From positions 1-50,655 of the IMG/VR virus record IMGVR_UViG_3300037459_000262: 50,655 nucleotides of DNA; one strand, given 5' to 3'. How positions within the stretch are numbered: position 1 is the stretch's first letter; each line of letters begins with the position of its first letter. The position numbers and the translations under genes were made by a program. The stretch is from a virus. The notes below the pieces were generated by a model. The model made no database searches. It saw only the letters and a list, made by a program, of their open reading frames with translations, and was not told the DNA's origin. Shown piece by piece: positions 1 through 50,655 of this stretch.

Positions 1-1011
1 AAATCCTGCAATGTTTGTAATGAATCGTCCAGCCCAATCTTTATCAGTATTAATAGACAATGTACTAAGCAATCCACCAGCAGCAGTAGAAAGATCCACC
101 AAAGTTGCATGGTATGATGTACCACCATCAAGTGTAGCTAATCTAAATAATGTTCTTGCATTTGCTGCTTTATCTAATAGAGTATCCATCAGAGCTCCAT
201 TCTTAATTGCAGAGTCAACTGTGGATAGTTTACGATCACCTACTGAATCCTGAATGAATAAAACATAGACATCCTCACCTACTGTATTTGTAGGATCTCC
301 AATAATTTGCAGTCCAATATTTCCTGCTGGAAACTGAATTTGTTTTGCGTTTCCAGTCTCTATACTAAGATCAATTGTTTGGTTAAATTCAGCAGCTGGT
401 TCAAGGTCAACTTTTGGATATAAAATTGGAAAGGATATTCCAGTACCACCACCACCAGTACCACCAACTACTCTCCATTTTGCAGTTGTAATGTCATATG
501 TTAAATCAACTACTGCATTTCCAGATAATTCAAAGTTACTACCTCCTGGTGTAAAAATTGTATTATCAATTGCAGAGCCTGTATTTTTTATTGTAATTAT
601 TTGTGTGTCAATATTGTATAGTCTTAGTCTTTGACCAGTACGTTGTGCTCCAAGTATTGTAATTAAATCACCTGTACCTCCTGCTACAAACACAATTTTA
701 TCAATAGATGCTCGTGGTAAAGGAGTGCCACTAGCATCTTCTAAAAGATTTATGGTACTAGTTTCAACATCTAAAACAGCAGTATCTAAAAGAAATCCAA
801 GATTTCCACGAAATAATGCACCATCAAGGTCTGCATTTCTCTGATCTCTGCCTGACTGTAGAAAGTTTCCATACCCACTAGAATCATTAAAAACACCACC
901 ACCCAAGCCTTGTGCATTTTGCTGAGAACTTAGGACAAAGTTTTCATTATTAGATTCTGATTGATACACCTCATCATTTGAGTTATCAGAGAAGAGTCTA
1001 CCTTTGCCCAT
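1..1011 (-). CDS. Tail fibre-like structural protein (3' end outside window)
   Basis: An uninterrupted reading frame of 337 codons runs from an ATG at 1011 to the window edge, so the C-terminus is missing. The protein starts MGKGRLFSDNSNDEV and is rich in G, T, S, N and beta-branched residues, with a Gly stretch (VVGGTGGGGTG) in the middle. This composition is typical of phage tail fibre or receptor-binding proteins. The start is fixed by the late promoter box, whose CC pair lies 28 nt upstream. It is the last gene seen of the minus-strand virion block and follows the large tail protein. No enzymatic motif was seen. Tail fibre is an inference from composition and position. Confidence 0.75.
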   Translation of the reverse strand, partial: MGKGRLFSDNSNDEVYQSESNNENFVLSSQQNAQGLGGGVFNDSSGYGNFLQSGRDQRNADLDGALFRGNLGFLLDTAVLDVETSTINLLEDASGTPLPRASIDKIVFVAGGTGDLITILGAQRTGQRLRLYNIDTQIITIKNTGSAIDNTIFTPGGSNFELSGNAVVDLTYDITTAKWRVVGGTGGGGTGISFPILYPKVDLEPAAEFNQTIDLSIETGNAKQIQFPAGNIGLQIIGDPTNTVGEDVYVLFIQDSVGDRKLSTVDSAIKNGALMDTLLDKAANARTLFRLATLDGGTSYHATLVDLSTAAGGLLSTLSINTDKDWAGRFITNIAGF

Positions 1012-1033
1012 ACAAAAAAAGTGATTTTTGGAA

Positions 1034-1044
1034 TAAGGGTATTT
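1034..1044 (-). promoter_or_regulatory. Late promoter box for the 1..1011 gene
   Basis: On the minus strand this reads AAATACCCTTA, followed by TTCC. The CC pair is 28 nt from the ATG, so the box sits where an archaeal BRE/TATA element lies when transcript and start codon coincide (leaderless mRNA). The same box recurs before almost all virion genes. Confidence 0.8.
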
Positions 1045-1056
1045 TTAATTAATTAA

Positions 1057-4000
1057 TCACACGAAGCGTTTGACACTGGTGATAGTTCTTGTGAATCCAC
1101 CTTCTCCTGTTCCAGGTGATGTTAAATTATACTGAATATGCTTCACTACAAGCTTTATTTTTTTGGCACTAGGATTAGTTGAATCATCTTGATCATTTAC
1201 TAGTTGGTCATTTTCAAAAAAGTATCCATCACCAAACTTTAGTGAAAACAGCTCACCGCCAGCAGTCTCTATCTGATATTGTTTTAGCTGGAATTGTTCT
1301 TTTTCAAGTTCTGTCTGTGCATCATTTTGGAGTTGTTTAAATGAAATAATATGTGGTCTTTTTCTAAACTGTGCTTCGAGATTTATGTCAGTATCAGGCT
1401 GACGTGCAATAGCTAAAAGTGGTTTTGTAAAATGAAAATCATCAAGTGTTAGTGCAAGTGTTCCTCCAAAAAGTTTAGCAAGTGAACTATTATTAATATC
1501 AAAATCTAATGCATTACCAGACAAATCAGGTGCAAACCGTCCAAACTCATCATAAAAATTCTGAAGCTGAAATCCTACGAACTGGATTTCTCGAAATGCA
1601 AACCTGTTTACAATTTCAAGCTCCTGTGGTAAAATCAATGAGGCAATATTGTTTAGTTGAAGATCAAAGAATCTAGGCTTTTTTCCTCTGTAAATCTTAA
1701 ATGACGAAAACGGAATCTTTACTGGAAAAAATACATCAACAAAGGGAATCTCTACGTCATAAAATACTGTATTGTCATATCTATCAATCATCCAGATTCT
1801 AACTGTAGTGATTCCGTCAAGTTTTGCATTACTCAGAGTTAGATTTGTAATTTTAATAATTACTGCAATCTCCTGCAGCTGTCCCAAGTCCTCGCTTTCT
1901 GTTTGGTTAAATCCTCTAGTTCCCCTACTAGTCCATGTCATGTTTTGCGTATCAAGAAAGGATGGCTGCAAACTATCTTCACCAAATGCTCCTGATGGAG
2001 TAGCAGTTCCAAAGACATTTCCTACAGTAACTGATGGTGCACCAAAATTATTTGGAGAAAATGGAATACGAAATACAGCCCACGCTCCTTTTTTGAAAAA
2101 ATCACCTACTGGAGTAGTAGAACCAGATAAAAAACGGGTTAGAAAATTACTTCCCATTTCATACTTGAATTCTAAAGCAGAAAAGATGTTTGTAGTAAAT
2201 GGACTTCCATCTTTTGTTACATCTGGATGGTTAGTACTGTCAGTCTCAGCAGGTTTTGGATCAAAGGATTCAGATGATTTTATGCTAGTATATTGATGTA
2301 AACAGTCAACTGCTAAATCACTAGTAACTAAACTCCATGTATCATCGTCATCAGTATTCCACTGATAAATTAAACCATCATCAATTACTACTACCTGCAT
2401 ATTATCAATATCAGTTCCAGTATCTGCTGGTCTGTACTTTACAATCCATTCTTCGCCACTCCATTCAGCAATATTATTTAGAAATGGAATTCCGTTTGAA
2501 TCATTTCCTGTAAATCCCGTTGCAACTCCATCAATTAGCATTCGTCTGCCAACAGGAAACTGGTTCTGCTGTCCTGAATACGCCCATCTATCAGCAGCTA
2601 CTGCTATTGATTCACCACTAGTTACAGATGCAGTTGCAGTAGCTGTTGTTCCAAATGAAGGGGAAGCTATTGTAACAGTTGGTGCAGATGTGTAACTAGA
2701 ACCGCCATCATCTACAGTAATAATAGATACTGCTCCATTAGATAAAATTGCACTTGCAGTAGCTCCATTTCCACCACCTCCACTAAGATTTACAGATGGT
2801 GTAGATGTGTAACCAGAACCGCCATCATCCACAGTAATGAGAATTACACGACCGCCACCATCACTAATCCTAAAGTCTACCCAAGTTCTAAGAAACTTGG
2901 CATCAATTGTATTATCCAATACAACAATGTTAATGTCAAACATTGTAGCACCAAGTTTTCCGTTATCAGTGTCTGGAATAATAGTTTCATTACCGATGAA
3001 CTTTACCTCACTAGGATTAGCACCACAGTTTGCCCATTCCTTTACTTTGTCATCAGTCCATTCTGAATATTGAATTGTATCTCCAAACTCATCGGACATG
3101 TCGATTTGTTCCCAGTTTGTAGGATCACTTGGAGGATTTGGAAATGGAGGATTTGGAGGACTTGTAATATTATTTTTTGCTCGAAAGTGTTTGTTATCTA
3201 GATATTTTACAAGAGAGTCTTTTAGATAGAAAAGCTGATCATTCCATTGTGGTCTAAAAATAAATTGATCAACACCACTTGCATATTTTGAGTGACCTGT
3301 CGGTAGAGAGCCGTGAGTCTGTGATCCCCATGCTGCTACTTGTGTTGCAGTAGCTGCTGCTATTCCTACATCAGTAGAGCCAATATTGACATTAAAAACT
3401 ACATCACCGCTTTCTGGTTGTATAAGAGTTGGAAGTGATGCATCATCATCAAGATCAATACTTCTACCTCCTTGCGAAAATAATGCAATATCTAACTGGT
3501 TAACACTTGGAGTTTCAAAACCCAATTCAAAATAATCCAGTACTCCGCCAAAAGCAACAGAGGAACCAAGCTTGTCAAGCATTTGGTTCCAGCGATTATA
3601 TCCAGTATCCTCAACTAGTCCATATTCATAATGATTAACTGTAAAACTTGGAAAACCATTTCCAACGCCACTTGATTGAAGATAACCAAGTGTATGTTTG
3701 GTTAATACTGGTTGCAGAGAATTTCTGTTGTCATTGTAACTAACTCCAATTTCTCGTGCAACACGAAACGCATCAGCAAAGAAAAATCTTCCTGCAAAAT
3801 TTATTCGCTGTGTATGATATTCTATACCAATTAGATTTAGCTCTAAAATTGTTCCATCAGTTTTGGTCTGTGATGGAACTACAAGTGGATTAAACTCAAA
3901 GAATCGGTTATATGTATTTCCTGCCAAGTCTTCTGCTTGGACTCTAAATCTGTCAAATTGAACAAGTACAGGCTGTGAGCCTTTGGTTGTAATGAAATTA

Positions 4001-4167
4001 CCAAATACTCCTGAAAGCTTTAAGATACATTCGTTTACCTGTCCAGAACCTGTATCAGTAAATGAGATTCCTAGTACTTCTTCTGTAATGTCTAGTGTTG
4101 TAGTGTAATCACTTGATGCAGAAAAATATGTTACAAAGAAATTTTTGATATTGCCAATATTTGCCAA
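1057..4167 (-). CDS. Large tail/baseplate hub-like protein, 1036 aa
   Basis: The longest gene of the window. It starts with TTG, chosen because the late promoter box lies 29 nt upstream. The N-terminal ~230 residues have the look of a tail hub or minor tail protein (alternating beta strands, [16 protein letters not shown]). Around residues 445-520 there are two copies of a Gly-rich module ([16 protein letters not shown] and [16 protein letters not shown]) that also occurs in the 8981 and 14915 genes. The C-terminal part is beta-rich and ends in a charged stretch with [13 protein letters not shown]. It lies between the tail genes and a fibre gene, which fits a baseplate or tail-tip component. 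The function is inferred from size, position and composition, not from a recognised catalytic domain. Confidence 0.7.
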
Positions 4168-4190
4168 TAAAGTTTAGGTGGTTTTTGAAA

Positions 4191-4201
4191 TAAGGGTATT
4201 T
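4191..4201 (-). promoter_or_regulatory. Late promoter box for the 1057..4167 gene
   Basis: Minus-strand AAATACCCTTA followed by TTTC, with the CC pair 29 nt from the TTG start. It belongs to the virion-gene promoter series. Confidence 0.8.
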
Positions 4202-4209
4202 TTCTTTCT

Positions 4210-4773
4210 CTATGTACCAAGACCTGATGGATCACCACTAAACCTCAAAGTCAGAACAACTCCTGCCTTTTGTTTGTATTCACCATCTCTAATTATTCTG
4301 GCTTGAGCCAAAACATATCCAAAATTCAGAGCAGGCGTAATATTGAATTGTGGCATGTCATCCATTCTCAAACCAAATCTACCTTTGGGAAAACCATCCT
4401 GTAGTGTCTTGTCTTCTTGTAGCCAAGTTACTAGATTAGCCAGATCTCCATTAGTTAATCGAGTTTGCCTTAGCTGTCCTGTAATTTGAACATCTATTCC
4501 CTGCAATCCCATATCTTGGACTTCGTTTATTTGTCCTGCAACTCTTGGGTTTTCAGGTGTAGAATTTCTATAGTTTACTTCAGTGTTAAACACAAAACTT
4601 CCAGTTGCAATAACGGGTTCTGAGTTGAATTTGATGATATTTACTGCAATAGCATCTTCTTCATCTGCTCCCTGAGTTGTTGTTGCCCTCCAGATTGCTG
4701 TATTATCTACCAGGATTAAACACGTTCCTTCTTCTTGGGTTGCCTTGCGAATCAGTAACTGAACCGCTTGCAT
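4210..4773 (-). CDS. Tail protein, about 187 aa
   Basis: The frame is open from 4863, but the ATG at 4773 (MQAVQLLIRKATQEEG) is the most likely start, because the longer version would overlap the preceding gene by 160 bp. Even so, about 70 bp overlap that gene, and no clear ribosome-binding site is visible. The protein is beta-rich (VIATGSFVFNTEVNY, DVQITGQLRQTRLTNG) and ends in GVVLTLRFSGDPSG. It sits between the tape-measure-like gene and the hub-like gene, a place where tailed viruses keep distal tail components. I do not recognise a named family. Coding is secure because the frame is long and the composition normal; the start is uncertain. Confidence 0.7.
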   Translation of the reverse strand: MQAVQLLIRKATQEEGTCLILVDNTAIWRATTTQGADEEDAIAVNIIKFNSEPVIATGSFVFNTEVNYRNSTPENPRVAGQINEVQDMGLQGIDVQITGQLRQTRLTNGDLANLVTWLQEDKTLQDGFPKGRFGLRMDDMPQFNITPALNFGYVLAQARIIRDGEYKQKAGVVLTLRFSGDPSGLGT

Positions 4774-5569
4774 TTTGACTACGATAAATTTCTTGGCTGT
4801 TACGATAAGGTGAGGACTGTAAAATTCCTGTAGTACCACTAGAGAATTCAAAGAGATTTCCATTTACCTGTGATTGACCACCACGTAATCCTGCCATTGT
4901 AGTTACTCGAATCTCTTGATATCCGTGTCGAAGTTCTTCTTGAAGTTGTCTTTCATAAAAATTCATTGTCTCAATTCTTGCTATCCTCTTGAATCGTCTG
5001 TCAAGTGCTCTTCCTGGCTGCATGAACTGGTCTATTACAAACAAAACAGTCTCATAAATCAGAATTGCAAGTACTGCATAGATTCCACCTTTGGCAGCTG
5101 CCTTTCCATATTTTGATAAGAGTTTAGTTACACCAGCTACAATAAATGCAGAAGGATTTGTTGCAAGTCTAATTAGATTTGCACTTGCTTGGGATGATAA
5201 TCTGTTTATTATTCCAACAGGACCTTTCATGAATTTCTTTTGTTGTAAAGTAACTTTTTCTAATTGTAATTTTTTTAGTATTACTTTAGGGTCTTTACTG
5301 TCTGCACCTTTGATTTCTTCTTTGAGTTTTTTTATGAATTTTTTTAGATACCGAGTTTCTATTTGCTCAAATGTAGGAACACCAAAATCAGCACCAGCAA
5401 CTTTTTCTTTTTTCTTTTTTGGTTCTTCTTCTTTTATTGTAACTTCTTTTTTTACTCTAATATCATCTGCTCTTGCCATCTCTGATGAGAGATTTTCAAT
5501 AAATTGCTTGTCTTGCGGATCAACATCAATTTTTATTCTGATGTGAACAGAGTCTTCCCTATCTGCCAA
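4703..5569 (-). CDS. Tape-measure-like membrane-segment protein, 288 aa
   Basis: It starts with TTG inside the end of the previous gene (11-nt overlap), so the two are translationally coupled. The N-terminal third is highly charged (EEEPKKKKEKV) and helical. One strongly hydrophobic segment lies near residues 160-182 (IYAVLAILIYETVLFVIDQF), followed by a basic helix and a Gly/Ser/Asn-rich tail. Helical build, one hydrophobic segment and position just after the tail completion gene suggest a short tail tape measure or tail-length protein. It is short for a tape measure, which would imply a short tail. A different membrane-interacting tail protein is possible. Confidence 0.55.
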   Translation of the reverse strand: MADREDSVHIRIKIDVDPQDKQFIENLSSEMARADDIRVKKEVTIKEEEPKKKKEKVAGADFGVPTFEQIETRYLKKFIKKLKEEIKGADSKDPKVILKKLQLEKVTLQQKKFMKGPVGIINRLSSQASANLIRLATNPSAFIVAGVTKLLSKYGKAAAKGGIYAVLAILIYETVLFVIDQFMQPGRALDRRFKRIARIETMNFYERQLQEELRHGYQEIRVTTMAGLRGGQSQVNGNLFEFSSGTTGILQSSPYRNSQEIYRSQNASGSVTDSQGNPRRRNVFNPGR

Positions 5570-6161
5570 AGAGCATACTTCTCCCTAACTCGCCTTCAAG
5601 TTCTTCTACAAGTTTTTTCTTAAACTCTGGATATCCTTTTCTAAATCCTTCAGAAAATACATGTCTTGCTTGTATTCCACTAATCCAGTGACCTTTAGAA
5701 AAAAATTTAATACCATTTTGTATCCACATTAATGCTTTTTTTCGTCTAGGAAGTATTGGATGGTCAGGTGTTCCCTCCTCAAACCATTCATCAAGTGGTT
5801 CTAGTTTTTCTCCCTTAAAGTCAACCCAAATCCAGAGATAGGTCCCATCAAAGTCAGATTGGATACTCTGAATGTATCGCTTTGGCATCTTTTTTTTGAG
5901 TGCTTCTTGATGGATTGCCTCTAGGAGTGTCTGGTTTGCAATGCTGAGAATTTTATAATTAATGAATTCCTGTATCCTAAATGATAAAGACTGGGTTCTT
6001 AATGCAGACAGGTAGAGATTACCGCTTGGGGCAAGAGTTGTTGTACTGCGTTTGGTGGGAGTTGTACTAGAAAATGTTTTGCTAAACATTTCAGGATCTT
6101 CAATTGCAAGTGGTGGTAAATCATCAAGATCATCATCCCGAAATGGAGAAAACGCTCCCAT
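5559..6161 (-). CDS. Tail completion / HK97 gp10-like protein, 200 aa
   Basis: ATG start. The central part reads WVDFKGEKLEPLDEWFEEGTP and continues with HPILPRRKKALMW, then a Gly/Ser-rich turn, SGIQARHVFSEGF and a helical C-terminus. This arrangement (W-V-DF, a GTPDHPI-type loop, W..G, then H at the start of the last helix) is familiar from head-tail joining or tail completion proteins of the HK97-gp10 type. The first 60 residues are acidic and low in order. It is separated by 3 bp from the upstream tail-tube-like gene and probably shares its transcript. Family assignment is from motif memory and position. Confidence 0.6.
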   Translation of the reverse strand: MGAFSPFRDDDLDDLPPLAIEDPEMFSKTFSSTTPTKRSTTTLAPSGNLYLSALRTQSLSFRIQEFINYKILSIANQTLLEAIHQEALKKKMPKRYIQSIQSDFDGTYLWIWVDFKGEKLEPLDEWFEEGTPDHPILPRRKKALMWIQNGIKFFSKGHWISGIQARHVFSEGFRKGYPEFKKKLVEELEGELGRSMLFGR

Positions 6162-6164
6162 CTC

Positions 6165-6608
6165 TCAAGCCACCAGAATTGTATCCGTAGTTATTCGGAA
6201 TCTGACACGAAATATCAGACCACCTTCAATTGGTTTTATTATGTTAAAGTCAGGAAGTTCTGCTGTTACTGTCATTGTGACATTATCTCCACCTCCTCGT
6301 GGCTCTGCAATTATGTTAAAAACATTGGATGGAAGATTACCATCAGTATCAAGTACAGTTAGTAAGTTAAAACTATTAATTTCTGAAGTGGTTAATAGTA
6401 ATGTGGCATCAAAATAGTGGTCACCTTTTCCATAATAGTAGATTACTCCCCCATCAGTTGTTGGCTCTCTTGCTTCAGGTCTACCCAGATGAAAGTCTAG
6501 ATCCTGTAACATGACATATCTGCCAAGAGTAATACCGTCTTGTGTAGAACTATCTAACTCAAGTTTTAGATTCTGTGCATTTACAAGATCACCAATAACA
6601 CCAACCAT
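6165..6608 (-). CDS. Probable major tail (tube) protein, 147 aa
   Basis: ATG start with the late promoter 28 nt upstream. This compact beta-rich protein contains GGVIYYYGKGDHYFDATLLL and the phrase GGDNVTMTVTAELPDFN, and ends in RVRFRITTDTILVA. Size, fold type and location before the completion and tape-measure-like genes fit a tail tube subunit. It heads the transcript that includes the next three genes. The identification is by context; a small baseplate protein would look similar. Confidence 0.5.
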   Translation of the reverse strand: MVGVIGDLVNAQNLKLELDSSTQDGITLGRYVMLQDLDFHLGRPEAREPTTDGGVIYYYGKGDHYFDATLLLTTSEINSFNLLTVLDTDGNLPSNVFNIIAEPRGGGDNVTMTVTAELPDFNIIKPIEGGLIFRVRFRITTDTILVA

Positions 6609-6630
6609 GAATTTTAGGTGATTTTTGAAA

Positions 6631-6641
6631 TAAGGGTATTT
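6631..6641 (-). promoter_or_regulatory. Late promoter box for the 6165..6608 operon
   Basis: Minus-strand AAATACCCTTA followed by TTTC, CC pair 28 nt from the ATG. The intergenic sequence before this start is nearly the same as before the 4167 start (flanking TTTCAAAAA and CACCTAAA). Confidence 0.8.
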
Positions 6642-6654
6642 TGTTTACAGTCTT

Positions 6655-8943
6655 TTAGTCTACTCTTCCAATCTCTAACCATGTAGTCTCTGGTGTGAAA
6701 ACAAAAGTTACACTAGTCCCAACTGGTTCATTAGCAAAACCTGTTACTAGATCTAGTGGTGCAAATCCACTACCAGGCATCCCTCCATTTGTAAAACTTG
6801 TACTACCAGTATCCACTATTATTGTAACTTTAGAACCTACTTGCCATCCTGCTGTTGCAATGCCCACAAGAGTTTCAGTAGATTGAAGATAAAATGTATT
6901 TCCGTCTGTTAAAGTAAGGTCACCTCCAGCTACAACAGTTACATCATCTGATGTTTCCTGAAATCTCCCAGTTACGATGACATCTTTGAGTAAGTTGATA
7001 GTTCCTATTCCTTTTGTGTCAATATCCAAAGAAACATCAGTATTATCACCGCTTGACTTTATTATTGGTGCATTACCAGTTGCTTCATTTGAGATAGTTA
7101 TTTCATTTATTGCACTGACAACTGCACTAGGAAATAGAATTAACTCAGCTCCATTTGAATCATTGATACTGCTCGCACTTGTAATTCGAGGAGCAGTTAG
7201 TGTCTTGTTTGTGAGTGTCTGGGTGCCAGCAAGTGTTACAACATTACTATCAGTTTGAAATGCTGGAGCATTACCAGAACCATTACTTGTCAATACTTCT
7301 CCAGCAGTTCCAACTCCAGTATTTCCAATTGCACTTGTACCATTACCAAACAAAATACCATTTTCAGTTAATGTTATTCTACCCGTACCTCCGTTTTCAA
7401 CTGGAAGTGCATCTGTAACTGCATCAGTTAATGAAATTTGCCCACCACCAGCTGTGTCAGAGTGATCATGGTTTGCAGCAGAAAAGCTTGCTATAATCGG
7501 AGTAGTTAATGTTGGCGATAGATTTAACACAACAGAACCCGAACCAGTAGAAGTAGTAACACCAGTACCACCAAATAGAACTGCAATATTTCCAGCTTGC
7601 CATGTACCACTAGTTACAGTTCCAAGTAGAGTAATTGCAGAAGATGAGCCAACATCTAAAGTTGCAGGATCAGTGGTTCCATCACCAATTAGTATTTCAC
7701 CATCTCCAAGTACAGCAAATGCAGTAATTGCACTTGTACCACTACCAAGTAAAATACCGCCATCAGTTAGAGTAGTAACACCAGTACCACCAAATGGAAC
7801 TGCAATGGTATCAGCTTGCCATTCTCCTGTAGTAACAGTACCGAGTGTAACAATACTTGATTGTCCTGGATATGTTGAAGAGATGCTAGCAGAAATTTCT
7901 GCTTCGTCTGTATCATCTTCTACTAGAAAATTAATGTTATTAGCGGTATCAAGAAAATTAAGTGCTGTTTTATTTACTGATACATTAGATCCTTCTAGTC
8001 TTACAATCCTTAATGTACCAGAAGTTGCTGGACTTTGAAATGTTGGAGCATTATCAGAACCATTACTAGTTAATACTTGATCAGCAGTTCCCTGAGAAGT
8101 AGTAGCAGCTACAAAAGAAGAATTAAATTTTAGAAAATCATTATCAACAACTTTATCAACTTCAAGTAAGAGATCATCACTATTACCACTATTTCTCCAT
8201 CCAATAACATCTGTATTTGTCAATCTAAGAATTCCTGCACTTGAAGGAGAACTATTTTCTGATACAAAAAATAGAGATTTAGTTCCTTGTGCAAAATCAT
8301 TTAGTACACTAAGAAGTGGAATGTTTGATGAATCAGCCAAGTTAGATGATGATCCAACGACTTTGTTAGCACCAACACTACCTAATGTTAGACCTGTAAT
8401 AATATTAGTGGCAACGTCAAGCGATTTGTTTAGTAAAGTTTGAGAAAGTGACAAGTCAACTATCTCTCTTGTGGCAGGAGTGCTGTCACCATACTGAAGT
8501 GTGTCTGAACTTCTAAAGATATCACCTGCTACTACTGGTGCTGGAACTTGATTGTTTATATTAATTCCAGCATTATCATCATCAGCTACAAATGACTGCT
8601 TGTTTCCTGCCCCATAGGTATTTGCATCATCAGTAGTTACAACAACTGAGTCCAAAGTAAATGTAATATCATCATCATTTTGTGTAAGATTAATTCTATT
8701 TGATTCACCTATTAATTTTCTAAATTGTAAGATTGTTACGGCTTTCTCAGCAAAGACTTCTGAACCTGGAATACCAAGATTTGTTCCATCACTGACCCCT
8801 CCTGTTCCACCAGGGAGATTGCTTAACTTGAGTCGTTTATTTGTAGTATCAGGGTTTGAATCTGTTGAATCTAATATTAGTATTTCATCATCGTTACTAG
8901 CTTGTTCTGCCTTTTCAGCTTTTTCGCTCCAAGGAAGTGACAT
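6655..8943 (-). CDS. Tail fibre protein with GGTGVTT repeats, 762 aa
   Basis: ATG start, late promoter 28 nt upstream. Near residues 365-485 the protein has tandem repeats of the form LGTVTTGEWQADTIAVPFGG followed by TGVTTLTDGGILLG, a pattern well known from phage tail fibres and receptor-binding proteins. A weaker copy (LPVENGGTGRITLTENGILF) and several LTSNGSGNAPAFQ-like stretches follow. The C-terminus resembles a beta-sandwich. At DNA level the repeats stay very similar (see 7545-7625 and 7770-7850), which gives room for recombination. It probably recognises the host surface or forms a spike. Confidence 0.8.
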   Translation of the reverse strand: MSLPWSEKAEKAEQASNDDEILILDSTDSNPDTTNKRLKLSNLPGGTGGVSDGTNLGIPGSEVFAEKAVTILQFRKLIGESNRINLTQNDDDITFTLDSVVVTTDDANTYGAGNKQSFVADDDNAGININNQVPAPVVAGDIFRSSDTLQYGDSTPATREIVDLSLSQTLLNKSLDVATNIITGLTLGSVGANKVVGSSSNLADSSNIPLLSVLNDFAQGTKSLFFVSENSSPSSAGILRLTNTDVIGWRNSGNSDDLLLEVDKVVDNDFLKFNSSFVAATTSQGTADQVLTSNGSDNAPTFQSPATSGTLRIVRLEGSNVSVNKTALNFLDTANNINFLVEDDTDEAEISASISSTYPGQSSIVTLGTVTTGEWQADTIAVPFGGTGVTTLTDGGILLGSGTSAITAFAVLGDGEILIGDGTTDPATLDVGSSSAITLLGTVTSGTWQAGNIAVLFGGTGVTTSTGSGSVVLNLSPTLTTPIIASFSAANHDHSDTAGGGQISLTDAVTDALPVENGGTGRITLTENGILFGNGTSAIGNTGVGTAGEVLTSNGSGNAPAFQTDSNVVTLAGTQTLTNKTLTAPRITSASSINDSNGAELILFPSAVVSAINEITISNEATGNAPIIKSSGDNTDVSLDIDTKGIGTINLLKDVIVTGRFQETSDDVTVVAGGDLTLTDGNTFYLQSTETLVGIATAGWQVGSKVTIIVDTGSTSFTNGGMPGSGFAPLDLVTGFANEPVGTSVTFVFTPETTWLEIGRVD
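7545..7850 (-). repeat. Direct DNA repeats inside the tail fibre gene
   Basis: Stretches at about 7545-7625 and 7770-7850 read almost the same (both contain GTAGTAACACCAGTACCACC followed by AAAT and a further ~45 matching positions). They encode the GGTGVTT-type protein repeats. Confidence 0.7.
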
Positions 8944-8965
8944 GATTAAAAATGAATTTTTGGAA

Positions 8966-8976
8966 TAAGGGTATTT
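8966..8976 (-). promoter_or_regulatory. Late promoter box for the 6655..8943 gene
   Basis: Minus-strand AAATACCCTTA followed by TTCC, CC pair 28 nt from the ATG. Confidence 0.8.
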
Positions 8977-8980
8977 TTAT

Positions 8981-10540
8981 TTATCCATAACCCATGTTAT
9001 CTGTATCTTCATATTGCATATTACCAGAAGTGCCAGTTTCATTTCCATACAACATATCTCCAGTAATGAAAAATGATGTAGGACCAGTAAGATTTCCACT
9101 AATTCTAAATTCAACGAGTCGTTCATTTTCTGTAATTTTCTCCACATTTGTAATATTTACTGAAACTAGTTCGGTCAGAGAAGAGGAAGGTGTCTCAGTG
9201 TTTGGGGTGATGTGAAAAAATGAGGCAGTTCCAAGCTCGCCATTTGATTGTGGCAGAAATATTTGAGAAAGTGAATTTAGTGTAGTTGGTGTAATGTCAC
9301 TTTTTTTGAGTTGCATGTTGCAGAGAAATCTGCCACTAAATGAACCTCTGAAAAAATTGGGAATTGCTGTAGTAGTTGGAGAGTCAGTTGTAACATATGG
9401 AATGTTTCGCCATCCTTGCAGTATTTGTACTCGCTCAACTTGTGAGTATAGATAGTCAGCAGTTGGTAATGAATCACCACTAGAGCGTGAAAAATCAAAT
9501 AACAAAATTCCGCCATATCCAATAAATACTTCGGGACTGCTAGATACAATTCTTGATAGTGTGAATCGTAATGTTCTAGTTAATTCTGGATCATCAGGCA
9601 AGAACGTATCGTCTTTAGTCCATCCAGTGTTTGTGGAAAAAAATTCTCCAGTAACAGTAGATGGTGCAAATACTGTCTTAAGAATTCGTGATACTTCACT
9701 AGTCATCTGTTGCATCAAGTCAATCCAAACAGAAAACTGATCATCAGCTGCATCAATTACTTGCAAAAAGCATGTAATCTCAAATGTTTCTGATTGCTCA
9801 AAGAACTTTGGATGCTCAATAATGTTTTCATTTCCTAGTGCGTTAATCTTTTGAACAGTAATTGCTTTAGGAAATTTATTTCCAGGAACTTGTCCTCGCT
9901 CAAAAAAGTGAACAGATTCAGTCATAGTATCTGTAGTTTCTTTTGCTAGTTCGCCAGTTAGTGACCAGTTATCAAATAGTAACTCTTGTATGGTTTGAGC
10001 TTCTGATGTTGCAAGAGTAGTGCTTGCAGTATCAGAAGCTGATCCAATGCCCTCACTATTTATTGCAGATACACGATAAATAGCATTGATTCTAACGGGA
10101 GTTATTGGAGTATCAGTAAAAAAAGTATCAGTGCTATTAGTATTTGCAACTATAGTTGTAAATGAAGTGTTAATTGTTGCAGTAGCAGTTGCTGTAGTTC
10201 CAGATGCAGGAGGATCTATTGTAACAGTTGGTGCAGTAATGTATCCAGAGCCCATTTCATCTACAGTTATTGTATCAACTACATCTGTGTCAAGTATTGC
10301 AGTAGCAGTTGCTGTAGTTCCAGATGCAGGGGAAGCTATTGTAACAGTTGGTACAGATGCATAACCAGAGCCCCCATCATCTACAACAATAGTAAAAACA
10401 CTACGTCCCAAACTTCGTTCTATTTCATATCCAATAATTTCAGGATCTGCAACAGGAACAGGTGCATCCCATGTTAGTTTTGCAGTGTTTATGTTTGTGC
10501 CATCAGCTGATAAATTCAGAGGAGCAGTTGGTAGTGCCAT
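8981..10540 (-). CDS. Tail protein with interrupted fibronectin III domain, 519 aa
   Basis: ATG start overlapping the stop of the connector-like gene (TAATG). Residues 1-45 (PTAPLNLSADGTNINTAKLT then WDAP and IIGYEIERS) form the first half of a fibronectin type III domain; residues ~130-180 (FTTIVANTNSTDTFFTDT, then YRVSAINSEGIGSASD) form the second half. Between them sit two ~40-residue Gly-rich modules ([20 protein letters not shown] and ITVDEMGSGYITAPTVTIDP) like those in the 1057 and 14915 genes. The remaining ~340 residues include an acidic helical region (VWIDLMQQMTSEVSRILK) and a beta-rich C-terminus. It is probably an exposed tail or head-tail adaptor-associated protein. Confidence 0.7.
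   Translation of the reverse strand: MALPTAPLNLSADGTNINTAKLTWDAPVPVADPEIIGYEIERSLGRSVFTIVVDDGGSGYASVPTVTIASPASGTTATATAILDTDVVDTITVDEMGSGYITAPTVTIDPPASGTTATATATINTSFTTIVANTNSTDTFFTDTPITPVRINAIYRVSAINSEGIGSASDTASTTLATSEAQTIQELLFDNWSLTGELAKETTDTMTESVHFFERGQVPGNKFPKAITVQKINALGNENIIEHPKFFEQSETFEITCFLQVIDAADDQFSVWIDLMQQMTSEVSRILKTVFAPSTVTGEFFSTNTGWTKDDTFLPDDPELTRTLRFTLSRIVSSSPEVFIGYGGILLFDFSRSSGDSLPTADYLYSQVERVQILQGWRNIPYVTTDSPTTTAIPNFFRGSFSGRFLCNMQLKKSDITPTTLNSLSQIFLPQSNGELGTASFFHITPNTETPSSSLTELVSVNITNVEKITENERLVEFRISGNLTGPTSFFITGDMLYGNETGTSGNMQYEDTDNMGYG
10180..10385 (-). repeat. Two DNA copies of the DGGSGY module
   Basis: Two direct repeats of about 110 bp lie here; both include GCAGTAGCAGTTGCTGTAGT and CTATTGTAACAGTTGGT. 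Closely similar DNA occurs at about 2630-2830 in the hub-like gene. They encode the module that interrupts the fibronectin III domain. Confidence 0.75.
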
Positions 10541-10938
10541 TATCTAGTTGTTGTTGTAAATCCCGTAATTCCTGATGTCACACCAAATGTATTAGCACCA
10601 GACAGACCACTTGGATTTTTTCGTCCATATGTAACTAGAACATAGTCTTGCATTGATTTTTTTGCCTGGTTTGTTGCCTCCATCATCTCAGTTTTTCTTG
10701 GGTTTTGAAACTGGTTGAAATATGCAGCTGCTAGTTGTGATGCCATAGATGTCAGTTCAGGATCAGATGGACTTACTGGAATGTCTGCATGTAATCGTAT
10801 TTGGTTTGCAGTATAATTGTCAGATGCGTTTCTTGCAGTGTTAATTTTTACATCAGAGTCATCATTGCTTCGAGCAATGTTTAGGTAATCTTTAGTTTCA
10901 TTAATAGTAGAAAATACCTGATCAGGAGTTGAGGACAC
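10540..10938 (-). CDS. Head-tail connector-like protein, 132 aa
   Basis: Starts with GTG (MSSTPDQVFSTINETKDYLN), set by the promoter box 28 nt upstream. It is mostly helical, with LTSMASQLAAAYFNQFQNPR and a C-terminal Gly/Thr-rich tail (GVTSGITGFTTTTR). Small helical proteins of this length between capsid and tail genes are usually head-tail connectors of the HK97 gp6 type, and the predicted pattern fits. It is coupled by TAATG to the fibronectin-containing gene. Confidence 0.5.
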   Translation of the reverse strand: MSSTPDQVFSTINETKDYLNIARSNDDSDVKINTARNASDNYTANQIRLHADIPVSPSDPELTSMASQLAAAYFNQFQNPRKTEMMEATNQAKKSMQDYVLVTYGRKNPSGLSGANTFGVTSGITGFTTTTR

Positions 10939-10960
10939 AAAAAAAAGTTGTTTAGTAGGT

Positions 10961-10971
10961 TAAGGGTATTT
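10961..10971 (-). promoter_or_regulatory. Late promoter box for the 10540..10938 gene
   Basis: Minus-strand AAATACCCTTA followed by ACC; CC pair 28 nt from the GTG. Confidence 0.8.
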
Positions 10972-11011
10972 TGATGGATTGATTATGGAATCATTAGTTA
11001 TTCTCTCCCAA

Positions 11012-13096
11012 CTAGGAAGATGCTTGTAATCCTAAAGTAGCTAATTGTGCAAGAATTGAATTAATTGTATCTCTTGCTTGTGTATCAACAGTTGTTCCTC
11101 CAGACGGATCTGCAATATGGTCTTGTTGTATTATAGGAGTGGTTCCATAAAATGCCAATTTCTGGGATGTTGAAGTTCCAATCTGTGTTCCATTTGTAGT
11201 ATTTAGTACAATATTGGCTCCATCACTCATGATAAGACTAGTTCCAAATGTTTGATTTACAGAAAATGTCTGAGCTATTCCAAGTAATGCAAATGTATCA
11301 TTTGTAGAAAGATTAGGGAAAGATACTGTACTGTTTATACTATTAAGATCGCCTGAAGCAATACTAAGCTGGTTTGCATCTTCTCCATCGGTTCCTGCTC
11401 CAGCACCTAAATTAGCTCCTGAAGTTAGCAGATTTGTTACAGAAGAAGAAGCTAATAATACATTTTGACCAACAGTACCAGTTATACTTGCAGTAAGTGT
11501 GACTATTACACCTAATGAAGTTGCATCTACATTTACAATCGCAGTTGGAATACCTTGTCTGGTATCATTATTGATTGAATCTGCCAAGTCAGTAGCAGTT
11601 TCAGTATTAGTTCCTGAACCATCAAACTGTGTATTATCGGCTTTGGTTCCATCAACAGCAGTGTATACTAAATTAGAGTAAAGTGTTACAGTATCACCAC
11701 CATCTGTACCGCCTAATAATGTAGTGGATGATATTTCAATAGATCCAGTTGTGTTTTCAGACATTGTAATTGAATTTCCTGCAACTCCTACAACATTAGT
11801 AATGACAGTTACTTCGTTAGTTGAAACAGTAGATGAAAGGTCACCCGTATCACCTACTCTAATATCTGCATTAATTGCATCATCTAGAGCTTCTGCAGCT
11901 TCATCATTAGTTCCTGAAACATCAAACTCACCTTCAATAGGTGTTGCTAGGGGGTTTGTTACTGGTGAATATTGTAATTCGTTAAGGGTTACCTCATCAG
12001 ATACATCTAAACCACCAGTTAATGTGGGTCCACTTACTACTGTTCCTACATTAGCTACATCTTCTGCTAAAGTAATAGCATCACCAGTTGCTGCAACTAG
12101 AGTAATTGCAAAGACAGTGATAACGTTTGCTGATACCTCTGCACGAACTACTGCCTCATCTCTAGAGTTGATTGCTGCTGCAAGTGCTACTGCATCTGCT
12201 GAATCATCACCATCAATAGAGAATTGTGTGTCATTTGCTGCTGTACCTGTTACTGCTGTATAGATAAGTGAGTTTACAGTTATTGTTTCAGTATTTGCAA
12301 CACCGACTAGTGTTACTTCACCAAATGAGTGTGTTGCACCTACCACACTTGCTAGTGTAACTGTTCCTTCTGCAAAAGTGCTTAAATCAGGTGTTGCAAT
12401 AGTTACAGTTCCATCTGCTTTTACACCTCCACTGTCTATTTTAAAAGTCTCAGTAGTTCTAATATCACCATTAACATCAAGCTGGAAACTAGCAATAGCC
12501 TTACCTATGGCAGTATTGCCACCCTGTCTGTTAAAGAAGGTAGTTGACTGAAAAGATCCGAGTTGTGACTGTAGTTGGTTACCATTAGAATTAAAAAATT
12601 GAGTATTGTTATTCCCTGTAGAACCACTCTGTAAACCAAATCTGGTTACAGCATTACTATTCGTCCCATCATCTAATGGTATTACCATAATATCCATAAA
12701 GGCAGTACCTGATGTTGAACGCCTATACTGCCAGTCAAATTCCTGACCCATATTCTGTTGAACGGTACCACCAAACCCCGTCATTCTAAACTGGGCTACT
12801 CCTAATTCATCCATATCAGATATGTGTAATTCAAAACCAGTCATCTGGTCTGTACCGATTCCTATATTGTTAGCATTGACAATACTAGAAAAGTTAAGGT
12901 CTTGCGTTAATCCTGAATCGTATATGTTTGATTCATCAAGTAATGCAACATTAGCATTAGAAGTACTCTTTACTACTGAAAATTTTACTCTTTTACTTTT
13001 AGTTGCATCACTTAGATCAGCAGAATCTATCATCAAAAACTCATCGTCATCAACGATTGTGTCTTTTACTGGTTGAACAGACCATTTCTCAGCCAT
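11012..13096 (-). CDS. Fibre protein with three beta repeats, 694 aa
   Basis: ATG start overlapping the stop of the 13096..13281 gene (TAATG). The first ~190 residues resemble a fibre shaft. Residues ~250-570 hold three ~90-residue repeats with the pattern VTLnxLxYTAVxGTxADNTQ, then F, then A..LADSIN, known from phage surface proteins. The C-terminus (GTQIGTSTSQKLAFYGTTP then VDTQARDTINSILAQLATLG) closely matches the ending common to many phage fibre proteins (KLGFFG..P...DTIN.IL..L..LG), thought to trimerise. It is therefore a fibre or head-decoration spike. It is cotranscribed with the small tag protein upstream. Confidence 0.75.
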   Translation of the reverse strand: MAEKWSVQPVKDTIVDDDEFLMIDSADLSDATKSKRVKFSVVKSTSNANVALLDESNIYDSGLTQDLNFSSIVNANNIGIGTDQMTGFELHISDMDELGVAQFRMTGFGGTVQQNMGQEFDWQYRRSTSGTAFMDIMVIPLDDGTNSNAVTRFGLQSGSTGNNNTQFFNSNGNQLQSQLGSFQSTTFFNRQGGNTAIGKAIASFQLDVNGDIRTTETFKIDSGGVKADGTVTIATPDLSTFAEGTVTLASVVGATHSFGEVTLVGVANTETITVNSLIYTAVTGTAANDTQFSIDGDDSADAVALAAAINSRDEAVVRAEVSANVITVFAITLVAATGDAITLAEDVANVGTVVSGPTLTGGLDVSDEVTLNELQYSPVTNPLATPIEGEFDVSGTNDEAAEALDDAINADIRVGDTGDLSSTVSTNEVTVITNVVGVAGNSITMSENTTGSIEISSTTLLGGTDGGDTVTLYSNLVYTAVDGTKADNTQFDGSGTNTETATDLADSINNDTRQGIPTAIVNVDATSLGVIVTLTASITGTVGQNVLLASSSVTNLLTSGANLGAGAGTDGEDANQLSIASGDLNSINSTVSFPNLSTNDTFALLGIAQTFSVNQTFGTSLIMSDGANIVLNTTNGTQIGTSTSQKLAFYGTTPIIQQDHIADPSGGTTVDTQARDTINSILAQLATLGLQASS

Positions 13097-13281
13097 TATG
13101 TAGTTACTCCTTCATACTCCATGATTATACCGCTCTCAAATGCCATCTCAATTCCTTTCTCAAGTAACATATCAGTAGGTCCTGTATCTCCAGTAGTGCT
13201 ATCCATAAAATTTTGAGGAGGATAATCAGAGTTGGTAACTAGACTTTTGTTTCGCCCTTGTGAAAAATAGTGACGTGTCAT
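13096..13281 (-). CDS. Small protein carrying the shared N-terminal tag, 61 aa
   Basis: ATG start overlapping the stop of the upstream Pro-rich gene (TAATG). Residues 1-24 (MTRHYFSQGRNKSLVTNSDY, then PPQ) match the N-termini of the 13626 and 14546 genes. The rest (DSTTGDTGPTDMLLEKGIEM) is short, as if the C-terminal head had been lost or is tiny. It probably attaches to the same virion site as its relatives. It may be a degraded remnant that is still translated. Confidence 0.65.
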   Translation of the reverse strand: MTRHYFSQGRNKSLVTNSDYPPQNFMDSTTGDTGPTDMLLEKGIEMAFESGIIMEYEGVTT

Positions 13282-13412
13282 TATTTTCTCCCAAAGATTC
13301 TGAGAATATTTATAATGAAAGTTGGGGTTTTCTTTTGAATTGGAATAGTCTTTTCAGGAATTTCTATAATTGGCTCAATGCAAATTTCAGGAACTGGTGG
13401 TGGTGAAGTCAC
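13281..13412 (-). CDS. Pro-rich small protein, 43 aa (copy of the 14546 gene C-terminus)
   Basis: The GTG at 13412 has a late promoter box with its CC pair 29 nt upstream. The protein reads VTSPPPVPEICIEPIIEIPE and ends FIINILRIFGRK. Proline-rich start and basic amphipathic end resemble the 121-residue protein at 14546-14911 (ends WFSRVLKKFVWFFKRK). The stop/start junction AGAAAATAATG to the next gene is the same as at 14546. It looks like the shortened left copy of a duplicated cassette. Confidence 0.6.
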   Translation of the reverse strand: MTSPPPVPEICIEPIIEIPEKTIPIQKKTPTFIINILRIFGRK

Positions 13413-13435
13413 TACAAAAAAGTATAATTTTAAAA

Positions 13436-13445
13436 TAAAGGTATT
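13436..13445 (-). promoter_or_regulatory. Late promoter box for the 13281..13412 gene
   Basis: Minus-strand AATACCTTTAT, CC pair 29 nt from the GTG. The 40 bp around it are almost the same as those upstream of 15781, including the first three codons (Val-Thr-Ser). Confidence 0.75.
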
Positions 13446-13485
13446 AACGAATTTAAGAATTGAATTTATTTAAAATTTATACGAT

Positions 13486-13527
13486 TCATACATCAAGAAT
13501 CATGCTCCAAACTGTAGATGAAGTCAC
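13486..13527 (-). pseudogene. Remnant of a 14915-type gene: start joined to its end
   Basis: From GTG at 13527 only 13 codons are open (VTSSTVWSMILDV). The first four codons copy the start of the 288-residue gene at 15781, and 13493-13516 repeats 24 bp from the very end of that gene (14908-14931), now in another frame. A late-type box (AAATACTTATT) remains at 13550-13559. This is the scar of an internal deletion in a duplicated gene. The rest of 13413-13625 is T-rich and holds nothing else I can identify. Confidence 0.7.
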
Positions 13528-13625
13528 ACAAAAAATTCTATTTTTGGAATAAGTATTTTGGATTTAAAAAACATTTAAGATTTTTATTTTTTTAATTCAT
13601 CTAAAGTATTTTTTTTAAAGTCATC

Positions 13626-14546
13626 TTATGGTGTTCCCCAGTATGTTTTTTGGTCATCTTCCAAAATTGTTCTTGATGTAAATTCTTGAGATGAATAAAA
13701 GATAACTTCACCGATTGTACCTTCCCACGGCTCAGCACCTGATTCTGGTTGCTTTCTTGCAAATATTCCAAATGGTACATTAAGAGTTTTTAATGTATAA
13801 CTAAATGCCGTTGTACCTTGTGAAACACCATCTTGATAATATCTTATCAAGCCCTGTTCGATTGGGGTTAATTCAACAAAGCCTGATGCTTGTTGATATA
13901 ATTCAAAGATTGCACCACCAACTACGTTTAGATTACTTTGCATAACTATTTGTCCATTATCAGTCATCCCACCTCGTCTGCCTATAAAGAATCTGGCACT
14001 AGGACCATTATCAATACTAACTGCTCTCATTGCAGTGCCTAGTGATGGACCATTCTCAAGACTAACAAGAAAAACTGAAATGTCAGCAACAGCACCGAAA
14101 TTCCCTGCGGTAAACATAACTACTGTGCCACTTCTTGCATCTAAAACTGCTCTATTTGATGCACCTTCTGTTAAAACTACACCAGCAGATACTATTTGCG
14201 GTTGTCGTATGAAAGTTGCTTGAATTACATCATTACCATTTCCACTTTGATCAAACCATGTATCAACAAAACCATCATCATTACCTACAAAAGCCAACAA
14301 TGCAGTAGTATCTAAATCACCATTAGAATCAAAAGGAATATCATCAGTTGCATTATCACTACTTCGTCTAACTTTCATAGCAAATCCAGTATAAGCACTT
14401 CTTAATTTTCTAGTAGAATAAGCATGAGTTGCACCAGGTACTAAATCCAAAGGCAGTACAACACCAAGAATTTCACCTTGCGGAGGATTATTTGTATTGG
14501 TTGTAAGAGATTTTGGAAATCTTTGAGGATGATATGCACGAACCAT
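13626..14546 (-). CDS. Tagged tail-spike-like protein with AbfB/LamG-like domain, 306 aa
   Basis: ATG start overlapping the upstream stop (TAATG). Residues 1-24 carry the shared tag (MVRAYHPQRFPKSLTTNTNN, then PPQ). From residue ~35 the sequence HAYSTRKLRSAYTGFAMKVR, then RSSDNATDDI, later WFDQSGNGNDVIQAT, matches the concanavalin-like domain seen in arabinofuranosidase-B-type and phage tail spike proteins. The catalytic state cannot be judged by eye. The domain likely binds or cleaves host surface glycans. It forms one transcript with the Pro-rich and Gly-module proteins upstream. Confidence 0.75.
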   Translation of the reverse strand: MVRAYHPQRFPKSLTTNTNNPPQGEILGVVLPLDLVPGATHAYSTRKLRSAYTGFAMKVRRSSDNATDDIPFDSNGDLDTTALLAFVGNDDGFVDTWFDQSGNGNDVIQATFIRQPQIVSAGVVLTEGASNRAVLDARSGTVVMFTAGNFGAVADISVFLVSLENGPSLGTAMRAVSIDNGPSARFFIGRRGGMTDNGQIVMQSNLNVVGGAIFELYQQASGFVELTPIEQGLIRYYQDGVSQGTTAFSYTLKTLNVPFGIFARKQPESGAEPWEGTIGEVIFYSSQEFTSRTILEDDQKTYWGTP

Positions 14547-14911
14547 TATTTTCTCTTAAAGAACCAAACGAATTTTTTGAGGACTCTAGAGAACCAAGAT
14601 TTTGGTTGTGTTTTTTCAATTATCTTTACAACTTTTGGTTTTGTAACTATTTTGGGTAATGTTGGTTTTGTAACTATTTTGGGTAATGTTGGTTTTGTAA
14701 CTATTTTGGTAACTATTTTTTCTTCTTTTACGCAAATTTCTGAAATTGGTGTAGTATCTTCAATTGGAATATCAATTACTTGAGGTTGTGACTCTGTAAT
14801 TTGAGATTCAGAAATTATTGAATCTGGAGGAGGAGGAGGATCTTGTGGTGGATTATTTGTGTTTGCTGTAATGCTTCTGCCTGAGCGTTGTGGCTTGTGT
14901 GAATAAATCAA
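14546..14911 (-). CDS. Tagged Pro-rich protein with KIVTKP repeats, 121 aa
   Basis: TTG start, 3 bp after the previous stop. Residues 1-24 carry the shared tag (MIYSHKPQRSGRSITANTNN, then PPQ), then a run of prolines and an acidic linker. Three copies of a short Lys/Pro repeat (VTKPTLPKI) follow, and a basic amphipathic end (KSWFSRVLKKFVWFFKRK) closes it. Such an end could contact membrane or capsid. Its DNA shows the repeat clearly at 14636-14705. Probable role: virion linker or spike base. No named family was recognised. Confidence 0.65.
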   Translation of the reverse strand: MIYSHKPQRSGRSITANTNNPPQDPPPPPDSIISESQITESQPQVIDIPIEDTTPISEICVKEEKIVTKIVTKPTLPKIVTKPTLPKIVTKPKVVKIIEKTQPKSWFSRVLKKFVWFFKRK

Positions 14912-14914
14912 GAA

Positions 14915-15781
14915 TCATGCTCCAAACTGTACTAGATGTGCTCTAAGGAAATTAACTGAAAGTAAATCACTACCTGTACCGCTTTCTAATTTTAAATTGA
15001 TACTGTCATCTGCCTCTACATCAATATCAAATCGATAATATCCATTAGTAATTATTTGAGAATCATTATCTGCATTAAGTGCTCCTTTTGCAACATCATT
15101 ATTAAAAACGACTATAGTTCCTGGAGATGTATCAAATACAAAGGCAAAGTATAATCGTAAGATTCCTCCACCACCAGGAAATACCAACGAGTTTGTAATT
15201 ACAATATTATTCTTCAAAATATTCACAGATGATGTAAGAGATGCAATTGTTACAGCAATTACAGCATTACTCCCTCCACCTGAACCAGTAACATTAACAG
15301 TTGGTAGAGTAATGTACCCTGAACCTCCAGTAGATAAAGTAATTGAATCAACTTCACCACCATTTATTGTAGCAATAGCAGTAGCTCTTACTCCAACTGG
15401 AGCTGAACCAGTACCAATAATTATTGATGGTACTGAAGATGAAGTGTAACCTGAACCTGGATTAGTAATTGTAATTGAGATAACTTTACCGTTACTTAGA
15501 TTAGCAGTAGCAGTAGCAGTTGTACCAGAGACAGGATCCTCAATAGTTATTGATGGTACTGAAGTGTAACCAGCACCCTCATTTGTAACAGTAATAGAAG
15601 AGACAGTGCCTGCAACATCAATAGTAGCATTAGCAACAGCTAGTATTCCAACGGGGTCTGTATCACCATCAAAAGTTACAGTAGCAGTTCCAGAATAACC
15701 ACTACTACTTGTAACGCTAAGTGAAGTAACAAACCCTACAAAATCAATACTAACTGGTTGTGGATAAATAGATGAAGTCAC
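14915..15781 (-). CDS. Gly-rich module protein (DGGSGY repeats), 288 aa
   Basis: GTG start, late promoter CC pair 29 nt upstream. Residues ~10-190 hold at least four copies of the ~40-residue module (ITVTNEGAGYTSVPSITIED, ITITNPGSGYTSSSVPSIII, ITLSTGGSGYITLPTVNVTG). The last ~90 residues form a beta-rich domain (GGGGILRLYFAFVFDTSPGT) that ends LRAHLVQFGA. It is probably an exposed fibre-like virion protein. It begins the cassette with the two tagged proteins and is the source of the remnant at 13486-13527. Confidence 0.7.
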   Translation of the reverse strand: MTSSIYPQPVSIDFVGFVTSLSVTSSSGYSGTATVTFDGDTDPVGILAVANATIDVAGTVSSITVTNEGAGYTSVPSITIEDPVSGTTATATANLSNGKVISITITNPGSGYTSSSVPSIIIGTGSAPVGVRATAIATINGGEVDSITLSTGGSGYITLPTVNVTGSGGGSNAVIAVTIASLTSSVNILKNNIVITNSLVFPGGGGILRLYFAFVFDTSPGTIVVFNNDVAKGALNADNDSQIITNGYYRFDIDVEADDSINLKLESGTGSDLLSVNFLRAHLVQFGA

Positions 15782-15804
15782 TACAAAAAAGTAATAATTT
15801 AAAA

Positions 15805-15815
15805 TAAAGGTATTT
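15805..15815 (-). promoter_or_regulatory. Late promoter box for the 14915..15781 operon
   Basis: Minus-strand AAATACCTTTA followed by TTTTA; CC pair 29 nt from the GTG. It overlaps the stop codon of the zinc-ribbon gene upstream. Confidence 0.8.
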
Positions 15816-16149
15816 AGGATTTTATGTCTTTGAATTTTTTGCTACTAGTTTTTGTTTTTGGTGATGTGTCTCTAGTTGGTGATATAATACCTGAGTTTGG
15901 TGATATGTCTGAGATTGTTTCAGGTGATGCTGAGATTGTTTGTTCTTCTTTTTTTGTTGTTTGAGTTTTAGTTGTTCGAGAAGGAGAAGGTACCACTATT
16001 GGTTTTCCAATTTCTTTTACTGCACCATAACTATCACCACATTTAATTCCACGAGCTAGACCTATTGCATGATTGAGTTGCTTTCTTGCTTGCTCAAAGG
16101 TGTCAGATTGTGCAGTTGCACCACATCTATTACATTTTGCTTTGGACAT
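15814..16149 (-). CDS. Zinc-ribbon N-terminus, Ser/Thr/Lys-rich protein, 111 aa
   Basis: ATG start 4 bp after the capsid gene stop. The first 45 residues hold CNRCGA and a single later Cys (GIKCGDSYGAV), a small metal-binding look. The rest is a low-complexity tail of Pro, Ser, Thr and Lys, ending KTSSKKFKDIKS. It shares the transcript of the major capsid gene and could be a minor capsid or assembly protein. No family recognised. Confidence 0.6.
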   Translation of the reverse strand: MSKAKCNRCGATAQSDTFEQARKQLNHAIGLARGIKCGDSYGAVKEIGKPIVVPSPSRTTKTQTTKKEEQTISASPETISDISPNSGIISPTRDTSPKTKTSSKKFKDIKS

Positions 16150-16153
16150 ATTA

Positions 16154-17365
16154 CTAAGTTACTTCGTATGAAGTAATCTTAAAAGCACCTTCAGGATGTG
16201 CTTGTTTGATGTCGATTCTTACTACAAGATCACTCTGATAAAGACCCCCAACTGACAAATCGAAATTTTCTATCGTTAAATCTTCCCTTAATCCCGTTAC
16301 AAGGGCAATGTCTCTCTTTGTAATCATTACAGTTCCTGCTTCTATCTGGGGAGTTTCCCAGACTGCTCTTAGACCAAGTGATTGTGCTAATCCTGAATTA
16401 TTAATTACATCAGTGTCATCAGTTGGTCCTAACTCAAATCTGTTAAAGAACGGATAGAAACCGCCAGTAGATGCAGTCTTTACAGTTAGTGCTGCATCAG
16501 ATGGATTCATAAACATTGTATCTGCTCGATTCCGTAAAGTCCCTGGGAACCTTGAACGAATAACTTCAACTAGAGCTTCTAGTTCTTTTTGAACTGGAGT
16601 ATCATTATGAAGTGCAGCTTTAGTTGCAGTGTTTGATGGTCCAGTTGTTTGTGAAACTAGTGTATCAATAATTTCTTTACCTATCATAAAATAAAATTCG
16701 TTACCTGCGTTCTTTAGCGATTGTTCAACGCTCAAAAAATTATTATCTTTTACGTCATTTCTGTTTACAGATATAGTTCCACGAAATGAATTGTTTGTAC
16801 CACTGGTATCTAATTCTACAGTTTCAATTTTTCCACCTATAGCTGGAGGTACACCGCCAGCTTCTTTGTAGATGATTAGTCCTTTCTGATCAGTTGGTGA
16901 ACCGCCAACCGTATCTGTATATTTTGTAATTGGGACATTAACTTTTGGAGAATCCATATCTATCAATCTTGAATATTGCTTCCAATCTGACCATGGTTCT
17001 GCTCCCTCGAGTATCTCATCTGCAATTTTTAATGCAGACAATGAGTTTGGAACTGAAACTGTTTCTCGTAGTTCCTTTCCTGCAATTCTCATGTTACCTT
17101 TGGCCTCATCACCTATTCTGATACCATAGCGATGCTTCCAGATTGTAGGTAAGTTTGGATTTAGTCTACCTTCTTCAAATCCATTAGGGTGAGTTCTATC
17201 AAAGAATACTGAAAGTGGTGTTTCTCTGATTGGTCTAAATATATCAAATGCATATCCTGCTCTTTGTTGTGCCTCTGCACTAGCAACTAGTGCCTCTTGG
17301 ACATGTGCCATTTCTTTTAATTGTAATATGGATTGCCTGTTGTGTTTTGGACGAGAAGTAGCCAT
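16154..17365 (-). CDS. Major capsid protein (HK97 fold), 403 aa
   Basis: ATG start, 2 bp after the decoration-protein gene. The helical N-terminus (KHNRQSILQLKEMAHVQEAL) is followed by an alpha/beta body with NNSFRGTISVNRNDVKDNNF and a long spine-helix segment (SVEQSLKNAGNEFYFMIGKE), then IRSRFPGTLRNRADTMFMNP and a beta C-terminus (SVGGLYQSDLVVRIDIKQAH). Length, order of elements and position between decoration/scaffold and connector genes fit an HK97-type capsid subunit. No cleavable propeptide is evident by eye, although a protease-like domain is encoded at 19516. It has no promoter box of its own and is read with the gene at 17368. Confidence 0.8.
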   Translation of the reverse strand: MATSRPKHNRQSILQLKEMAHVQEALVASAEAQQRAGYAFDIFRPIRETPLSVFFDRTHPNGFEEGRLNPNLPTIWKHRYGIRIGDEAKGNMRIAGKELRETVSVPNSLSALKIADEILEGAEPWSDWKQYSRLIDMDSPKVNVPITKYTDTVGGSPTDQKGLIIYKEAGGVPPAIGGKIETVELDTSGTNNSFRGTISVNRNDVKDNNFLSVEQSLKNAGNEFYFMIGKEIIDTLVSQTTGPSNTATKAALHNDTPVQKELEALVEVIRSRFPGTLRNRADTMFMNPSDAALTVKTASTGGFYPFFNRFELGPTDDTDVINNSGLAQSLGLRAVWETPQIEAGTVMITKRDIALVTGLREDLTIENFDLSVGGLYQSDLVVRIDIKQAHPEGAFKITSYEVT

Positions 17366-17367
17366 GT

Positions 17368-17898
17368 CTATGGTGATCCTTCCCTTTGAATATCGACTGC
17401 AATAATGTCAGTCTCACCCGAAGCTACTGGTTGTAATGCTCGTGCAATAACAAACAGGCCAGCAGTTCCAACTCCTTGAACTAATGTACCACTAACAGAA
17501 CCTTCACTAGGAGCTAACGCATCTCCAACTGAAATATTAGCTCCACCTCCAGTAGTGTTAAATCCAGTTACTCTAGCTAAACATCTTCCCTGAGTAACAA
17601 CTACAACACCTTGTCCTGCACTAGCAGTTGCTCGTGTTGAATCATCAGTTGCAGTTGAGCCATCACCATAAATTCCATCAGTGTCGCCACCAACTGCAAT
17701 ACCATATGCTGATTCAGTGCCGCCTCCAGTTGTCTCTTCAACTCGTGGTAAGAGTTCACTAGAAATAGTAGGAGTTACAAGATCTTTTAGTTTAAGAAGA
17801 GAACCCATCGTAATTGCATCATCGGCAATTACGTTAATTACAGAACTTGCATTGTGATCAATTGGTCCCCTTGCTAGTCCTGGAAATTGATTAGTCAA
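17368..17898 (-). CDS. Capsid decoration protein (DUF2190-like), 176 aa
   Basis: TTG start, late promoter CC pair 29 nt upstream. The protein is beta-rich and Gly-rich: ITMGSLLKLKDLVTPTISSE, SAYGIAVGGDTDGI, GQGVVVVTQGRCLARVTG, ISVGDALAPSEG, and ends IIAVDIQREGSP. This order (early G.LL.L, GIA.G, V...G.C.A.V, GD.L) is that of small decoration or stabilisation proteins encoded next to major capsid genes. It leads the capsid transcript. Confidence 0.7.
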   Translation of the reverse strand: MTNQFPGLARGPIDHNASSVINVIADDAITMGSLLKLKDLVTPTISSELLPRVEETTGGGTESAYGIAVGGDTDGIYGDGSTATDDSTRATASAGQGVVVVTQGRCLARVTGFNTTGGGANISVGDALAPSEGSVSGTLVQGVGTAGLFVIARALQPVASGETDIIAVDIQREGSP

Positions 17899-17921
17899 TG
17901 TAAAGTAATAACTATTCTGTT

Positions 17922-17931
17922 TAAAGGTATT
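17922..17931 (-). promoter_or_regulatory. Late promoter box for the capsid operon
   Basis: Minus-strand AATACCTTTAA, CC pair 29 nt from the TTG at 17898. Confidence 0.8.
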
Positions 17932-17970
17932 AAGACATACAAATATTATTTTACAAAAAAATATTTTATT

Positions 17971-18019
17971 TTTTGCAAAATACTTTAATGTAAATGTTGT
18001 AAATTATTTGTTACAAAAA
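17971..18019. repeat. AT-rich repeat, copy 1 (downstream of scaffold gene)
   Basis: About 48 bp (GCAAAATACTTTAATGTAAA and on) are repeated with few changes at 19356-19407, so the two copies flank the scaffold-like gene. The rest of 17932-18130 is AT-rich without an open frame. Confidence 0.6.
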
Positions 18020-18130
18020 ATATTATTACAATAAAAAATTATACATATAACTTTTCAAATAAATTACACAATAATTACAAAACAAAGTATAAAATAAAAT
18101 TATAATTTTTTAAAAATATCTAATTAATTA

Positions 18131-19282
18131 TTAATTATACATTGGATTCTTTTGACTGTTTAACATTTTATCCATGTTTTCAATTTCTGATCTTGCGATT
18201 GCAACCTTGTTTCTCTGATAGTTTGGAAGTGGTTGCACTCCAACAAATGTTTGACTTTGTTGATGAGCTTCTGCAAATCCTTGTAGTGGGGTACTAGGTT
18301 CTGTTGTTTCTCTAAACTTTGCAGTTGCGTTTTGTCGCAATGTATCCAAGTCAAGTTTCATAGAACCATTATTAGTTACTGCTTCTCTTATGTCTACTGA
18401 AAGTTTTTTAATTGCATTTTTTTGATTTACAAATGCCTCTCTTTGTTTTAGAATTGCATCTCTTTGTTGGGAAATAACTCTATTTAGTGGTATTACAACT
18501 TTGTTGTGATATTTTCTCATTTCTTGCTGGACTGTATACTGCATTTGTCTCATCATTTGGTTAGTATCCATTGGTGGTGGTGCTGGCATTCCTGCACCCA
18601 TTTCTCTTGCAATATCAGGCATCAAACCAGCTCCTGCACCCATGTCACCACCCATATTGCCATTGCCGCCCATGTTACCGCCCATATTGCCATTGCCGCC
18701 CATGTTACCGCCCATATTCTGTATAGGTGGCAATCCAGGCACAATCATTCCATTAGTCTCACTCCACTGGTTTACAGTACCATCCATGTCCTGCATTGGT
18801 TTCTCACCATTAGTGGTGTCAACTCCTTGAGCTGGATATGGAGCAACATTATCAGTTGATTGCTCAGAACCGTCTTCTCTTGGTCCGTTATTGTGATTAT
18901 CTAAAACTTCTTCATGTAATTTGTGATCATCTTTATCATCATCTTGCTCATGTAATTTTTTGAAAACATCATCGCCTTCATGTTCTTCATGTAATTTTTT
19001 TTCATTGTTATCATCTTCTTCTTCTTTTAATTTTGGTGCACTAATTCCATCATCTACATCAGGTCCAAGACCAGGATCAGCTTGGTTTTCATCTTCAAGT
19101 TCTTTGATGGCTGACTCCATAAATGAATAAGCATGATTTCTTTGTTGAGGATCAGCGGAGCTTGATAATGCAAGTGCAGTCTCTACTAATTTTTTAACAG
19201 CAGGACCAGCTCCCAATTTAGTTAGAATAGGATCAGCTTGTCCCATAGTAGCACATTCTTGTAATTTTTTAATGAGTCGCAA
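18131..19282 (-). CDS. Scaffold-like protein with GGNMGGN repeats, 383 aa
   Basis: TTG start, late promoter CC pair 29 nt upstream. The order is: a helical N-terminus (~1-60), an acidic stretch with repeated KLHEE/HE motifs (~75-130), a Pro/Gly linker, then repeats of GGNMGGNGNMGGN near residues 195-220, and a coiled coil (~265-310, VVIPLNRVISQQRDAILKQR) before a polar C-terminus. Low complexity, acidity and a C-terminal coiled coil just upstream of the capsid operon suggest a capsid scaffolding protein. The role is inferred. Confidence 0.55.
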   Translation of the reverse strand: MRLIKKLQECATMGQADPILTKLGAGPAVKKLVETALALSSSADPQQRNHAYSFMESAIKELEDENQADPGLGPDVDDGISAPKLKEEEDDNNEKKLHEEHEGDDVFKKLHEQDDDKDDHKLHEEVLDNHNNGPREDGSEQSTDNVAPYPAQGVDTTNGEKPMQDMDGTVNQWSETNGMIVPGLPPIQNMGGNMGGNGNMGGNMGGNGNMGGDMGAGAGLMPDIAREMGAGMPAPPPMDTNQMMRQMQYTVQQEMRKYHNKVVIPLNRVISQQRDAILKQREAFVNQKNAIKKLSVDIREAVTNNGSMKLDLDTLRQNATAKFRETTEPSTPLQGFAEAHQQSQTFVGVQPLPNYQRNKVAIARSEIENMDKMLNSQKNPMYN

Positions 19283-19305
19283 TAATTTGTAATGTGTATT
19301 TAGTT

Positions 19306-19316
19306 TAAGGGTATTT
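19306..19316 (-). promoter_or_regulatory. Late promoter box for the scaffold-like gene
   Basis: Minus-strand AAATACCCTTA followed by AACT; CC pair 29 nt from the TTG. Confidence 0.8.
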
Positions 19317-19355
19317 TCAATTTAAGAAATGTTTAACAAAGAATTTTAATTTTAT

Positions 19356-19407
19356 TTTTTTGTAAAAATACTTTAATGTAGATATTACAAATTAATTATT
19401 ACAAAAA
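19356..19407. repeat. AT-rich repeat, copy 2 (upstream of scaffold gene)
   Basis: Matches 17971-18019 over about 48 positions (GTAAAAATACTTTAATGTAG and on). The rest of 19317-19515 is AT-rich intergenic sequence with no other feature seen. Confidence 0.6.
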
Positions 19408-19515
19408 TGTTTTTGTAAATTATTTAAGATAGATTTTCTAAAATGCCCAGATGCGTTGGTATTCACGATTTTTTTCGATACTCCATCCCATTTACTAATT
19501 TAATAATTATTAGAC

Positions 19516-21450
19516 CTAAAGTTTTTGGATCAAAGTAAATTTAATTCCTGGTTCCGCAGATGGTATAAAGTGTCCATCCCAATACATCCCTCTAGGATCA
19601 GTTATAACAAATGTCATTCCAATCCCATCAATCTCACCTAACACCACACCCTTTGGAACCAAACACAATTCACAATTATCAGATGTACAGTTATGATCAC
19701 ATGGCTCTATGCTTTCACTTCTGGGCATTCCTCCATTAATTGATACTGCGGTAATTATTTCATCATCAATTGCATTGTTAATTGCGTTATCTTTGACTAT
19801 AACTAACATCTGTATCTCTTTTCTATACTTGTCAAACTCTGCATCTAAAATAGTTGCATCTACTTCAAATTCTGGTTGATGATTAATGTCCATATTTTTT
19901 CCAATTGCAGTCCTTGTCATAGAGTTTAGTTCCTCAGCAGATAGTTTTCGTCTGTATGGTTCACCTTCACTGGTATGATCTGTGATTGTCTCCCCTGCTG
20001 CTCGTATCAGATACAGCACTCCTCCAGAATCATATGCTAACTCTCGTGCCTTTGAAATGTAATCGGTAGTCAACCAATCAAATTGTGAGCGAAGATTTGC
20101 AATGCTTTCTTGCAAAGACTTTCTTGGCAACTCCAAATGAATTGGTGGTATCTGTATTGGAGGGATTTGTATTGGCGGTATTTGTTGACATGCACAAGTA
20201 TTTTCTTTTAGTGGGTTTTTCTTTGTAGTTTTTTTTAAAAGTTTGCCGTCTTTTTTTACTTTGTGTAGTGTTCCACCCTTTGCAGCACTACTAATGTGTG
20301 ATTCAATTTTGTGAATCTCTGATTCCTCTTTTCTTGAAAGTGAATCTGCCGTACCAGTATAATTTTTTTCTACATTCCATTTGCATCTACAATTAGGATG
20401 TCTAGTTGTATATCCTAAATTCTCACTTGGTAGTACAGGTCGCATATGTACCTCAACTAGATTGAAAACTTTGCCATCTGCATTTCTGCATTCAACACAA
20501 GTCTTATCATCAAGCTTTGCAGTGTATTTGGCAAAAATCTCTAGTGATTCATCTGGCTTTAAACTATCTAGAATTTTATCAATTCCTACTGCACCGCCAA
20601 GTAGTAATGCCCACTTTAACAACAAATCACGAAAATTTTTTTTCTTTTTCTTCTTATCTTCTTTTTTTGCCTCAGCTAAAGGATTGATACCACTTGGAGG
20701 AATTATAATATCTGGAATTTTTAATGGATACATTTGAGAGTCTTCAATGTTGTATCGCCATTCAGGAATTGCTTTAGCTACATTGAATCCATGTTCGTTG
20801 TGCATTGATGGTTCTGAATTTAACTGAGATGCAGTTGCACTCCAGTTTGTGTTGTCACCTGGATATGGTGGGTTTAGTACATCATAAACATTTGATAGTG
20901 AACCAACACTGTTAGGATCTGGGCTAAAAAATGATTGGTATGGTTGAGTTGATGAACCAATTCCATATGGTGATCGATTTGGTGTTGGGTATGGTTGTAC
21001 GTCTTTGGGTAGTCCTTGGAAATATGTAGTTGGTTCTCCACTGTCTGGAGTTATTACATTGTTAACTATACCAGCTGCATCAACTCCAGTTACTCCTCCA
21101 GGCCAAGGTTGTGCATATGGCGGTTCACGTTCTGAGAAATATGCAATAACTGCTCTGTGAGCTTCTTCTTCTGGTATTCCTCGAGCTAATAGTTCATGCT
21201 CCATCTGGATTGCTTTTTGTGCAACCTCGCCAGTGGTAGTCTCTACCATAAATCCTGGCTTGTAGTTTACCTCTAGCTTGTTGTATTTTGGATCAACTTC
21301 AGTATCAATTGGTTGAGGATGCCCATACGCATGTAAATCGCATGTGTCTTTAGCTTTAATCTGACCCTTTACTAGCTCACATAGTCCTCCTGCAACAAAG
21401 TGTTTGCAGTTTCCGCATAGTGCGGATCTAGTATCTTGGTTCTTTGACAT
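19516..21450 (-). CDS. MuF-like head morphogenesis protein fused to protease-like domain, 644 aa
   Basis: ATG start; overlaps the 21428 gene by 23 bp. The N-terminal Cys cluster (ALCGNCKHFVAGGLCELVKG, then TCDLH) could bind metal. Residues ~315-375 hold the gpF/SPP1-gp7 signature DDKTCVECRNADGKVF and later HPNCRCKW. Residues ~440-640 look like a phage prohead protease of the XkdF type: NHQPEFEVDATILDAEFDKY, VSINGGMPRS, and GEIDGIGMTFVITDPRG. A second Cys/His cluster (CDHNCTSDNCELC) interrupts this part. The catalytic residues could not be assigned with certainty. MuF-like proteins act with the portal at the capsid vertex; fusion to a protease would couple assembly and maturation. Confidence 0.7.
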   Translation of the reverse strand: MSKNQDTRSALCGNCKHFVAGGLCELVKGQIKAKDTCDLHAYGHPQPIDTEVDPKYNKLEVNYKPGFMVETTTGEVAQKAIQMEHELLARGIPEEEAHRAVIAYFSEREPPYAQPWPGGVTGVDAAGIVNNVITPDSGEPTTYFQGLPKDVQPYPTPNRSPYGIGSSTQPYQSFFSPDPNSVGSLSNVYDVLNPPYPGDNTNWSATASQLNSEPSMHNEHGFNVAKAIPEWRYNIEDSQMYPLKIPDIIIPPSGINPLAEAKKEDKKKKKKNFRDLLLKWALLLGGAVGIDKILDSLKPDESLEIFAKYTAKLDDKTCVECRNADGKVFNLVEVHMRPVLPSENLGYTTRHPNCRCKWNVEKNYTGTADSLSRKEESEIHKIESHISSAAKGGTLHKVKKDGKLLKKTTKKNPLKENTCACQQIPPIQIPPIQIPPIHLELPRKSLQESIANLRSQFDWLTTDYISKARELAYDSGGVLYLIRAAGETITDHTSEGEPYRRKLSAEELNSMTRTAIGKNMDINHQPEFEVDATILDAEFDKYRKEIQMLVIVKDNAINNAIDDEIITAVSINGGMPRSESIEPCDHNCTSDNCELCLVPKGVVLGEIDGIGMTFVITDPRGMYWDGHFIPSAEPGIKFTLIQKL

Positions 21451-21829
21451 TTCGCCTCAACTGAGTGTCAAGAATTTTTTTCCACAAATCAGTAGTCATG
21501 TTATTTGTGTTAGAATTGCTGTCAATTTTTCCCACTTGTCCACCAATTCCTTTTGTAGTTTTGTGGATGTCAGGTTCTACTGGTCTATTTGTAATTGGAG
21601 GATTAGAAAGTGGAACCTGTCTGTTTGCATTTACTCTTTTATCGTTTTTGTTTTTTACTAGAAATTCATGATCCCCTACATGTTCTTTGATTTTAGCTTC
21701 TGCAATTTCTGCCTTGATGTTTTTAGTATCTGTTTCTTTGCCAAGTTTTGCGTTACAGACTGCCCAAAGATTATCAACTCCTTTTTGTCCTTTGACTTTG
21801 GCTACACAATCATCTAATTTTTGTGGCAC
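21428..21829 (-). CDS. Small head-associated protein, 133 aa
   Basis: GTG start, late promoter CC pair 28 nt upstream. The N-terminus LDDCVAKVKGQKGVDNLWAV, then CNAKLG, is a short motif often found at the start of phage head proteins and peptidase fusions. The middle is charged and helical, and the end (TTDLWKKILDTQLRRNVKEP) overlaps the MuF-like gene. It is probably a partner of that protein. No function assigned. Confidence 0.6.
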   Translation of the reverse strand: MPQKLDDCVAKVKGQKGVDNLWAVCNAKLGKETDTKNIKAEIAEAKIKEHVGDHEFLVKNKNDKRVNANRQVPLSNPPITNRPVEPDIHKTTKGIGGQVGKIDSNSNTNNMTTDLWKKILDTQLRRNVKEPRY

Positions 21830-21851
21830 AAAGATTAGTTTGTTTTTAGGT

Positions 21852-21862
21852 TAAAGGTATTT
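21852..21862 (-). promoter_or_regulatory. Late promoter box for the 21428..21829 / MuF operon
   Basis: Minus-strand AAATACCTTTA followed by ACC; CC pair 28 nt from the GTG. It lies just downstream of the 43-residue gene. Confidence 0.8.
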
Positions 21863-21868
21863 TTCTGC

Positions 21869-22000
21869 TTATCTGTTTTCCTCTAATGTTCTAGTAGAGA
21901 TGTAATTTATTGGGATTTGTGGTTGTTGTGGTACAATATTATCATTATTATTTATTGTAATATCAATAAAGTTTTCATAAAGATTAATTTTAATATTCAA
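21869..22000 (-). CDS. Small hypothetical protein, 43 aa
   Basis: The TTG start overlaps the TGA stop of the upstream gene (TTGA). The protein reads MNIKINLYENFIDITINNND and continues with VPQQPQIPINYIST. It is the third gene of the portal transcript. Coding is supported by the tight overlap and by the absence of any other use of this space; no family recognised. Confidence 0.5.
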   Translation of the reverse strand: MNIKINLYENFIDITINNNDNIVPQQPQIPINYISTRTLEENR

Positions 22001-22236
22001 TCCCACATGTGCTCCATCTGATTTTTATATCTGGAATACTTTTGATGCCATCTTGGTTCATATTCAAAATGCGGATACGGCATCCAGTCTTTGTCAGGTG
22101 TTTTAACTACACACCAGTTAGAGTTAGTTAGTGTTGCATTTGTAGCTGTACTTGAAAAAGAAAAGATACCATCACTAGTTGATGCTGTGGTATTATTCCA
22201 CCAATTAAAATTGTCATTTGTAAAATCACTACTCAT
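21997..22236 (-). CDS. Small Trp/Tyr-rich protein, 79 aa
   Basis: The frame is open from 22320, but the ATG at 22236 (MSSDFTNDNFNWWNNTTAST) overlaps the portal stop by 8 nt and is the likely start. The C-terminal part is aromatic and basic (PYPHFEYEPRWHQKYSRYKN). It follows the portal gene directly, so a minor head or connector role is possible. No family recognised. Confidence 0.6.
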   Translation of the reverse strand: MSSDFTNDNFNWWNNTTASTSDGIFSFSSTATNATLTNSNWCVVKTPDKDWMPYPHFEYEPRWHQKYSRYKNQMEHMWD

Positions 22237-23923
22237 AGTCTCGTCCCCATCCCCAATCTTGTGATTGATTTGATTGTCTGAAATTTGTTGGAACAAATGG
22301 ATTGCCACTTCCTCTAACATCTCGCATCATAGAGTCATAAATTGGATTGTCCATCGGTGGACTGCCCATAACTTGATTATTAAAAACAGGACCGCCTCCA
22401 ATATCAGCAGTTGGTAGATATGTTCCATCTGCTGTTTTATTTGGCGGTGTAACTATTCCTCCTTGCTCTATTCCTCCTTGGTTTAGTGTTGCATTGCCAA
22501 ATGCTAACTGTCCATGCGGATCATTATACACATTATCAATTGTGACTAGGTAATCCTCGTCAATTGGAAGTCCTGCCTGCTCAAATAATTTGAGAATTTG
22601 TTTAGGATCTTTTGGCATTGGTGATTGCAGGTATAAATCAATTAGCTTTATCATGTCAGCTACTGCTACATCTTTTTTCTCTACTTGTCCAAAGTTCATA
22701 TCAAATCGTGCTAAATGCCAAGGAACTGGAATCATTCCACCATAGTAATTAACATCAAAGAATGGATGTGTATCATACCAAGGCTTGAATAGTAATTCAT
22801 TTAGCTGCTCCCTTACTGAAATTGGAAATGCCGTTAATCCCAACTCATCTAAAAGAGCTGCACGTTCAGCGTTTGCAAATGTATGAGTTGATACTCCAGC
22901 TTGTTTTCCTCTAAAGTCATTTAGTGCTTTGAATAATGGTCCTTGAGTAATATCTGCGAACTGACTTGGATTAAAATTCCTAGCCTGTGATCCTAATTCT
23001 TTTATCTCAACGTTTGTTCCAGAAATAATGTCTTGTCCAATTTGTGCAGACTCTATGTTTGCTTGTAGTGCTGCTCTTTGATCAGCTGATGCACCATCTG
23101 CAATCCAAACATTTCTACTTATGTAACGCTGTTCTGCCATTTGCATTTGAAATTGTGTGGAATACTTTCTGTCAAGCATTGATGGTAATGTAACATCAAC
23201 TGAATCCTCACCATTTAGTGGCATTGTAAATTCACGAGTTGATGTTACTGACACACCAAAGCCTGTACCAAATGGTGATGCGTTAACTGGATTCCATTTG
23301 AAATGCATTACCTCGCCAACATTATGGTACCCTTGATATTCTGGACCTCGGAATTCTAATTTGTATGGCACACGTTGCCTATCAACCCATATTCTTTGAA
23401 ACGATGATATTGGAATATGCATAAGATCTGAGAAATGCTCAACGTTACGAATTCCCATTCTAGGTTTCCAAATAGAATTTCCATACCATAACATTTCCTT
23501 TACTAGTTCTGTATCAAATGTATCAAAGCGAAGGTTTGCAGTAAAATCCTCCATGTACTCTATGAAACTTTCTGAATCTCCTTTGATGTAGTGTTGACCA
23601 CCTGTAACTTTGGATGCTAAATCATTAATTGCAAGCTGTACATCCTCATCTTGTTGTAATGCAACAGCTTGAACATCAAATCTCACGCTAGGTACAAAAA
23701 AAGTTTTTGACGTATAACCTTCACGAGAATATGCACCTACTGTAGAAATTTCAGGTCCCCAAACTGGCTGAGAAAGACCTGGCACCATTTCAGATAACAG
23801 TGTACTATTCATTGTATCTTTGACTAGATTCAGATTCAGCGACCTTGTGGGATGTCTGGCTACATATTCCTCACTGGTAAGAATCTTTGCTAAACCGTTT
23901 CGTAGTCTGGTACCAAATCCCAT
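22229..23923 (-). CDS. Portal protein, 564 aa
   Basis: ATG start, late promoter CC pair 28 nt upstream. Features of phage portals: an N-terminal arm, QALQQDEDVQLAINDLASKV-like helix early on, then YGNSIWKPRMGIRNVEHFSD, followed by PISSFQRIWVDRQRVPYKLE and VMHFKWNPVNASPFGTG. A long helical stem region follows, and a Gly/Asn/Pro-rich tail ends in WGWGRDYE. The portal forms the ring at the capsid vertex through which DNA is packaged by the terminase encoded at 25688. Confidence 0.85.
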   Translation of the reverse strand: MGFGTRLRNGLAKILTSEEYVARHPTRSLNLNLVKDTMNSTLLSEMVPGLSQPVWGPEISTVGAYSREGYTSKTFFVPSVRFDVQAVALQQDEDVQLAINDLASKVTGGQHYIKGDSESFIEYMEDFTANLRFDTFDTELVKEMLWYGNSIWKPRMGIRNVEHFSDLMHIPISSFQRIWVDRQRVPYKLEFRGPEYQGYHNVGEVMHFKWNPVNASPFGTGFGVSVTSTREFTMPLNGEDSVDVTLPSMLDRKYSTQFQMQMAEQRYISRNVWIADGASADQRAALQANIESAQIGQDIISGTNVEIKELGSQARNFNPSQFADITQGPLFKALNDFRGKQAGVSTHTFANAERAALLDELGLTAFPISVREQLNELLFKPWYDTHPFFDVNYYGGMIPVPWHLARFDMNFGQVEKKDVAVADMIKLIDLYLQSPMPKDPKQILKLFEQAGLPIDEDYLVTIDNVYNDPHGQLAFGNATLNQGGIEQGGIVTPPNKTADGTYLPTADIGGGPVFNNQVMGSPPMDNPIYDSMMRDVRGSGNPFVPTNFRQSNQSQDWGWGRDYE

Positions 23924-23945
23924 AAAAAAAAGCTGTTTTATAGAA

Positions 23946-23956
23946 TAAGGGTATTT
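23946..23956 (-). promoter_or_regulatory. Late promoter box for the portal operon
   Basis: Minus-strand AAATACCCTTA followed by TTCT; CC pair 28 nt from the ATG. It starts at the end of the NHL gene. Confidence 0.8.
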
Positions 23957-24898
23957 TTACGGAGAACCAAAGTTTACCTCAAAAGTAAGAGCAGCAGCAA
24001 TATTAGAATATGCTTCAACTCGATTATTGAGTGTATTTGCTGCAAGAACATAGTTACTTGTATCTTGAAAGGAAGATACAGATTCAGGATAATAAAGATC
24101 CCCAGGTCCAGTTCCAGGCGATGTGTTTGTAGTGTTTGCAATTGTATCAGTAGCTACAGTTTTTAGAATATTATTTCTTGTATCTGCAAATGCGGTAGTG
24201 GCATTACCAGTGAGAATACCATGTCCACTTCCTGGGAAAAACAAATCAGTTCCAGTAGTTCCAGGTGCTCCAAATTGAGCAAGAAAAGTCGTAGCTGCTG
24301 TATCATATCTACTAATCACACCATTAAAAGAATCAGTAACCATAAAGAAATTATTTGTAGCCTCAAAAATTACACCATGAGGTCTGTTAAAAGCTAAAGG
24401 ATTAGGAGTGTCTAATTCTGCTGGAGCACTAGGAGTATCACCAACAGTATATCTTACAGCTCTGTGATTTAATTCATCAGCAATAACTAAAATAGAATTA
24501 TCAGTTGCAATTCCTGCTGGATGATAAAAGTCATTAATACCAGAACCACCTTCTCCAACTGAACCTGAATCAATAAATTCACCACTGGAAGCAGTTAATG
24601 TTCTAATTCTGTTATGAAATGTATCAGTTACAACTAGTCTAGAGTTTTCAAAGACAATTCCTGTAGGACGATACAATGAATTATCAGTTGAACCACCGTC
24701 CCCAATAGGACCACCTTCACCAGAAGTGCCATCAGAGTTACTTCCCCAACTACCATCTAGAACAAAATCAAAATTTGAAGCAGTGTAGTCCCATTTTGAA
24801 ATTCTGTGATTAAACTGCTCCACTACAAAGACACTTTTATTAGCAACATCAAAGGCAACATCAGTCGGTCTATACATTTTTCCAGGATCTAAAACCAT
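23957..24898 (-). CDS. NHL-repeat beta-propeller protein, 313 aa
   Basis: The frame is open from 24919, but the ATG at 24898 (MVLDPGKMYRPTDVAF) is preferred because the promoter CC pair is then 28 nt upstream, as in its neighbours. Five to six NHL blades are visible, each with a YRPTGIVF- or YHPAGIAT-like strand followed by LVVTDTFHNRIRTL- or VFVVEQFNHRISKW-like strands, so a six-bladed propeller is likely. NHL propellers bind protein, RNA or glycan partners. Between portal and terminase it could be a receptor-binding or capsid surface protein. No signal peptide or nuclease motif seen. Confidence 0.8.
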   Translation of the reverse strand: MVLDPGKMYRPTDVAFDVANKSVFVVEQFNHRISKWDYTASNFDFVLDGSWGSNSDGTSGEGGPIGDGGSTDNSLYRPTGIVFENSRLVVTDTFHNRIRTLTASSGEFIDSGSVGEGGSGINDFYHPAGIATDNSILVIADELNHRAVRYTVGDTPSAPAELDTPNPLAFNRPHGVIFEATNNFFMVTDSFNGVISRYDTAATTFLAQFGAPGTTGTDLFFPGSGHGILTGNATTAFADTRNNILKTVATDTIANTTNTSPGTGPGDLYYPESVSSFQDTSNYVLAANTLNNRVEAYSNIAAALTFEVNFGSP

Positions 24899-24920
24899 AC
24901 TAAAAAATTGTTTTCTCAAT

Positions 24921-24930
24921 TAAAGGTATT
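24921..24930 (-). promoter_or_regulatory. Late promoter box for the NHL gene
   Basis: Minus-strand AATACCTTTAA; CC pair 28 nt from the ATG at 24898. This spacing decides the start. Confidence 0.8.
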
Positions 24931-24940
24931 ATTAATATTA

Positions 24941-25189
24941 TTAACTAGTGGGCATTTCTGCTATGGAAAATGGAGTATCAGTATAATTTTGTTCCATAGT
25001 TCTTGCTTTACGGACTCCGTGATTTTTTGTATTTTTATAAAATTGAGGATGTAACTTTCTTGCACACCCGAAACACAACTGCCACTTGGTCCAATTGTCA
25101 CGCATTTGTGTCGAACGACTTCTGTGATAACATCCAGTTCCATTAGGGTATTTTGGTGTACGTGCTCTATGACCTAAGCATGTTGCCAA
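24941..25189 (-). CDS. Small Cys/basic protein, 82 aa
   Basis: TTG start at 25189 (MATCLGHRARTPKYPNGTGC). Cys4, Cys20 and a later CFGC pair could form a metal site; the sequence is strongly basic. It is the first gene of the minus-strand block and has no clear late box, though GTATTAAT lies upstream. A DNA- or RNA-binding protein is a possibility. No family recognised. Confidence 0.55.
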   Translation of the reverse strand: MATCLGHRARTPKYPNGTGCYHRSRSTQMRDNWTKWQLCFGCARKLHPQFYKNTKNHGVRKARTMEQNYTDTPFSIAEMPTS

Positions 25190-25316
25190 TTATTTTTTTC
25201 TCCATTGATTAATACCAATTTTTTTTTGGATTCATTGCATAAATATTTGTCCTTTAAGAAAACCTCAAGAAGATTAATCATAAAATTACTAGATGAAACT
25301 TTGACAAATTTTTATC

Positions 25317-25330
25317 TTCAATAATTATTG
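25317..25330. promoter_or_regulatory. Palindromic operator, copy 1
   Basis: TTCAATAATTATTG, a partial copy of the dyad GATTCAAT-N4-ATTGAATC. It lies in the divergent region between the minus-strand virion block and the terminase genes, about 26 bp upstream of the promoter box at 25356. Confidence 0.6.
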
Positions 25331-25355
25331 TATGTGTTAGTCATGTCATACCTAA

Positions 25356-25366
25356 AAATACCTTTA
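25356..25366 (+). promoter_or_regulatory. Late promoter box for the terminase operon
   Basis: AAATACCTTTA followed by ATCTG on the plus strand; CC pair 29 nt from the TTG at 25390. It is the only clear plus-strand copy of the late promoter, so packaging genes probably share timing with the virion block. Confidence 0.8.
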
Positions 25367-25389
25367 ATCTGAAAAAAAATCAATAGCTG

Positions 25390-25683
25390 TTGGAATCTAT
25401 ACAACCAGAAAAGCTTGAAACAGAAAAAATGTACGAAGGCATCATACAAGTTTTTGAGAGACTGCACAAGCGATTCATTAGATATGAAAAAGAAAATGAT
25501 GACAACTCACAACCAACACTTGACTACATTACAAAACTTGGTGGCTCTATTGGATATATTGCACAAGTTCACTCTGGACTTGCAAAGGCATACCAACACG
25601 AAAAGAGACTAGCAGACATTGAAAAGAAGCTAGAAAAGATTCCACCAGAGTTACTAAAAGATTTTCTAAAGCCAGGAAGATAG
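25390..25683 (+). CDS. Probable small terminase subunit, 97 aa
   Basis: TTG start set by the promoter 29 nt upstream. The protein is all-helical (MYEGIIQVFERLHKRFIRYE, AKAYQHEKRLADIEKKLEKI) with a Pro-rich end (PPELLKDFLKPGR). It sits 4 bp before the large terminase gene. Small helical proteins in this place are usually small terminase subunits or packaging accessories. No classical helix-turn-helix is obvious, so the call rests on context. Confidence 0.5.
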   Translation: MESIQPEKLETEKMYEGIIQVFERLHKRFIRYEKENDDNSQPTLDYITKLGGSIGYIAQVHSGLAKAYQHEKRLADIEKKLEKIPPELLKDFLKPGR

Positions 25684-25687
25684 ATGC

Positions 25688-27487
25688 TTGCCTGGTTCAT
25701 TTGAGAAAAAGCTAGAAGATATTGAAAAACAAGTATCACCACCTAAAACAAAATCACTAATCACACAACTACCAACTGATCATCTTGAATGGATTAAAAT
25801 TGCTCGCCCCTATGTAGGAAAGATAAAGCGAACCTTTGAGTGGGAACCATTTTGGATTGCTGTGTATAAAGACAAATCACCGAATATCGTTGTTGTTAAT
25901 GGTAGACAATCATTTAAATCAACTTTTGGTACGGATATCATCGGTTGCTATGCAACTAGTCATGCAAACTCTGAGGTCACATATATCGTAGATAGGGAAG
26001 ACCGTGTTTCTGCATGGTCTAAACAGAGATTCAGAAAAGATACAATGCTGCGAAATGAGTTGTTATCGCCATTTCTAATGCATGGTAGGGCAAATGTTGG
26101 AGAAATTAATCTTACAAACAATTCTGTAATTTATGTCAGAACTGATGAGAACGAATTCAATAACGTCCAGGGAATGACAAATAGTTTAATGGTTTTTGAT
26201 GAATGTCAGTACCAAGAGTTACAGTTTCGAGCTGCTGCATTATACTCAATGACAATGACCAAAGGACAGTGTTACTATTTAGGAATTGGTGGGGAAGCTG
26301 GTTCTGAATGGTACAAGTTGTGGAAAAAGTCAGACCAAAATGAATGGAAATTTGATGACAAATATTGGAGAGAGAAGCTAAAATTTGATGATGAAGGGTA
26401 TCTAGCAAACGAGCATCCAGAAAATATTGTTGCAGGAAAGTGGGTTGCAGCATATCCTGAGAATAAAGAATACCGAGGATATCACATGCCTCAAACAATC
26501 TTTGCAAGAATTCCACTAACAATACATGATGCAGTTAACCTATACAAAACAAGACCTGAAAATTCTATAGAGTTTCAAGAAAAATATAATCCCTCAAGTA
26601 TTGTGCAAGCTCACGTATATGGAAATTTCTTCAAGGCAATGCGAAGACCAATCACTCCTGAAATGGTTGAGGCGTGTTATGATTACAATCTTACACTGTT
26701 AACTCCAAAGCAAATAAAGGAACTAAAACAAATACATGAAAACGAGATTCTAATATTTTTAGGAATTGACTGGGGTTCGGGACCAGCTGCATCAAAAACT
26801 GTTGGCACTGTAATAATATACTGGAGAAAGACAAACCGTTACCAAATTGCATGGATTGATTCTAGACCACAAGAACATGAATATGATCAAGCAGCATACT
26901 TTGTTAAACTATACCATGAGTATTGTTGTGATTTTTGTGTAGCTGATTTGGGATATGGTAAAGACAAAGTTACACTAATGCAAAACGGTGGATACACATC
27001 ATTGGGTGAAAAAGTTGTAGGGTTAGGACGGGGACGAGTCAAAGGATGCTGGACATCAGGAAATATTACAACTGAAACAATGAGACATAAAAATCAGGAT
27101 ATAATAGATTCGCCAACTGTAGGTGAGAAAAAAGAACACTATTCAGTTGATAAGACTCAGGTGATTCAGAACTTTATTGATTTTGTTGGCAGTAAGGTTC
27201 CAGATGAGAAAGGCAAACAAGTATCACAGTTAATAATTCCATTCAAAAATGACTGGGAGTGTGACTTTTTAGTTAATGATTTTTGTGATATTACCAGAAA
27301 AGACCTAGACAAAACTAACATGGAGATTAGTAAAGATGACCCAAGACAGAAAGCCAAAAAAGAATACAATCACCCAAAGGATACAGTTATGGCAATTATT
27401 TATTGTATAATTGGTAAAACAAAGTATGATCCAGAAGGATTCCAAATATCTAAAATTAGAGCTAACAGACGATTCAGATATAATTAG
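25688..27487 (+). CDS. terL: Terminase large subunit, 599 aa
   Basis: TTG start (MPGSFEKKLED) preceded by AGGAAG. The ATPase part has a variant Walker A at residues 71-79 (NGRQSFKST) and Walker B at ~166-172 (SLMVFDE). The RNase H-like nuclease domain has the expected acidic residues: D361 in GIDWGSG, D420 in VADLGYGKDK, D565 in HPKDTVMAIIY. The enzyme packages DNA through the portal and cuts concatemers or headful ends. The length is usual for the family. It is the clearest proof that the window is from a tailed virus. It forms one transcript with the small upstream gene. Confidence 0.95.
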   Translation: MPGSFEKKLEDIEKQVSPPKTKSLITQLPTDHLEWIKIARPYVGKIKRTFEWEPFWIAVYKDKSPNIVVVNGRQSFKSTFGTDIIGCYATSHANSEVTYIVDREDRVSAWSKQRFRKDTMLRNELLSPFLMHGRANVGEINLTNNSVIYVRTDENEFNNVQGMTNSLMVFDECQYQELQFRAAALYSMTMTKGQCYYLGIGGEAGSEWYKLWKKSDQNEWKFDDKYWREKLKFDDEGYLANEHPENIVAGKWVAAYPENKEYRGYHMPQTIFARIPLTIHDAVNLYKTRPENSIEFQEKYNPSSIVQAHVYGNFFKAMRRPITPEMVEACYDYNLTLLTPKQIKELKQIHENEILIFLGIDWGSGPAASKTVGTVIIYWRKTNRYQIAWIDSRPQEHEYDQAAYFVKLYHEYCCDFCVADLGYGKDKVTLMQNGGYTSLGEKVVGLGRGRVKGCWTSGNITTETMRHKNQDIIDSPTVGEKKEHYSVDKTQVIQNFIDFVGSKVPDEKGKQVSQLIIPFKNDWECDFLVNDFCDITRKDLDKTNMEISKDDPRQKAKKEYNHPKDTVMAIIYCIIGKTKYDPEGFQISKIRANRRFRYN

Positions 27488-27502
27488 AATAAAAGATTTG
27501 AC

Positions 27503-27554
27503 ATTCAATAATTATTGAATCTCCAATTAAGTATGAATTTTTTATTTGCTTAAT
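27503..27554 (+). promoter_or_regulatory. Promoter with palindromic operator, copy 2
   Basis: The dyad ATTCAATAATTATTGAAT occupies 27503-27520. Directly downstream, a TATA-like TTAAGTA (27527-27533) lies 28 nt from the GTG at 27555. An operator at the upstream edge of the promoter could hold an activator or a repressor for the DGQHR-tas operon. Confidence 0.65.
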
Positions 27555-28421
27555 GTGAGTGAGCAAAAAAGTGTCAGTGTCTACATGCCACCCGAAGCAA
27601 AAATTACAAACCTAAAAAATTTTGATTTAACAAAAATTGAGGAAACATTCCAGTACGCAAGTTTTGAGAGAAGAATATCCAAACACAAAGTTCACACGAT
27701 AGCTCAAGCCATGATGGATAACAAATTTACTGATAATGTCTTACGAGTAGTTACTAGTAACAGTTCTGCAAAGTTTGAGGTACTAGACGGACAACACAGA
27801 ATTGAGGGATTGAGATATGCAAGAGATGAGTTTGGACTGCAAACTTATGATCTTATCATATTTTGTTATCTTGGAGGGAACAGACGAGAAATATATCGTA
27901 GACTTAACTTGGGTAAACCACTCACACTAGCTGATCATCTAAAAGGAATTGATGATGGCAAAAATAATTTCTTTAATTCTCTAAGAGGCGAATGTGACCA
28001 TTATCGAACAGCAGATAAAATGGCATACCAAAATGTAATTAACTGTCTGCATTATGCAAAATCAACATCAATTAGAGCAATAAGACCACTAGCCATTGAT
28101 GACTTTATCTCAGCTACCACACCTCAAGACATTGCAACAGTAAAAAGATTCATTCCAATTTTAAAACAAGTTGCAACAAATCCTGATTCATTATTTTATC
28201 ACTATACTTTATTGAGAAATTACTTTCGTATCTTTTATGAAAATAAATTATCAGTTGATGATATGGTAAAACTTGGTGATGTCTTAAAGAGAGCACCAAA
28301 AATTAGAGAACTAGCTGAAAAACGAGATACTTTTGCAATGAGGGGGATTTATCACTATATCATAGATATTGCAGCACCAAAAGCAAATCTGCAACTATCT
28401 AAAGGGGATGTGAGAAAATAG
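27555..28421 (+). CDS. DGQHR/ParB-like domain protein, 288 aa
   Basis: The GTG at 27555 is chosen because TTAAGTA lies 28 nt upstream; a TTG nine bases earlier is also in frame. Residues 74-88 read FEVLDGQHRIEGLRY, the signature of the DGQHR/ParB-like nucleotide-binding fold. YASFERRISKHKVHTIAQAM precedes it, in the place of the domain's first helix, and YRRLNLGKPLTLADHL follows it. The C-terminal half is helical. Relatives include ParB-type nucleases/CTPases and phage DGQHR proteins. It overlaps the tas gene (stop at 28419-28421 within AAATAG), so the two are expressed together. A role in the RNA-guided system or in DNA modification is possible but not shown. Confidence 0.75.
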   Translation: MSEQKSVSVYMPPEAKITNLKNFDLTKIEETFQYASFERRISKHKVHTIAQAMMDNKFTDNVLRVVTSNSSAKFEVLDGQHRIEGLRYARDEFGLQTYDLIIFCYLGGNRREIYRRLNLGKPLTLADHLKGIDDGKNNFFNSLRGECDHYRTADKMAYQNVINCLHYAKSTSIRAIRPLAIDDFISATTPQDIATVKRFIPILKQVATNPDSLFYHYTLLRNYFRIFYENKLSVDDMVKLGDVLKRAPKIRELAEKRDTFAMRGIYHYIIDIAAPKANLQLSKGDVRK

Positions 28422-29527
28422 CATCTAAAAGAAAGGCTGTTGTAAAAAAACCTAAACCAAAAAAACAGCCAAAGAAAAAACTAGCAAGCAGAAAAGTAGC
28501 ATCAAAGGCACTTGTAAAAAGAAAAACCAAGTCTTCTAGTCGTTCAAATGTAAAAAGCAACATAAAGAAACGAGCTGAAAAAGTACCTACAAAAAAAATA
28601 GCAAAACCAAAAAGAGAAACAAGTGGTGGTGGTGCAGGATCACTTACTCTTAGAATTAAAAAAGAACCAGTCCCAATTCCATTTCCTGATTCAGAAAAAA
28701 TACCGCACTATCTGCTAAGAAATTTAGTAGACATTTACTATGACTTTCAGGGACAACGAATACAGACTCAGCTTAGAATTGGAGCATCAGAGCGAGAAAA
28801 TACATTGAGCAAAGAAGAGTTGTCAATATTTGGAATTACAACAATTATGGAAAATGCCAAGAACTTTGAGTTAGATTTAGAAAAAATTATTAAAAAACAA
28901 TTACTAAACCATGCTCTATACACACAATACTTTGTAAAGATTCAGGGCATAGGACCATTACTCTCAGCTGGACTCATTGCATACATTGATGATATTGAAA
29001 AGTTCAAGCATGTATCATCACTTTGGCAGTACTCAGGATATGGGATGAACAGATATTGTCCAGAATGTAAAAAGCCAACATCTGTTGAAGTCAAATATTC
29101 AACAGGAAAGATTGCAAAGAAACTACATCCATTTGAGAACTGTCCTGAGTGTGGACATGCAACTAATCCCATCTTACAAAAGAGACAGTCAGGATACCAA
29201 TCAAATTGGAATGACAAACTCAAAGTTTTAGCTTGGAAGGCTGCAACATCATTTGTAAAACAATCAGCAACAAAATCAAAGTACAGAAAACTATATGATC
29301 AGATAAAAAAAGATGAGCGAAGAAAGCATCCAACAAAAAAGATAATCAAAGGCAAGACATTCTTTAATGATGGACACATTAATAATCGAGCCATGAGAAA
29401 GGTATCAAAAATATTTTTGGCTCATGTATGGCAGACTTGGCGAAGACAGCAGGGATTGGAAGTAACAGAGCCATATGCAAAACAACTTTTAGGTCACAGT
29501 GTAGTAGAAGCATTTACTGACAACTGA
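28418..29527 (+). CDS. tasA-like: Tas-like Nop-domain protein (TasA type) with zinc ribbon, about 369 aa
   Basis: The frame is open from 28403 but has no ATG, GTG or TTG before 28805. Residues well upstream of 28805 clearly belong to the protein (IPHYLLRNLVDIYYDFQGQR), so translation probably starts at ATA 28418, overlapping the previous stop, or enters by -1 frameshift. Order: a Lys/Arg/Ser tail (1-~75), helices of a coiled coil (~95-170), then the IS110-C-terminal/Nop-like core QGIGPLLSAGLIAYIDDIEK from residue ~176, which contains a helix-hairpin-helix. A zinc ribbon (C214PEC, C242PECGH) is inserted, and a conserved end (HINNRAMRKVSKIFLAHVWQ) closes the fold. No RuvC, HNH or DEDD nuclease motif is visible. 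The 36-bp guide-like array starts just behind the stop, as in TIGR-Tas loci. Confidence 0.8.
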   Translation: MASKRKAVVKKPKPKKQPKKKLASRKVASKALVKRKTKSSSRSNVKSNIKKRAEKVPTKKIAKPKRETSGGGAGSLTLRIKKEPVPIPFPDSEKIPHYLLRNLVDIYYDFQGQRIQTQLRIGASERENTLSKEELSIFGITTIMENAKNFELDLEKIIKKQLLNHALYTQYFVKIQGIGPLLSAGLIAYIDDIEKFKHVSSLWQYSGYGMNRYCPECKKPTSVEVKYSTGKIAKKLHPFENCPECGHATNPILQKRQSGYQSNWNDKLKVLAWKAATSFVKQSATKSKYRKLYDQIKKDERRKHPTKKIIKGKTFFNDGHINNRAMRKVSKIFLAHVWQTWRRQQGLEVTEPYAKQLLGHSVVEAFTDN

Positions 29528-29544
29528 GGTGATGTTAAAAGACT

Positions 29545-31175
29545 TTTGAAACTCAAGGATTAGTTACGAGACTATCATAATGTGTAAACCAAAGAGGGGA
29601 TTCGAGTTAGAAGAAATAATGAAACCGAGTGTATTGTTGCGAGTTCACATGTAGATTAGAAAACCAAGTAATAGATACAAGTCAACACACTTTTGATACC
29701 CAAATAGTGTATACGAGTCAGACTGCGATAGAAAACCAACAAGCATAAACGAGTCAGCACATTTTTGAAAACCATATAGGCCATACGAGTCAGGGGGCTT
29801 TTGAAAACCAAAAAATGGTTACGAGTTACACAAACCATGATACCCAAAAGAAAATTACGAGTCATTTAGTTTGTGAAATCCATCATATAGCTACGAGTCA
29901 GGAGTAATAATTAAAATCAATTAAGGTATACGAGTCAAGCAAATCCTGAAAAACCCATCTAAAGGTACGAGTCATTTTGTTGCTGAAACCCACACATGCA
30001 GTACGAGTCTAAGAAATATGAGACAATAAACGAATGAAAAGAAAACACCAAAACATTTCGAGTCATGTAATTTATGAAATCCAAACTATGCAAACGAGTT
30101 CACTATAGAATGCAAACCCAAAAGTGGTCTACGAGTCAACATACTTTTTGAAACCATATAGGCAAACGAGTCATTTAGTTAGTGAAATCCATCATATAGA
30201 TACGAGTTATAGTGGTTATGGAATCCAAACATTCCTTTCGAGTCACCTCTCATGTGAAATCCAGAAAAAGTATACGAGTCACGAAATGTGTGAATCCCAC
30301 AGTATGATTGCGAGTTATCATAGACCAGAAAACCAAAAAAGATGTACGAGTCTAATTCTTATTGAATACTATTCAATAGATACGAGTTACCATAACTTTG
30401 AAACCCATTGAAGAAGAATTGAAGAAGAACGAGATAGCGTGAATGTGAAATCCATGTAAGCACTTCGAGTCACTCTTGTCATGAAATCCAGATGATGCAA
30501 ACGAGTCAGGGAGGCATTTGAAACCAAAAAGGCGATACGAGTTATGAAATACTGAAATCCATGTTAAAGGTACGAGTCTTAGAGATTTTGAAAACCATAA
30601 GAAGAAAGCGAGACATTGAATGGTTGAAACCCACATGCAAGGTTCGAGACAAAAAAACCGAGAAAGCCAATAGACAAGATCGAGTCAGTGCACTTAAAGA
30701 AAACCATAATAAAATTACGAGTCACGAAATGTGTGAATCCCACAATATGATTGCGAGTCAATGTACTTATGAAACCTATACATGGATAGAAATGAGTCAA
30801 CTAAACCCTGAAATCCACATAGCTTGTACGAGTTAGAATCTGTTTGAATCCCACGAATCTCATGCGAGTCATCTTACCGATTGGAAACCAGTATTTAGAT
30901 ACGAGTCAAAGTAAGAGTAAAAAACAAGAACGTTTTACGAGTCAAAATACAATTGAAACCAAGAGAAAAGAAGCGAATCAAATATACCCTGAAATCCAAT
31001 GCACATGTATGAGTCACTGATGTAATGAAACCCACATAATGCAAACGAGTTCAAGTTGTCTATGAAAACTAGAAAATGCATACGAGTCCTTATTCATTTG
31101 AAACCAAGAAGATGAAAGCGAGTCAGCCATGTTTTGAAACTCATTAGTGTAATGCGAGTCAACGTACTCTTGGAC
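29545..31175 (+). repeat. TIGR-like array: about 44 units of 36 bp with two boxes and two 9-nt spacers
   Basis: Forty-five box copies of the form NACGAGTCA recur from 29567 to 31155. Most intervals are exactly 36 bp, some 35 or 37. Halfway in each unit lies a second box, TGAAANCCA. The unit is thus four 9-nt blocks: box 1, spacer A, box 2, spacer B. Example at 29857: TACGAGTCA, TTTAGTTTG, TGAAATCCA, TCATATAGC. Spacers differ from unit to unit, with a few near-copies. This is the build of TIGR arrays, which are processed into 36-nt tigRNAs used by Tas proteins. Orientation is given as that of the tas gene, which it follows by about 18 bp; transcription direction is not proven. It fills the convergent gap 29528-31214, where no gene is supported. 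Confidence 0.88.
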
Positions 31176-31214
31176 CATCCATACCACAAAACAGACACCA
31201 ATAATCTTCTTGAC

Positions 31215-31796
31215 TCAATACAATTCCTCCTGTTTTGAAATAGTTGCATTTGTAGAATCAAACAAAACAATACTGTTACAATCCCAAGTATTGAAAATAG
31301 TGTGAAAATGCAAATCAGATGAATCATCATAATAGATTCCATCACAGTTCTCAAGGGCTTTGCTCCATACTGAACGTGCAGTTACAATATTGCCTTTTTG
31401 TAATTGAGTAATTTGATATTGTGAAATATTCATTAAATCACTTAATGAGCAAGAAAAAGAATATTCTGGAAAAAGATTATGATGTTTTAGTTCAGGGATT
31501 AGAAACAAAAAAAGTTCATCAGCATCACTTACTGTAGATATTCTAATGAATGAAAGATTTGGTTTTAGATATACATCACATATTGTTGATCCTTCTACAT
31601 CTCTAAATTCATTCCCAGTACACCATTCCTCCCAGTCTCCATTAACTGATATCCAGAATCCAGGTGGTTTGTATAGTAATGCATCATCTCCCCTGTCTTG
31701 AATTTTAATGCCATTATTCATCATGCCATCATATCCCTCATGTGAGGTTACATGTGTAAGATTCTCAGTGATACACTGACTGTTAATGTAATTCAA
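31215..31796 (-). CDS. Hypothetical protein with KPPGFWISV..W..WC motif, 193 aa
   Basis: ATG start at 31796, 8 bp after the 31805 gene. Residues ~43-65 (YKPPGFWISVNGDWEEWCTG) resemble, from memory, the N-terminal region of a widespread phage/bacterial family with the form KPxGLWxSVxG..W..WC. That family has been compared to ADP-ribosyltransferase folds; I cannot confirm it. The rest contains SFIRISTVSDADELFLFLIP and CDGIYYDDSSDLHFHTIFNT. It is the last gene of a three-gene operon and converges on the guide array. Confidence 0.65.
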   Translation of the reverse strand: MNYINSQCITENLTHVTSHEGYDGMMNNGIKIQDRGDDALLYKPPGFWISVNGDWEEWCTGNEFRDVEGSTICDVYLKPNLSFIRISTVSDADELFLFLIPELKHHNLFPEYSFSCSLSDLMNISQYQITQLQKGNIVTARSVWSKALENCDGIYYDDSSDLHFHTIFNTWDCNSIVLFDSTNATISKQEELY

Positions 31797-31804
31797 AAAC
31801 TATA

Positions 31805-32086
31805 CTATCCCCTAAATCGTTCTCTTATCTCATAGTACAGTATCTTTGGATGAAACAAAGAACACCCAAAACAAAAAAATCCATCTTTGAAAATTTTAGA
31901 ATATACAGTTAGGTGATCAAGTGAATATGCACCTTCAAATTGGATTCTATTTTCTAAATGAATGCAAATAGACTGTGTATCATTTTCCTCATTAGTAGAA
32001 CTAGTATGAAACTTGGAACCTGAGCATTCCTTGTTACAAGTATGGTTATCCTGCACCCATGTCATCCAAAACGGAATTTGTTTCAA
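31805..32086 (-). CDS. Hypothetical Cys-containing protein, 93 aa
   Basis: TTG start, 3 bp downstream of the membrane-protein gene stop. Cys residues in TCNKECSG and GFFCFGCSLFHP could bind metal, and HLENRIQFEGAYSLDHLTVY looks like beta strands. It is the middle gene of the operon. No family recognised. Confidence 0.6.
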   Translation of the reverse strand: MKQIPFWMTWVQDNHTCNKECSGSKFHTSSTNEENDTQSICIHLENRIQFEGAYSLDHLTVYSKIFKDGFFCFGCSLFHPKILYYEIRERFRG

Positions 32087-32089
32087 TAT

Positions 32090-32758
32090 CTATACTCTAA
32101 CCTCAGTGTCATTCTCATTGACAAACGCAACTGGTGGACAGACCTTGTTGTGGTTTGATTTTAGATAAGTCAAAAGCAAGCTTGGGTTTTCTAAAAGTTT
32201 TGGAGTGTCGTCTTTTTTCTCTTTTTTTGCTTCTCTTTTTGCAGTATAATTTGTAATAAATTCAAAGAGATACTTTCCCCACCACTGAAATGATCCTGCA
32301 CCATACTGAAAAAGTGCTATTCCATAATTTCCTTGAAGTAAATTGTATGTACCCCAGACTGCCATAATTGCAATGACTATAACTTTGATAATGTTGGTAT
32401 TTCGTCTAGACTTTTTAATATCAAATGGCTTTTGTTTTCTTTTTGGAATTCTTTTTGCAATTATTGCAAAGGGAAAGAAAATAACAGCAGCTACTACTGC
32501 TCTCAGATATGGACATAAATTTACAGTTTTGGGAATGGACTTGTAAACTAATGAAGATCTTTTTACTTTAAACAAGTCATACTGCTTTTTTAGTTCATCA
32601 AAGCTTGCGTTTCTCCATTTGTTGTGAAACTCTGTTTCTTCTTTTTCAATTACTTTTATTGTAGCATCAACATCAAATCTCTTTTCAACAAAAAGTGAAT
32701 CACCAAAGACATACGATACCAACCAATAATGCCATGAACTTGTGTTGAAAATAATCAC
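32090..32758 (-). CDS. Membrane protein with two or three hydrophobic segments, 222 aa
   Basis: ATG start. Hydrophobic stretches near residues 85-103 (LRAVVAAVIFFPFAIIA) and 121-160 (IIKVIVIAIMAVWGTYNLLQ) flank basic loops (KRIPKRKQKPFDIKKSRRN). The C-terminus is charged and cytoplasmic in character. It leads the three-gene minus-strand operon behind operator copy 3. A superinfection-exclusion or entry/exit role is possible but not shown. Confidence 0.65.
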   Translation of the reverse strand: MIIFNTSSWHYWLVSYVFGDSLFVEKRFDVDATIKVIEKEETEFHNKWRNASFDELKKQYDLFKVKRSSLVYKSIPKTVNLCPYLRAVVAAVIFFPFAIIAKRIPKRKQKPFDIKKSRRNTNIIKVIVIAIMAVWGTYNLLQGNYGIALFQYGAGSFQWWGKYLFEFITNYTAKREAKKEKKDDTPKLLENPSLLLTYLKSNHNKVCPPVAFVNENDTEVRV

Positions 32759-32795
32759 TATAATTTTTATATTTAATTATAGTTTTTAATTTGAG

Positions 32796-32810
32796 ATTCA
32801 ATAATTATTG
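32796..32810. promoter_or_regulatory. Palindromic operator, copy 3
   Basis: ATTCAATAATTATTG, 38-52 bp upstream of the ATG at 32758. The sequence between holds TTAAATATA as a TATA candidate about 21 nt from the start. Confidence 0.6.
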
Positions 32811-32838
32811 CAAGTCACATAATGCAACTATTAAAATC

Positions 32839-33111
32839 TTATTTGGTTGGAACAAAACGCTTTGGAAGAGCTACTTTGATTATTCTAGAATTTTTACATT
32901 TTGCACAGGATATTCTAACAGTATTGATAGTTATTCTACCTACTCTGATATATCCAAATGCATTACAGATATCACACATTATTTCTTTAAGATGATTATT
33001 TTTTAAATAGATTTTAGCTTCCCATGTACGCTTGTTTTGTCTTGCAGCATTAGCTTTGTATCTTCTTTGCCACTCTTCATCAGGCAATCTTTTCATACAT
33101 TGAATACACAT
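32839..33111 (-). CDS. Zinc-binding protein with three CxxC pairs, 90 aa
   Basis: ATG start (MCIQCMKRLPDEEWQRRYKA). Cys pairs CIQC, CDIC and CAKC separated by a basic helix suggest a small zinc ribbon that binds nucleic acid. RITINTVRISCAKCKNSRII forms the last ribbon strand. Monocistronic, with operator copy 4 upstream. Confidence 0.65.
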   Translation of the reverse strand: MCIQCMKRLPDEEWQRRYKANAARQNKRTWEAKIYLKNNHLKEIMCDICNAFGYIRVGRITINTVRISCAKCKNSRIIKVALPKRFVPTK

Positions 33112-33146
33112 TGGTTTGTTTTAAATTTAATTTGTATCATGATGAC

Positions 33147-33161
33147 ATTCAATAATTATTG
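33147..33161. promoter_or_regulatory. Palindromic operator, copy 4
   Basis: ATTCAATAATTATTG, about 36 bp upstream of the ATG at 33111. TTAAATTTA between operator and start is the TATA candidate. Confidence 0.6.
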
Positions 33162-33270
33162 TACCAACAAACACAGACAACATACCATGTTTCTCGTATA
33201 AAATTAGTGTAAATCTGGATAATGAAAACTTGATGATATGATTAATATGAAGTTCAATGGTAATTGAAAT

Positions 33271-33630
33271 ATGATTGATGTTTCAGAATCTGTGAATCAC
33301 CATGAAGATATTGTTTCAGAATCCGTATACCGTTATGATGATTTTATTTCACATTGTTCAAATGTCTTAGAAGCACTAGTCAATATTGCTAAGGAAGTAG
33401 ATCCTATGTTACTTAATAAATTAACTGAACAGGACCAGTATAAATTTAAAAACACATATGCAGAAGCCCTTCACAAGTTACAAACAACTTTACATGCAGT
33501 TATTATAAGAAAGAGAAAAAATGAACCATCACCTGAATGGTTTTTTCAAGGTCAGAGAAAAAAACTGAAAGAAATAGATGAAGAACTTGTTCCAATATTA
33601 CATGAACTAAAATTCCAGATTACAGATTAA
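33271..33630 (+). CDS. Helical hypothetical protein, 119 aa
   Basis: ATG start (MIDVSESVNHHEDIVSESVY). Helical and acidic, with a basic middle (VIIRKRKNEPSPEWFFQGQR) and an acidic end. It overlaps the convergent 33627 gene by 4 bp. No family recognised; two earlier in-frame signals were not found. Confidence 0.6.
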   Translation: MIDVSESVNHHEDIVSESVYRYDDFISHCSNVLEALVNIAKEVDPMLLNKLTEQDQYKFKNTYAEALHKLQTTLHAVIIRKRKNEPSPEWFFQGQRKKLKEIDEELVPILHELKFQITD

Positions 33631-33893
33631 CTATTGATTTCATTATTTATCTCCTCTATCATTTCTATACAGTCAGGTTCAATTCCATATTTAAAAAAAG
33701 TGTAAAATGAAAAATATGTCAATTCATTATATCCGTGATCAAGATACCAAAAAGTTCCCCCTGAATAATCTAACACATATCCATCAGTCTCATCAGGAGG
33801 AAGTGAAGGAAAGGCAGCAGGAACTGCAACAAGCATTAATGGTGTAAATAGTAAACATGTAATTGTAATGCCGAAAACTTTGTTTAATCCCAC
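33627..33893 (-). CDS. Small exported or membrane-anchored protein, 88 aa
   Basis: GTG start. A classical signal sequence or anchor opens the protein (VFGITITCLLFTPLMLVAVP then AAFPS). The mature part is acidic and aromatic (GGTFWYLDHGYNELTYFSFY) with a single Cys. It is probably exposed outside the cell. TTTAAAAC about 31 nt upstream of the start fits a leaderless promoter. Confidence 0.6.
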   Translation of the reverse strand: MGLNKVFGITITCLLFTPLMLVAVPAAFPSLPPDETDGYVLDYSGGTFWYLDHGYNELTYFSFYTFFKYGIEPDCIEMIEEINNEINS

Positions 33894-33983
33894 TAGTTTA
33901 ATTTAATTTTTGATTTGTTTTAAAGATTATGCTCAAGATTTACGTTTTCTGTTGCTTTTTCATCTCTAAATTCTTTAATATTA

Positions 33984-34003
33984 GATTCAATAATAATTGA
34001 ATC
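33984..34003. promoter_or_regulatory. Palindromic operator, copy 5 (perfect dyad)
   Basis: GATTCAAT-AATA-ATTGAATC: two 8-bp arms, 4-bp centre. It lies between the divergent genes starting at 33893 (minus) and 34044 (plus) and could serve both. Confidence 0.7.
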
Positions 34004-34043
34004 TCAAGTTATAATCCAATAACTTTTAAAATAAAAGTTTACA

Positions 34044-34301
34044 ATGCTACATAAAATATTCATGGTTTTTAATTGTAAAGAATGTGTCCAAGAGTATATG
34101 GACGGAAAATATGGCAGAAACAAATCAATGCAAGAGTTAGCAAGGATTGTAGTTGGCAGAACTAAAACAGGAATCCAAGTTTGGTGTGTAAGACATGACA
34201 AAAATATACTAGATACTGATTTGCCTGATGATCATTACATAATGAATATGCCATTAAAATGTGAAATATGTACTGGTCCTGATTGTGAACATGTAAGTTA
34301 A
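34044..34301 (+). CDS. Small protein with terminal CxxC, 85 aa
   Basis: ATG at 34044; an ATG at 34062 (MVFNCKECVQEYMDGKYG) is an alternative start. Cys in NCKEC and CEICTGPDCEH suggest a metal site formed by both ends. The middle is a basic helix-rich stretch (MQELARIVVGRTKTGIQVWC). No family recognised. Confidence 0.6.
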   Translation: MLHKIFMVFNCKECVQEYMDGKYGRNKSMQELARIVVGRTKTGIQVWCVRHDKNILDTDLPDDHYIMNMPLKCEICTGPDCEHVS

Positions 34302-34355
34302 GAAGCGTGTTTGTATTATTTGGTGATCTTAATAAAATAGTAAGTGTGTTGAGAC

Positions 34356-35171
34356 TTATTTTTTTAATAAATAAAAAGATGAAGCTGCAGTCTCATCTTT
34401 GATCCTGGGTTTTTTCTTTTTGAAGAATCCTCCTTTTATGTTTGAAAAATTACCATTTTTGTATGTGCAATCAGATACATGTTCTATGAAATCCAGCAAC
34501 TCAAAATTATTTTCAAGGAGATCGTTTGATTTACACAATACTTCATAATTTTTATGATGTTTCAAATGATAATAAACAGTAAATGCCTCATCAGTGATTG
34601 TAGGATATTTCATGAATTCACCTAAAGTATACCAACCTTTTTCACACCCTTCTTGAAGAACATCTGGTTCTTGAAAATCATGAATGTGGATTAATGTGTT
34701 GGAGTTCAAATTATCCAATATATCGTAACAAAAGAAGGTGGCAAAATAGGCTTCATGAGGTCCATCAATAAATACAAAATCTAATTTTTTTAGATCAATG
34801 GGATTTTGATAGTATGAATCCATGAAATCTCCTCCATGAAATACATACTCTACATTTTCAGGAATTTTAAAATCTTCACTTGTACGTTCTAATGCAAAAC
34901 ATGTTAATTTTGAACTTTCGTTATTTTTTGCAAGTGCTTGGAATATTATTTTTGTTGAAGTACCCCCTCCAATCTCAAGAATGTTTTTTGGTTTGTATTC
35001 TCGGATATAACAATAAAGAAGAACAGAATCCATGGTGCCAAAATAACCTGAATGAATTACATTATCATTTATTTCTGAATAGTATTTTTTTAATAGCGAA
35101 ACAACATTTTCTTTATCATATTTCATTTGATTTAACCAATCAAGACTTTTTCCATAATTCCAATTACCCAT
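34356..35171 (-). CDS. Class I SAM-dependent methyltransferase, 271 aa
   Basis: ATG start. Motif I is PKNILEIGGGTSTKIIFQAL (~75-95), followed by a DxxxV..DGPH-type motif (KLDFVFIDGPHEAYFATFFC, ~130-150) and IHIHDFQEPDV. The GGG-T-S and DGPH-H features are those of the methyltransferase 24/cephalosporin-hydroxylase-like group that often modifies sugars or small molecules. The C-terminus is basic (GGFFKKKKPRIKDE). It may alter a surface glycan or a nucleotide; the substrate cannot be told. It follows a small gene at 35176 by 4 bp. Confidence 0.8.
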   Translation of the reverse strand: MGNWNYGKSLDWLNQMKYDKENVVSLLKKYYSEINDNVIHSGYFGTMDSVLLYCYIREYKPKNILEIGGGTSTKIIFQALAKNNESSKLTCFALERTSEDFKIPENVEYVFHGGDFMDSYYQNPIDLKKLDFVFIDGPHEAYFATFFCYDILDNLNSNTLIHIHDFQEPDVLQEGCEKGWYTLGEFMKYPTITDEAFTVYYHLKHHKNYEVLCKSNDLLENNFELLDFIEHVSDCTYKNGNFSNIKGGFFKKKKPRIKDETAASSFYLLKK

Positions 35172-35175
35172 AAAA

Positions 35176-35319
35176 TTATGAAATTTCTCTGGTATAATTA
35201 CTGTTTAGTTGATTTTGAGGTGAAGACCTTGAAAAAAAATGGATGGAGAGTTCATTTCCTGGATTAATTGGATCATCACACTTCATAACTTGCATTCTTG
35301 CAAAAACTGCATTAGCCAT
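35176..35319 (-). CDS. Small hypothetical protein, 47 aa
   Basis: ATG start at 35319 (MANAVFARMQVMKCDDPINP), stop 4 bp before the methyltransferase start, so the two may be cotranscribed. Short but with normal composition. A TATA-like GTATTAAA lies about 20 nt upstream of the ATG. No family recognised. Confidence 0.45.
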   Translation of the reverse strand: MANAVFARMQVMKCDDPINPGNELSIHFFSRSSPQNQLNSNYTREIS

Positions 35320-35390
35320 CAAACGTGGTTTAATACGATATTGTTAATATATTACCATAATTATTTTCTTGTTGTATAACGTCAGAATCA

Positions 35391-35636
35391 TCATGAGCAT
35401 TCTCCTCTGAAATATTCCCATTCATCACACACTGCACCATTTGCAAGTTTGCACATTCCTCTCTGTTCTATCATCTCAATAGTACCGCCATTTTCAAAAC
35501 AAAAAACAGTTGCAGGATTTGCAATTTCTACTATATCTGATTGTAGATCATAATAAAATGCAATAGCAGTATAAATCAAAAATACCGCAAGTATTGTAAC
35601 TATTATTATTTTGGCATTTTGATTCAAGGAGGACAA
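35391..35636 (-). CDS. Membrane-anchored DUF333-like protein, 81 aa
   Basis: TTG start. An N-terminal hydrophobic anchor (IIIVTILAVFLIYTAIAFYY) is followed by NPATVFCFENGGTIEMIEQR, then GMCKLANGAVCDEWEYFRGE. The order N-P-A-x-x-x-C...GG...G.C....G..C.EW.YFRGEC is the signature of the DUF333 (putative hemolysin) family. The four Cys would form disulfides outside the cell. A surface-exposed role is likely. Confidence 0.75.
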   Translation of the reverse strand: MSSLNQNAKIIIVTILAVFLIYTAIAFYYDLQSDIVEIANPATVFCFENGGTIEMIEQRGMCKLANGAVCDEWEYFRGECS

Positions 35637-35701
35637 TTAATTTTTGCAGATACTTGTCATTTAAAAAACTAGCTTTCATTATTTTTTATATAGCAATTTG
35701 A

Positions 35702-35875
35702 TCACCATTTAGAAAGTAATTCTATGTGTAACTTTTTGCTCTCTGATTTATTATCTTCTTTTTCTTGTAGAGAATTAATAGTTTCTTGGATTTCTATGGT
35801 TTTCTTATCACAATTATAACTTTTAGGTGGATTCACAATTAGGATATACAATCCAGTATAATTTAGTCTTTGCAT
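35702..35875 (-). CDS. Small hypothetical protein, 57 aa
   Basis: ATG at 35875 (MQRLNYTGLYILIVNPPKSY), then a helical charged end (INSLQEKEDNKSESKKLHIE). The frame is clean, the composition normal, and the 35640-35935 gap has no better use. No ribosome-binding site; TATA is unclear. Confidence 0.45.
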   Translation of the reverse strand: MQRLNYTGLYILIVNPPKSYNCDKKTIEIQETINSLQEKEDNKSESKKLHIELLSKW

Positions 35876-35935
35876 ATAGCCTAATGTTATCTCAAAATTG
35901 GTAAATAATTAAATTCAGAAGAATCATCAAATTTT

Positions 35936-36148
35936 ATGGATTCGGATTTCTCATACAGAATAAGAATAGGAGATATAACAAGTCCAAAGGATCTCATAGG
36001 GTTCAAGGACTTTACACTAGAGATAACATCAGATAAGCCAGAGACTGAGGTTTTTGACTTTGCAGAAAAAATTTTCCAAAAACGTGATGAATGGGCAATT
36101 AGAAGAGGCTTTGTATTTCTTGATCAAAAGAAAACTCAATTTAATTAA
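35936..36148 (+). CDS. Small hypothetical protein, 70 aa
   Basis: ATG start (MDSDFSYRIRIGDITSPKDL). Beta strands then a helix (VFDFAEKIFQKRDEWAIRRG). TTAAATT lies about 25 nt upstream of the start. It ends before an AT-rich convergent gap. No family recognised. Confidence 0.55.
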   Translation: MDSDFSYRIRIGDITSPKDLIGFKDFTLEITSDKPETEVFDFAEKIFQKRDEWAIRRGFVFLDQKKTQFN

Positions 36149-36221
36149 GTCAAAGAAAATTTTTTTTCTTTATAAAATAATTATTCACAATTGGGTTTTA
36201 AAAAGTATGGTCGCCAAGTTC

Positions 36222-36320
36222 TTATGGTAATGGCTCATGGCCTCGCTTGTATCCATGCCATTTTCTGTACTCATAATCAGTTAGTGGTGTATCGCAACCA
36301 CATTTGCAGTTTGGTTTCAT
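36222..36320 (-). CDS. Small Cys-rich protein, 32 aa
   Basis: ATG start 1 bp after the stop of the winged-helix gene. The protein (MKPNCKCGCDTPLTDYEYRK) resembles a minimal zinc knuckle (CKCGC) and ends GHEPLP. It is the last gene of a three-gene operon. Confidence 0.5.
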   Translation of the reverse strand: MKPNCKCGCDTPLTDYEYRKWHGYKRGHEPLP

Positions 36321-36321
36321 T

Positions 36322-36621
36322 TTAATCGGTTTCCCTCTTTTTATTAATTTGTATAAAGGTTATTTGTCTTAAATTTGTAAAACAATACTCGCATTTTATT
36401 TGATGTATTAATGCAGGATCTTTTATCTTTGGTATAGTTGAGTGCAGGTATATTCTATTTTTCTCTATTTTCTTTTTGAGATATCCTTGTTTTATCATTC
36501 TGTTTCTGGTTGTAGTGTATCGACTCTTGTTTACTCGAAGTTTACGATGTAATTCATTTGAAGACAACGAATGCCCTTGCAGATTATACAGTATGAGATA
36601 TTCCAATTTTTCATCTGTCAA
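36322..36621 (-). CDS. Winged-helix DNA-binding protein, 99 aa
   Basis: TTG start overlapping the upstream TGA (TTGA). KLEYLILYNLQGHSLSSNEL, then HRKLRVNKSRYTTTRNRMIK (recognition helix) and GYLKKKIEKNRIYLHS (wing) form a winged helix-turn-helix. A CEYCF pair near the end may be structural. As its operon sits next to operator copy 6, it is a candidate regulator of the palindromic sites; this is a guess from position. Confidence 0.7.
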   Translation of the reverse strand: MTDEKLEYLILYNLQGHSLSSNELHRKLRVNKSRYTTTRNRMIKQGYLKKKIEKNRIYLHSTIPKIKDPALIHQIKCEYCFTNLRQITFIQINKKRETD

Positions 36622-36767
36622 CTTTCTTTATTACCCTTTGTTCTTCTGATTTGTCCTTTTCCACAATGAGGACAAAAAGCCCAATTTTCATAAATATGAT
36701 TTTTACAATTTTTACATTTAATCAAAGCTGGTAATACATTACCATCAGAAAATACAAATTCTTTCAT
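36618..36767 (-). CDS. Zinc-ribbon protein, 49 aa
   Basis: ATG start (MKEFVFSDGNVLPALIKCKN). CKNC and CPHCGKG form a typical zinc ribbon. TATA-like TTTAATGTATAA lies 26 nt upstream, preceded by operator copy 6. It heads the operon with the winged-helix gene. Confidence 0.6.
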   Translation of the reverse strand: MKEFVFSDGNVLPALIKCKNCKNHIYENWAFCPHCGKGQIRRTKGNKES

Positions 36768-36800
36768 TAATTAAAAAATAATTATACATTAAAAAAAGGT

Positions 36801-36820
36801 GATTCAATTATTATTGAATC
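36801..36820. promoter_or_regulatory. Palindromic operator, copy 6 (perfect dyad)
   Basis: GATTCAAT-TATT-ATTGAATC, with 8-bp arms. It lies between the divergent genes starting at 36767 (minus) and 36906 (plus), immediately upstream of the minus-strand TATA. Confidence 0.7.
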
Positions 36821-36905
36821 CAAAAAAAGTATATGGTATCGTCAATCTTAAAAAGAACTTCAAGTATGTTTAATCATATCACTTAAAAAAATAAACTTTC
36901 CAAAC

Positions 36906-37079
36906 TTGGCACAAATAAAGCCGTATGAATTTGAAGGTCATCTCATCATAGCACTTGATTCCAAATGGCTTGAGTTATTAGATGATGAAGGAAAATTTCT
37001 AGTCAGCATAAAAAATAATCAATTAATACTAAGTGCAAAATTAAATTTCCACAAAATGCAATCCTATAAAAAAATTTAA
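36906..37079 (+). CDS. Small AbrB-like protein, 57 aa
   Basis: TTG start with CTTAAAAAAATA about 24 nt upstream. The protein (HLIIALDSKWLELLDDEGKF then LVSIKNNQLILSAKL) has the strand-helix-strand pattern of a small AbrB/SpoVT swapped-hairpin fold, but it is short, so the assignment is weak. It is divergent from the zinc-ribbon operon. Confidence 0.5.
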   Translation: MAQIKPYEFEGHLIIALDSKWLELLDDEGKFLVSIKNNQLILSAKLNFHKMQSYKKI

Positions 37080-37150
37080 ATTTTTAACTATATGGTACCA
37101 GAACGTAAACCAATTAAAAGAGAATACCTTAATTTTAAAAATAGATTATC

Positions 37151-37615
37151 TTATTTTGCAGGGATTGTCACTTCAAGAGCTACTGCATCAAAAACAGGTA
37201 AAGGGTTGTCTTCAAATATTTCATCACTTAATCCTAAAAGTTTACCATTAAATCTAACTGTATCTCCGTCCAATACACGCTTTCCTTCATAATTAAGTAT
37301 AATTGGTTTATCTGGAAGTATAAAATAATTTCCTATGGAGATTTTTAGTTCATATTTGTTATTACCAAGATTTGTTATCGAGTATATTTCGCCTTCATAT
37401 TGCATAACTTTGCCAATATGTTTTTCATTGTTTCTTATCAAATCATTATAATGGATTAATTCATTGCCTGTTAAATCATCATTAATGTTTTTTACTACTA
37501 TTGCTGTTTCTTCACGTTCAGTAGTTTTTGAATAATTACTTGCGCTTGCACCAAGAATTATGAACAATAGAAAAATTATACCTATTCCAATGCCTAACTT
37601 TGCAAGTTTTCTCAT
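37151..37615 (-). CDS. Membrane-anchored OB-fold-like protein, 154 aa
   Basis: ATG start. An N-terminal hydrophobic anchor (LGIGIGIIFLLFIILGASAS) is followed by an extracellular part with HIGKVMQYEGEIYSITNLGN and VLDGDTVRFNGKLLGLSDEI, which looks like a five-strand OB-like barrel. It is probably exposed on the cell or virion surface. No enzymatic motif. Confidence 0.6.
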   Translation of the reverse strand: MRKLAKLGIGIGIIFLLFIILGASASNYSKTTEREETAIVVKNINDDLTGNELIHYNDLIRNNEKHIGKVMQYEGEIYSITNLGNNKYELKISIGNYFILPDKPIILNYEGKRVLDGDTVRFNGKLLGLSDEIFEDNPLPVFDAVALEVTIPAK

Positions 37616-37792
37616 AAGAATTTAAGATGTTTTTATGTTGTTTATAAGAATTTATAATCACTAGTCATACCAGAACTGTTTGTAGTCATAATTTGGGGTA
37701 TCTAGTTGAATTTGATAATAAAGGCAATCCTTGTTTACAATGTAATCAATGTGAGAATATTAAGAAAGACTAGTCTGGTCCCAAAGTCAATT
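37616..37792. other. Intergenic region with possible 27-codon zinc-finger frame
   Basis: On the plus strand a short frame ends with CLQCNQCENIKKD at about 37771, possibly from a TTG near 37691. It is too short and lacks a clear promoter, so no gene is called. Confidence 0.25.
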
Positions 37793-38119
37793 TCATTTTT
37801 TCATTTTCTTTACAATATTACAAGCACATTGATGGCATATCAAACTGTTAATTAGTCTGTAATATTTTTTTGATGGCATTGTAGCATAGATCAAACCGCT
37901 TTTTAACCTCACTTTTTTTCCTTTTTTGAGCAAACTAACACGACATATTGTACATGTAAGCCACACTTCATGACATTTATGATCTTTTGTAAATAACTGA
38001 TAACATTTTGGACATTGTTTTAGATCAGATTCATTTTTTTGGTGTGCATTACTATATTCATCAATTTTCTTTGGTTCTTTTATTTTGTCTTTAATCAATT
38101 CTTTAACCTTAGCAGTCAC
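37793..38119 (-). CDS. Zinc-finger protein, 108 aa
   Basis: GTG start. A Lys-rich helical N-terminus is followed by CPKCYQLFTKDHKCHEVWL, CTIC and CHQCACNI: at least two metal sites. ACTATAGTT about 26 nt upstream fits a leaderless start. A nucleic-acid-binding role is likely. Confidence 0.6.
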   Translation of the reverse strand: MTAKVKELIKDKIKEPKKIDEYSNAHQKNESDLKQCPKCYQLFTKDHKCHEVWLTCTICRVSLLKKGKKVRLKSGLIYATMPSKKYYRLINSLICHQCACNIVKKMKK

Positions 38120-38234
38120 ACTTTTTAAAAATTATGAACTATAGTACCAGGGGTTAATTTAATTTTAATATTAAGTGGGGGTACCCTCAAAAAAAAATTC
38201 AATATTTTTTATTTAATACAAGGTACTGGGTAAA

Positions 38235-38315
38235 ATGAATATGAAATGTCCAAGGTGTCAGAAATATGTTGCACCTTGTTACAAATCATGTTTATGTGGA
38301 TTTAAGGTACAATAG
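38235..38315 (+). CDS. Minimal zinc-ribbon peptide, 26 aa
   Basis: ATG start; the whole product is MNMKCPRCQKYVAPCYKSCL, then CGFKVQ. CPRC and CLCG pairs suggest a zinc ribbon. TTTAATA lies about 23 nt upstream. Very short, but six Cys in a metal-like order argue for real coding. Confidence 0.45.
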   Translation: MNMKCPRCQKYVAPCYKSCLCGFKVQ

Positions 38316-38340
38316 ATATACAATAGCAATTTAGGTTTAC

Positions 38341-38355
38341 ATTCAATAATTATTG
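38341..38355. promoter_or_regulatory. Palindromic operator, copy 7
   Basis: ATTCAATAATTATTG upstream of the 38425 gene. It would overlap the gene if that gene began at the in-frame TTG at 38353, which argues against that start. Confidence 0.6.
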
Positions 38356-38424
38356 TATCCAATCGTATCAATCAAGAGTATCAATTCAATGTATGCAAAA
38401 TTATATTTTCATGAGTCATGTAAG

Positions 38425-38601
38425 ATGACAAATTATTTAGAAGATCATGTAAAAATGATGGCATTGCGAGCAACAGCAAAAAAATTTCCCAATGGATCTG
38501 TTGATTATATCCTAAAAGGACTAGATGAAGGATGGGTTGAGGCAATAGATGAATTAAGAGAAGAAATGAAATCAGAACAAAAGTTTGTAACTAAATTTTA
38601 A
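38425..38601 (+). CDS. Small helical protein, 58 aa
   Basis: ATG at 38425 (MTNYLEDHVKMMALRATAKK) has AAATTATATTTTC about 24 nt upstream; an ATG at 38389 is the alternative. The protein is helical and acidic at the end (AIDELREEMKSEQK). No family recognised. Confidence 0.55.
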   Translation: MTNYLEDHVKMMALRATAKKFPNGSVDYILKGLDEGWVEAIDELREEMKSEQKFVTKF

Positions 38602-38711
38602 GGGTACCAGATTGATTTAATGTTAATGTAAAGGGTACCCTTAATTTTAAAATTCAAAAAATTTGGATTTACTTTTAGTTCATGTGAATGCAGGTAGTCA
38701 ATTTTTAATCC
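38602..38711. other. Non-coding region with GGTACC motifs
   Basis: First part of a 633-bp stretch without a gene (38602-39234). It contains GGGTACCAG and the palindrome AAGGGTACCCTT (38626-38637). Related GGTACC sites occur at 37092, ~38174 and 38823. The stretch 38770-39004 holds a second copy of TTTTAATCCGTTT and nothing else clear. Confidence 0.4.
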
Positions 38712-38769
38712 GTTTGTATAGTATTTGCCTCGTGCCTTTTTTTGTAAGTAGGCCTGACACGAGACAAAC
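38712..38769. other. Long imperfect hairpin, possible structured RNA or DNA
   Basis: GTTTGT (38712-38717) pairs with ACAAAC (38764-38769), CTCGTG (38729-38734) with CACGAG (38758-38763), and an inner GCCT (38734-38737) with AGGC (38750-38753). An 11-nt bulge separates the outer stems. It could be a small RNA or part of an origin. Confidence 0.4.
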
Positions 38770-39004
38770 AACTAGGAGTTAAGCGTACAAATTATTAATT
38801 TAACTTGTTATTAAAAATTTAGTATGGTACCAGAACGTTAATGCAGTTAATGTAAAGGGAGGTAACCCAAATTTTAATCCGTTTCTTGAGAGGGGCGTAA
38901 GATGTACATTTGGGACTCCTTGCTTTATGACACTCCTTTTTTTAATGAATGGATGGGTATAGGTGAATAACTCAGAATTTAATTATTATAATTAATCAAG
39001 CTTA

Positions 39005-39097
39005 GGCATGATTAGGCGTGATCATGCCATGAATTATAGAAAATTCATGGAAAATCTAATTGCATACCCCTTAGGTTCAGATGACACTAAGGGTATG
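39005..39097. other. Three consecutive inverted repeats, origin candidate
   Basis: Dyad 1: GGCATGAT (39005-39012) and ATCATGCC (39021-39028). Dyad 2: CCATGAATT (39027-39035) and AATTCATGG (39042-39050). Dyad 3: CATACCCCTTAG (39063-39074) and CTAAGGGTATG (39087-39097), one bulged base. Three near-perfect stems within 93 bp in a gene-free region suggest a replication origin or initiator-binding region. Confidence 0.45.
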
Positions 39098-39142
39098 ATT
39101 GGGGGTAGGGTGGCTATAAAATAATTTCATTCGCTCGATAGG

Positions 39143-39219
39143 TGTCATTATTAGACAATTTAACATAATCAAATAATGTCATTTTTAACATAAATGTCAT
39201 TAATAGTTAAATGATGACA
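39143..39219. promoter_or_regulatory. Four TGTCAT iterons before the 39235 gene
   Basis: TGTCAT at 39143, 39177 and 39195, and its inverse ATGACA at 39214, spaced 34, 18 and 19 bp. They cover the promoter region of the 39235 gene and could be operator or initiator iterons. Confidence 0.5.
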
Positions 39220-39234
39220 CACAATAATTAAAAC

Positions 39235-39417
39235 ATGAATCTAATTGATGCCATTACTGAATTAATTAACAATAAATCAAAAAAGGAAAATAATCTTACT
39301 AGCGAGTTATTATTAAATATCTATCAAAAGGCTTCACTATCAGAGAAGGAAATTATTAATAAAATGTTTTGGTGTTTAACTGATATTCAATTTGACACAA
39401 TTTTAAAAGAATTATAA
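39235..39417 (+). CDS. Small helical protein, 60 aa, paralogue of 41179 and 48348
   Basis: ATG start (MNLIDAITELINNKSKKENN). The part LLLNIYQKASLSEKEIINKM, then FDTILKEL, aligns with LESLYQLATSTQKKAIDNAF..LDTIIN of the 48348 gene and more weakly with the 41179 gene. No known function. It is the first gene of the plus-strand right module. Confidence 0.6.
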   Translation: MNLIDAITELINNKSKKENNLTSELLLNIYQKASLSEKEIINKMFWCLTDIQFDTILKEL

Positions 39418-39431
39418 TTATTAGACATGGG

Positions 39432-39518
39432 TTTAAGAGAATTTCAAGAGTTATTTAAATAAGAAAAGATCAATAATGCGATAATATCTTATAGTATAAG
39501 ATAGTATAAGATAGTAAT
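39432..39518 (+). promoter_or_regulatory. Early-type promoter with 17-bp palindrome and 10-bp direct repeats
   Basis: 39432-39480 repeats the sequence before the 40932 promoter (TTTAAGAGAATTTCAAG and AATAATGCG). A perfect dyad ATCTTATA-G-TATAAGAT (39486-39502) contains the TATA-like TTATAGTA about 30 nt from the ATG. AGTATAAGAT is repeated in tandem (39493-39502, 39503-39512). The fourth gene of this operon encodes a ribbon-helix-helix protein, so autoregulation is likely. Confidence 0.6.
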
Positions 39519-39734
39519 ATGATAACACAACAAATATCAAGAAATGAATTTATCCGTAAATTCAATGAATTAGATGTTACAGCCAAAACAGCAATTTTAT
39601 TAAAAGCTGGTGTAACAATCGAAGAATCAAAACAAATAGACACAGACACAAACGCAGCCGAAATAGTCGAAAATTTCACAGATGGTACAGAGTTGATCCA
39701 CAACATATGGAATATAATGGAAGATGAAAATTAA
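39519..39734 (+). CDS. Small hypothetical protein, 71 aa
   Basis: ATG start right behind the palindromic promoter. Helical (MITQQISRNEFIRKFNELDV) with an acidic end; no family recognised. The stop overlaps the next ATG (TAATG). Confidence 0.6.
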   Translation: MITQQISRNEFIRKFNELDVTAKTAILLKAGVTIEESKQIDTDTNAAEIVENFTDGTELIHNIWNIMEDEN

Positions 39735-39949
39735 TGTCTCATCCTTGTAATGTTTGTAAAGTTGTTAATATTAGCTCAGAAAAAACTAAAATTCGTTGTG
39801 TTCAATGTAATGAAGACTTGAGCGAATGTGTAAAAATGACAAATATGAATTTAGAGCAATTCACAAAAAGACAATTAGAGAGAATAGAAATTTTAAAACT
39901 TTTACCAAACGAGATCCAAAGAATGCAAAAAAGAGAGGATGAAAGCTAA
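39734..39949 (+). CDS. Zinc-ribbon protein, 71 aa
   Basis: ATG within TAATG. CNVC near the start and CVQCNEDLSEC some 15 residues later form a zinc ribbon; a helical tail follows (LEQFTKRQLERIEILKLLPN). Probably nucleic-acid-binding. Confidence 0.6.
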   Translation: MSHPCNVCKVVNISSEKTKIRCVQCNEDLSECVKMTNMNLEQFTKRQLERIEILKLLPNEIQRMQKREDES

Positions 39950-40098
39950 TGAATAAAGCACAAATCATTAAAAACAACAAAAAAGAGAGATCACAAGCTT
40001 ATCAAGATTATAAAAACGGTAAAATTGATCTTATAGCATATGCCCACATAGTAAATAATATCACATACTCTGAAGAAGCACAAGGGATCGAATACTAA
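39949..40098 (+). CDS. Small basic protein, 49 aa
   Basis: ATG within TAATG; reads MNKAQIIKNNKKERSQAYQD and ends EEAQGIEY. Helical and basic at the front. It directly precedes the ribbon-helix-helix gene, from which it is separated by a TAATG overlap. Confidence 0.5.
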   Translation: MNKAQIIKNNKKERSQAYQDYKNGKIDLIAYAHIVNNITYSEEAQGIEY

Positions 40099-40253
40099 TG
40101 GATAAAAAAGTAAAAATAACAACAACGATCACAGAAGCTAATTTTAAAACCATACGAACAAAAGCAGAAAAGATCGCCAAGGCTGCAAATGAACCAATTA
40201 ATTTATCGATGGCATTAAGAGCTATATTAAATGAGTATGAACGCATAAAATAA
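40098..40253 (+). CDS. Ribbon-helix-helix regulator, 51 aa
   Basis: ATG within TAATG. KVKITTTITEANFKTIRTKA (strand, helix 1) followed by NEPINLSMALRAILNEYERI (helix 2) has the build of the Arc/MetJ family. Such proteins bind tandem short repeats as dimers, matching the 10-bp repeats before 39519. It is the last gene of its operon, followed by the A-tract region. Confidence 0.65.
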   Translation: MDKKVKITTTITEANFKTIRTKAEKIAKAANEPINLSMALRAILNEYERIK

Positions 40254-40299
40254 TAAATTTTTCAAAGCTCGTCTAATGGTCCATATAGATCACGCTAGG

Positions 40300-40830
40300 C
40301 CAAAAAAAAAATTTTTATTTATCGCTGAGTCAAAAAACAAAATTTTTCAAGCTCAATGAAGCTCAAAACAAAATTTTAGCTAGTCATAAAATCAAAAAAT
40401 GAATTTTTATCTACTCATACAAACCTAAAACAAAATTTTAGCTACTGTATGAGCTAAAAAACAAAATTTTAAGTTATCACAAAATCTCAAAACAAAATTT
40501 TTCAATCAGGCCAGGAGCTAATAACAAATTTTTATGATTAGGAACAACCACAAAACAAATTTTTTCAAACTCATAAAATCAAAAAATGAATTTTTACCTA
40601 CTGTATAAGATGAAAAACAAAATTTTTGATCCTTATAAAATCACGATTTTAATTTTTTACATATACACGCAGCATCAAAACAATTTTTTAAGAATACACG
40701 CAAGCTCAAAACAAAATTTTAGGTTTACATGCGAGCTCAAAAAAATTTTTCAAAAGCACTAAAAAATTTTCGTGGGTAGACAAAATTAGAAATCAAATTT
40801 TTTAAAGCACGTAAACGAAATTTTTAATTT
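40300..40830. repeat. A/T-tract array with about 31-bp period
   Basis: About 17 tracts of the form CAAAACAAAATTTTT recur through this gene-free stretch (40254-40931). Steps between T-tract starts are mostly 29-34 bp (31, 31, 29, 34, 30, 31, 31, 31, 31, 32, 30...). Thirty-one bp is close to three helical turns, so the tracts face the same side and should bend the DNA. Sequences between tracts vary, with a few repeats (CATAAAATCAAAAAATGAA twice, at ~40385 and ~40572). It resembles bent-DNA origins, partition sites or transcription insulators. Confidence 0.65.
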
Positions 40831-40847
40831 TTTATTTTTACATGAAA

Positions 40848-40931
40848 TTTAAGAGAATTTCAAGTTTTGTTTAAATATCAAATATCTAATAATGCGTAAC
40901 TGTTTTAAGTAAATATGATACATACTAATTA
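40848..40931 (+). promoter_or_regulatory. Early promoter 1
   Basis: TTTAAGAGAATTTCAAG and TAATGCGTAAC are followed by TTTTAAGTAAATATGATACA; TTTAAG lies about 28 nt from the ATG at 40932. Same family as 44373, 47478 and 50205. Confidence 0.65.
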
Positions 40932-41033
40932 ATGGAAAGTAAAAGACTTTTAGAAAAAACAAACATCAAAACCGATAAATTTTTTCAAAAAAACCTCAAG
41001 ATGTTAATAAATGGAGAGATCATAAAATGGTAA
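40932..41033 (+). CDS. Small basic protein, 33 aa
   Basis: ATG behind the early promoter (MESKRLLEKTNIKTDKFFQK). Short and basic, first of a long operon. Its end contains the GGAGAG site for the next gene. Confidence 0.45.
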   Translation: MESKRLLEKTNIKTDKFFQKNLKMLINGEIIKW

Positions 41034-41176
41034 ATCTCTCAAATAACATTACAGATTTAGAGTTTAACGACTCAATTTGTAATTGTTCAATAATCATCCA
41101 CAAAACAAATGAATGTCATGCTAACAGCTTGCAAGATATTTTAAATGGTCCATGTATTATGGAGACAAAAAATTAA
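41027..41176 (+). CDS. Small Cys-containing protein, 49 aa
   Basis: ATG overlapping the previous stop by 7 bp; GGAGAG upstream. Reads MVNLSNNITDLEFNDSICNC and ends CIMETKN; four Cys. No family recognised. Confidence 0.5.
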   Translation: MVNLSNNITDLEFNDSICNCSIIIHKTNECHANSLQDILNGPCIMETKN

Positions 41177-41178
41177 AA

Positions 41179-41334
41179 ATGTCTCTTTTACTATTAGAAC
41201 CAGAAGACAAAGCTATAATTCATTGTGCTTTATGGCTAAATCAAAACGAATTTTTTAAAATAATGAATTTAGTTGAATTAAATCAGATTCATTATGAAAT
41301 AATTAACCAATTTACGGAGGCTTTAAGAAATTGA
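41179..41334 (+). CDS. Small helical protein, 51 aa, paralogue of 39235 and 48348
   Basis: The ATG at 41179 (MSLLLLEPEDKAIIHCALWL) is preceded by GGAGA; the in-frame TAC-encoded extension upstream is unlikely. EPEDKAIIHCALWLNQNEFF corresponds to the conserved block of the two paralogues. Confidence 0.55.
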   Translation: MSLLLLEPEDKAIIHCALWLNQNEFFKIMNLVELNQIHYEIINQFTEALRN

Positions 41335-41642
41335 GCGTAATTTATCAAGACGATCCCCAGGCATTAGAAAAATTAGGTGTAAAACTTGAGAAATTAGAAA
41401 AAGAAAAAGCATATTGGAAAGGAATTAAAAAAAATAAGCCTCGAAAATATGATCAATCACCTGAAGATCAAAGATGGTATATGTTAACAAATGTCACAAC
41501 TAGAATAAGAGAAGTAAAAAAGAAAATAGAAATTATTGAAAACAGAGAAAAAAACGGTAAAGAATTAGTGAGAAATACAACTTTTAAAGATGGTCGTAGA
41601 TGTTTTTTCTTTACAGAAATAGATAAGGAGGCTAAAAACTAA
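41331..41642 (+). CDS. Coiled-coil protein, 103 aa
   Basis: TTG start (MSVIYQDDPQALEKLGVKLE) with GGAGGC 12 bp upstream. A helical charged body (KLEKEKAYWKGIKKNKPRKY) is followed by RIREVKKKIEIIENREKN and an aromatic end (RRCFFFTEIDKEAKN). The end encodes the GGAGGC site for the next gene. Confidence 0.6.
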   Translation: MSVIYQDDPQALEKLGVKLEKLEKEKAYWKGIKKNKPRKYDQSPEDQRWYMLTNVTTRIREVKKKIEIIENREKNGKELVRNTTFKDGRRCFFFTEIDKEAKN

Positions 41643-42124
41643 TGAGTCAAATTTTAAAGCCTATTGAAGATTCTTTATGGTATTCAAAAGATCCTTATAA
41701 TTTCAGGAAATTAAATCTAGAAATTGATAGAATAGAGACAGAAAAACAAATTGATCAATATTCTATTAATACAAGTATGGAAATAATAACAGATTCAGAA
41801 ATTGGGCATAATTCATTTAGAACTTTTTTTAAAGTCCATTATTCTATTTCTTGGAGTCATACAAAATATTTTGATATTAACAGAAAAACCAAGAAATATG
41901 AACATTATACAGAAAATAGATTATTTAATTTCGCATCTGTTAAAGTCTATTTTCAAAAGGAAAATAAATCTAAAATCAAGGCCCAAATTAAAAGAATTTT
42001 AGATAATGAAATTAAAGCAGACATGGTTTTTTATGAAAAACATCAAACTATAGAAAAACCAGCTTATTTTGATTATTCAGAAAAATCTGATATTTTAGAG
42101 AAAAAATTGGAGGCTTTAAACTAA
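41642..42124 (+). CDS. Hypothetical protein, 160 aa
   Basis: ATG within TAATG, GGAGGC 11 bp upstream. Beta-rich middle (TFFKVHYSISWSHTKYFDIN) and a basic helical end. No family recognised. Part of the seven-gene chain with identical junctions. Confidence 0.6.
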   Translation: MSQILKPIEDSLWYSKDPYNFRKLNLEIDRIETEKQIDQYSINTSMEIITDSEIGHNSFRTFFKVHYSISWSHTKYFDINRKTKKYEHYTENRLFNFASVKVYFQKENKSKIKAQIKRILDNEIKADMVFYEKHQTIEKPAYFDYSEKSDILEKKLEALN

Positions 42125-42357
42125 TGTCTCAAAAAATGAATTCACATATTGAGACTTTAAAAAATATTTTTGGGGATAAATCAAAAATTGAATTATTAAA
42201 TGATCCAAATTTTGTTACATCATATAAAATAACAACTAATGAAATTCATAGAGAAATTTTAACTGCATTGGGAATATTTACATTTTCAATTATGAGTTTA
42301 AGGCCCATTAGTAATAAAATTGAGATTATAGTTGAGATCAAGGAGGCTTTAAAATAA
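42124..42357 (+). CDS. Small hypothetical protein, 77 aa
   Basis: ATG within TAATG, GGAGGC upstream. NSHIETLKNIFGDKSKIELL then EILTALGIFTFSIMSLRPIS: alpha/beta. The last codons (KEALK) contain the next ribosome-binding site. Confidence 0.55.
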   Translation: MSQKMNSHIETLKNIFGDKSKIELLNDPNFVTSYKITTNEIHREILTALGIFTFSIMSLRPISNKIEIIVEIKEALK

Positions 42358-42713
42358 TGTCACAAGATGGTATTTTTTCAAGTAGATGTTTTAACATGTC
42401 TGGATTAGAATTAGATGAAAAAGGAAAAATCAAAGATAAAGGTCAAATTTTTTATGGAGCTGATTTTGTTTTAAAAAATTCTGTTTTTGAATCTAATAAA
42501 GCAGGTGATTATATGTTAATCATTCAATCTGTGAGAAATGGAGAACAAACAAAAAATAAAATGCTCAAGGCCAAAACTGAAAGATCAGCAAGAATAGAAA
42601 TTAATAAAATAAATTCAATGTACAAACACCAAAAACCCCGTTTTATTAATCGTGATCAATATTTAGCAAAGCTGAAAGATCAAAAAGAAAAAGCAGGAGG
42701 TATTCACAATTGA
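42357..42713 (+). CDS. Hypothetical protein, 118 aa
   Basis: ATG within TAATG, GGAGGC upstream. FFYGADFVLKNSVFESNKAG-like strands, then MLKAKTERSARIEINKINSM and a Lys-rich end. No family recognised. Confidence 0.55.
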   Translation: MSQDGIFSSRCFNMSGLELDEKGKIKDKGQIFYGADFVLKNSVFESNKAGDYMLIIQSVRNGEQTKNKMLKAKTERSARIEINKINSMYKHQKPRFINRDQYLAKLKDQKEKAGGIHN

Positions 42714-42844
42714 ATAAAAGAGAGATAAAAAAAGAGATCAAAAGACTCTCAAAGTTTATCATAATAGCTTCAATTGAAAATCCTTTGAATTTGGACCAGG
42801 AAAAACAAAAGCTTGCAGAATTGCAGGAGGAATTAAAAAAATGA
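42710..42844 (+). CDS. Small coiled protein, 44 aa
   Basis: TTG start overlapping the previous TGA (TTGA), GGAGG upstream. Reads MNKREIKKEIKRLSKFIIIA and ends KLAELQEELKK; helical. ATGA overlap with the next gene. Confidence 0.5.
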   Translation: MNKREIKKEIKRLSKFIIIASIENPLNLDQEKQKLAELQEELKK

Positions 42845-43248
42845 GTAATCAAATTTTATCAACTAGTGATAAGGCGTGTAAAATTTTACAAAATACTCAA
42901 GATGGGGATAATTTAAGCCCTAATCATTTAAAATTATTAGAAAACGCCATTAATGGATTTTTAAATGAAAATGGGCTTAAAGTATTCAATGAATTATATG
43001 AAAAAATAATCAAAGATGGATATACTAAGCCGTGGTTTATGGGCCTTGAAAATTTTACACAAGATTTGGAAGGATATGTGTATTATAAAGGAGTACATAT
43101 TGAACATTATTCATTTAGTGATTATGATGAGGCATTAAAGGCTTTAAAGAAATTAGAAAAAAGATGTCTATATCTAGAATCAAAGGGAATTAAACCAGAT
43201 TCAATTAATGCTATATGGAAATGGAATAAGCAGGAGGCTGGATTTTAA
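42841..43248 (+). CDS. Hypothetical protein, 135 aa
   Basis: ATG within ATGA, GGAGG 8 bp upstream. Helix-rich (LSPNHLKLLENAINGFLNEN), with VYYKGVHIEHYSFSDYDEAL near the middle. The end carries the next site (KQEAGF). Confidence 0.55.
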   Translation: MSNQILSTSDKACKILQNTQDGDNLSPNHLKLLENAINGFLNENGLKVFNELYEKIIKDGYTKPWFMGLENFTQDLEGYVYYKGVHIEHYSFSDYDEALKALKKLEKRCLYLESKGIKPDSINAIWKWNKQEAGF

Positions 43249-43249
43249 A

Positions 43250-43705
43250 ATGATCCATTATGATGTTAAATTCATTTTTGATAATGATAATTCTAAACAT
43301 TTATCATATTATGTTGAAGCCTCAGACATTATAGAAGCTGAAAAACTAGCTTTTAAAAAATTAGGCACAATGGGCCAAAATCATAAAACATCTTGTGAAA
43401 TTACGCCTATAGTTTTAAATTTCACAATAGGAAAACCAGATAAAAAATATAATAATTTTAAGGACCAATTAGCAGACGATCCCAAAATTATCGAATTAGC
43501 TGCAATGTATTTGAGAGGAGATCAAAAAATCAAAGATGAAATAAAAAACAAGCTAGAAAAAATGTTTGAATCATTAGGTAATGAATATCAAAAACAAGCT
43601 ATTACCACATTAAAAGCGGTGGTAGGCATTGCTGCAATTCATGACTATATGAAATACGGTAAAAAACCATACTTGATCGAATGGTTAAAGGAGATTAAAA
43701 ACTAA
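43250..43705 (+). CDS. Hypothetical protein, 151 aa
   Basis: The ATG at 43250 (MIHYDVKFIFDNDNSKHLSY) follows the previous TAA by one base, with GGAGG 11 bp upstream; the earlier in-frame ATG at 43208 is less likely. Alpha/beta start, helical centre (IKDEIKNKLEKMFESLGNEY), ending YLIEWLKEIKN. No family recognised. Confidence 0.6.
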   Translation: MIHYDVKFIFDNDNSKHLSYYVEASDIIEAEKLAFKKLGTMGQNHKTSCEITPIVLNFTIGKPDKKYNNFKDQLADDPKIIELAAMYLRGDQKIKDEIKNKLEKMFESLGNEYQKQAITTLKAVVGIAAIHDYMKYGKKPYLIEWLKEIKN

Positions 43706-43707
43706 TC

Positions 43708-43896
43708 ATGACAGAAATTTGTTTTTATTTTAAATTAATTGAAAACACAGATTTTATTAAATGTAATTTATGCAATGATGAAATCGATTTAAACAAAAGT
43801 TTTGCATTACTTGAAACACACATGAAAGCAAAACATAAAGAAAAACAGTGGGATAAAGAACGCTTCATCATTGGAAATTCAGGAGCTAAAAACTAA
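43708..43896 (+). CDS. C2H2-type zinc finger protein, 62 aa
   Basis: ATG start, GGAG upstream. KCNLCNDEIDLNKSFALLET then HMKAKH: a C-x2-C...H-x4-H finger of BED/C2H2 type. Probably DNA-binding. Confidence 0.65.
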   Translation: MTEICFYFKLIENTDFIKCNLCNDEIDLNKSFALLETHMKAKHKEKQWDKERFIIGNSGAKN

Positions 43897-44231
43897 TGAT
43901 TAATCCAAATCAGCTAAAAATCGAGCTAGAAAAAGCAATTAAAAACAGAGAAGATAATGAATTGAATTTTAATTCTGAATTCCAAAAGGGGGAATTATCA
44001 GGATTTAAAGAGGTTCTAAGACGAATCAATCAATTTTTTAATGAATCAGAAAAATGTTCATTTTGTCAAAGTACCATTAATGTAATGCCTAAAACTGGAT
44101 CAGGTGTTGAATCTAATTGGGTTTGTTTAACTTGTGTAAATGAAAATAATATTGATGTTTTGCCTGAATATTTAGAAAATATTCAAAATTTTGGACATTG
44201 GCACAGACCACTAAGCGGAGATTTAATTTAA
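43896..44231 (+). CDS. Zinc-ribbon protein, 111 aa
   Basis: ATG within TAATG; GGAGC upstream. Helical start, then CSFCQSTINVMPKTGSGVES with a second CLTC pair: zinc ribbon. Ends RPLSGDLI. Last gene of the operon before a strong hairpin. Confidence 0.6.
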   Translation: MINPNQLKIELEKAIKNREDNELNFNSEFQKGELSGFKEVLRRINQFFNESEKCSFCQSTINVMPKTGSGVESNWVCLTCVNENNIDVLPEYLENIQNFGHWHRPLSGDLI

Positions 44232-44277
44232 CATGAAAATAAAAATAAACCCTCATAAAAATAAGAGGCTGCATAAC

Positions 44278-44327
44278 AAGGGAATGAAAAATTTAAAACA
44301 GCTTATTTTAAAATTTAACATTCCCTT
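44278..44327 (+). terminator. Long inverted repeat, likely terminator
   Basis: AAGGGAATG (44278-44286) and CATTCCCTT (44319-44327) are exact complements, extended inside by AAATTTAAAA against TTTTAAAATTT. T-rich sequence follows, up to TTTTTTTTATTC before the next promoter. A structured 3' end for the 40932-44231 operon is the simplest reading. Confidence 0.55.
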
Positions 44328-44372
44328 GGAAATTATTTTTATAAATGGGCATATTATTTGAGCCTATTTTTT

Positions 44373-44423
44373 TTATTCTTATAGTGCGTAACACTTTAAT
44401 AAAAAACTGATACATAATAGAAT
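44373..44423 (+). promoter_or_regulatory. Early promoter 2
   Basis: TTATTCTTATAGTGCGTAAC, then CACTTTAATAAAAAACTGATAC; TTTAAT about 29 nt from the ATG at 44424. The TTATTCTTATA and GTAAC blocks are shared with promoters 3 and 4. Confidence 0.65.
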
Positions 44424-44762
44424 ATGAAAGTAAACCCAATACCAGAACAAGCGATCAAAGCAATTGAAAAAATTATTTATTCAGAAGATGGCGTTCAATT
44501 TATCGCATTAGGAAGTTATTGTTTAGATTTTAAAAAGAAATTCGCATTTTTAGGATTTACAAAAAATAAAACCAAAGTAATTTTAGGAGATATTCACACA
44601 TACGGCCCAAAAGGAGTAATGAAATATACTAAAAAATTTGGTAAAGTCGAATTTAGAGAAAATAGTAAAATTGTAGAAAAAAAAGTTGTTCCCTACAATT
44701 ATTATCAATTAGTTACAGATGGATATCGATATTCTGAAACTTTATGCGAGGTTACAAACTAA
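44424..44762 (+). CDS. Hypothetical protein, 112 aa
   Basis: ATG behind early promoter 2 (MKVNPIPEQAIKAIEKIIYS). Beta-rich centre (VQFIALGSYCLDFKKKFAFL) and VPYNYYQLVTDGYRYSETLC near the end. No family recognised. Confidence 0.6.
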   Translation: MKVNPIPEQAIKAIEKIIYSEDGVQFIALGSYCLDFKKKFAFLGFTKNKTKVILGDIHTYGPKGVMKYTKKFGKVEFRENSKIVEKKVVPYNYYQLVTDGYRYSETLCEVTN

Positions 44763-45292
44763 TGATTCAAGAAACTATACACAAAATCACAGAAATTGAG
44801 ACAAACAGAAAATTCAAGCTAGAAAATGATTATGAAATTTATATAATTACAATACCTGATGAATTTTTAAAGATGACACCTAATCAATTATGGTTATTAT
44901 CTCATCAAATTACAGCCTTTGGTCATGGGTTCGGGCTTGATCATGGGCATATGATTTCGATTGACAAATGTGAGCCTCATCTATACAAATATGAAAGAAA
45001 AGCTAAAGTTTACAGAATTGATCCAAGTGTGCAGCAAAATAATTTAAAATCATTTACCTCATGGCTATGTGATTATAAAAAAAACTGGACTGATGGAATA
45101 GAATATGATTGTCATCCTCAAAGTTTTGATGATTTTCTAAATGATGAGAAAAATAATAATTGGTCCGAACGTCTAGAGATATTTTTAATGATTGTATTAT
45201 TGCAAAACATTAATTCACAAAATATTGAATGTTTACCCACTCAGAAAAAAATAGACTTGGAAAAAAAAGGGAGAATAAGTCATAATGACTGA
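44762..45292 (+). CDS. Hypothetical protein with HGFGLDHGH motif, 176 aa
   Basis: ATG within TAATG, GAGGT upstream. FGHGFGLDHGHMISIDKCEP holds three clustered His that could bind metal. The rest is alpha/beta (YRIDPSVQQNNLKSFTSWLC) with a helical end. Function unknown. Confidence 0.6.
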   Translation: MIQETIHKITEIETNRKFKLENDYEIYIITIPDEFLKMTPNQLWLLSHQITAFGHGFGLDHGHMISIDKCEPHLYKYERKAKVYRIDPSVQQNNLKSFTSWLCDYKKNWTDGIEYDCHPQSFDDFLNDEKNNNWSERLEIFLMIVLLQNINSQNIECLPTQKKIDLEKKGRISHND

Positions 45293-45332
45293 AAATAATA
45301 TTTCACTTGAAAAAATGGAGATTTTAAACTAA
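45285..45332 (+). CDS. 15-codon linker ORF
   Basis: MTENNISLEKMEILN between two genes: its ATG overlaps the upstream stop region by 8 bp and its TAA overlaps the next ATG. It also carries the GGAG site (TGGAGATTTTAAACTAATG) for the next gene. The peptide itself may be irrelevant; the translation relay may matter. Confidence 0.4.
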   Translation: MTENNISLEKMEILN

Positions 45333-45673
45333 TGAAAGTTATTTCAGAAAAAATTAGAAAATCTCATAACACTCATGAGTTTTATGAAAAAATTCAAAAT
45401 GTTTTAGAAAATGAGCAATTATTTTCAATCAGTGCTAATTCACACAGTACGGGGACCATTCAGATAAAAAGAATGGGGATTAATGGTGAATGGGAAACAC
45501 TAGAATATAATAATGAATTTCATATTAGATATTGGCGTGTTGATTTTCTTAAAGGAGGAGGAGAAGATCCAAATTTTAATGATGTTTGGAAATATCTTTT
45601 AAAACAAGTAAAACAGTATGCCGCAATTTTACCAAAATATCCAAAAGAGGTAAAAGGAGAAACATTAAATTGA
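45332..45673 (+). CDS. Hypothetical protein, 113 aa
   Basis: ATG within TAATG. LFSISANSHSTGTIQIKRMG then WETLEYNNEFHIRYWRVDFL: beta-rich; C-terminal helix (WKYLLKQVKQYAAILPKYPK). No family recognised. Confidence 0.55.
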   Translation: MKVISEKIRKSHNTHEFYEKIQNVLENEQLFSISANSHSTGTIQIKRMGINGEWETLEYNNEFHIRYWRVDFLKGGGEDPNFNDVWKYLLKQVKQYAAILPKYPKEVKGETLN

Positions 45674-46176
45674 TTCGTCTTTATGAAATCAAGCCAGATG
45701 CCAAAGCACCACGCAAGGCAAAGAGAGGCAAAGAAATTACAAACGTTATGAATCAAATATATGAAATCATAAACGGACACTGGGCTTTTATTTCAGGCTA
45801 CAGTAAAAAAGGCAACGTAATAAGAATAGAAAGTGAGATGGGATTATTTCAAGATACCATTAACAAAGAAATAAGAGACAAAATATTAAGCCACAAACTA
45901 GCTTTAATAAATTGGAACGTGCTTAAACAATGGGATCACAATGGCATAGAGTGTGCAAACTTTGAATTTTCAACTGATGAGAAGGGCCGAACAATTCAAA
46001 AATTACACGGTCAAACATTTACAGAATTCTGTGATCAATTATTCGAGTTTGAATTATGTTCTGAATGTGGAGGAGATACTAAGGACCATGAGCCGAACAC
46101 GCTTTTAGGTAATTGGTTTGCACGATGTAAAATTTCAGATAACCCAAACTACAAAGTAAGGAGTCGTGAAAAATAA
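45670..46176 (+). CDS. Hypothetical protein with zinc-ribbon end, 168 aa
   Basis: The TTG at 45670 (MIRLYEIKPDAKAPRKAKRG) overlaps the previous TGA (TTGA) with GGAG upstream; the longer frame from 45586 would overlap the previous gene. C-terminal CSECGGDTKDHEPN and RCK could be a metal site. N-terminus is basic. Confidence 0.55.
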   Translation: MIRLYEIKPDAKAPRKAKRGKEITNVMNQIYEIINGHWAFISGYSKKGNVIRIESEMGLFQDTINKEIRDKILSHKLALINWNVLKQWDHNGIECANFEFSTDEKGRTIQKLHGQTFTEFCDQLFEFELCSECGGDTKDHEPNTLLGNWFARCKISDNPNYKVRSREK

Positions 46177-46307
46177 TGGCTGAAAAATGGTTTATTTGTT
46201 CAGTTAAAATTAAAGCTGAAAATAAAGAACATGTTAGAGCATTACTTTACTCAAATGAACCTGGATTAGCTGAGGCATTAGACATAGATGAGGAAATAAA
46301 AAAATGA
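46176..46307 (+). CDS. Small hypothetical protein, 43 aa
   Basis: ATG within TAATG, AAGGAG upstream; reads MAEKWFICSVKIKAENKEHV. ATGA overlap with the next gene. Similar in style to the 50341 protein (beta strand, helix, acidic end). Confidence 0.5.
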   Translation: MAEKWFICSVKIKAENKEHVRALLYSNEPGLAEALDIDEEIKK

Positions 46308-46660
46308 GTCATTTAATGCTAACCATTCCAAAAGAGGTAACTAAATTATTAAAAAAAATTGAAACTCTAGAAAAAAAAGAATCTGTATTAATGGAAAATT
46401 ATAATGGCATTGTTGCGACATGTGGTTATTGCCAAATTCCAGACATAGGCCATAGAACATTAGATAAGGCCATTGAAATAAGCAAAAAAAAATATAAAAT
46501 TTGGAAAGACATTAGAGGCTTTGTTTTTGGAGGTCTTACACTTTGGCAGCTTGGTATTAATTCAAAATATCCAGTTAGCATAAATGATAATTCTGAATTG
46601 TTACAAATTACCACAAAAGAGATTAAAAAGTTAATTGCATTAGGAGTGAAAAATCAATGA
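46304..46660 (+). CDS. Hypothetical protein, 118 aa
   Basis: ATG within ATGA. Helical start (LKKIETLEKKESVLMENYNG), CGYCQIPDIGHRT in the middle, then alpha/beta. Cys pair plus His may bind metal. No family recognised. Confidence 0.55.
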   Translation: MSHLMLTIPKEVTKLLKKIETLEKKESVLMENYNGIVATCGYCQIPDIGHRTLDKAIEISKKKYKIWKDIRGFVFGGLTLWQLGINSKYPVSINDNSELLQITTKEIKKLIALGVKNQ

Positions 46661-46893
46661 CTACACAAAAACAATTAATTCAAAAATGGCAAGAAAAAAT
46701 TAAAGAATCACAAAATGATGGACAAATGCTTTTTGCAGTACAAGCTCATTCAAATTATATTCTCATTAAAAACAATACGCCAAAAAAAGCCCTTGAAAAA
46801 CTTAAAGAGCAATACAAAAAATATGGAGATATGGGAATTGCTATGTTTATCAAAGAAGGAATTGATGATTTAGAGGAGCTTTTAAAAAAATGA
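46657..46893 (+). CDS. Helical protein, 78 aa
   Basis: ATG within ATGA overlap; reads MTTQKQLIQKWQEKIKESQN with KKALEKLKEQYKKYGDMGIA later. No family recognised. Confidence 0.5.
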   Translation: MTTQKQLIQKWQEKIKESQNDGQMLFAVQAHSNYILIKNNTPKKALEKLKEQYKKYGDMGIAMFIKEGIDDLEELLKK

Positions 46894-47243
46894 AATTTAG
46901 ATGGACCATACAAGAATTAGAAGAATCAAGTGATAGCAGAATTTTAAGAGGAATTTTATCTGAGCGAATGAGTGAGCTAAATTGTTATTCACCCTTGAAA
47001 AAAAGACTTCAAAAATTATACAATAAATTTGAAAATAAGGTAAACATGGAAAATCAAAACATAACTTTTGATATGTCAATACATGCAGACAAAGACTATG
47101 CAGGAAACCTTGTTACTCAACGCCTTTCTAATGAAAAAGGAAATGTTGATGAATTAGTTAATGACTTTGAGAAAATCATTAATGGAATTAAAATCAAAGA
47201 AGATGGGCTTTTAAGACTCAATATTTGGAGGTATGAATCATAA
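46890..47243 (+). CDS. Hypothetical protein, 117 aa
   Basis: ATG within ATGA overlap. Helical N-terminus (MKFRWTIQELEESSDSRILR) and mixed C-terminus (ISFDMSIHADK-like strands). The end TTGGAGGTATGAATCATAATG holds the site for the following mini-ORF. Confidence 0.5.
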   Translation: MKFRWTIQELEESSDSRILRGILSERMSELNCYSPLKKRLQKLYNKFENKVNMENQNITFDMSIHADKDYAGNLVTQRLSNEKGNVDELVNDFEKIINGIKIKEDGLLRLNIWRYES

Positions 47244-47290
47244 TGAGTTTAGAAATTATAGATGATAAAATAAAGGAGACTGTAGATTAA
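47243..47290 (+). CDS. Second 15-codon linker ORF
   Basis: MSLEIIDDKIKETVD, joined by TAATG on both sides, with AAGGAGAC near its end for the next gene. Same length and same arrangement as the linker at 45285. Confidence 0.4.
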   Translation: MSLEIIDDKIKETVD

Positions 47291-47466
47291 TGAAAATTGA
47301 CAAATGCAGTGATCAAGCTGTCTATATTACAATGGATGGATGGATATTTTACATTGACAATTCAACAAACGAGCAAATTGTCAAGAAATGGAAAGTCTCT
47401 GATGATTCTGTTATAGATGTTAAGAATGTTTTTGAATGTAAATGGATGCCTCAATCCAAAAATTGA
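47290..47466 (+). CDS. Small hypothetical protein, 58 aa
   Basis: ATG within TAATG; reads MKIDKCSDQAVYITMDGWIF, beta-rich, ending FECKWMPQSKN. Last gene of the 44424 operon. Confidence 0.55.
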   Translation: MKIDKCSDQAVYITMDGWIFYIDNSTNEQIVKKWKVSDDSVIDVKNVFECKWMPQSKN

Positions 47467-47477
47467 GGAATATTTTT

Positions 47478-47526
47478 TATTCTTATAATGGGTAACATTT
47501 AAGTATAAATCTGATACTTAATAAAT
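47478..47526 (+). promoter_or_regulatory. Early promoter 3 (PCNA operon) with dyad
   Basis: TTATTCTTATAATGGGTAAC, then ATTTAAGTATAAATCTGATACTTA. TTTAAG is 29 nt from the ATG. AAGTAT and ATACTT form an inverted repeat over the TATA/start region. T-run upstream may end the previous operon. Confidence 0.7.
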
Positions 47527-48348
47527 ATGAAAACACAACAAATTGAAAAAGAAATTGAACACATGGATGAAATAGTTTTTTCAGAAAGCTCCAATACTGT
47601 TCAAGTCGGTTTTACTACTGACAAAAATACATTATTACAAATATCAAAATCAGTTGAATTATTAAAAGAAAATGATGCTACATTTACCCTTGATGAGGAA
47701 GGAATTAGTTTTCGTGGAATGGATCATTCTCATGTTGCATTAATTGATATTGGAATTCCAAATACTTGTTTTGAGAAATATTCATGTATTGAAAAACAAA
47801 AATTTGGAGTAAACATTATAGAATTTAGAAAATTAGTTTATTCTCTAGATAATAAAGGCAGTATTTCTTTAATTATCAAAAAAGAAGAAATTCTAATTTC
47901 ACAAAACGGTTTTAATGCAAAAATCAAACTTTTAGAACCAAGTGAAAAAGATTGTCCATTACCTCATATTTCATATGATGATAGTATGGTTATATTTTCA
48001 CCAGAACAAAATACAAATGCCATTGAATTTAAAAAAATTCTTGCAAAAATAAATACAATATCAGACCATATCACAATTAATTGTGATGATTCAAGAATTG
48101 TTTTTAGTGGTAGTGGTGATAGTGGCAATGCAGAAAAAACAATTGATAGAGAAGAATGTGAAATAAATAATAAAGAAGATTCTGAGACTACATACGGATT
48201 AGAGTTTATTATGGCATTTTTGAAAACTTTGTCAAAAAATTCTAATGTTGAATTAGGATTTAGTAAAGAAAGACCATTGAGGCTGCAAACAAAAATTAAT
48301 AATTTGGGTAGAATTGACTTTTACCTAGCACCAAGGGTTGAATACTAA
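47527..48348 (+). CDS. PCNA-like sliding clamp, 273 aa
   Basis: ATG behind early promoter 3. Two-domain clamp features: an N-terminal domain with SKSVELLKENDATFTLDEEG and ISFRGMDHSHVALIDI (the D..H..L motif of PCNA), the linker region around residue 120, and a C-terminal domain with ITINCDDSRIVFSGSGDSGN, GLEFIMAFLKTLSKNSNVEL and the terminal RIDFYLAPRVEY. Slightly longer than usual archaeal PCNA (~250). It should encircle DNA and hold replication proteins encoded elsewhere or by the host. Confidence 0.92.
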   Translation: MKTQQIEKEIEHMDEIVFSESSNTVQVGFTTDKNTLLQISKSVELLKENDATFTLDEEGISFRGMDHSHVALIDIGIPNTCFEKYSCIEKQKFGVNIIEFRKLVYSLDNKGSISLIIKKEEILISQNGFNAKIKLLEPSEKDCPLPHISYDDSMVIFSPEQNTNAIEFKKILAKINTISDHITINCDDSRIVFSGSGDSGNAEKTIDREECEINNKEDSETTYGLEFIMAFLKTLSKNSNVELGFSKERPLRLQTKINNLGRIDFYLAPRVEY

Positions 48349-48566
48349 TGATATTTGATAATATTATCTCAGGGATTCAAGAATTAATTAGTAATGATAA
48401 TGAAGATCCACAAAAACAAAGTGATAATTTAGAGTCACTATATCAATTAGCTACATCCACACAAAAAAAGGCCATTGATAATGCTTTCATTTGTATTTGT
48501 GGGTATACACTAGACACTATAATTAATAATCCTGAGAATATTTCATTGGAGGCTAGCAACTCATGA
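48348..48566 (+). CDS. Small helical protein, 72 aa, paralogue of 39235 and 41179
   Basis: ATG within TAATG directly after PCNA. LESLYQLATSTQKKAIDNAF, then LDTIINN aligns with the 39235 protein. The end (GGAGGC in SLEASNS) provides the next ribosome-binding site. Confidence 0.6.
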   Translation: MIFDNIISGIQELISNDNEDPQKQSDNLESLYQLATSTQKKAIDNAFICICGYTLDTIINNPENISLEASNS

Positions 48567-48721
48567 CTTTAACAAAAAAACTCAAAGAACAATACAATAA
48601 AGAGACAGTTCAAAAATTAAAGTCATTAATTAAAGATATCAGAGAAATTCCAGACGGAGAAGTTGACAGATATTTAATAATTGTTGAGATTAAAAAAATC
48701 ATAAAGGATATTAAAAAATGA
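48563..48721 (+). CDS. Small coiled protein, 52 aa
   Basis: ATG within ATGA, GGAGGC upstream; reads MTLTKKLKEQYNKETVQKLK, basic and helical, ending KKIIKDIKK. Confidence 0.5.
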   Translation: MTLTKKLKEQYNKETVQKLKSLIKDIREIPDGEVDRYLIIVEIKKIIKDIKK

Positions 48722-49290
48722 AAACAATCTATGATTTGACGTTTCAAAATGCAACAAAAAAAGATTGCAATTTGAAAATAATCAAAATTCCAAAAGAGGA
48801 CACAATAAAAATTTGCAGGATTAAAGGGTATGAACAAAATCAAACACTTGTTTTGTTTGATGGATACTATTATTCTGATGTTGATAAATTTAGTCCCTCA
48901 GTAAAAAAAATAATTTCTCTTGAAAATAGAGTAACAGAGAAAGCTGCAAAGAAATTCCTGGATAAGATAAAAAAAGATCATCTGAAATATTCAAGTGTTA
49001 TAAATTTAGAGTTTTATCTGATTGGTACAAAACTTTATCAAAAATACTGTAAAAAATCAAAATTAGGCATTACTGAAACTGGAAATACTTTGTTTGGTGA
49101 TTGGTGGTCTTTGTGGGTTGAATCAATGCATAATTCAAATCTTACATATACAAAATTCACCAAAAAGAATTTTGAAAAGAAATTAAGTAAAGCCCAAAAA
49201 TGGGTAAAATCAATCTCAAAAAAGTACAACAATAAAAAAATCCATTTCTCATACCCAAATATTAAGTGGTTTGTGGAGGAAATATCATGA
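48718..49290 (+). CDS. Hypothetical basic protein, 190 aa
   Basis: ATG within ATGA. Beta-rich first third (TLVLFDGYYYSDVDKFSPSV), basic helical remainder with NTLFGDWWSLWVESMHNSNL and KIHFSYPNIKWFVEEIS. No family recognised. Confidence 0.55.
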   Translation: MKTIYDLTFQNATKKDCNLKIIKIPKEDTIKICRIKGYEQNQTLVLFDGYYYSDVDKFSPSVKKIISLENRVTEKAAKKFLDKIKKDHLKYSSVINLEFYLIGTKLYQKYCKKSKLGITETGNTLFGDWWSLWVESMHNSNLTYTKFTKKNFEKKLSKAQKWVKSISKKYNNKKIHFSYPNIKWFVEEIS

Positions 49291-49484
49291 CTTCTAATCT
49301 TACTTTCTTTATGTATGTGTCATTGGCTTTTGGAGTAATTTTAATAGCCCTTGCAGACAAAATTGATAAAGTATATCCAGACATTCCAACCGAAATAGGA
49401 TGGATAATAGGTAGTATTGCAGCTGTATTATTTTTTGTATGGGTGTGGCGTGTAGATAAAAAATACGAGGCAGTTAAAAAATGA
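49287..49484 (+). CDS. Small membrane protein, 65 aa
   Basis: ATG at 49287 overlapping the previous stop, GGAGG 9 bp upstream. Two hydrophobic segments: FFMYVSLAFGVILIAL and IGWIIGSIAAVLFFVWVWRV; charged ends. Confidence 0.6.
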   Translation: MTSNLTFFMYVSLAFGVILIALADKIDKVYPDIPTEIGWIIGSIAAVLFFVWVWRVDKKYEAVKK

Positions 49485-49759
49485 TAAAGAAAATAAATGA
49501 CTTTTATGTTATTAAAGTAAATGGTGTAACTATCTACTATTCTTTTAATTATATTGTGGCCTTTGATTCTTTTTCAACAGGTCTAGTAATACATGAAAAT
49601 ACCTCTGGTCAGAAAACAGGAAGGCATCTGTTACTAATAGATCCAAATAAAGAAATAATCAGAACAGAAGAACAGGAATTTTTGAAAATAAGAAAAGAAG
49701 TTTTTGCAATGCATCAGATTGATATATCCTTTTCAGTGTGGGGAGGGAAAATATGGTAA
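49481..49759 (+). CDS. Hypothetical protein, 92 aa
   Basis: ATG within ATGA overlap. Beta-rich (INDFYVIKVNGVTIYYSFNY) with a short helical end. The end carries GGGAGG for the next gene. Confidence 0.55.
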   Translation: MIKKINDFYVIKVNGVTIYYSFNYIVAFDSFSTGLVIHENTSGQKTGRHLLLIDPNKEIIRTEEQEFLKIRKEVFAMHQIDISFSVWGGKIW

Positions 49760-50019
49760 ACTCACATGATACAAATGGAAAGCTAGCAAATCATTGTTAC
49801 AACATAAAATGTTATAACTTTACATCAAATCAAGAACTTAACGGTAGATGGTGCTGTGATGAGTGCTTTATAGAATCTGAAAGTGAAGAGCCACGAATTA
49901 CACGAAGAGAATTATTAGAAATAAAAGTAAAGTATGACTGGGACATGGACCCACACGAAAAAAGACAAGTTGTAGAGATGAATATAACAAAATCATTAGA
50001 GAGGCCAAAAATTGATTAA
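49753..50019 (+). CDS. Zinc-binding protein, 88 aa
   Basis: The ATG at 49753 (MVNSHDTNGKLANHCYNIKC) has GGGAGG 6 bp upstream. HCYNIKC and CCDEC flank a short strand: a treble-clef-like site. Acidic helical end. Confidence 0.55.
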   Translation: MVNSHDTNGKLANHCYNIKCYNFTSNQELNGRWCCDECFIESESEEPRITRRELLEIKVKYDWDMDPHEKRQVVEMNITKSLERPKID

Positions 50020-50191
50020 ATCTATTTCATCTCAAATAACAAATGATGAGATGATAAGAATAATTGATTTAGCATTAAGAAGAGTTGTAGAAAATGGGGA
50101 ATCAGAATATAGTAAAGAAGAGCAAAAAATCTTTGATAAAATTAGAGAGATAAAAAAACAACATGCCAAAAAATATGGCAAATTTCTCTAA
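50012..50191 (+). CDS. Small helical protein, 59 aa
   Basis: TTG start overlapping the previous frame by 8 bp, GAGAGG upstream; reads MIKSISSQITNDEMIRIIDL. Basic helical end. Last gene before early promoter 4. Confidence 0.5.
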   Translation: MIKSISSQITNDEMIRIIDLALRRVVENGESEYSKEEQKIFDKIREIKKQHAKKYGKFL

Positions 50192-50204
50192 TTTTTTTTC
50201 TTTT

Positions 50205-50254
50205 TTATTCTTATAATGGGTAACACTTAAGTATAAATATGATACTTAATAAAT
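50205..50254 (+). promoter_or_regulatory. Early promoter 4 with dyad (near-copy of the PCNA promoter)
   Basis: TTATTCTTATAATGGGTAAC, then ACTTAAGTATAAATATGATACTTA. TAAGTAT and ATACTTA form a 7-bp inverted repeat. The similarity to promoter 3 continues into the first codons of both genes. Confidence 0.7.
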
Positions 50255-50341
50255 ATGAAAACACAACAAATAATCGAAATAAACACGACTCAACAAATAT
50301 TTTTTTATAGTCTAGTTGGGAAGATGGAGAAATTAATCTAA
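50255..50341 (+). CDS. 28-aa peptide sharing the PCNA N-terminus
   Basis: MKTQQIIEINTTQQIFFYSL, ending MEKLI; the first six residues equal those of PCNA. The frame follows a duplicated promoter and ends in GGAG...TAATG. It may be a leader or a leftover of the duplication. Confidence 0.4.
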   Translation: MKTQQIIEINTTQQIFFYSLVGKMEKLI

Positions 50342-50502
50342 TGAAAGTCACGTTTAAGCTTGAACTTATTGGGCGTGGTAAAAACAAAGAAGAAGCTAAA
50401 AATGATGCAATAGAGCAATTAAGAAATACAATTCATGATAATGTCGAAATTACATCTTGGCTTGATGTTGTTAAAACTGAAAAGGATGAGGATGAAGAAT
50501 AA
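50341..50502 (+). CDS. Small hypothetical protein, 53 aa
   Basis: ATG within TAATG, GGAG upstream; reads MKVTFKLELIGRGKNKEEAK with an acidic end. TAATG to the next gene. Confidence 0.5.
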   Translation: MKVTFKLELIGRGKNKEEAKNDAIEQLRNTIHDNVEITSWLDVVKTEKDEDEE

Positions 50503-50655
50503 TGAAAGTAAAATATTCAACAGTCTCAGTTGAAAAACAAAAATCACTAAACTTAGAGTCAGCACAAGATATCATTACACCACTTGATGATATAATAGAA
50601 GAAGATGGTTTAATCTCTGAAGTTTTAGAAAAAGAGGCACTAGATGAAATAATTT
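50502..50655 (+). CDS. Hypothetical protein (3' end outside window)
   Basis: ATG within TAATG; 51 codons visible (MKVKYSTVSVEKQKSLNLES...), acidic and helical. The frame runs off the window. Confidence 0.5.
   Translation, partial: MKVKYSTVSVEKQKSLNLESAQDIITPLDDIIEEDGLISEVLEKEALDEII

Follow-up and report, generated by a model that had tools for sequence, protein, structure and literature searches.

The window, by which we mean the whole stretch of DNA analysed, is a linear virus contig of 50,655 bases that encodes tail and fibre proteins together with the following genes:

25688-27487, plus strand: terminase, preceded by the late box at 25356..25366
19516-21450, minus strand: Mu-F-like head gene
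16154-17365, minus strand: HK97-fold capsid protein, from a low-confidence model whose top structural hits are almost all capsids of the HK97 type
47527-48348, plus strand: archaeal sliding clamp (PCNA)

Because PCNA is encoded in the window and MCM and RadA are encoded in its relatives, we take it, on gene content, to be an archaeal tailed virus. The relatives are dozens of IMG/VR contigs, perhaps incomplete, gathered by terminase, portal-candidate and capsid searches. The closest matches among described phages were distant Bacillus-type terminases only, and the capsid protein and portal candidate had no match when searched against described phage records. Searches of genomic contigs with the terminase and PCNA found no relative, hence no provirus or host copy.

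Ahead of the virion and packaging genes lies a recurring element, the late box (AAATACCYTTA, with the core ATACCYTTA), given below with its spacing, which is counted from the first C of the box to the start codon:

1034..1044, minus strand: late box AAATACCCTTA, 28 nt before ATG 1011 of a fibre/depolymerase-like gene (337+ aa)
4191..4201, minus strand: late box, 29 nt before TTG 4167, the base at 28 being A; tail-region protein of 1036 aa
6631..6641, minus strand: late box, ATG 6608 at 28 nt
8966..8976, minus strand: late box, 28 nt before ATG 8943 of a 762-aa gene in a tail-fibre PHROG
10961..10971, minus strand: late box, 28 nt before GTG 10938 of a 132-aa gene that weakly matches a head-tail connector
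13436..13446, minus strand: late box TAATACCTTTA, 29 nt before GTG 13412, the base at 28 being A
13550..13560, minus strand: decayed box AAATACTTATT, 26 nt from GTG, before a 13-codon remnant
15805..15815, minus strand: late box, 29 nt before GTG 15781, the base at 28 being A
17922..17932, minus strand: late box, TTG 17898 at 29 nt; its operon includes the capsid gene
19306..19316, minus strand: late box, 29 nt before TTG 19282 of a 383-aa gene conserved as cluster 9
21852..21862, minus strand: late box, 28 nt before GTG 21829 and ahead of the Mu-F-like head gene
23946..23956, minus strand: late box, ATG 23923 at 28 nt; portal candidate of 564 aa
24921..24931, minus strand: late box, 28 nt before ATG 24898 of the gene for an NHL-repeat protein
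25356..25366, plus strand: late box, 29 nt before TTG 25390, the base at 28 being G; the 97-aa gene that starts here, a small terminase candidate, is followed by the terminase

The original prediction had placed all fourteen of these sites at 28-29 nt, which holds for the 13 intact ones but not for the copy at 13550, which is no longer an ATACCYTTA. That this copy is weaker and precedes a decayed gene was correctly foreseen, one C having been lost from it, and the predicted correction of a start to 24898 is likewise borne out. The gene led by the neighbouring box at 13436 is an intact 43-aa open reading frame (ORF; 13412-13281) and is not decayed.

All late boxes of the window fall within the virion and packaging module, at 1.0-25.4 kb, and the right half holds no promoter-like copy. 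The led operons contain the capsid, portal-candidate, terminase and tail genes, in agreement with the earlier proposal of a single regulon, and the same families are led across 27 contigs including the window: the portal candidate, the small gene before the terminase, the capsid operon and tail genes. Their gene content suggests late timing.

Two minor observations concern the surroundings of these sites. A second, degenerate late box within 17978-18131 lies about 50 nt from the promoter of the capsid operon and points in the opposite direction without an ORF; the same outward box occurs in relatives (G004 20941, G005 22277, L027 1336, L051 5619 and L053 5179), and a non-coding or antisense transcript is possible there. 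An 82-aa Cys/His protein (24941-25189, minus strand) adjoins the divergent late promoters, has its own Shine-Dalgarno leader and is kept in at least 16 contigs. We consider it a candidate regulator; to name it the late factor would be a guess, as it has no Pfam match and its model is too poor.

Genes of the right half either belong to operons with Shine-Dalgarno leaders (GGAGGCTTTAAACTAATG) or lie behind a repeated GTAACAYTTAA promoter, whose TATA position is normal provided that transcripts begin at the ATG:

44388..44427, plus strand: early-type promoter GTAACACTTTAATAA, upstream of ATG 44424, with further copies at 47492 and 50220

The three promoter regions are nearly identical (TTTTTATTCTTATAATGGGTAACACTTAAGTATAAA...), and the third has no long ORF, which suggests a duplication of the promoter together with the gene start.

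Spacing, start codons and the predicted transcript start

Exact AAATACCYTTA occurs ten times in the window, each time at a position named in the original prediction. The core ATACCYTTA, searched on both strands, occurs 15 times, and 14 of these copies stand 28 or 29 nt from an ATG, GTG or TTG; the remaining one (39096, minus strand) is not promoter-like. The start-codon search used a 50-aa ORF cut-off, so that the row at 13444, with its GTG at 29 nt and 43-aa ORF, was printed without a start. The chance of finding a start of at least 50 aa at 28/29 nt from a random position is p=0.011, and the probability of at least 13 such cases in 15 is 5e-24. A search allowing two mismatches showed no enrichment in the window (64 against 63.8); the signal therefore lies in the full motif with its fixed spacing, and not in motif frequency.

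The claim of fixed spacing gained further weight from the motif search in related viral genomes that had been suggested beforehand: in the 27 contigs (419,575 bases), 104 of 124 ATACCYTTA copies are exactly 28 or 29 nt from a start, orthologous sites among them not being independent, and eight permuted control patterns gave 0-1 copies at this spacing in the same contigs. Across 2.9 million IMG/VR viral contigs, the extended box with a spaced ATG matched 11 stretches, 10 of them within the family of the window. The one match outside it (L153) was dismissed as chance, as it lies within a coding ORF and leads 17 codons.

The choice between 28 and 29 nt follows the start codon. In 100 non-redundant sites picked by ATACCYTTA, ATG and GTG stand at 28 nt in 41 cases and at 29 nt in 13, and TTG at 28 nt in none and at 29 nt in 46 (Fisher 6e-17, with orthologous sites not independent). 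All 46 TTG sites have a purine at 28 and a pyrimidine at 27, a YR step that precedes TTG in 22% of cases in the background; the same step at -1/+1 is present at all ATG/GTG sites with 28-nt spacing. Among the 13 ATG/GTG starts at 29 nt, position 28 holds a purine in eight but not in the other five. Even within single gene families the start codon switches between ATG and TTG from virus to virus, and the spacing switches along with it.

The simplest cause of this rule would be a transcript start fixed at C+28 and restricted to purines, and it is the shift of spacing at TTG together with the YR step that places the start there. Shine-Dalgarno-like sites precede 1 of 95 led genes as against 21 of 58 other late genes (P=1.5e-9). 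Taken with the start at C+28, this implies that the first gene of each late operon would be translated from a leaderless mRNA, as the original prediction held, or from one with a 1-nt leader; many inner late genes appear, by their upstream sequences, to use Shine-Dalgarno sites. The fixed spacing, the start-site signature and the scarcity of Shine-Dalgarno sites before led genes all point to a promoter, the role first proposed for the box. The box is also a clean means of correcting start codons and of recognising members of this uncultured virus family.

Box anatomy and turnover between clades

Counted from the predicted start, the box spans -35 to -20. An AAWAA stretch at -35 to -31, with A at -32 in 94% of the 100 sites (a position outside the selecting pattern) and at -31 in 100%, is followed by the conserved T-30 A-29 C-28 C-27 Y-26 T-25 T-24 A-23 and then by AWTY; nearer the start come an A-rich stretch at -18 to -14 and the YR step at -1/+1. 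Archaeal promoters have a BRE near -33, an 8-bp TATA box near -27, an A/T-rich region at -10 and Y at -1 with R at +1 (PMC5316973). The late box does have an A-rich BRE near -33, whereas no canonical TATA box (TTWTAW-like) is centred near -27: the slot from -30 to -23 reads TACCTTTA in the 100 unique sites, which were selected by ATACCYTTA, and TTTAAT sits 3 nt nearer the start.

By this layout, the late box is best described as a non-canonical TATA-slot element joined to an A-rich part at the BRE position, in an archaeal architecture. The original prediction had seen ATACC as an extended BRE; its promoter role stands, but the CC pair falls at -28/-27, inside the TATA position and not upstream of it. 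TTTAAT at -26 to -21 could possibly be a shifted TATA box with ATACC as a BRE-like part; this is less likely, because it requires a TATA box displaced by 3 nt from its usual place towards the start. With the canonical promoter the late box shares the A-rich BRE part, an element in the TATA slot, the A/T-rich proximal tract and the YR initiator, and with canonical leaderless promoters a start at or adjoining the start codon (PMC5316973). It differs in having CC in the TATA slot, a near-invariant 9-mer, a restriction to virion genes and a restriction to one lineage.

In more distant relatives, orthologous virion genes carry different boxes at about the same position:

TGCATATAA: G009, L087
TAGTTCTCTTTA: L102/G027, L081
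TAACACTCAAATAAA: L091
TAACACTGATATAA: L107
ACACTTTTAA: L104/G028
AACACTTGTATA: L089, L090, L101, L103, L105
ACAGTTTTATCCTA: L093, L094, L096

For several outer clades, each label is based on two to four genes. Several of the clade boxes were recovered by unbiased 8-mer and 9-mer scans, made with no prior knowledge; in several short or outer-clade contigs these scans gave no clear box, and the labels there were assigned by eye. In a tree of the capsid protein with 37 rows, all but one of the box labels that occur in more than one row form a single clade each, and the 15 labels, assigned by eye, require 14 changes, the minimum. AATACCTTTAA is found in the clade of the window (100% support) and in a second group nearby, and either predates both groups or arose twice. 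The box of the window seems derived, because the outer clades carry boxes closer to the canonical promoter, such as TAACACTTTTAA.

Virus-specific promoter sequences have precedents in archaea. In SIRV1 and SIRV2, most genes have a GTC element downstream of a normal TATA box (Kessler 2004, as relayed in PMC5569661). The likeness lies in an archaeal viral promoter with a virus-specific cis element, and the difference in GTC being added to a normal TATA box, whereas here the core box itself is altered, in late genes only; at -22 to -17 of our 100 sites, directly 3' of the TATA slot, no GTC of the SIRV type appears as a consensus. Sulfolobus viruses have a conserved early promoter sequence before anti-defence genes, with a standard TATA/BRE core (PMC11065993). 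Like the late box, it is one sequence per temporal class per genome that differs between viruses, but it concerns the early class and a standard core, and here it is the virion class whose core has changed.

Possible readers of the late box

The box, its spacing, the deduced start site, the gene set and the turnover between clades can be read from sequence, and from them we infer a factor and late timing. In the mechanism that we propose, the late box would be the core promoter of virion and packaging genes in this archaeal tailed virus family, and transcription would start 28 nt past the first C, on the initial A or G of an ATG or GTG, or 1 nt ahead of a TTG. Host RNA polymerase would probably be directed to the box by a dedicated, fast-evolving factor, either viral or recruited by the virus and acting as a TBP/TFB-like protein or as an activator, that would co-evolve with the box. 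We postulate such a factor because CC occupies the TATA slot, early genes lack the box and each clade has its own box; the replacement of the box by a different one in each related virus lineage suggests a virus-specific switch for late genes. A more specific version, which we put forward tentatively as the weaker proposal, is that every clade has a late initiation factor of its own, an unrecognised TBP/TFB-like protein, either encoded or recruited by the virus, with a DNA specificity that changes along with the box. Searches found no TFB or TBP homologue in the virus records examined, which are perhaps incomplete and in which a divergent factor would be missed.

The main rival is an ordinary host promoter: TBP/TFB of each clade's host would prefer its box, and no viral factor would be needed. 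The near-canonical boxes of the outer clades agree with this, clade-bound boxes would also fit host-bound clades, and a host-wide box or a host-specific alternative TFB is possible. We nevertheless think it unlikely, as early genes of the same genome use TAACAYTTAA promoters or Shine-Dalgarno-led operons, the extended box occurs in no other IMG/VR viral family, and both TAGTTCTCTTTA and TACCTTTA are poor TATA boxes. Host TBP/TFB might instead bind TTTAAT as a shifted TATA box, with ATACC serving as the operator of a viral activator or repressor over the BRE. This would account for TTTAAT remaining AT-rich while the upstream half varies by clade, and the archaeal viral regulators F55 and C68 do bind over the BRE (PMC5569661); we find it distinctly improbable, since the TATA centre would be near -23 and not -27, the box shows no inverted repeat, unlike a dimeric operator, and the spacing between ATACC and TTTA is invariant in the main clade, a weak argument given that sites were selected by the full motif.

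Readers outside the archaeal machinery fare worse. That the motif is strong, uniform and found only in the late module recalls the late promoters of T4 and T7-like phages, as would be expected if a virus-encoded RNA polymerase or a bacterial-type sigma factor read the box, an explanation that we regard as very remote: neither gene was seen among the proteins scanned, the block from -35 to -20, the YR initiator and PCNA/MCM/RadA are archaeal features, and RNA polymerase genes are said to be absent from archaeal viruses (PMC5569661). An element acting in RNA, in translation or processing, would also be held at a fixed distance from the start codon; it is the least credible of these readings, as the spacing shift at TTG and the YR step are a start-site signature and led genes lack Shine-Dalgarno sequences.

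For a dedicated late factor, the nearest likeness in action is found in beta- and gamma-herpesviruses, whose late promoters have an altered TATA box read by a viral TBP mimic (PMC6541308, PMC7498053). There, an altered TATA box marks late genes and viral factors are required, as we propose here; the herpesviruses are, however, eukaryotic viruses with a viral TBP mimic, and the archaeal late-box factor is putative. If the more specific version, with a factor for each clade, is true, archaea would have their own equivalent of the herpesvirus late initiation complex, and the core promoter would have been rapidly replaced over a whole viral regulon. Late gene control is poorly known in archaeal tailed viruses, and here the regulon, its probable starts and its evolution emerge from the genomes themselves; the change of box from clade to clade at orthologous genes makes the question of co-evolution between factor and box testable.

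Other repeats in the window

Several further repeats are present in the right half. A palindrome like ATTCAATAATTATTGAAT lies about 40-60 nt 5' of several genes there (window 32758, 33111, 34044 and 27546) and also upstream of genes in relatives, and is possibly a middle-gene operator. At 28805-31161, an IS110-like gene (28805-29527, longer in relatives) is followed by about 30 TGACTCGTA-type repeats, one every ~36 nt, with 36 matches in the window against 5 expected. A scan of A4 members returned the TIGR-Tas RNA-guided endonuclease NF052498 at 7e-51 in one unspecified member, and the region is probably, judging from its gene and repeats, a TIGR-Tas locus. Lastly, an AT-rich tandem array of 31/62-nt units (AAAACAAAATTTTAGCTACTCATAAAAACCT) at 40330-40750 is possibly an origin or a second array.

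What the first reader, a model, noticed from the sequence alone, without database searches (positions are those of the whole stretch)
28418..31175. TIGR-Tas-type RNA-guided system in an archaeal head-tailed virus
A Nop/IS110-C-terminal-type protein gene is followed at once by about 44 units of exactly 36 bp, each made of two conserved 9-nt boxes (NACGAGTCA, TGAAANCCA) and two variable 9-nt spacers. This is the build of TIGR arrays (36-nt tigRNAs, dual spacers) and their Tas proteins, a family described in 2025 from phages and parasitic bacteria. Seen here: array geometry, gene adjacency, protein motifs. Inferred: that the array is transcribed and guides this protein. The archaeal viral setting and the box sequences may be new.
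Basis: partly seen in the sequence, partly recalled or inferred. Interest (0 to 1): 0.97.

Follow-up and report, generated by a model that had tools for sequence, protein, structure and literature searches.

The report
Archaeal-virus TIGR-TasA guide-RNA locus
A virus that probably infects Nitrososphaeria archaea carries a long row of tiny paired guide-RNA genes next to the gene for the protein that should carry them; this is a clear new member of the TIGR-Tas family published in 2025, with guides shared among sister viruses whose targets are still unknown.

Summary
The 28418-29527 protein scores 169.6 bits against NCBIfam's curated TIGR-Tas family (cut-off 100) and matches the solved TasR (9mty, E 7e-30) and TasH. 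It has only the Nop domain, with a zinc-ribbon-like insertion and a lysine-rich tail, so it is a TasA type. The array has 44 edge cores; 30 of 43 intervals are exactly 36 bp. The strongest new evidence is compensatory change across the unit boundary: base 7 of one edge pairs with base 2 of the NEXT edge (197 of 206 units; null 160), while the same positions within one edge show nothing. This is the signature of a mature guide RNA running from mid-edge to mid-edge with paired ends. Thirteen related viral contigs carry the same tasA; twelve also show an upstream ParB-like gene. Many spacer pairs are shared between viruses. Neither archaeal viruses nor TasA-ParB operons are new for this family (Faure et al. 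2025, PMC12045711). Transcription and DNA binding are inferred. No target was found in the virus, its relatives, or sampled Nitrososphaeria genomes. Verdict: a well-supported new member of a known kind.

The parts
28418..29527 (+). tasA: Nop-domain-only Tas protein (about 369 aa) with K-rich N-terminal tail (residues 1-85), Nop halves (about 100-211 and 250-362) and a Cx2C...Cx2C zinc-ribbon-like insertion (about 213-250)
   Evidence: NCBIfam NF052498 169.6 bits vs cut-off 100; 9mty TaTasR E 7.4e-30 and TasH E 1e-10; no nuclease domain found in Pfam. Start codon not settled: ATA at 28418 is the only near-start at the conserved position.
27546..28421 (+). ParB-like / DGQHR-domain protein gene, overlapping tasA by 4 nt; conserved partner
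   Evidence: phrog_1033 ParB-like E 3.4e-4, TIGR03187 DGQHR E 0.004 below cut-off; present upstream of tasA in 12 of 13 related contigs, the 13th (L005/L015) being cut off upstream
29529..31175 (+). TIGR dual-repeat array: 44 edge cores (consensus TACGAGTCA), loops TGAAANCCA, spacers A and B mostly 9 nt; degenerate first unit (GTGATGTTA...TGAAACTCA) at the 5' end
   Evidence: E7-E'2 covariation, 38 of 39 units paired in the window
25390..25683 (+). small conserved gene at the head of the same-strand gene run
   Evidence: syntenic and 69-87% identical in relatives
25688..27487 (+). terminase large subunit, immediately upstream of the ParB-tasA-array cassette
   Evidence: phrog_675 E 7.7e-28; syntenic in most relatives, but separated from the cassette in L019

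Best explanation
This is a TIGR-TasA system of an archaeal head-tailed virus. The ParB-like gene, tasA and the array lie in one direction and are most simply read as one transcript (inferred). The array transcript is cut in the middle of each edge repeat into RNAs of about 36 nt whose 5' and 3' half-edges pair (pairing shown by covariation; cutting inferred from TasR/TasA data in PMC12045711). [quoted passage not shown] Lacking a nuclease, it would block or bend its target rather than cut it, perhaps together with the ParB-like protein, most likely to hinder or regulate another mobile element in the same host (inferred, target unknown). The confidence given is for the TIGR-TasA guide-RNA-protein part; for two-strand DNA targeting I would say 0.75, for action against a rival element 0.45.
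For: Curated TIGR-Tas family hit above cut-off; TasR and TasH as the only convincing PDB matches, for the protein and for the profile of 13 sequences. Array geometry far above chance. E7-E'2 is the top of 351 position pairs in an unbiased scan (MI 0.426; next best 0.122), also in the window alone and after removing repeated spacers: every A7 (17) faces T2 and every C7 (10) faces G2 of the next edge; positions 7 and 2 of the same edge copy show MI 0.016, equal to null. E6-E'3 also covaries (G-C 199, A-T 4). These are the box C/D pair and the extra edge pair described for TasR (PMC12045711). Spacer pairs are inherited as pairs between viruses (79 cross-contig near-identical pairs, null 7.1, maximum 18).
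Against: No expression data. No target was found: no excess of A + gap + rc(B) sites in this virus or its relatives; the two most conserved pairs gave 0 and 1 match in 250 genomes of the family of G355 and chance-level hits in IMG/VR (two further pairs). DNA as the target of a TasA is not shown here. No terminator-like site after the array, whereas the published arrays typically end in one. The AlphaFold model is of low confidence (pLDDT 50).
Confidence: 0.9

Rival explanations
1. The protein and array work on RNA, like archaeal box C/D sRNPs: the two short spacers pair with cellular or viral RNA and the Nop protein recruits a host enzyme.
For: Nop fold and box C/D logic are shared with C/D sRNPs (PMC12045711); no DNA target found; a weak, sub-threshold SNORD62 match inside the array (24.7 bits, gathering 39).
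Against: Protein is closest to TasR/TasH, which act on DNA; TasR did not act on RNA (PMC12045711); no Nop5-like N-terminal domain; the Rfam hit has E 0.24 and spans more than one unit.
Confidence: 0.07
2. IS110-type transposase remnant with a repeat array unrelated to it.
For: Pfam PF02371 (IS110 C-terminal part) is the best Pfam hit, just under its cut-off; NCBIfam IS110 24.7 bits against a cut-off of 140.
Against: No DEDD domain; conserved in 13 viral contigs, most of them with an array close by; TIGR-Tas model scores far higher; compensatory pairing across units.
Confidence: 0.02
3. A decaying or non-functional array kept by chance.
For: Some units are degenerate (around 30004-30059 and 30402-30430) and the first unit lacks a good edge.
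Against: 197 of 206 units keep the E7-E'2 pair through compensatory change; Nop protein conserved across contigs; shared spacer pairs.
Confidence: 0.03
4. The guides regulate the virus's own or the host's genes rather than a rival element.
For: Spacer pairs are shared between different viruses and some copies are duplicated within one array, as expected for fixed rather than changing targets; the G355 array shows a weak excess of sites in its own genome bin (gaps 0-1, up to 1 mismatch: 7 against 1.4).
Against: No excess in this virus or relatives; no excess for the second genome with its own array, G045; one conserved pair absent from 250 genomes of one family; the G355 excess was found among many gap settings and includes a tandem repeat.
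Confidence: 0.3

Closest known systems
TIGR-TasA, dual-repeat array type (Faure et al. 2025, PMC12045711)
   Same: Nop-only protein, array of two alternating short repeats with 9-nt spacers, units near 36 bp, box C/D-type pairs, virus-borne, degenerate first edge; TasA-ParB operons are reported there too
   Different: Longer array (44 edges against most often 5-15 units), other loop/edge sequences, zinc-ribbon-like insertion and lysine-rich tail in the protein; the edge box C/D pair itself varies with compensation from unit to unit, whereas the paper calls it absolutely conserved in TasR arrays; no terminator-like site found after the array
TaTasR of a Thermoproteota archaeon (PDB 9mty)
   Same: closest solved sequence; both halves of the Nop domain align; 9+9 spacers
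   Different: TaTasR has an N-terminal RuvC nuclease that this protein lacks; it lacks the insertion at about 213-250
TasH (PDB 21kl and others)
   Same: Nop domain aligns (E 1e-10)
   Different: HNH nuclease in TasH; spacers total 16 nt in SpTIGR
Archaeal box C/D sRNP (Nop5)
   Same: fold class and box pairing logic
   Different: no significant sequence match here; guides RNA methylation; K-turns and L7Ae/fibrillarin partners
IS110 transposase / bridge RNA
   Same: C-terminal domain related (PF02371, sub-threshold)
   Different: no DEDD domain, guide array instead of one bridge RNA

Membership tests
TIGR-Tas | Tas-type Nop-domain protein | tested here: met
   NF052498 169.6 bits vs cut-off 100; 9mty E 7.4e-30
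TIGR-Tas | Adjacent array of two alternating 8-12-nt repeats with 9-nt spacers | tested here: met
TIGR-Tas | Box C/D pair in loop and edge, the edge pair formed between neighbouring edge copies | tested here: met
   loop G2-C7 in 194 of 206; edge E7-E'2 paired in 197 of 206 with compensatory changes; same-edge control null
TIGR-Tas | Truncated edge at the 5' end of the array and truncated edge plus terminator at the 3' end | tested here: inconclusive
   degenerate first unit seen and shared by relatives; no terminator-like site found, but archaeal terminators are not covered by that scan
TIGR-Tas | Array processed into 36-nt RNAs bound by Tas | not testable with these tools
   covariation fits the mid-edge to mid-edge RNA; no RNA data
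TIGR-Tas | Tandem-spacer targeting of both DNA strands | not testable with these tools
   target searches found no enriched sites
TasA subtype | No nuclease domain | tested here: met
   no RuvC or HNH hit in Pfam; N-terminal 85 residues are a lysine-rich tail
TasA-TasParB operon | parB-like gene operonised with tasA | tested here: inconclusive
   ParB-like/DGQHR gene overlaps tasA and is conserved, but matches are weak and identity with the published TasParB could not be compared; no PDB match
IS110 transposase | DEDD catalytic domain | tested here: not met
   only the C-terminal part matches, below cut-off
CRISPR array | single repeat of about 25-36 nt with long spacers, and cas genes | tested here: not met
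   two 9-nt repeats alternate; no defence-library hit in the four neighbouring proteins scanned

The most novel reading that the evidence does not exclude
A ParB-like protein and a nuclease-free TasA form an inherited guide-RNA module of a lineage of Nitrososphaeria viruses that keeps a partly fixed set of guide pairs across species, i.e. it silences a constant set of sites (host or rival element) rather than acquiring new immunity spacers. This would be the first TIGR system known to me with an evolutionarily conserved target list that can be read from its guides.
Probability: 0.25. Interest if true: 0.8.

Novelty: new member of a known kind. Interest (0 to 1): 0.5.

Why it matters
TIGR-Tas was described in 2025 with its natural targets, its spacer origin and the role of nuclease-free TasA left open. 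This locus adds a lineage of archaeal viruses in which tasA, a ParB-like gene and the array travel together, and in which dozens of guide pairs can be compared between relatives. The compensatory changes across unit boundaries give sequence-only support for the mature RNA ends, independent of any expression experiment, and the conserved guide pairs give concrete sequences with which natural targets can be searched as databases of archaeal viruses and plasmids grow.

Tried and rejected
Self or sister-virus targeting: guide pairs against this virus and 13 relatives, several geometries, gaps -3 to 12; the one raised A-rc(B) count (gap -2) came from one pair hitting the same tas stretch in seven sequences. 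Host targeting: two conserved pairs in 250 genomes each; the one hit (G058) is single and lies outside the listed reading frames of at least 80 aa. G355 (888 kb) and G045 (1.04 Mb) genomes against their own arrays: weak post hoc excess for G355, none for G045. Four conserved pairs against IMG/VR: hits collapse to a few unrelated lineages at chance level. An idea that spacer variation follows codon third positions with a 2-bp gap gave P 0.03-0.07 and was not supported by the hits. AlphaFold of TasA: pLDDT 50, not used for a fold search. A genome-contig search with the Tas profile found nothing.

Full report
WHAT IS THERE. On the + strand at 25390-31175 lie, in one direction, a small gene, the terminase large subunit, a ParB-like gene, a Nop-domain gene and a repeat array; structural genes run the other way from 25189 downwards. 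The record is a 50,655-base virus record with an archaeal/eukaryotic-type sliding clamp at 47527-48348, which supports an archaeal host; the terminase resembles those of tailed phages.

ARRAY. The pattern CGAGTYA-9N-TGAAANCCA, with 3 mismatches allowed, is found 36 times against 3.05 expected, and self-similarity peaks at multiples of 36. There are 44 edge cores; 30 of the 43 intervals are exactly 36 bp, the rest 35-39 with two longer degenerate stretches (47 and 55) (positions). Edge consensus TACGAGTCA, loop consensus TGAAANCCA.

PROTEIN. The frame gives 369 residues. NCBIfam's curated TIGR_Tas_endo model scores 169.6 bits against a cut-off of 100 (171.3). In the PDB only TasR (9mty, E 7.4e-30) and TasH (E 1e-10) match convincingly, and the profile of 13 sequences gives the same two. 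There is no nuclease domain, so despite the model's name this is a TasA. A CPEC...CPEC insertion sits between the two halves that align to TasR.

COVARIATION. I extracted 206 units from the window and related contigs. Position 7 of an edge and position 2 of the next edge form T-A 149, T-G 21, A-T 17, C-G 10, and only 9 non-pairs; 197 paired against 160 +/- 3 in shuffles, MI 0.447 against 0.021. The same positions within one edge copy are at null (MI 0.016). In an unbiased ranking of all 351 position pairs this pair is first, and E6-E'3 is third; it stays first in the window alone and after removing units with repeated spacers. Units related by descent are not independent, which is why the deduplicated and window-only results matter. 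This is the pairing seen in the TasR structure between different edge copies of one processed tigRNA (PMC12045711). In the more distant array of G355 the same two positions also rank first, but not with standard pairs, so the rule is not universal.

RELATIVES. Thirteen IMG/VR contigs carry the gene (twelve of them in alignment A1, 66-90% identical to the window; the other, L013/L021, is a disrupted or cut copy). The ParB-like gene precedes tasA in twelve; the thirteenth contig ends too early to tell. In L019 the terminase is distant and only 45% identical while the ParB-like protein and TasA are 59% and 78% identical, which suggests that the pair moves as a cassette. A 49%-identical tas with a roughly 50-unit array lies on a 9.7-kb contig of a genome bin of the class of a Thaumarchaeota bin (G355), and a more distant one with its array on a 123-kb contig of G045. 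Distant homologues of the 22229-23923 protein occur in 9 of 400 genomes of that class. A Nitrososphaeria host is therefore likely but not proven.

SPACERS. Across contigs, 79 unit pairs differ at no more than 4 of 18 spacer positions, against 7.1 after shuffling partners (maximum 18); differences are mostly transitions (96 to 58), and the order of shared units is scrambled between arrays, unlike the polar growth of CRISPR arrays. One pair occurs in eight viruses. Targets were sought and not found (see Tried and rejected).

START CODON. The window and six relatives (L002, L003, L004, L010, L011, L013) lack ATG/GTG/TTG at the start of tas and share an ATA overlapping the ParB-like stop, most of them preceded by AAAGGRG or a near form; L006-L009 instead have TTG within the ParB-like gene. 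The sequence alone cannot tell an AUA start from a frameshift.

WHAT IS KNOWN. Faure et al. 2025 (PMC12045711) define TIGR-Tas, state that TIGR loci occur in archaeal viruses, that TasA is the commonest effector, that some tasA genes lie in operons with a parB-like gene, and that targets, adaptation and TasA's function are open. Nothing tested here falls outside that frame, so I file it as a new member of a known kind.

HOW IT LIKELY WORKS. Shown: gene, array, pairing, conservation. Inferred from TasR and TasA experiments in that paper: processing, dimeric RNP, two-strand DNA pairing. Inferred without direct support: blocking of a rival element's DNA, role of the ParB-like partner.

Noticed in passing
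28403-28421: No ATG/GTG/TTG start for tasA; an ATA overlapping the upstream TAG (AAATAGC) is conserved in the window and six relatives, while others use TTG inside the ParB-like gene. AUA initiation or -1 frameshifting are both possible.
   Followed up: partly
40330-40750: AT-rich imperfect tandem repeats of 31/62 bp, possibly origin-like iterons.
   Followed up: no
47527-48348: PCNA-type sliding clamp, only distantly related to the clamp of halovirus CGphi46.
   Followed up: no
L018:13199-13975 and L019:1679-2389: Second, diverged copies (28-35%) of the ParB-like gene away from tasA.
   Followed up: no
L185 (G355:C7), about 1450-3300: TIGR-Tas locus with about 50 units, loop TGAARAACA and edge CGAGTCA, in a Nitrososphaeria genome bin; weak excess of A+rc(B) sites in the same bin.
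   Followed up: partly
L174/L259 (G045:C2:10229-13582): Another TIGR-Tas locus on a 123-kb contig: edge AGCGAGCCA, loop AGATACCCA, 27 units parsed; no own-genome targets found.
   Followed up: partly
30275 and 30718; 29858 and 30167: Duplicated units within the window array that differ by one or a few spacer bases, suggesting growth by internal duplication and mutation.
   Followed up: partly
14635-14709, 18639-18718: Short tandem repeats of 27 and 30 bp inside genes of the structural side.
   Followed up: no
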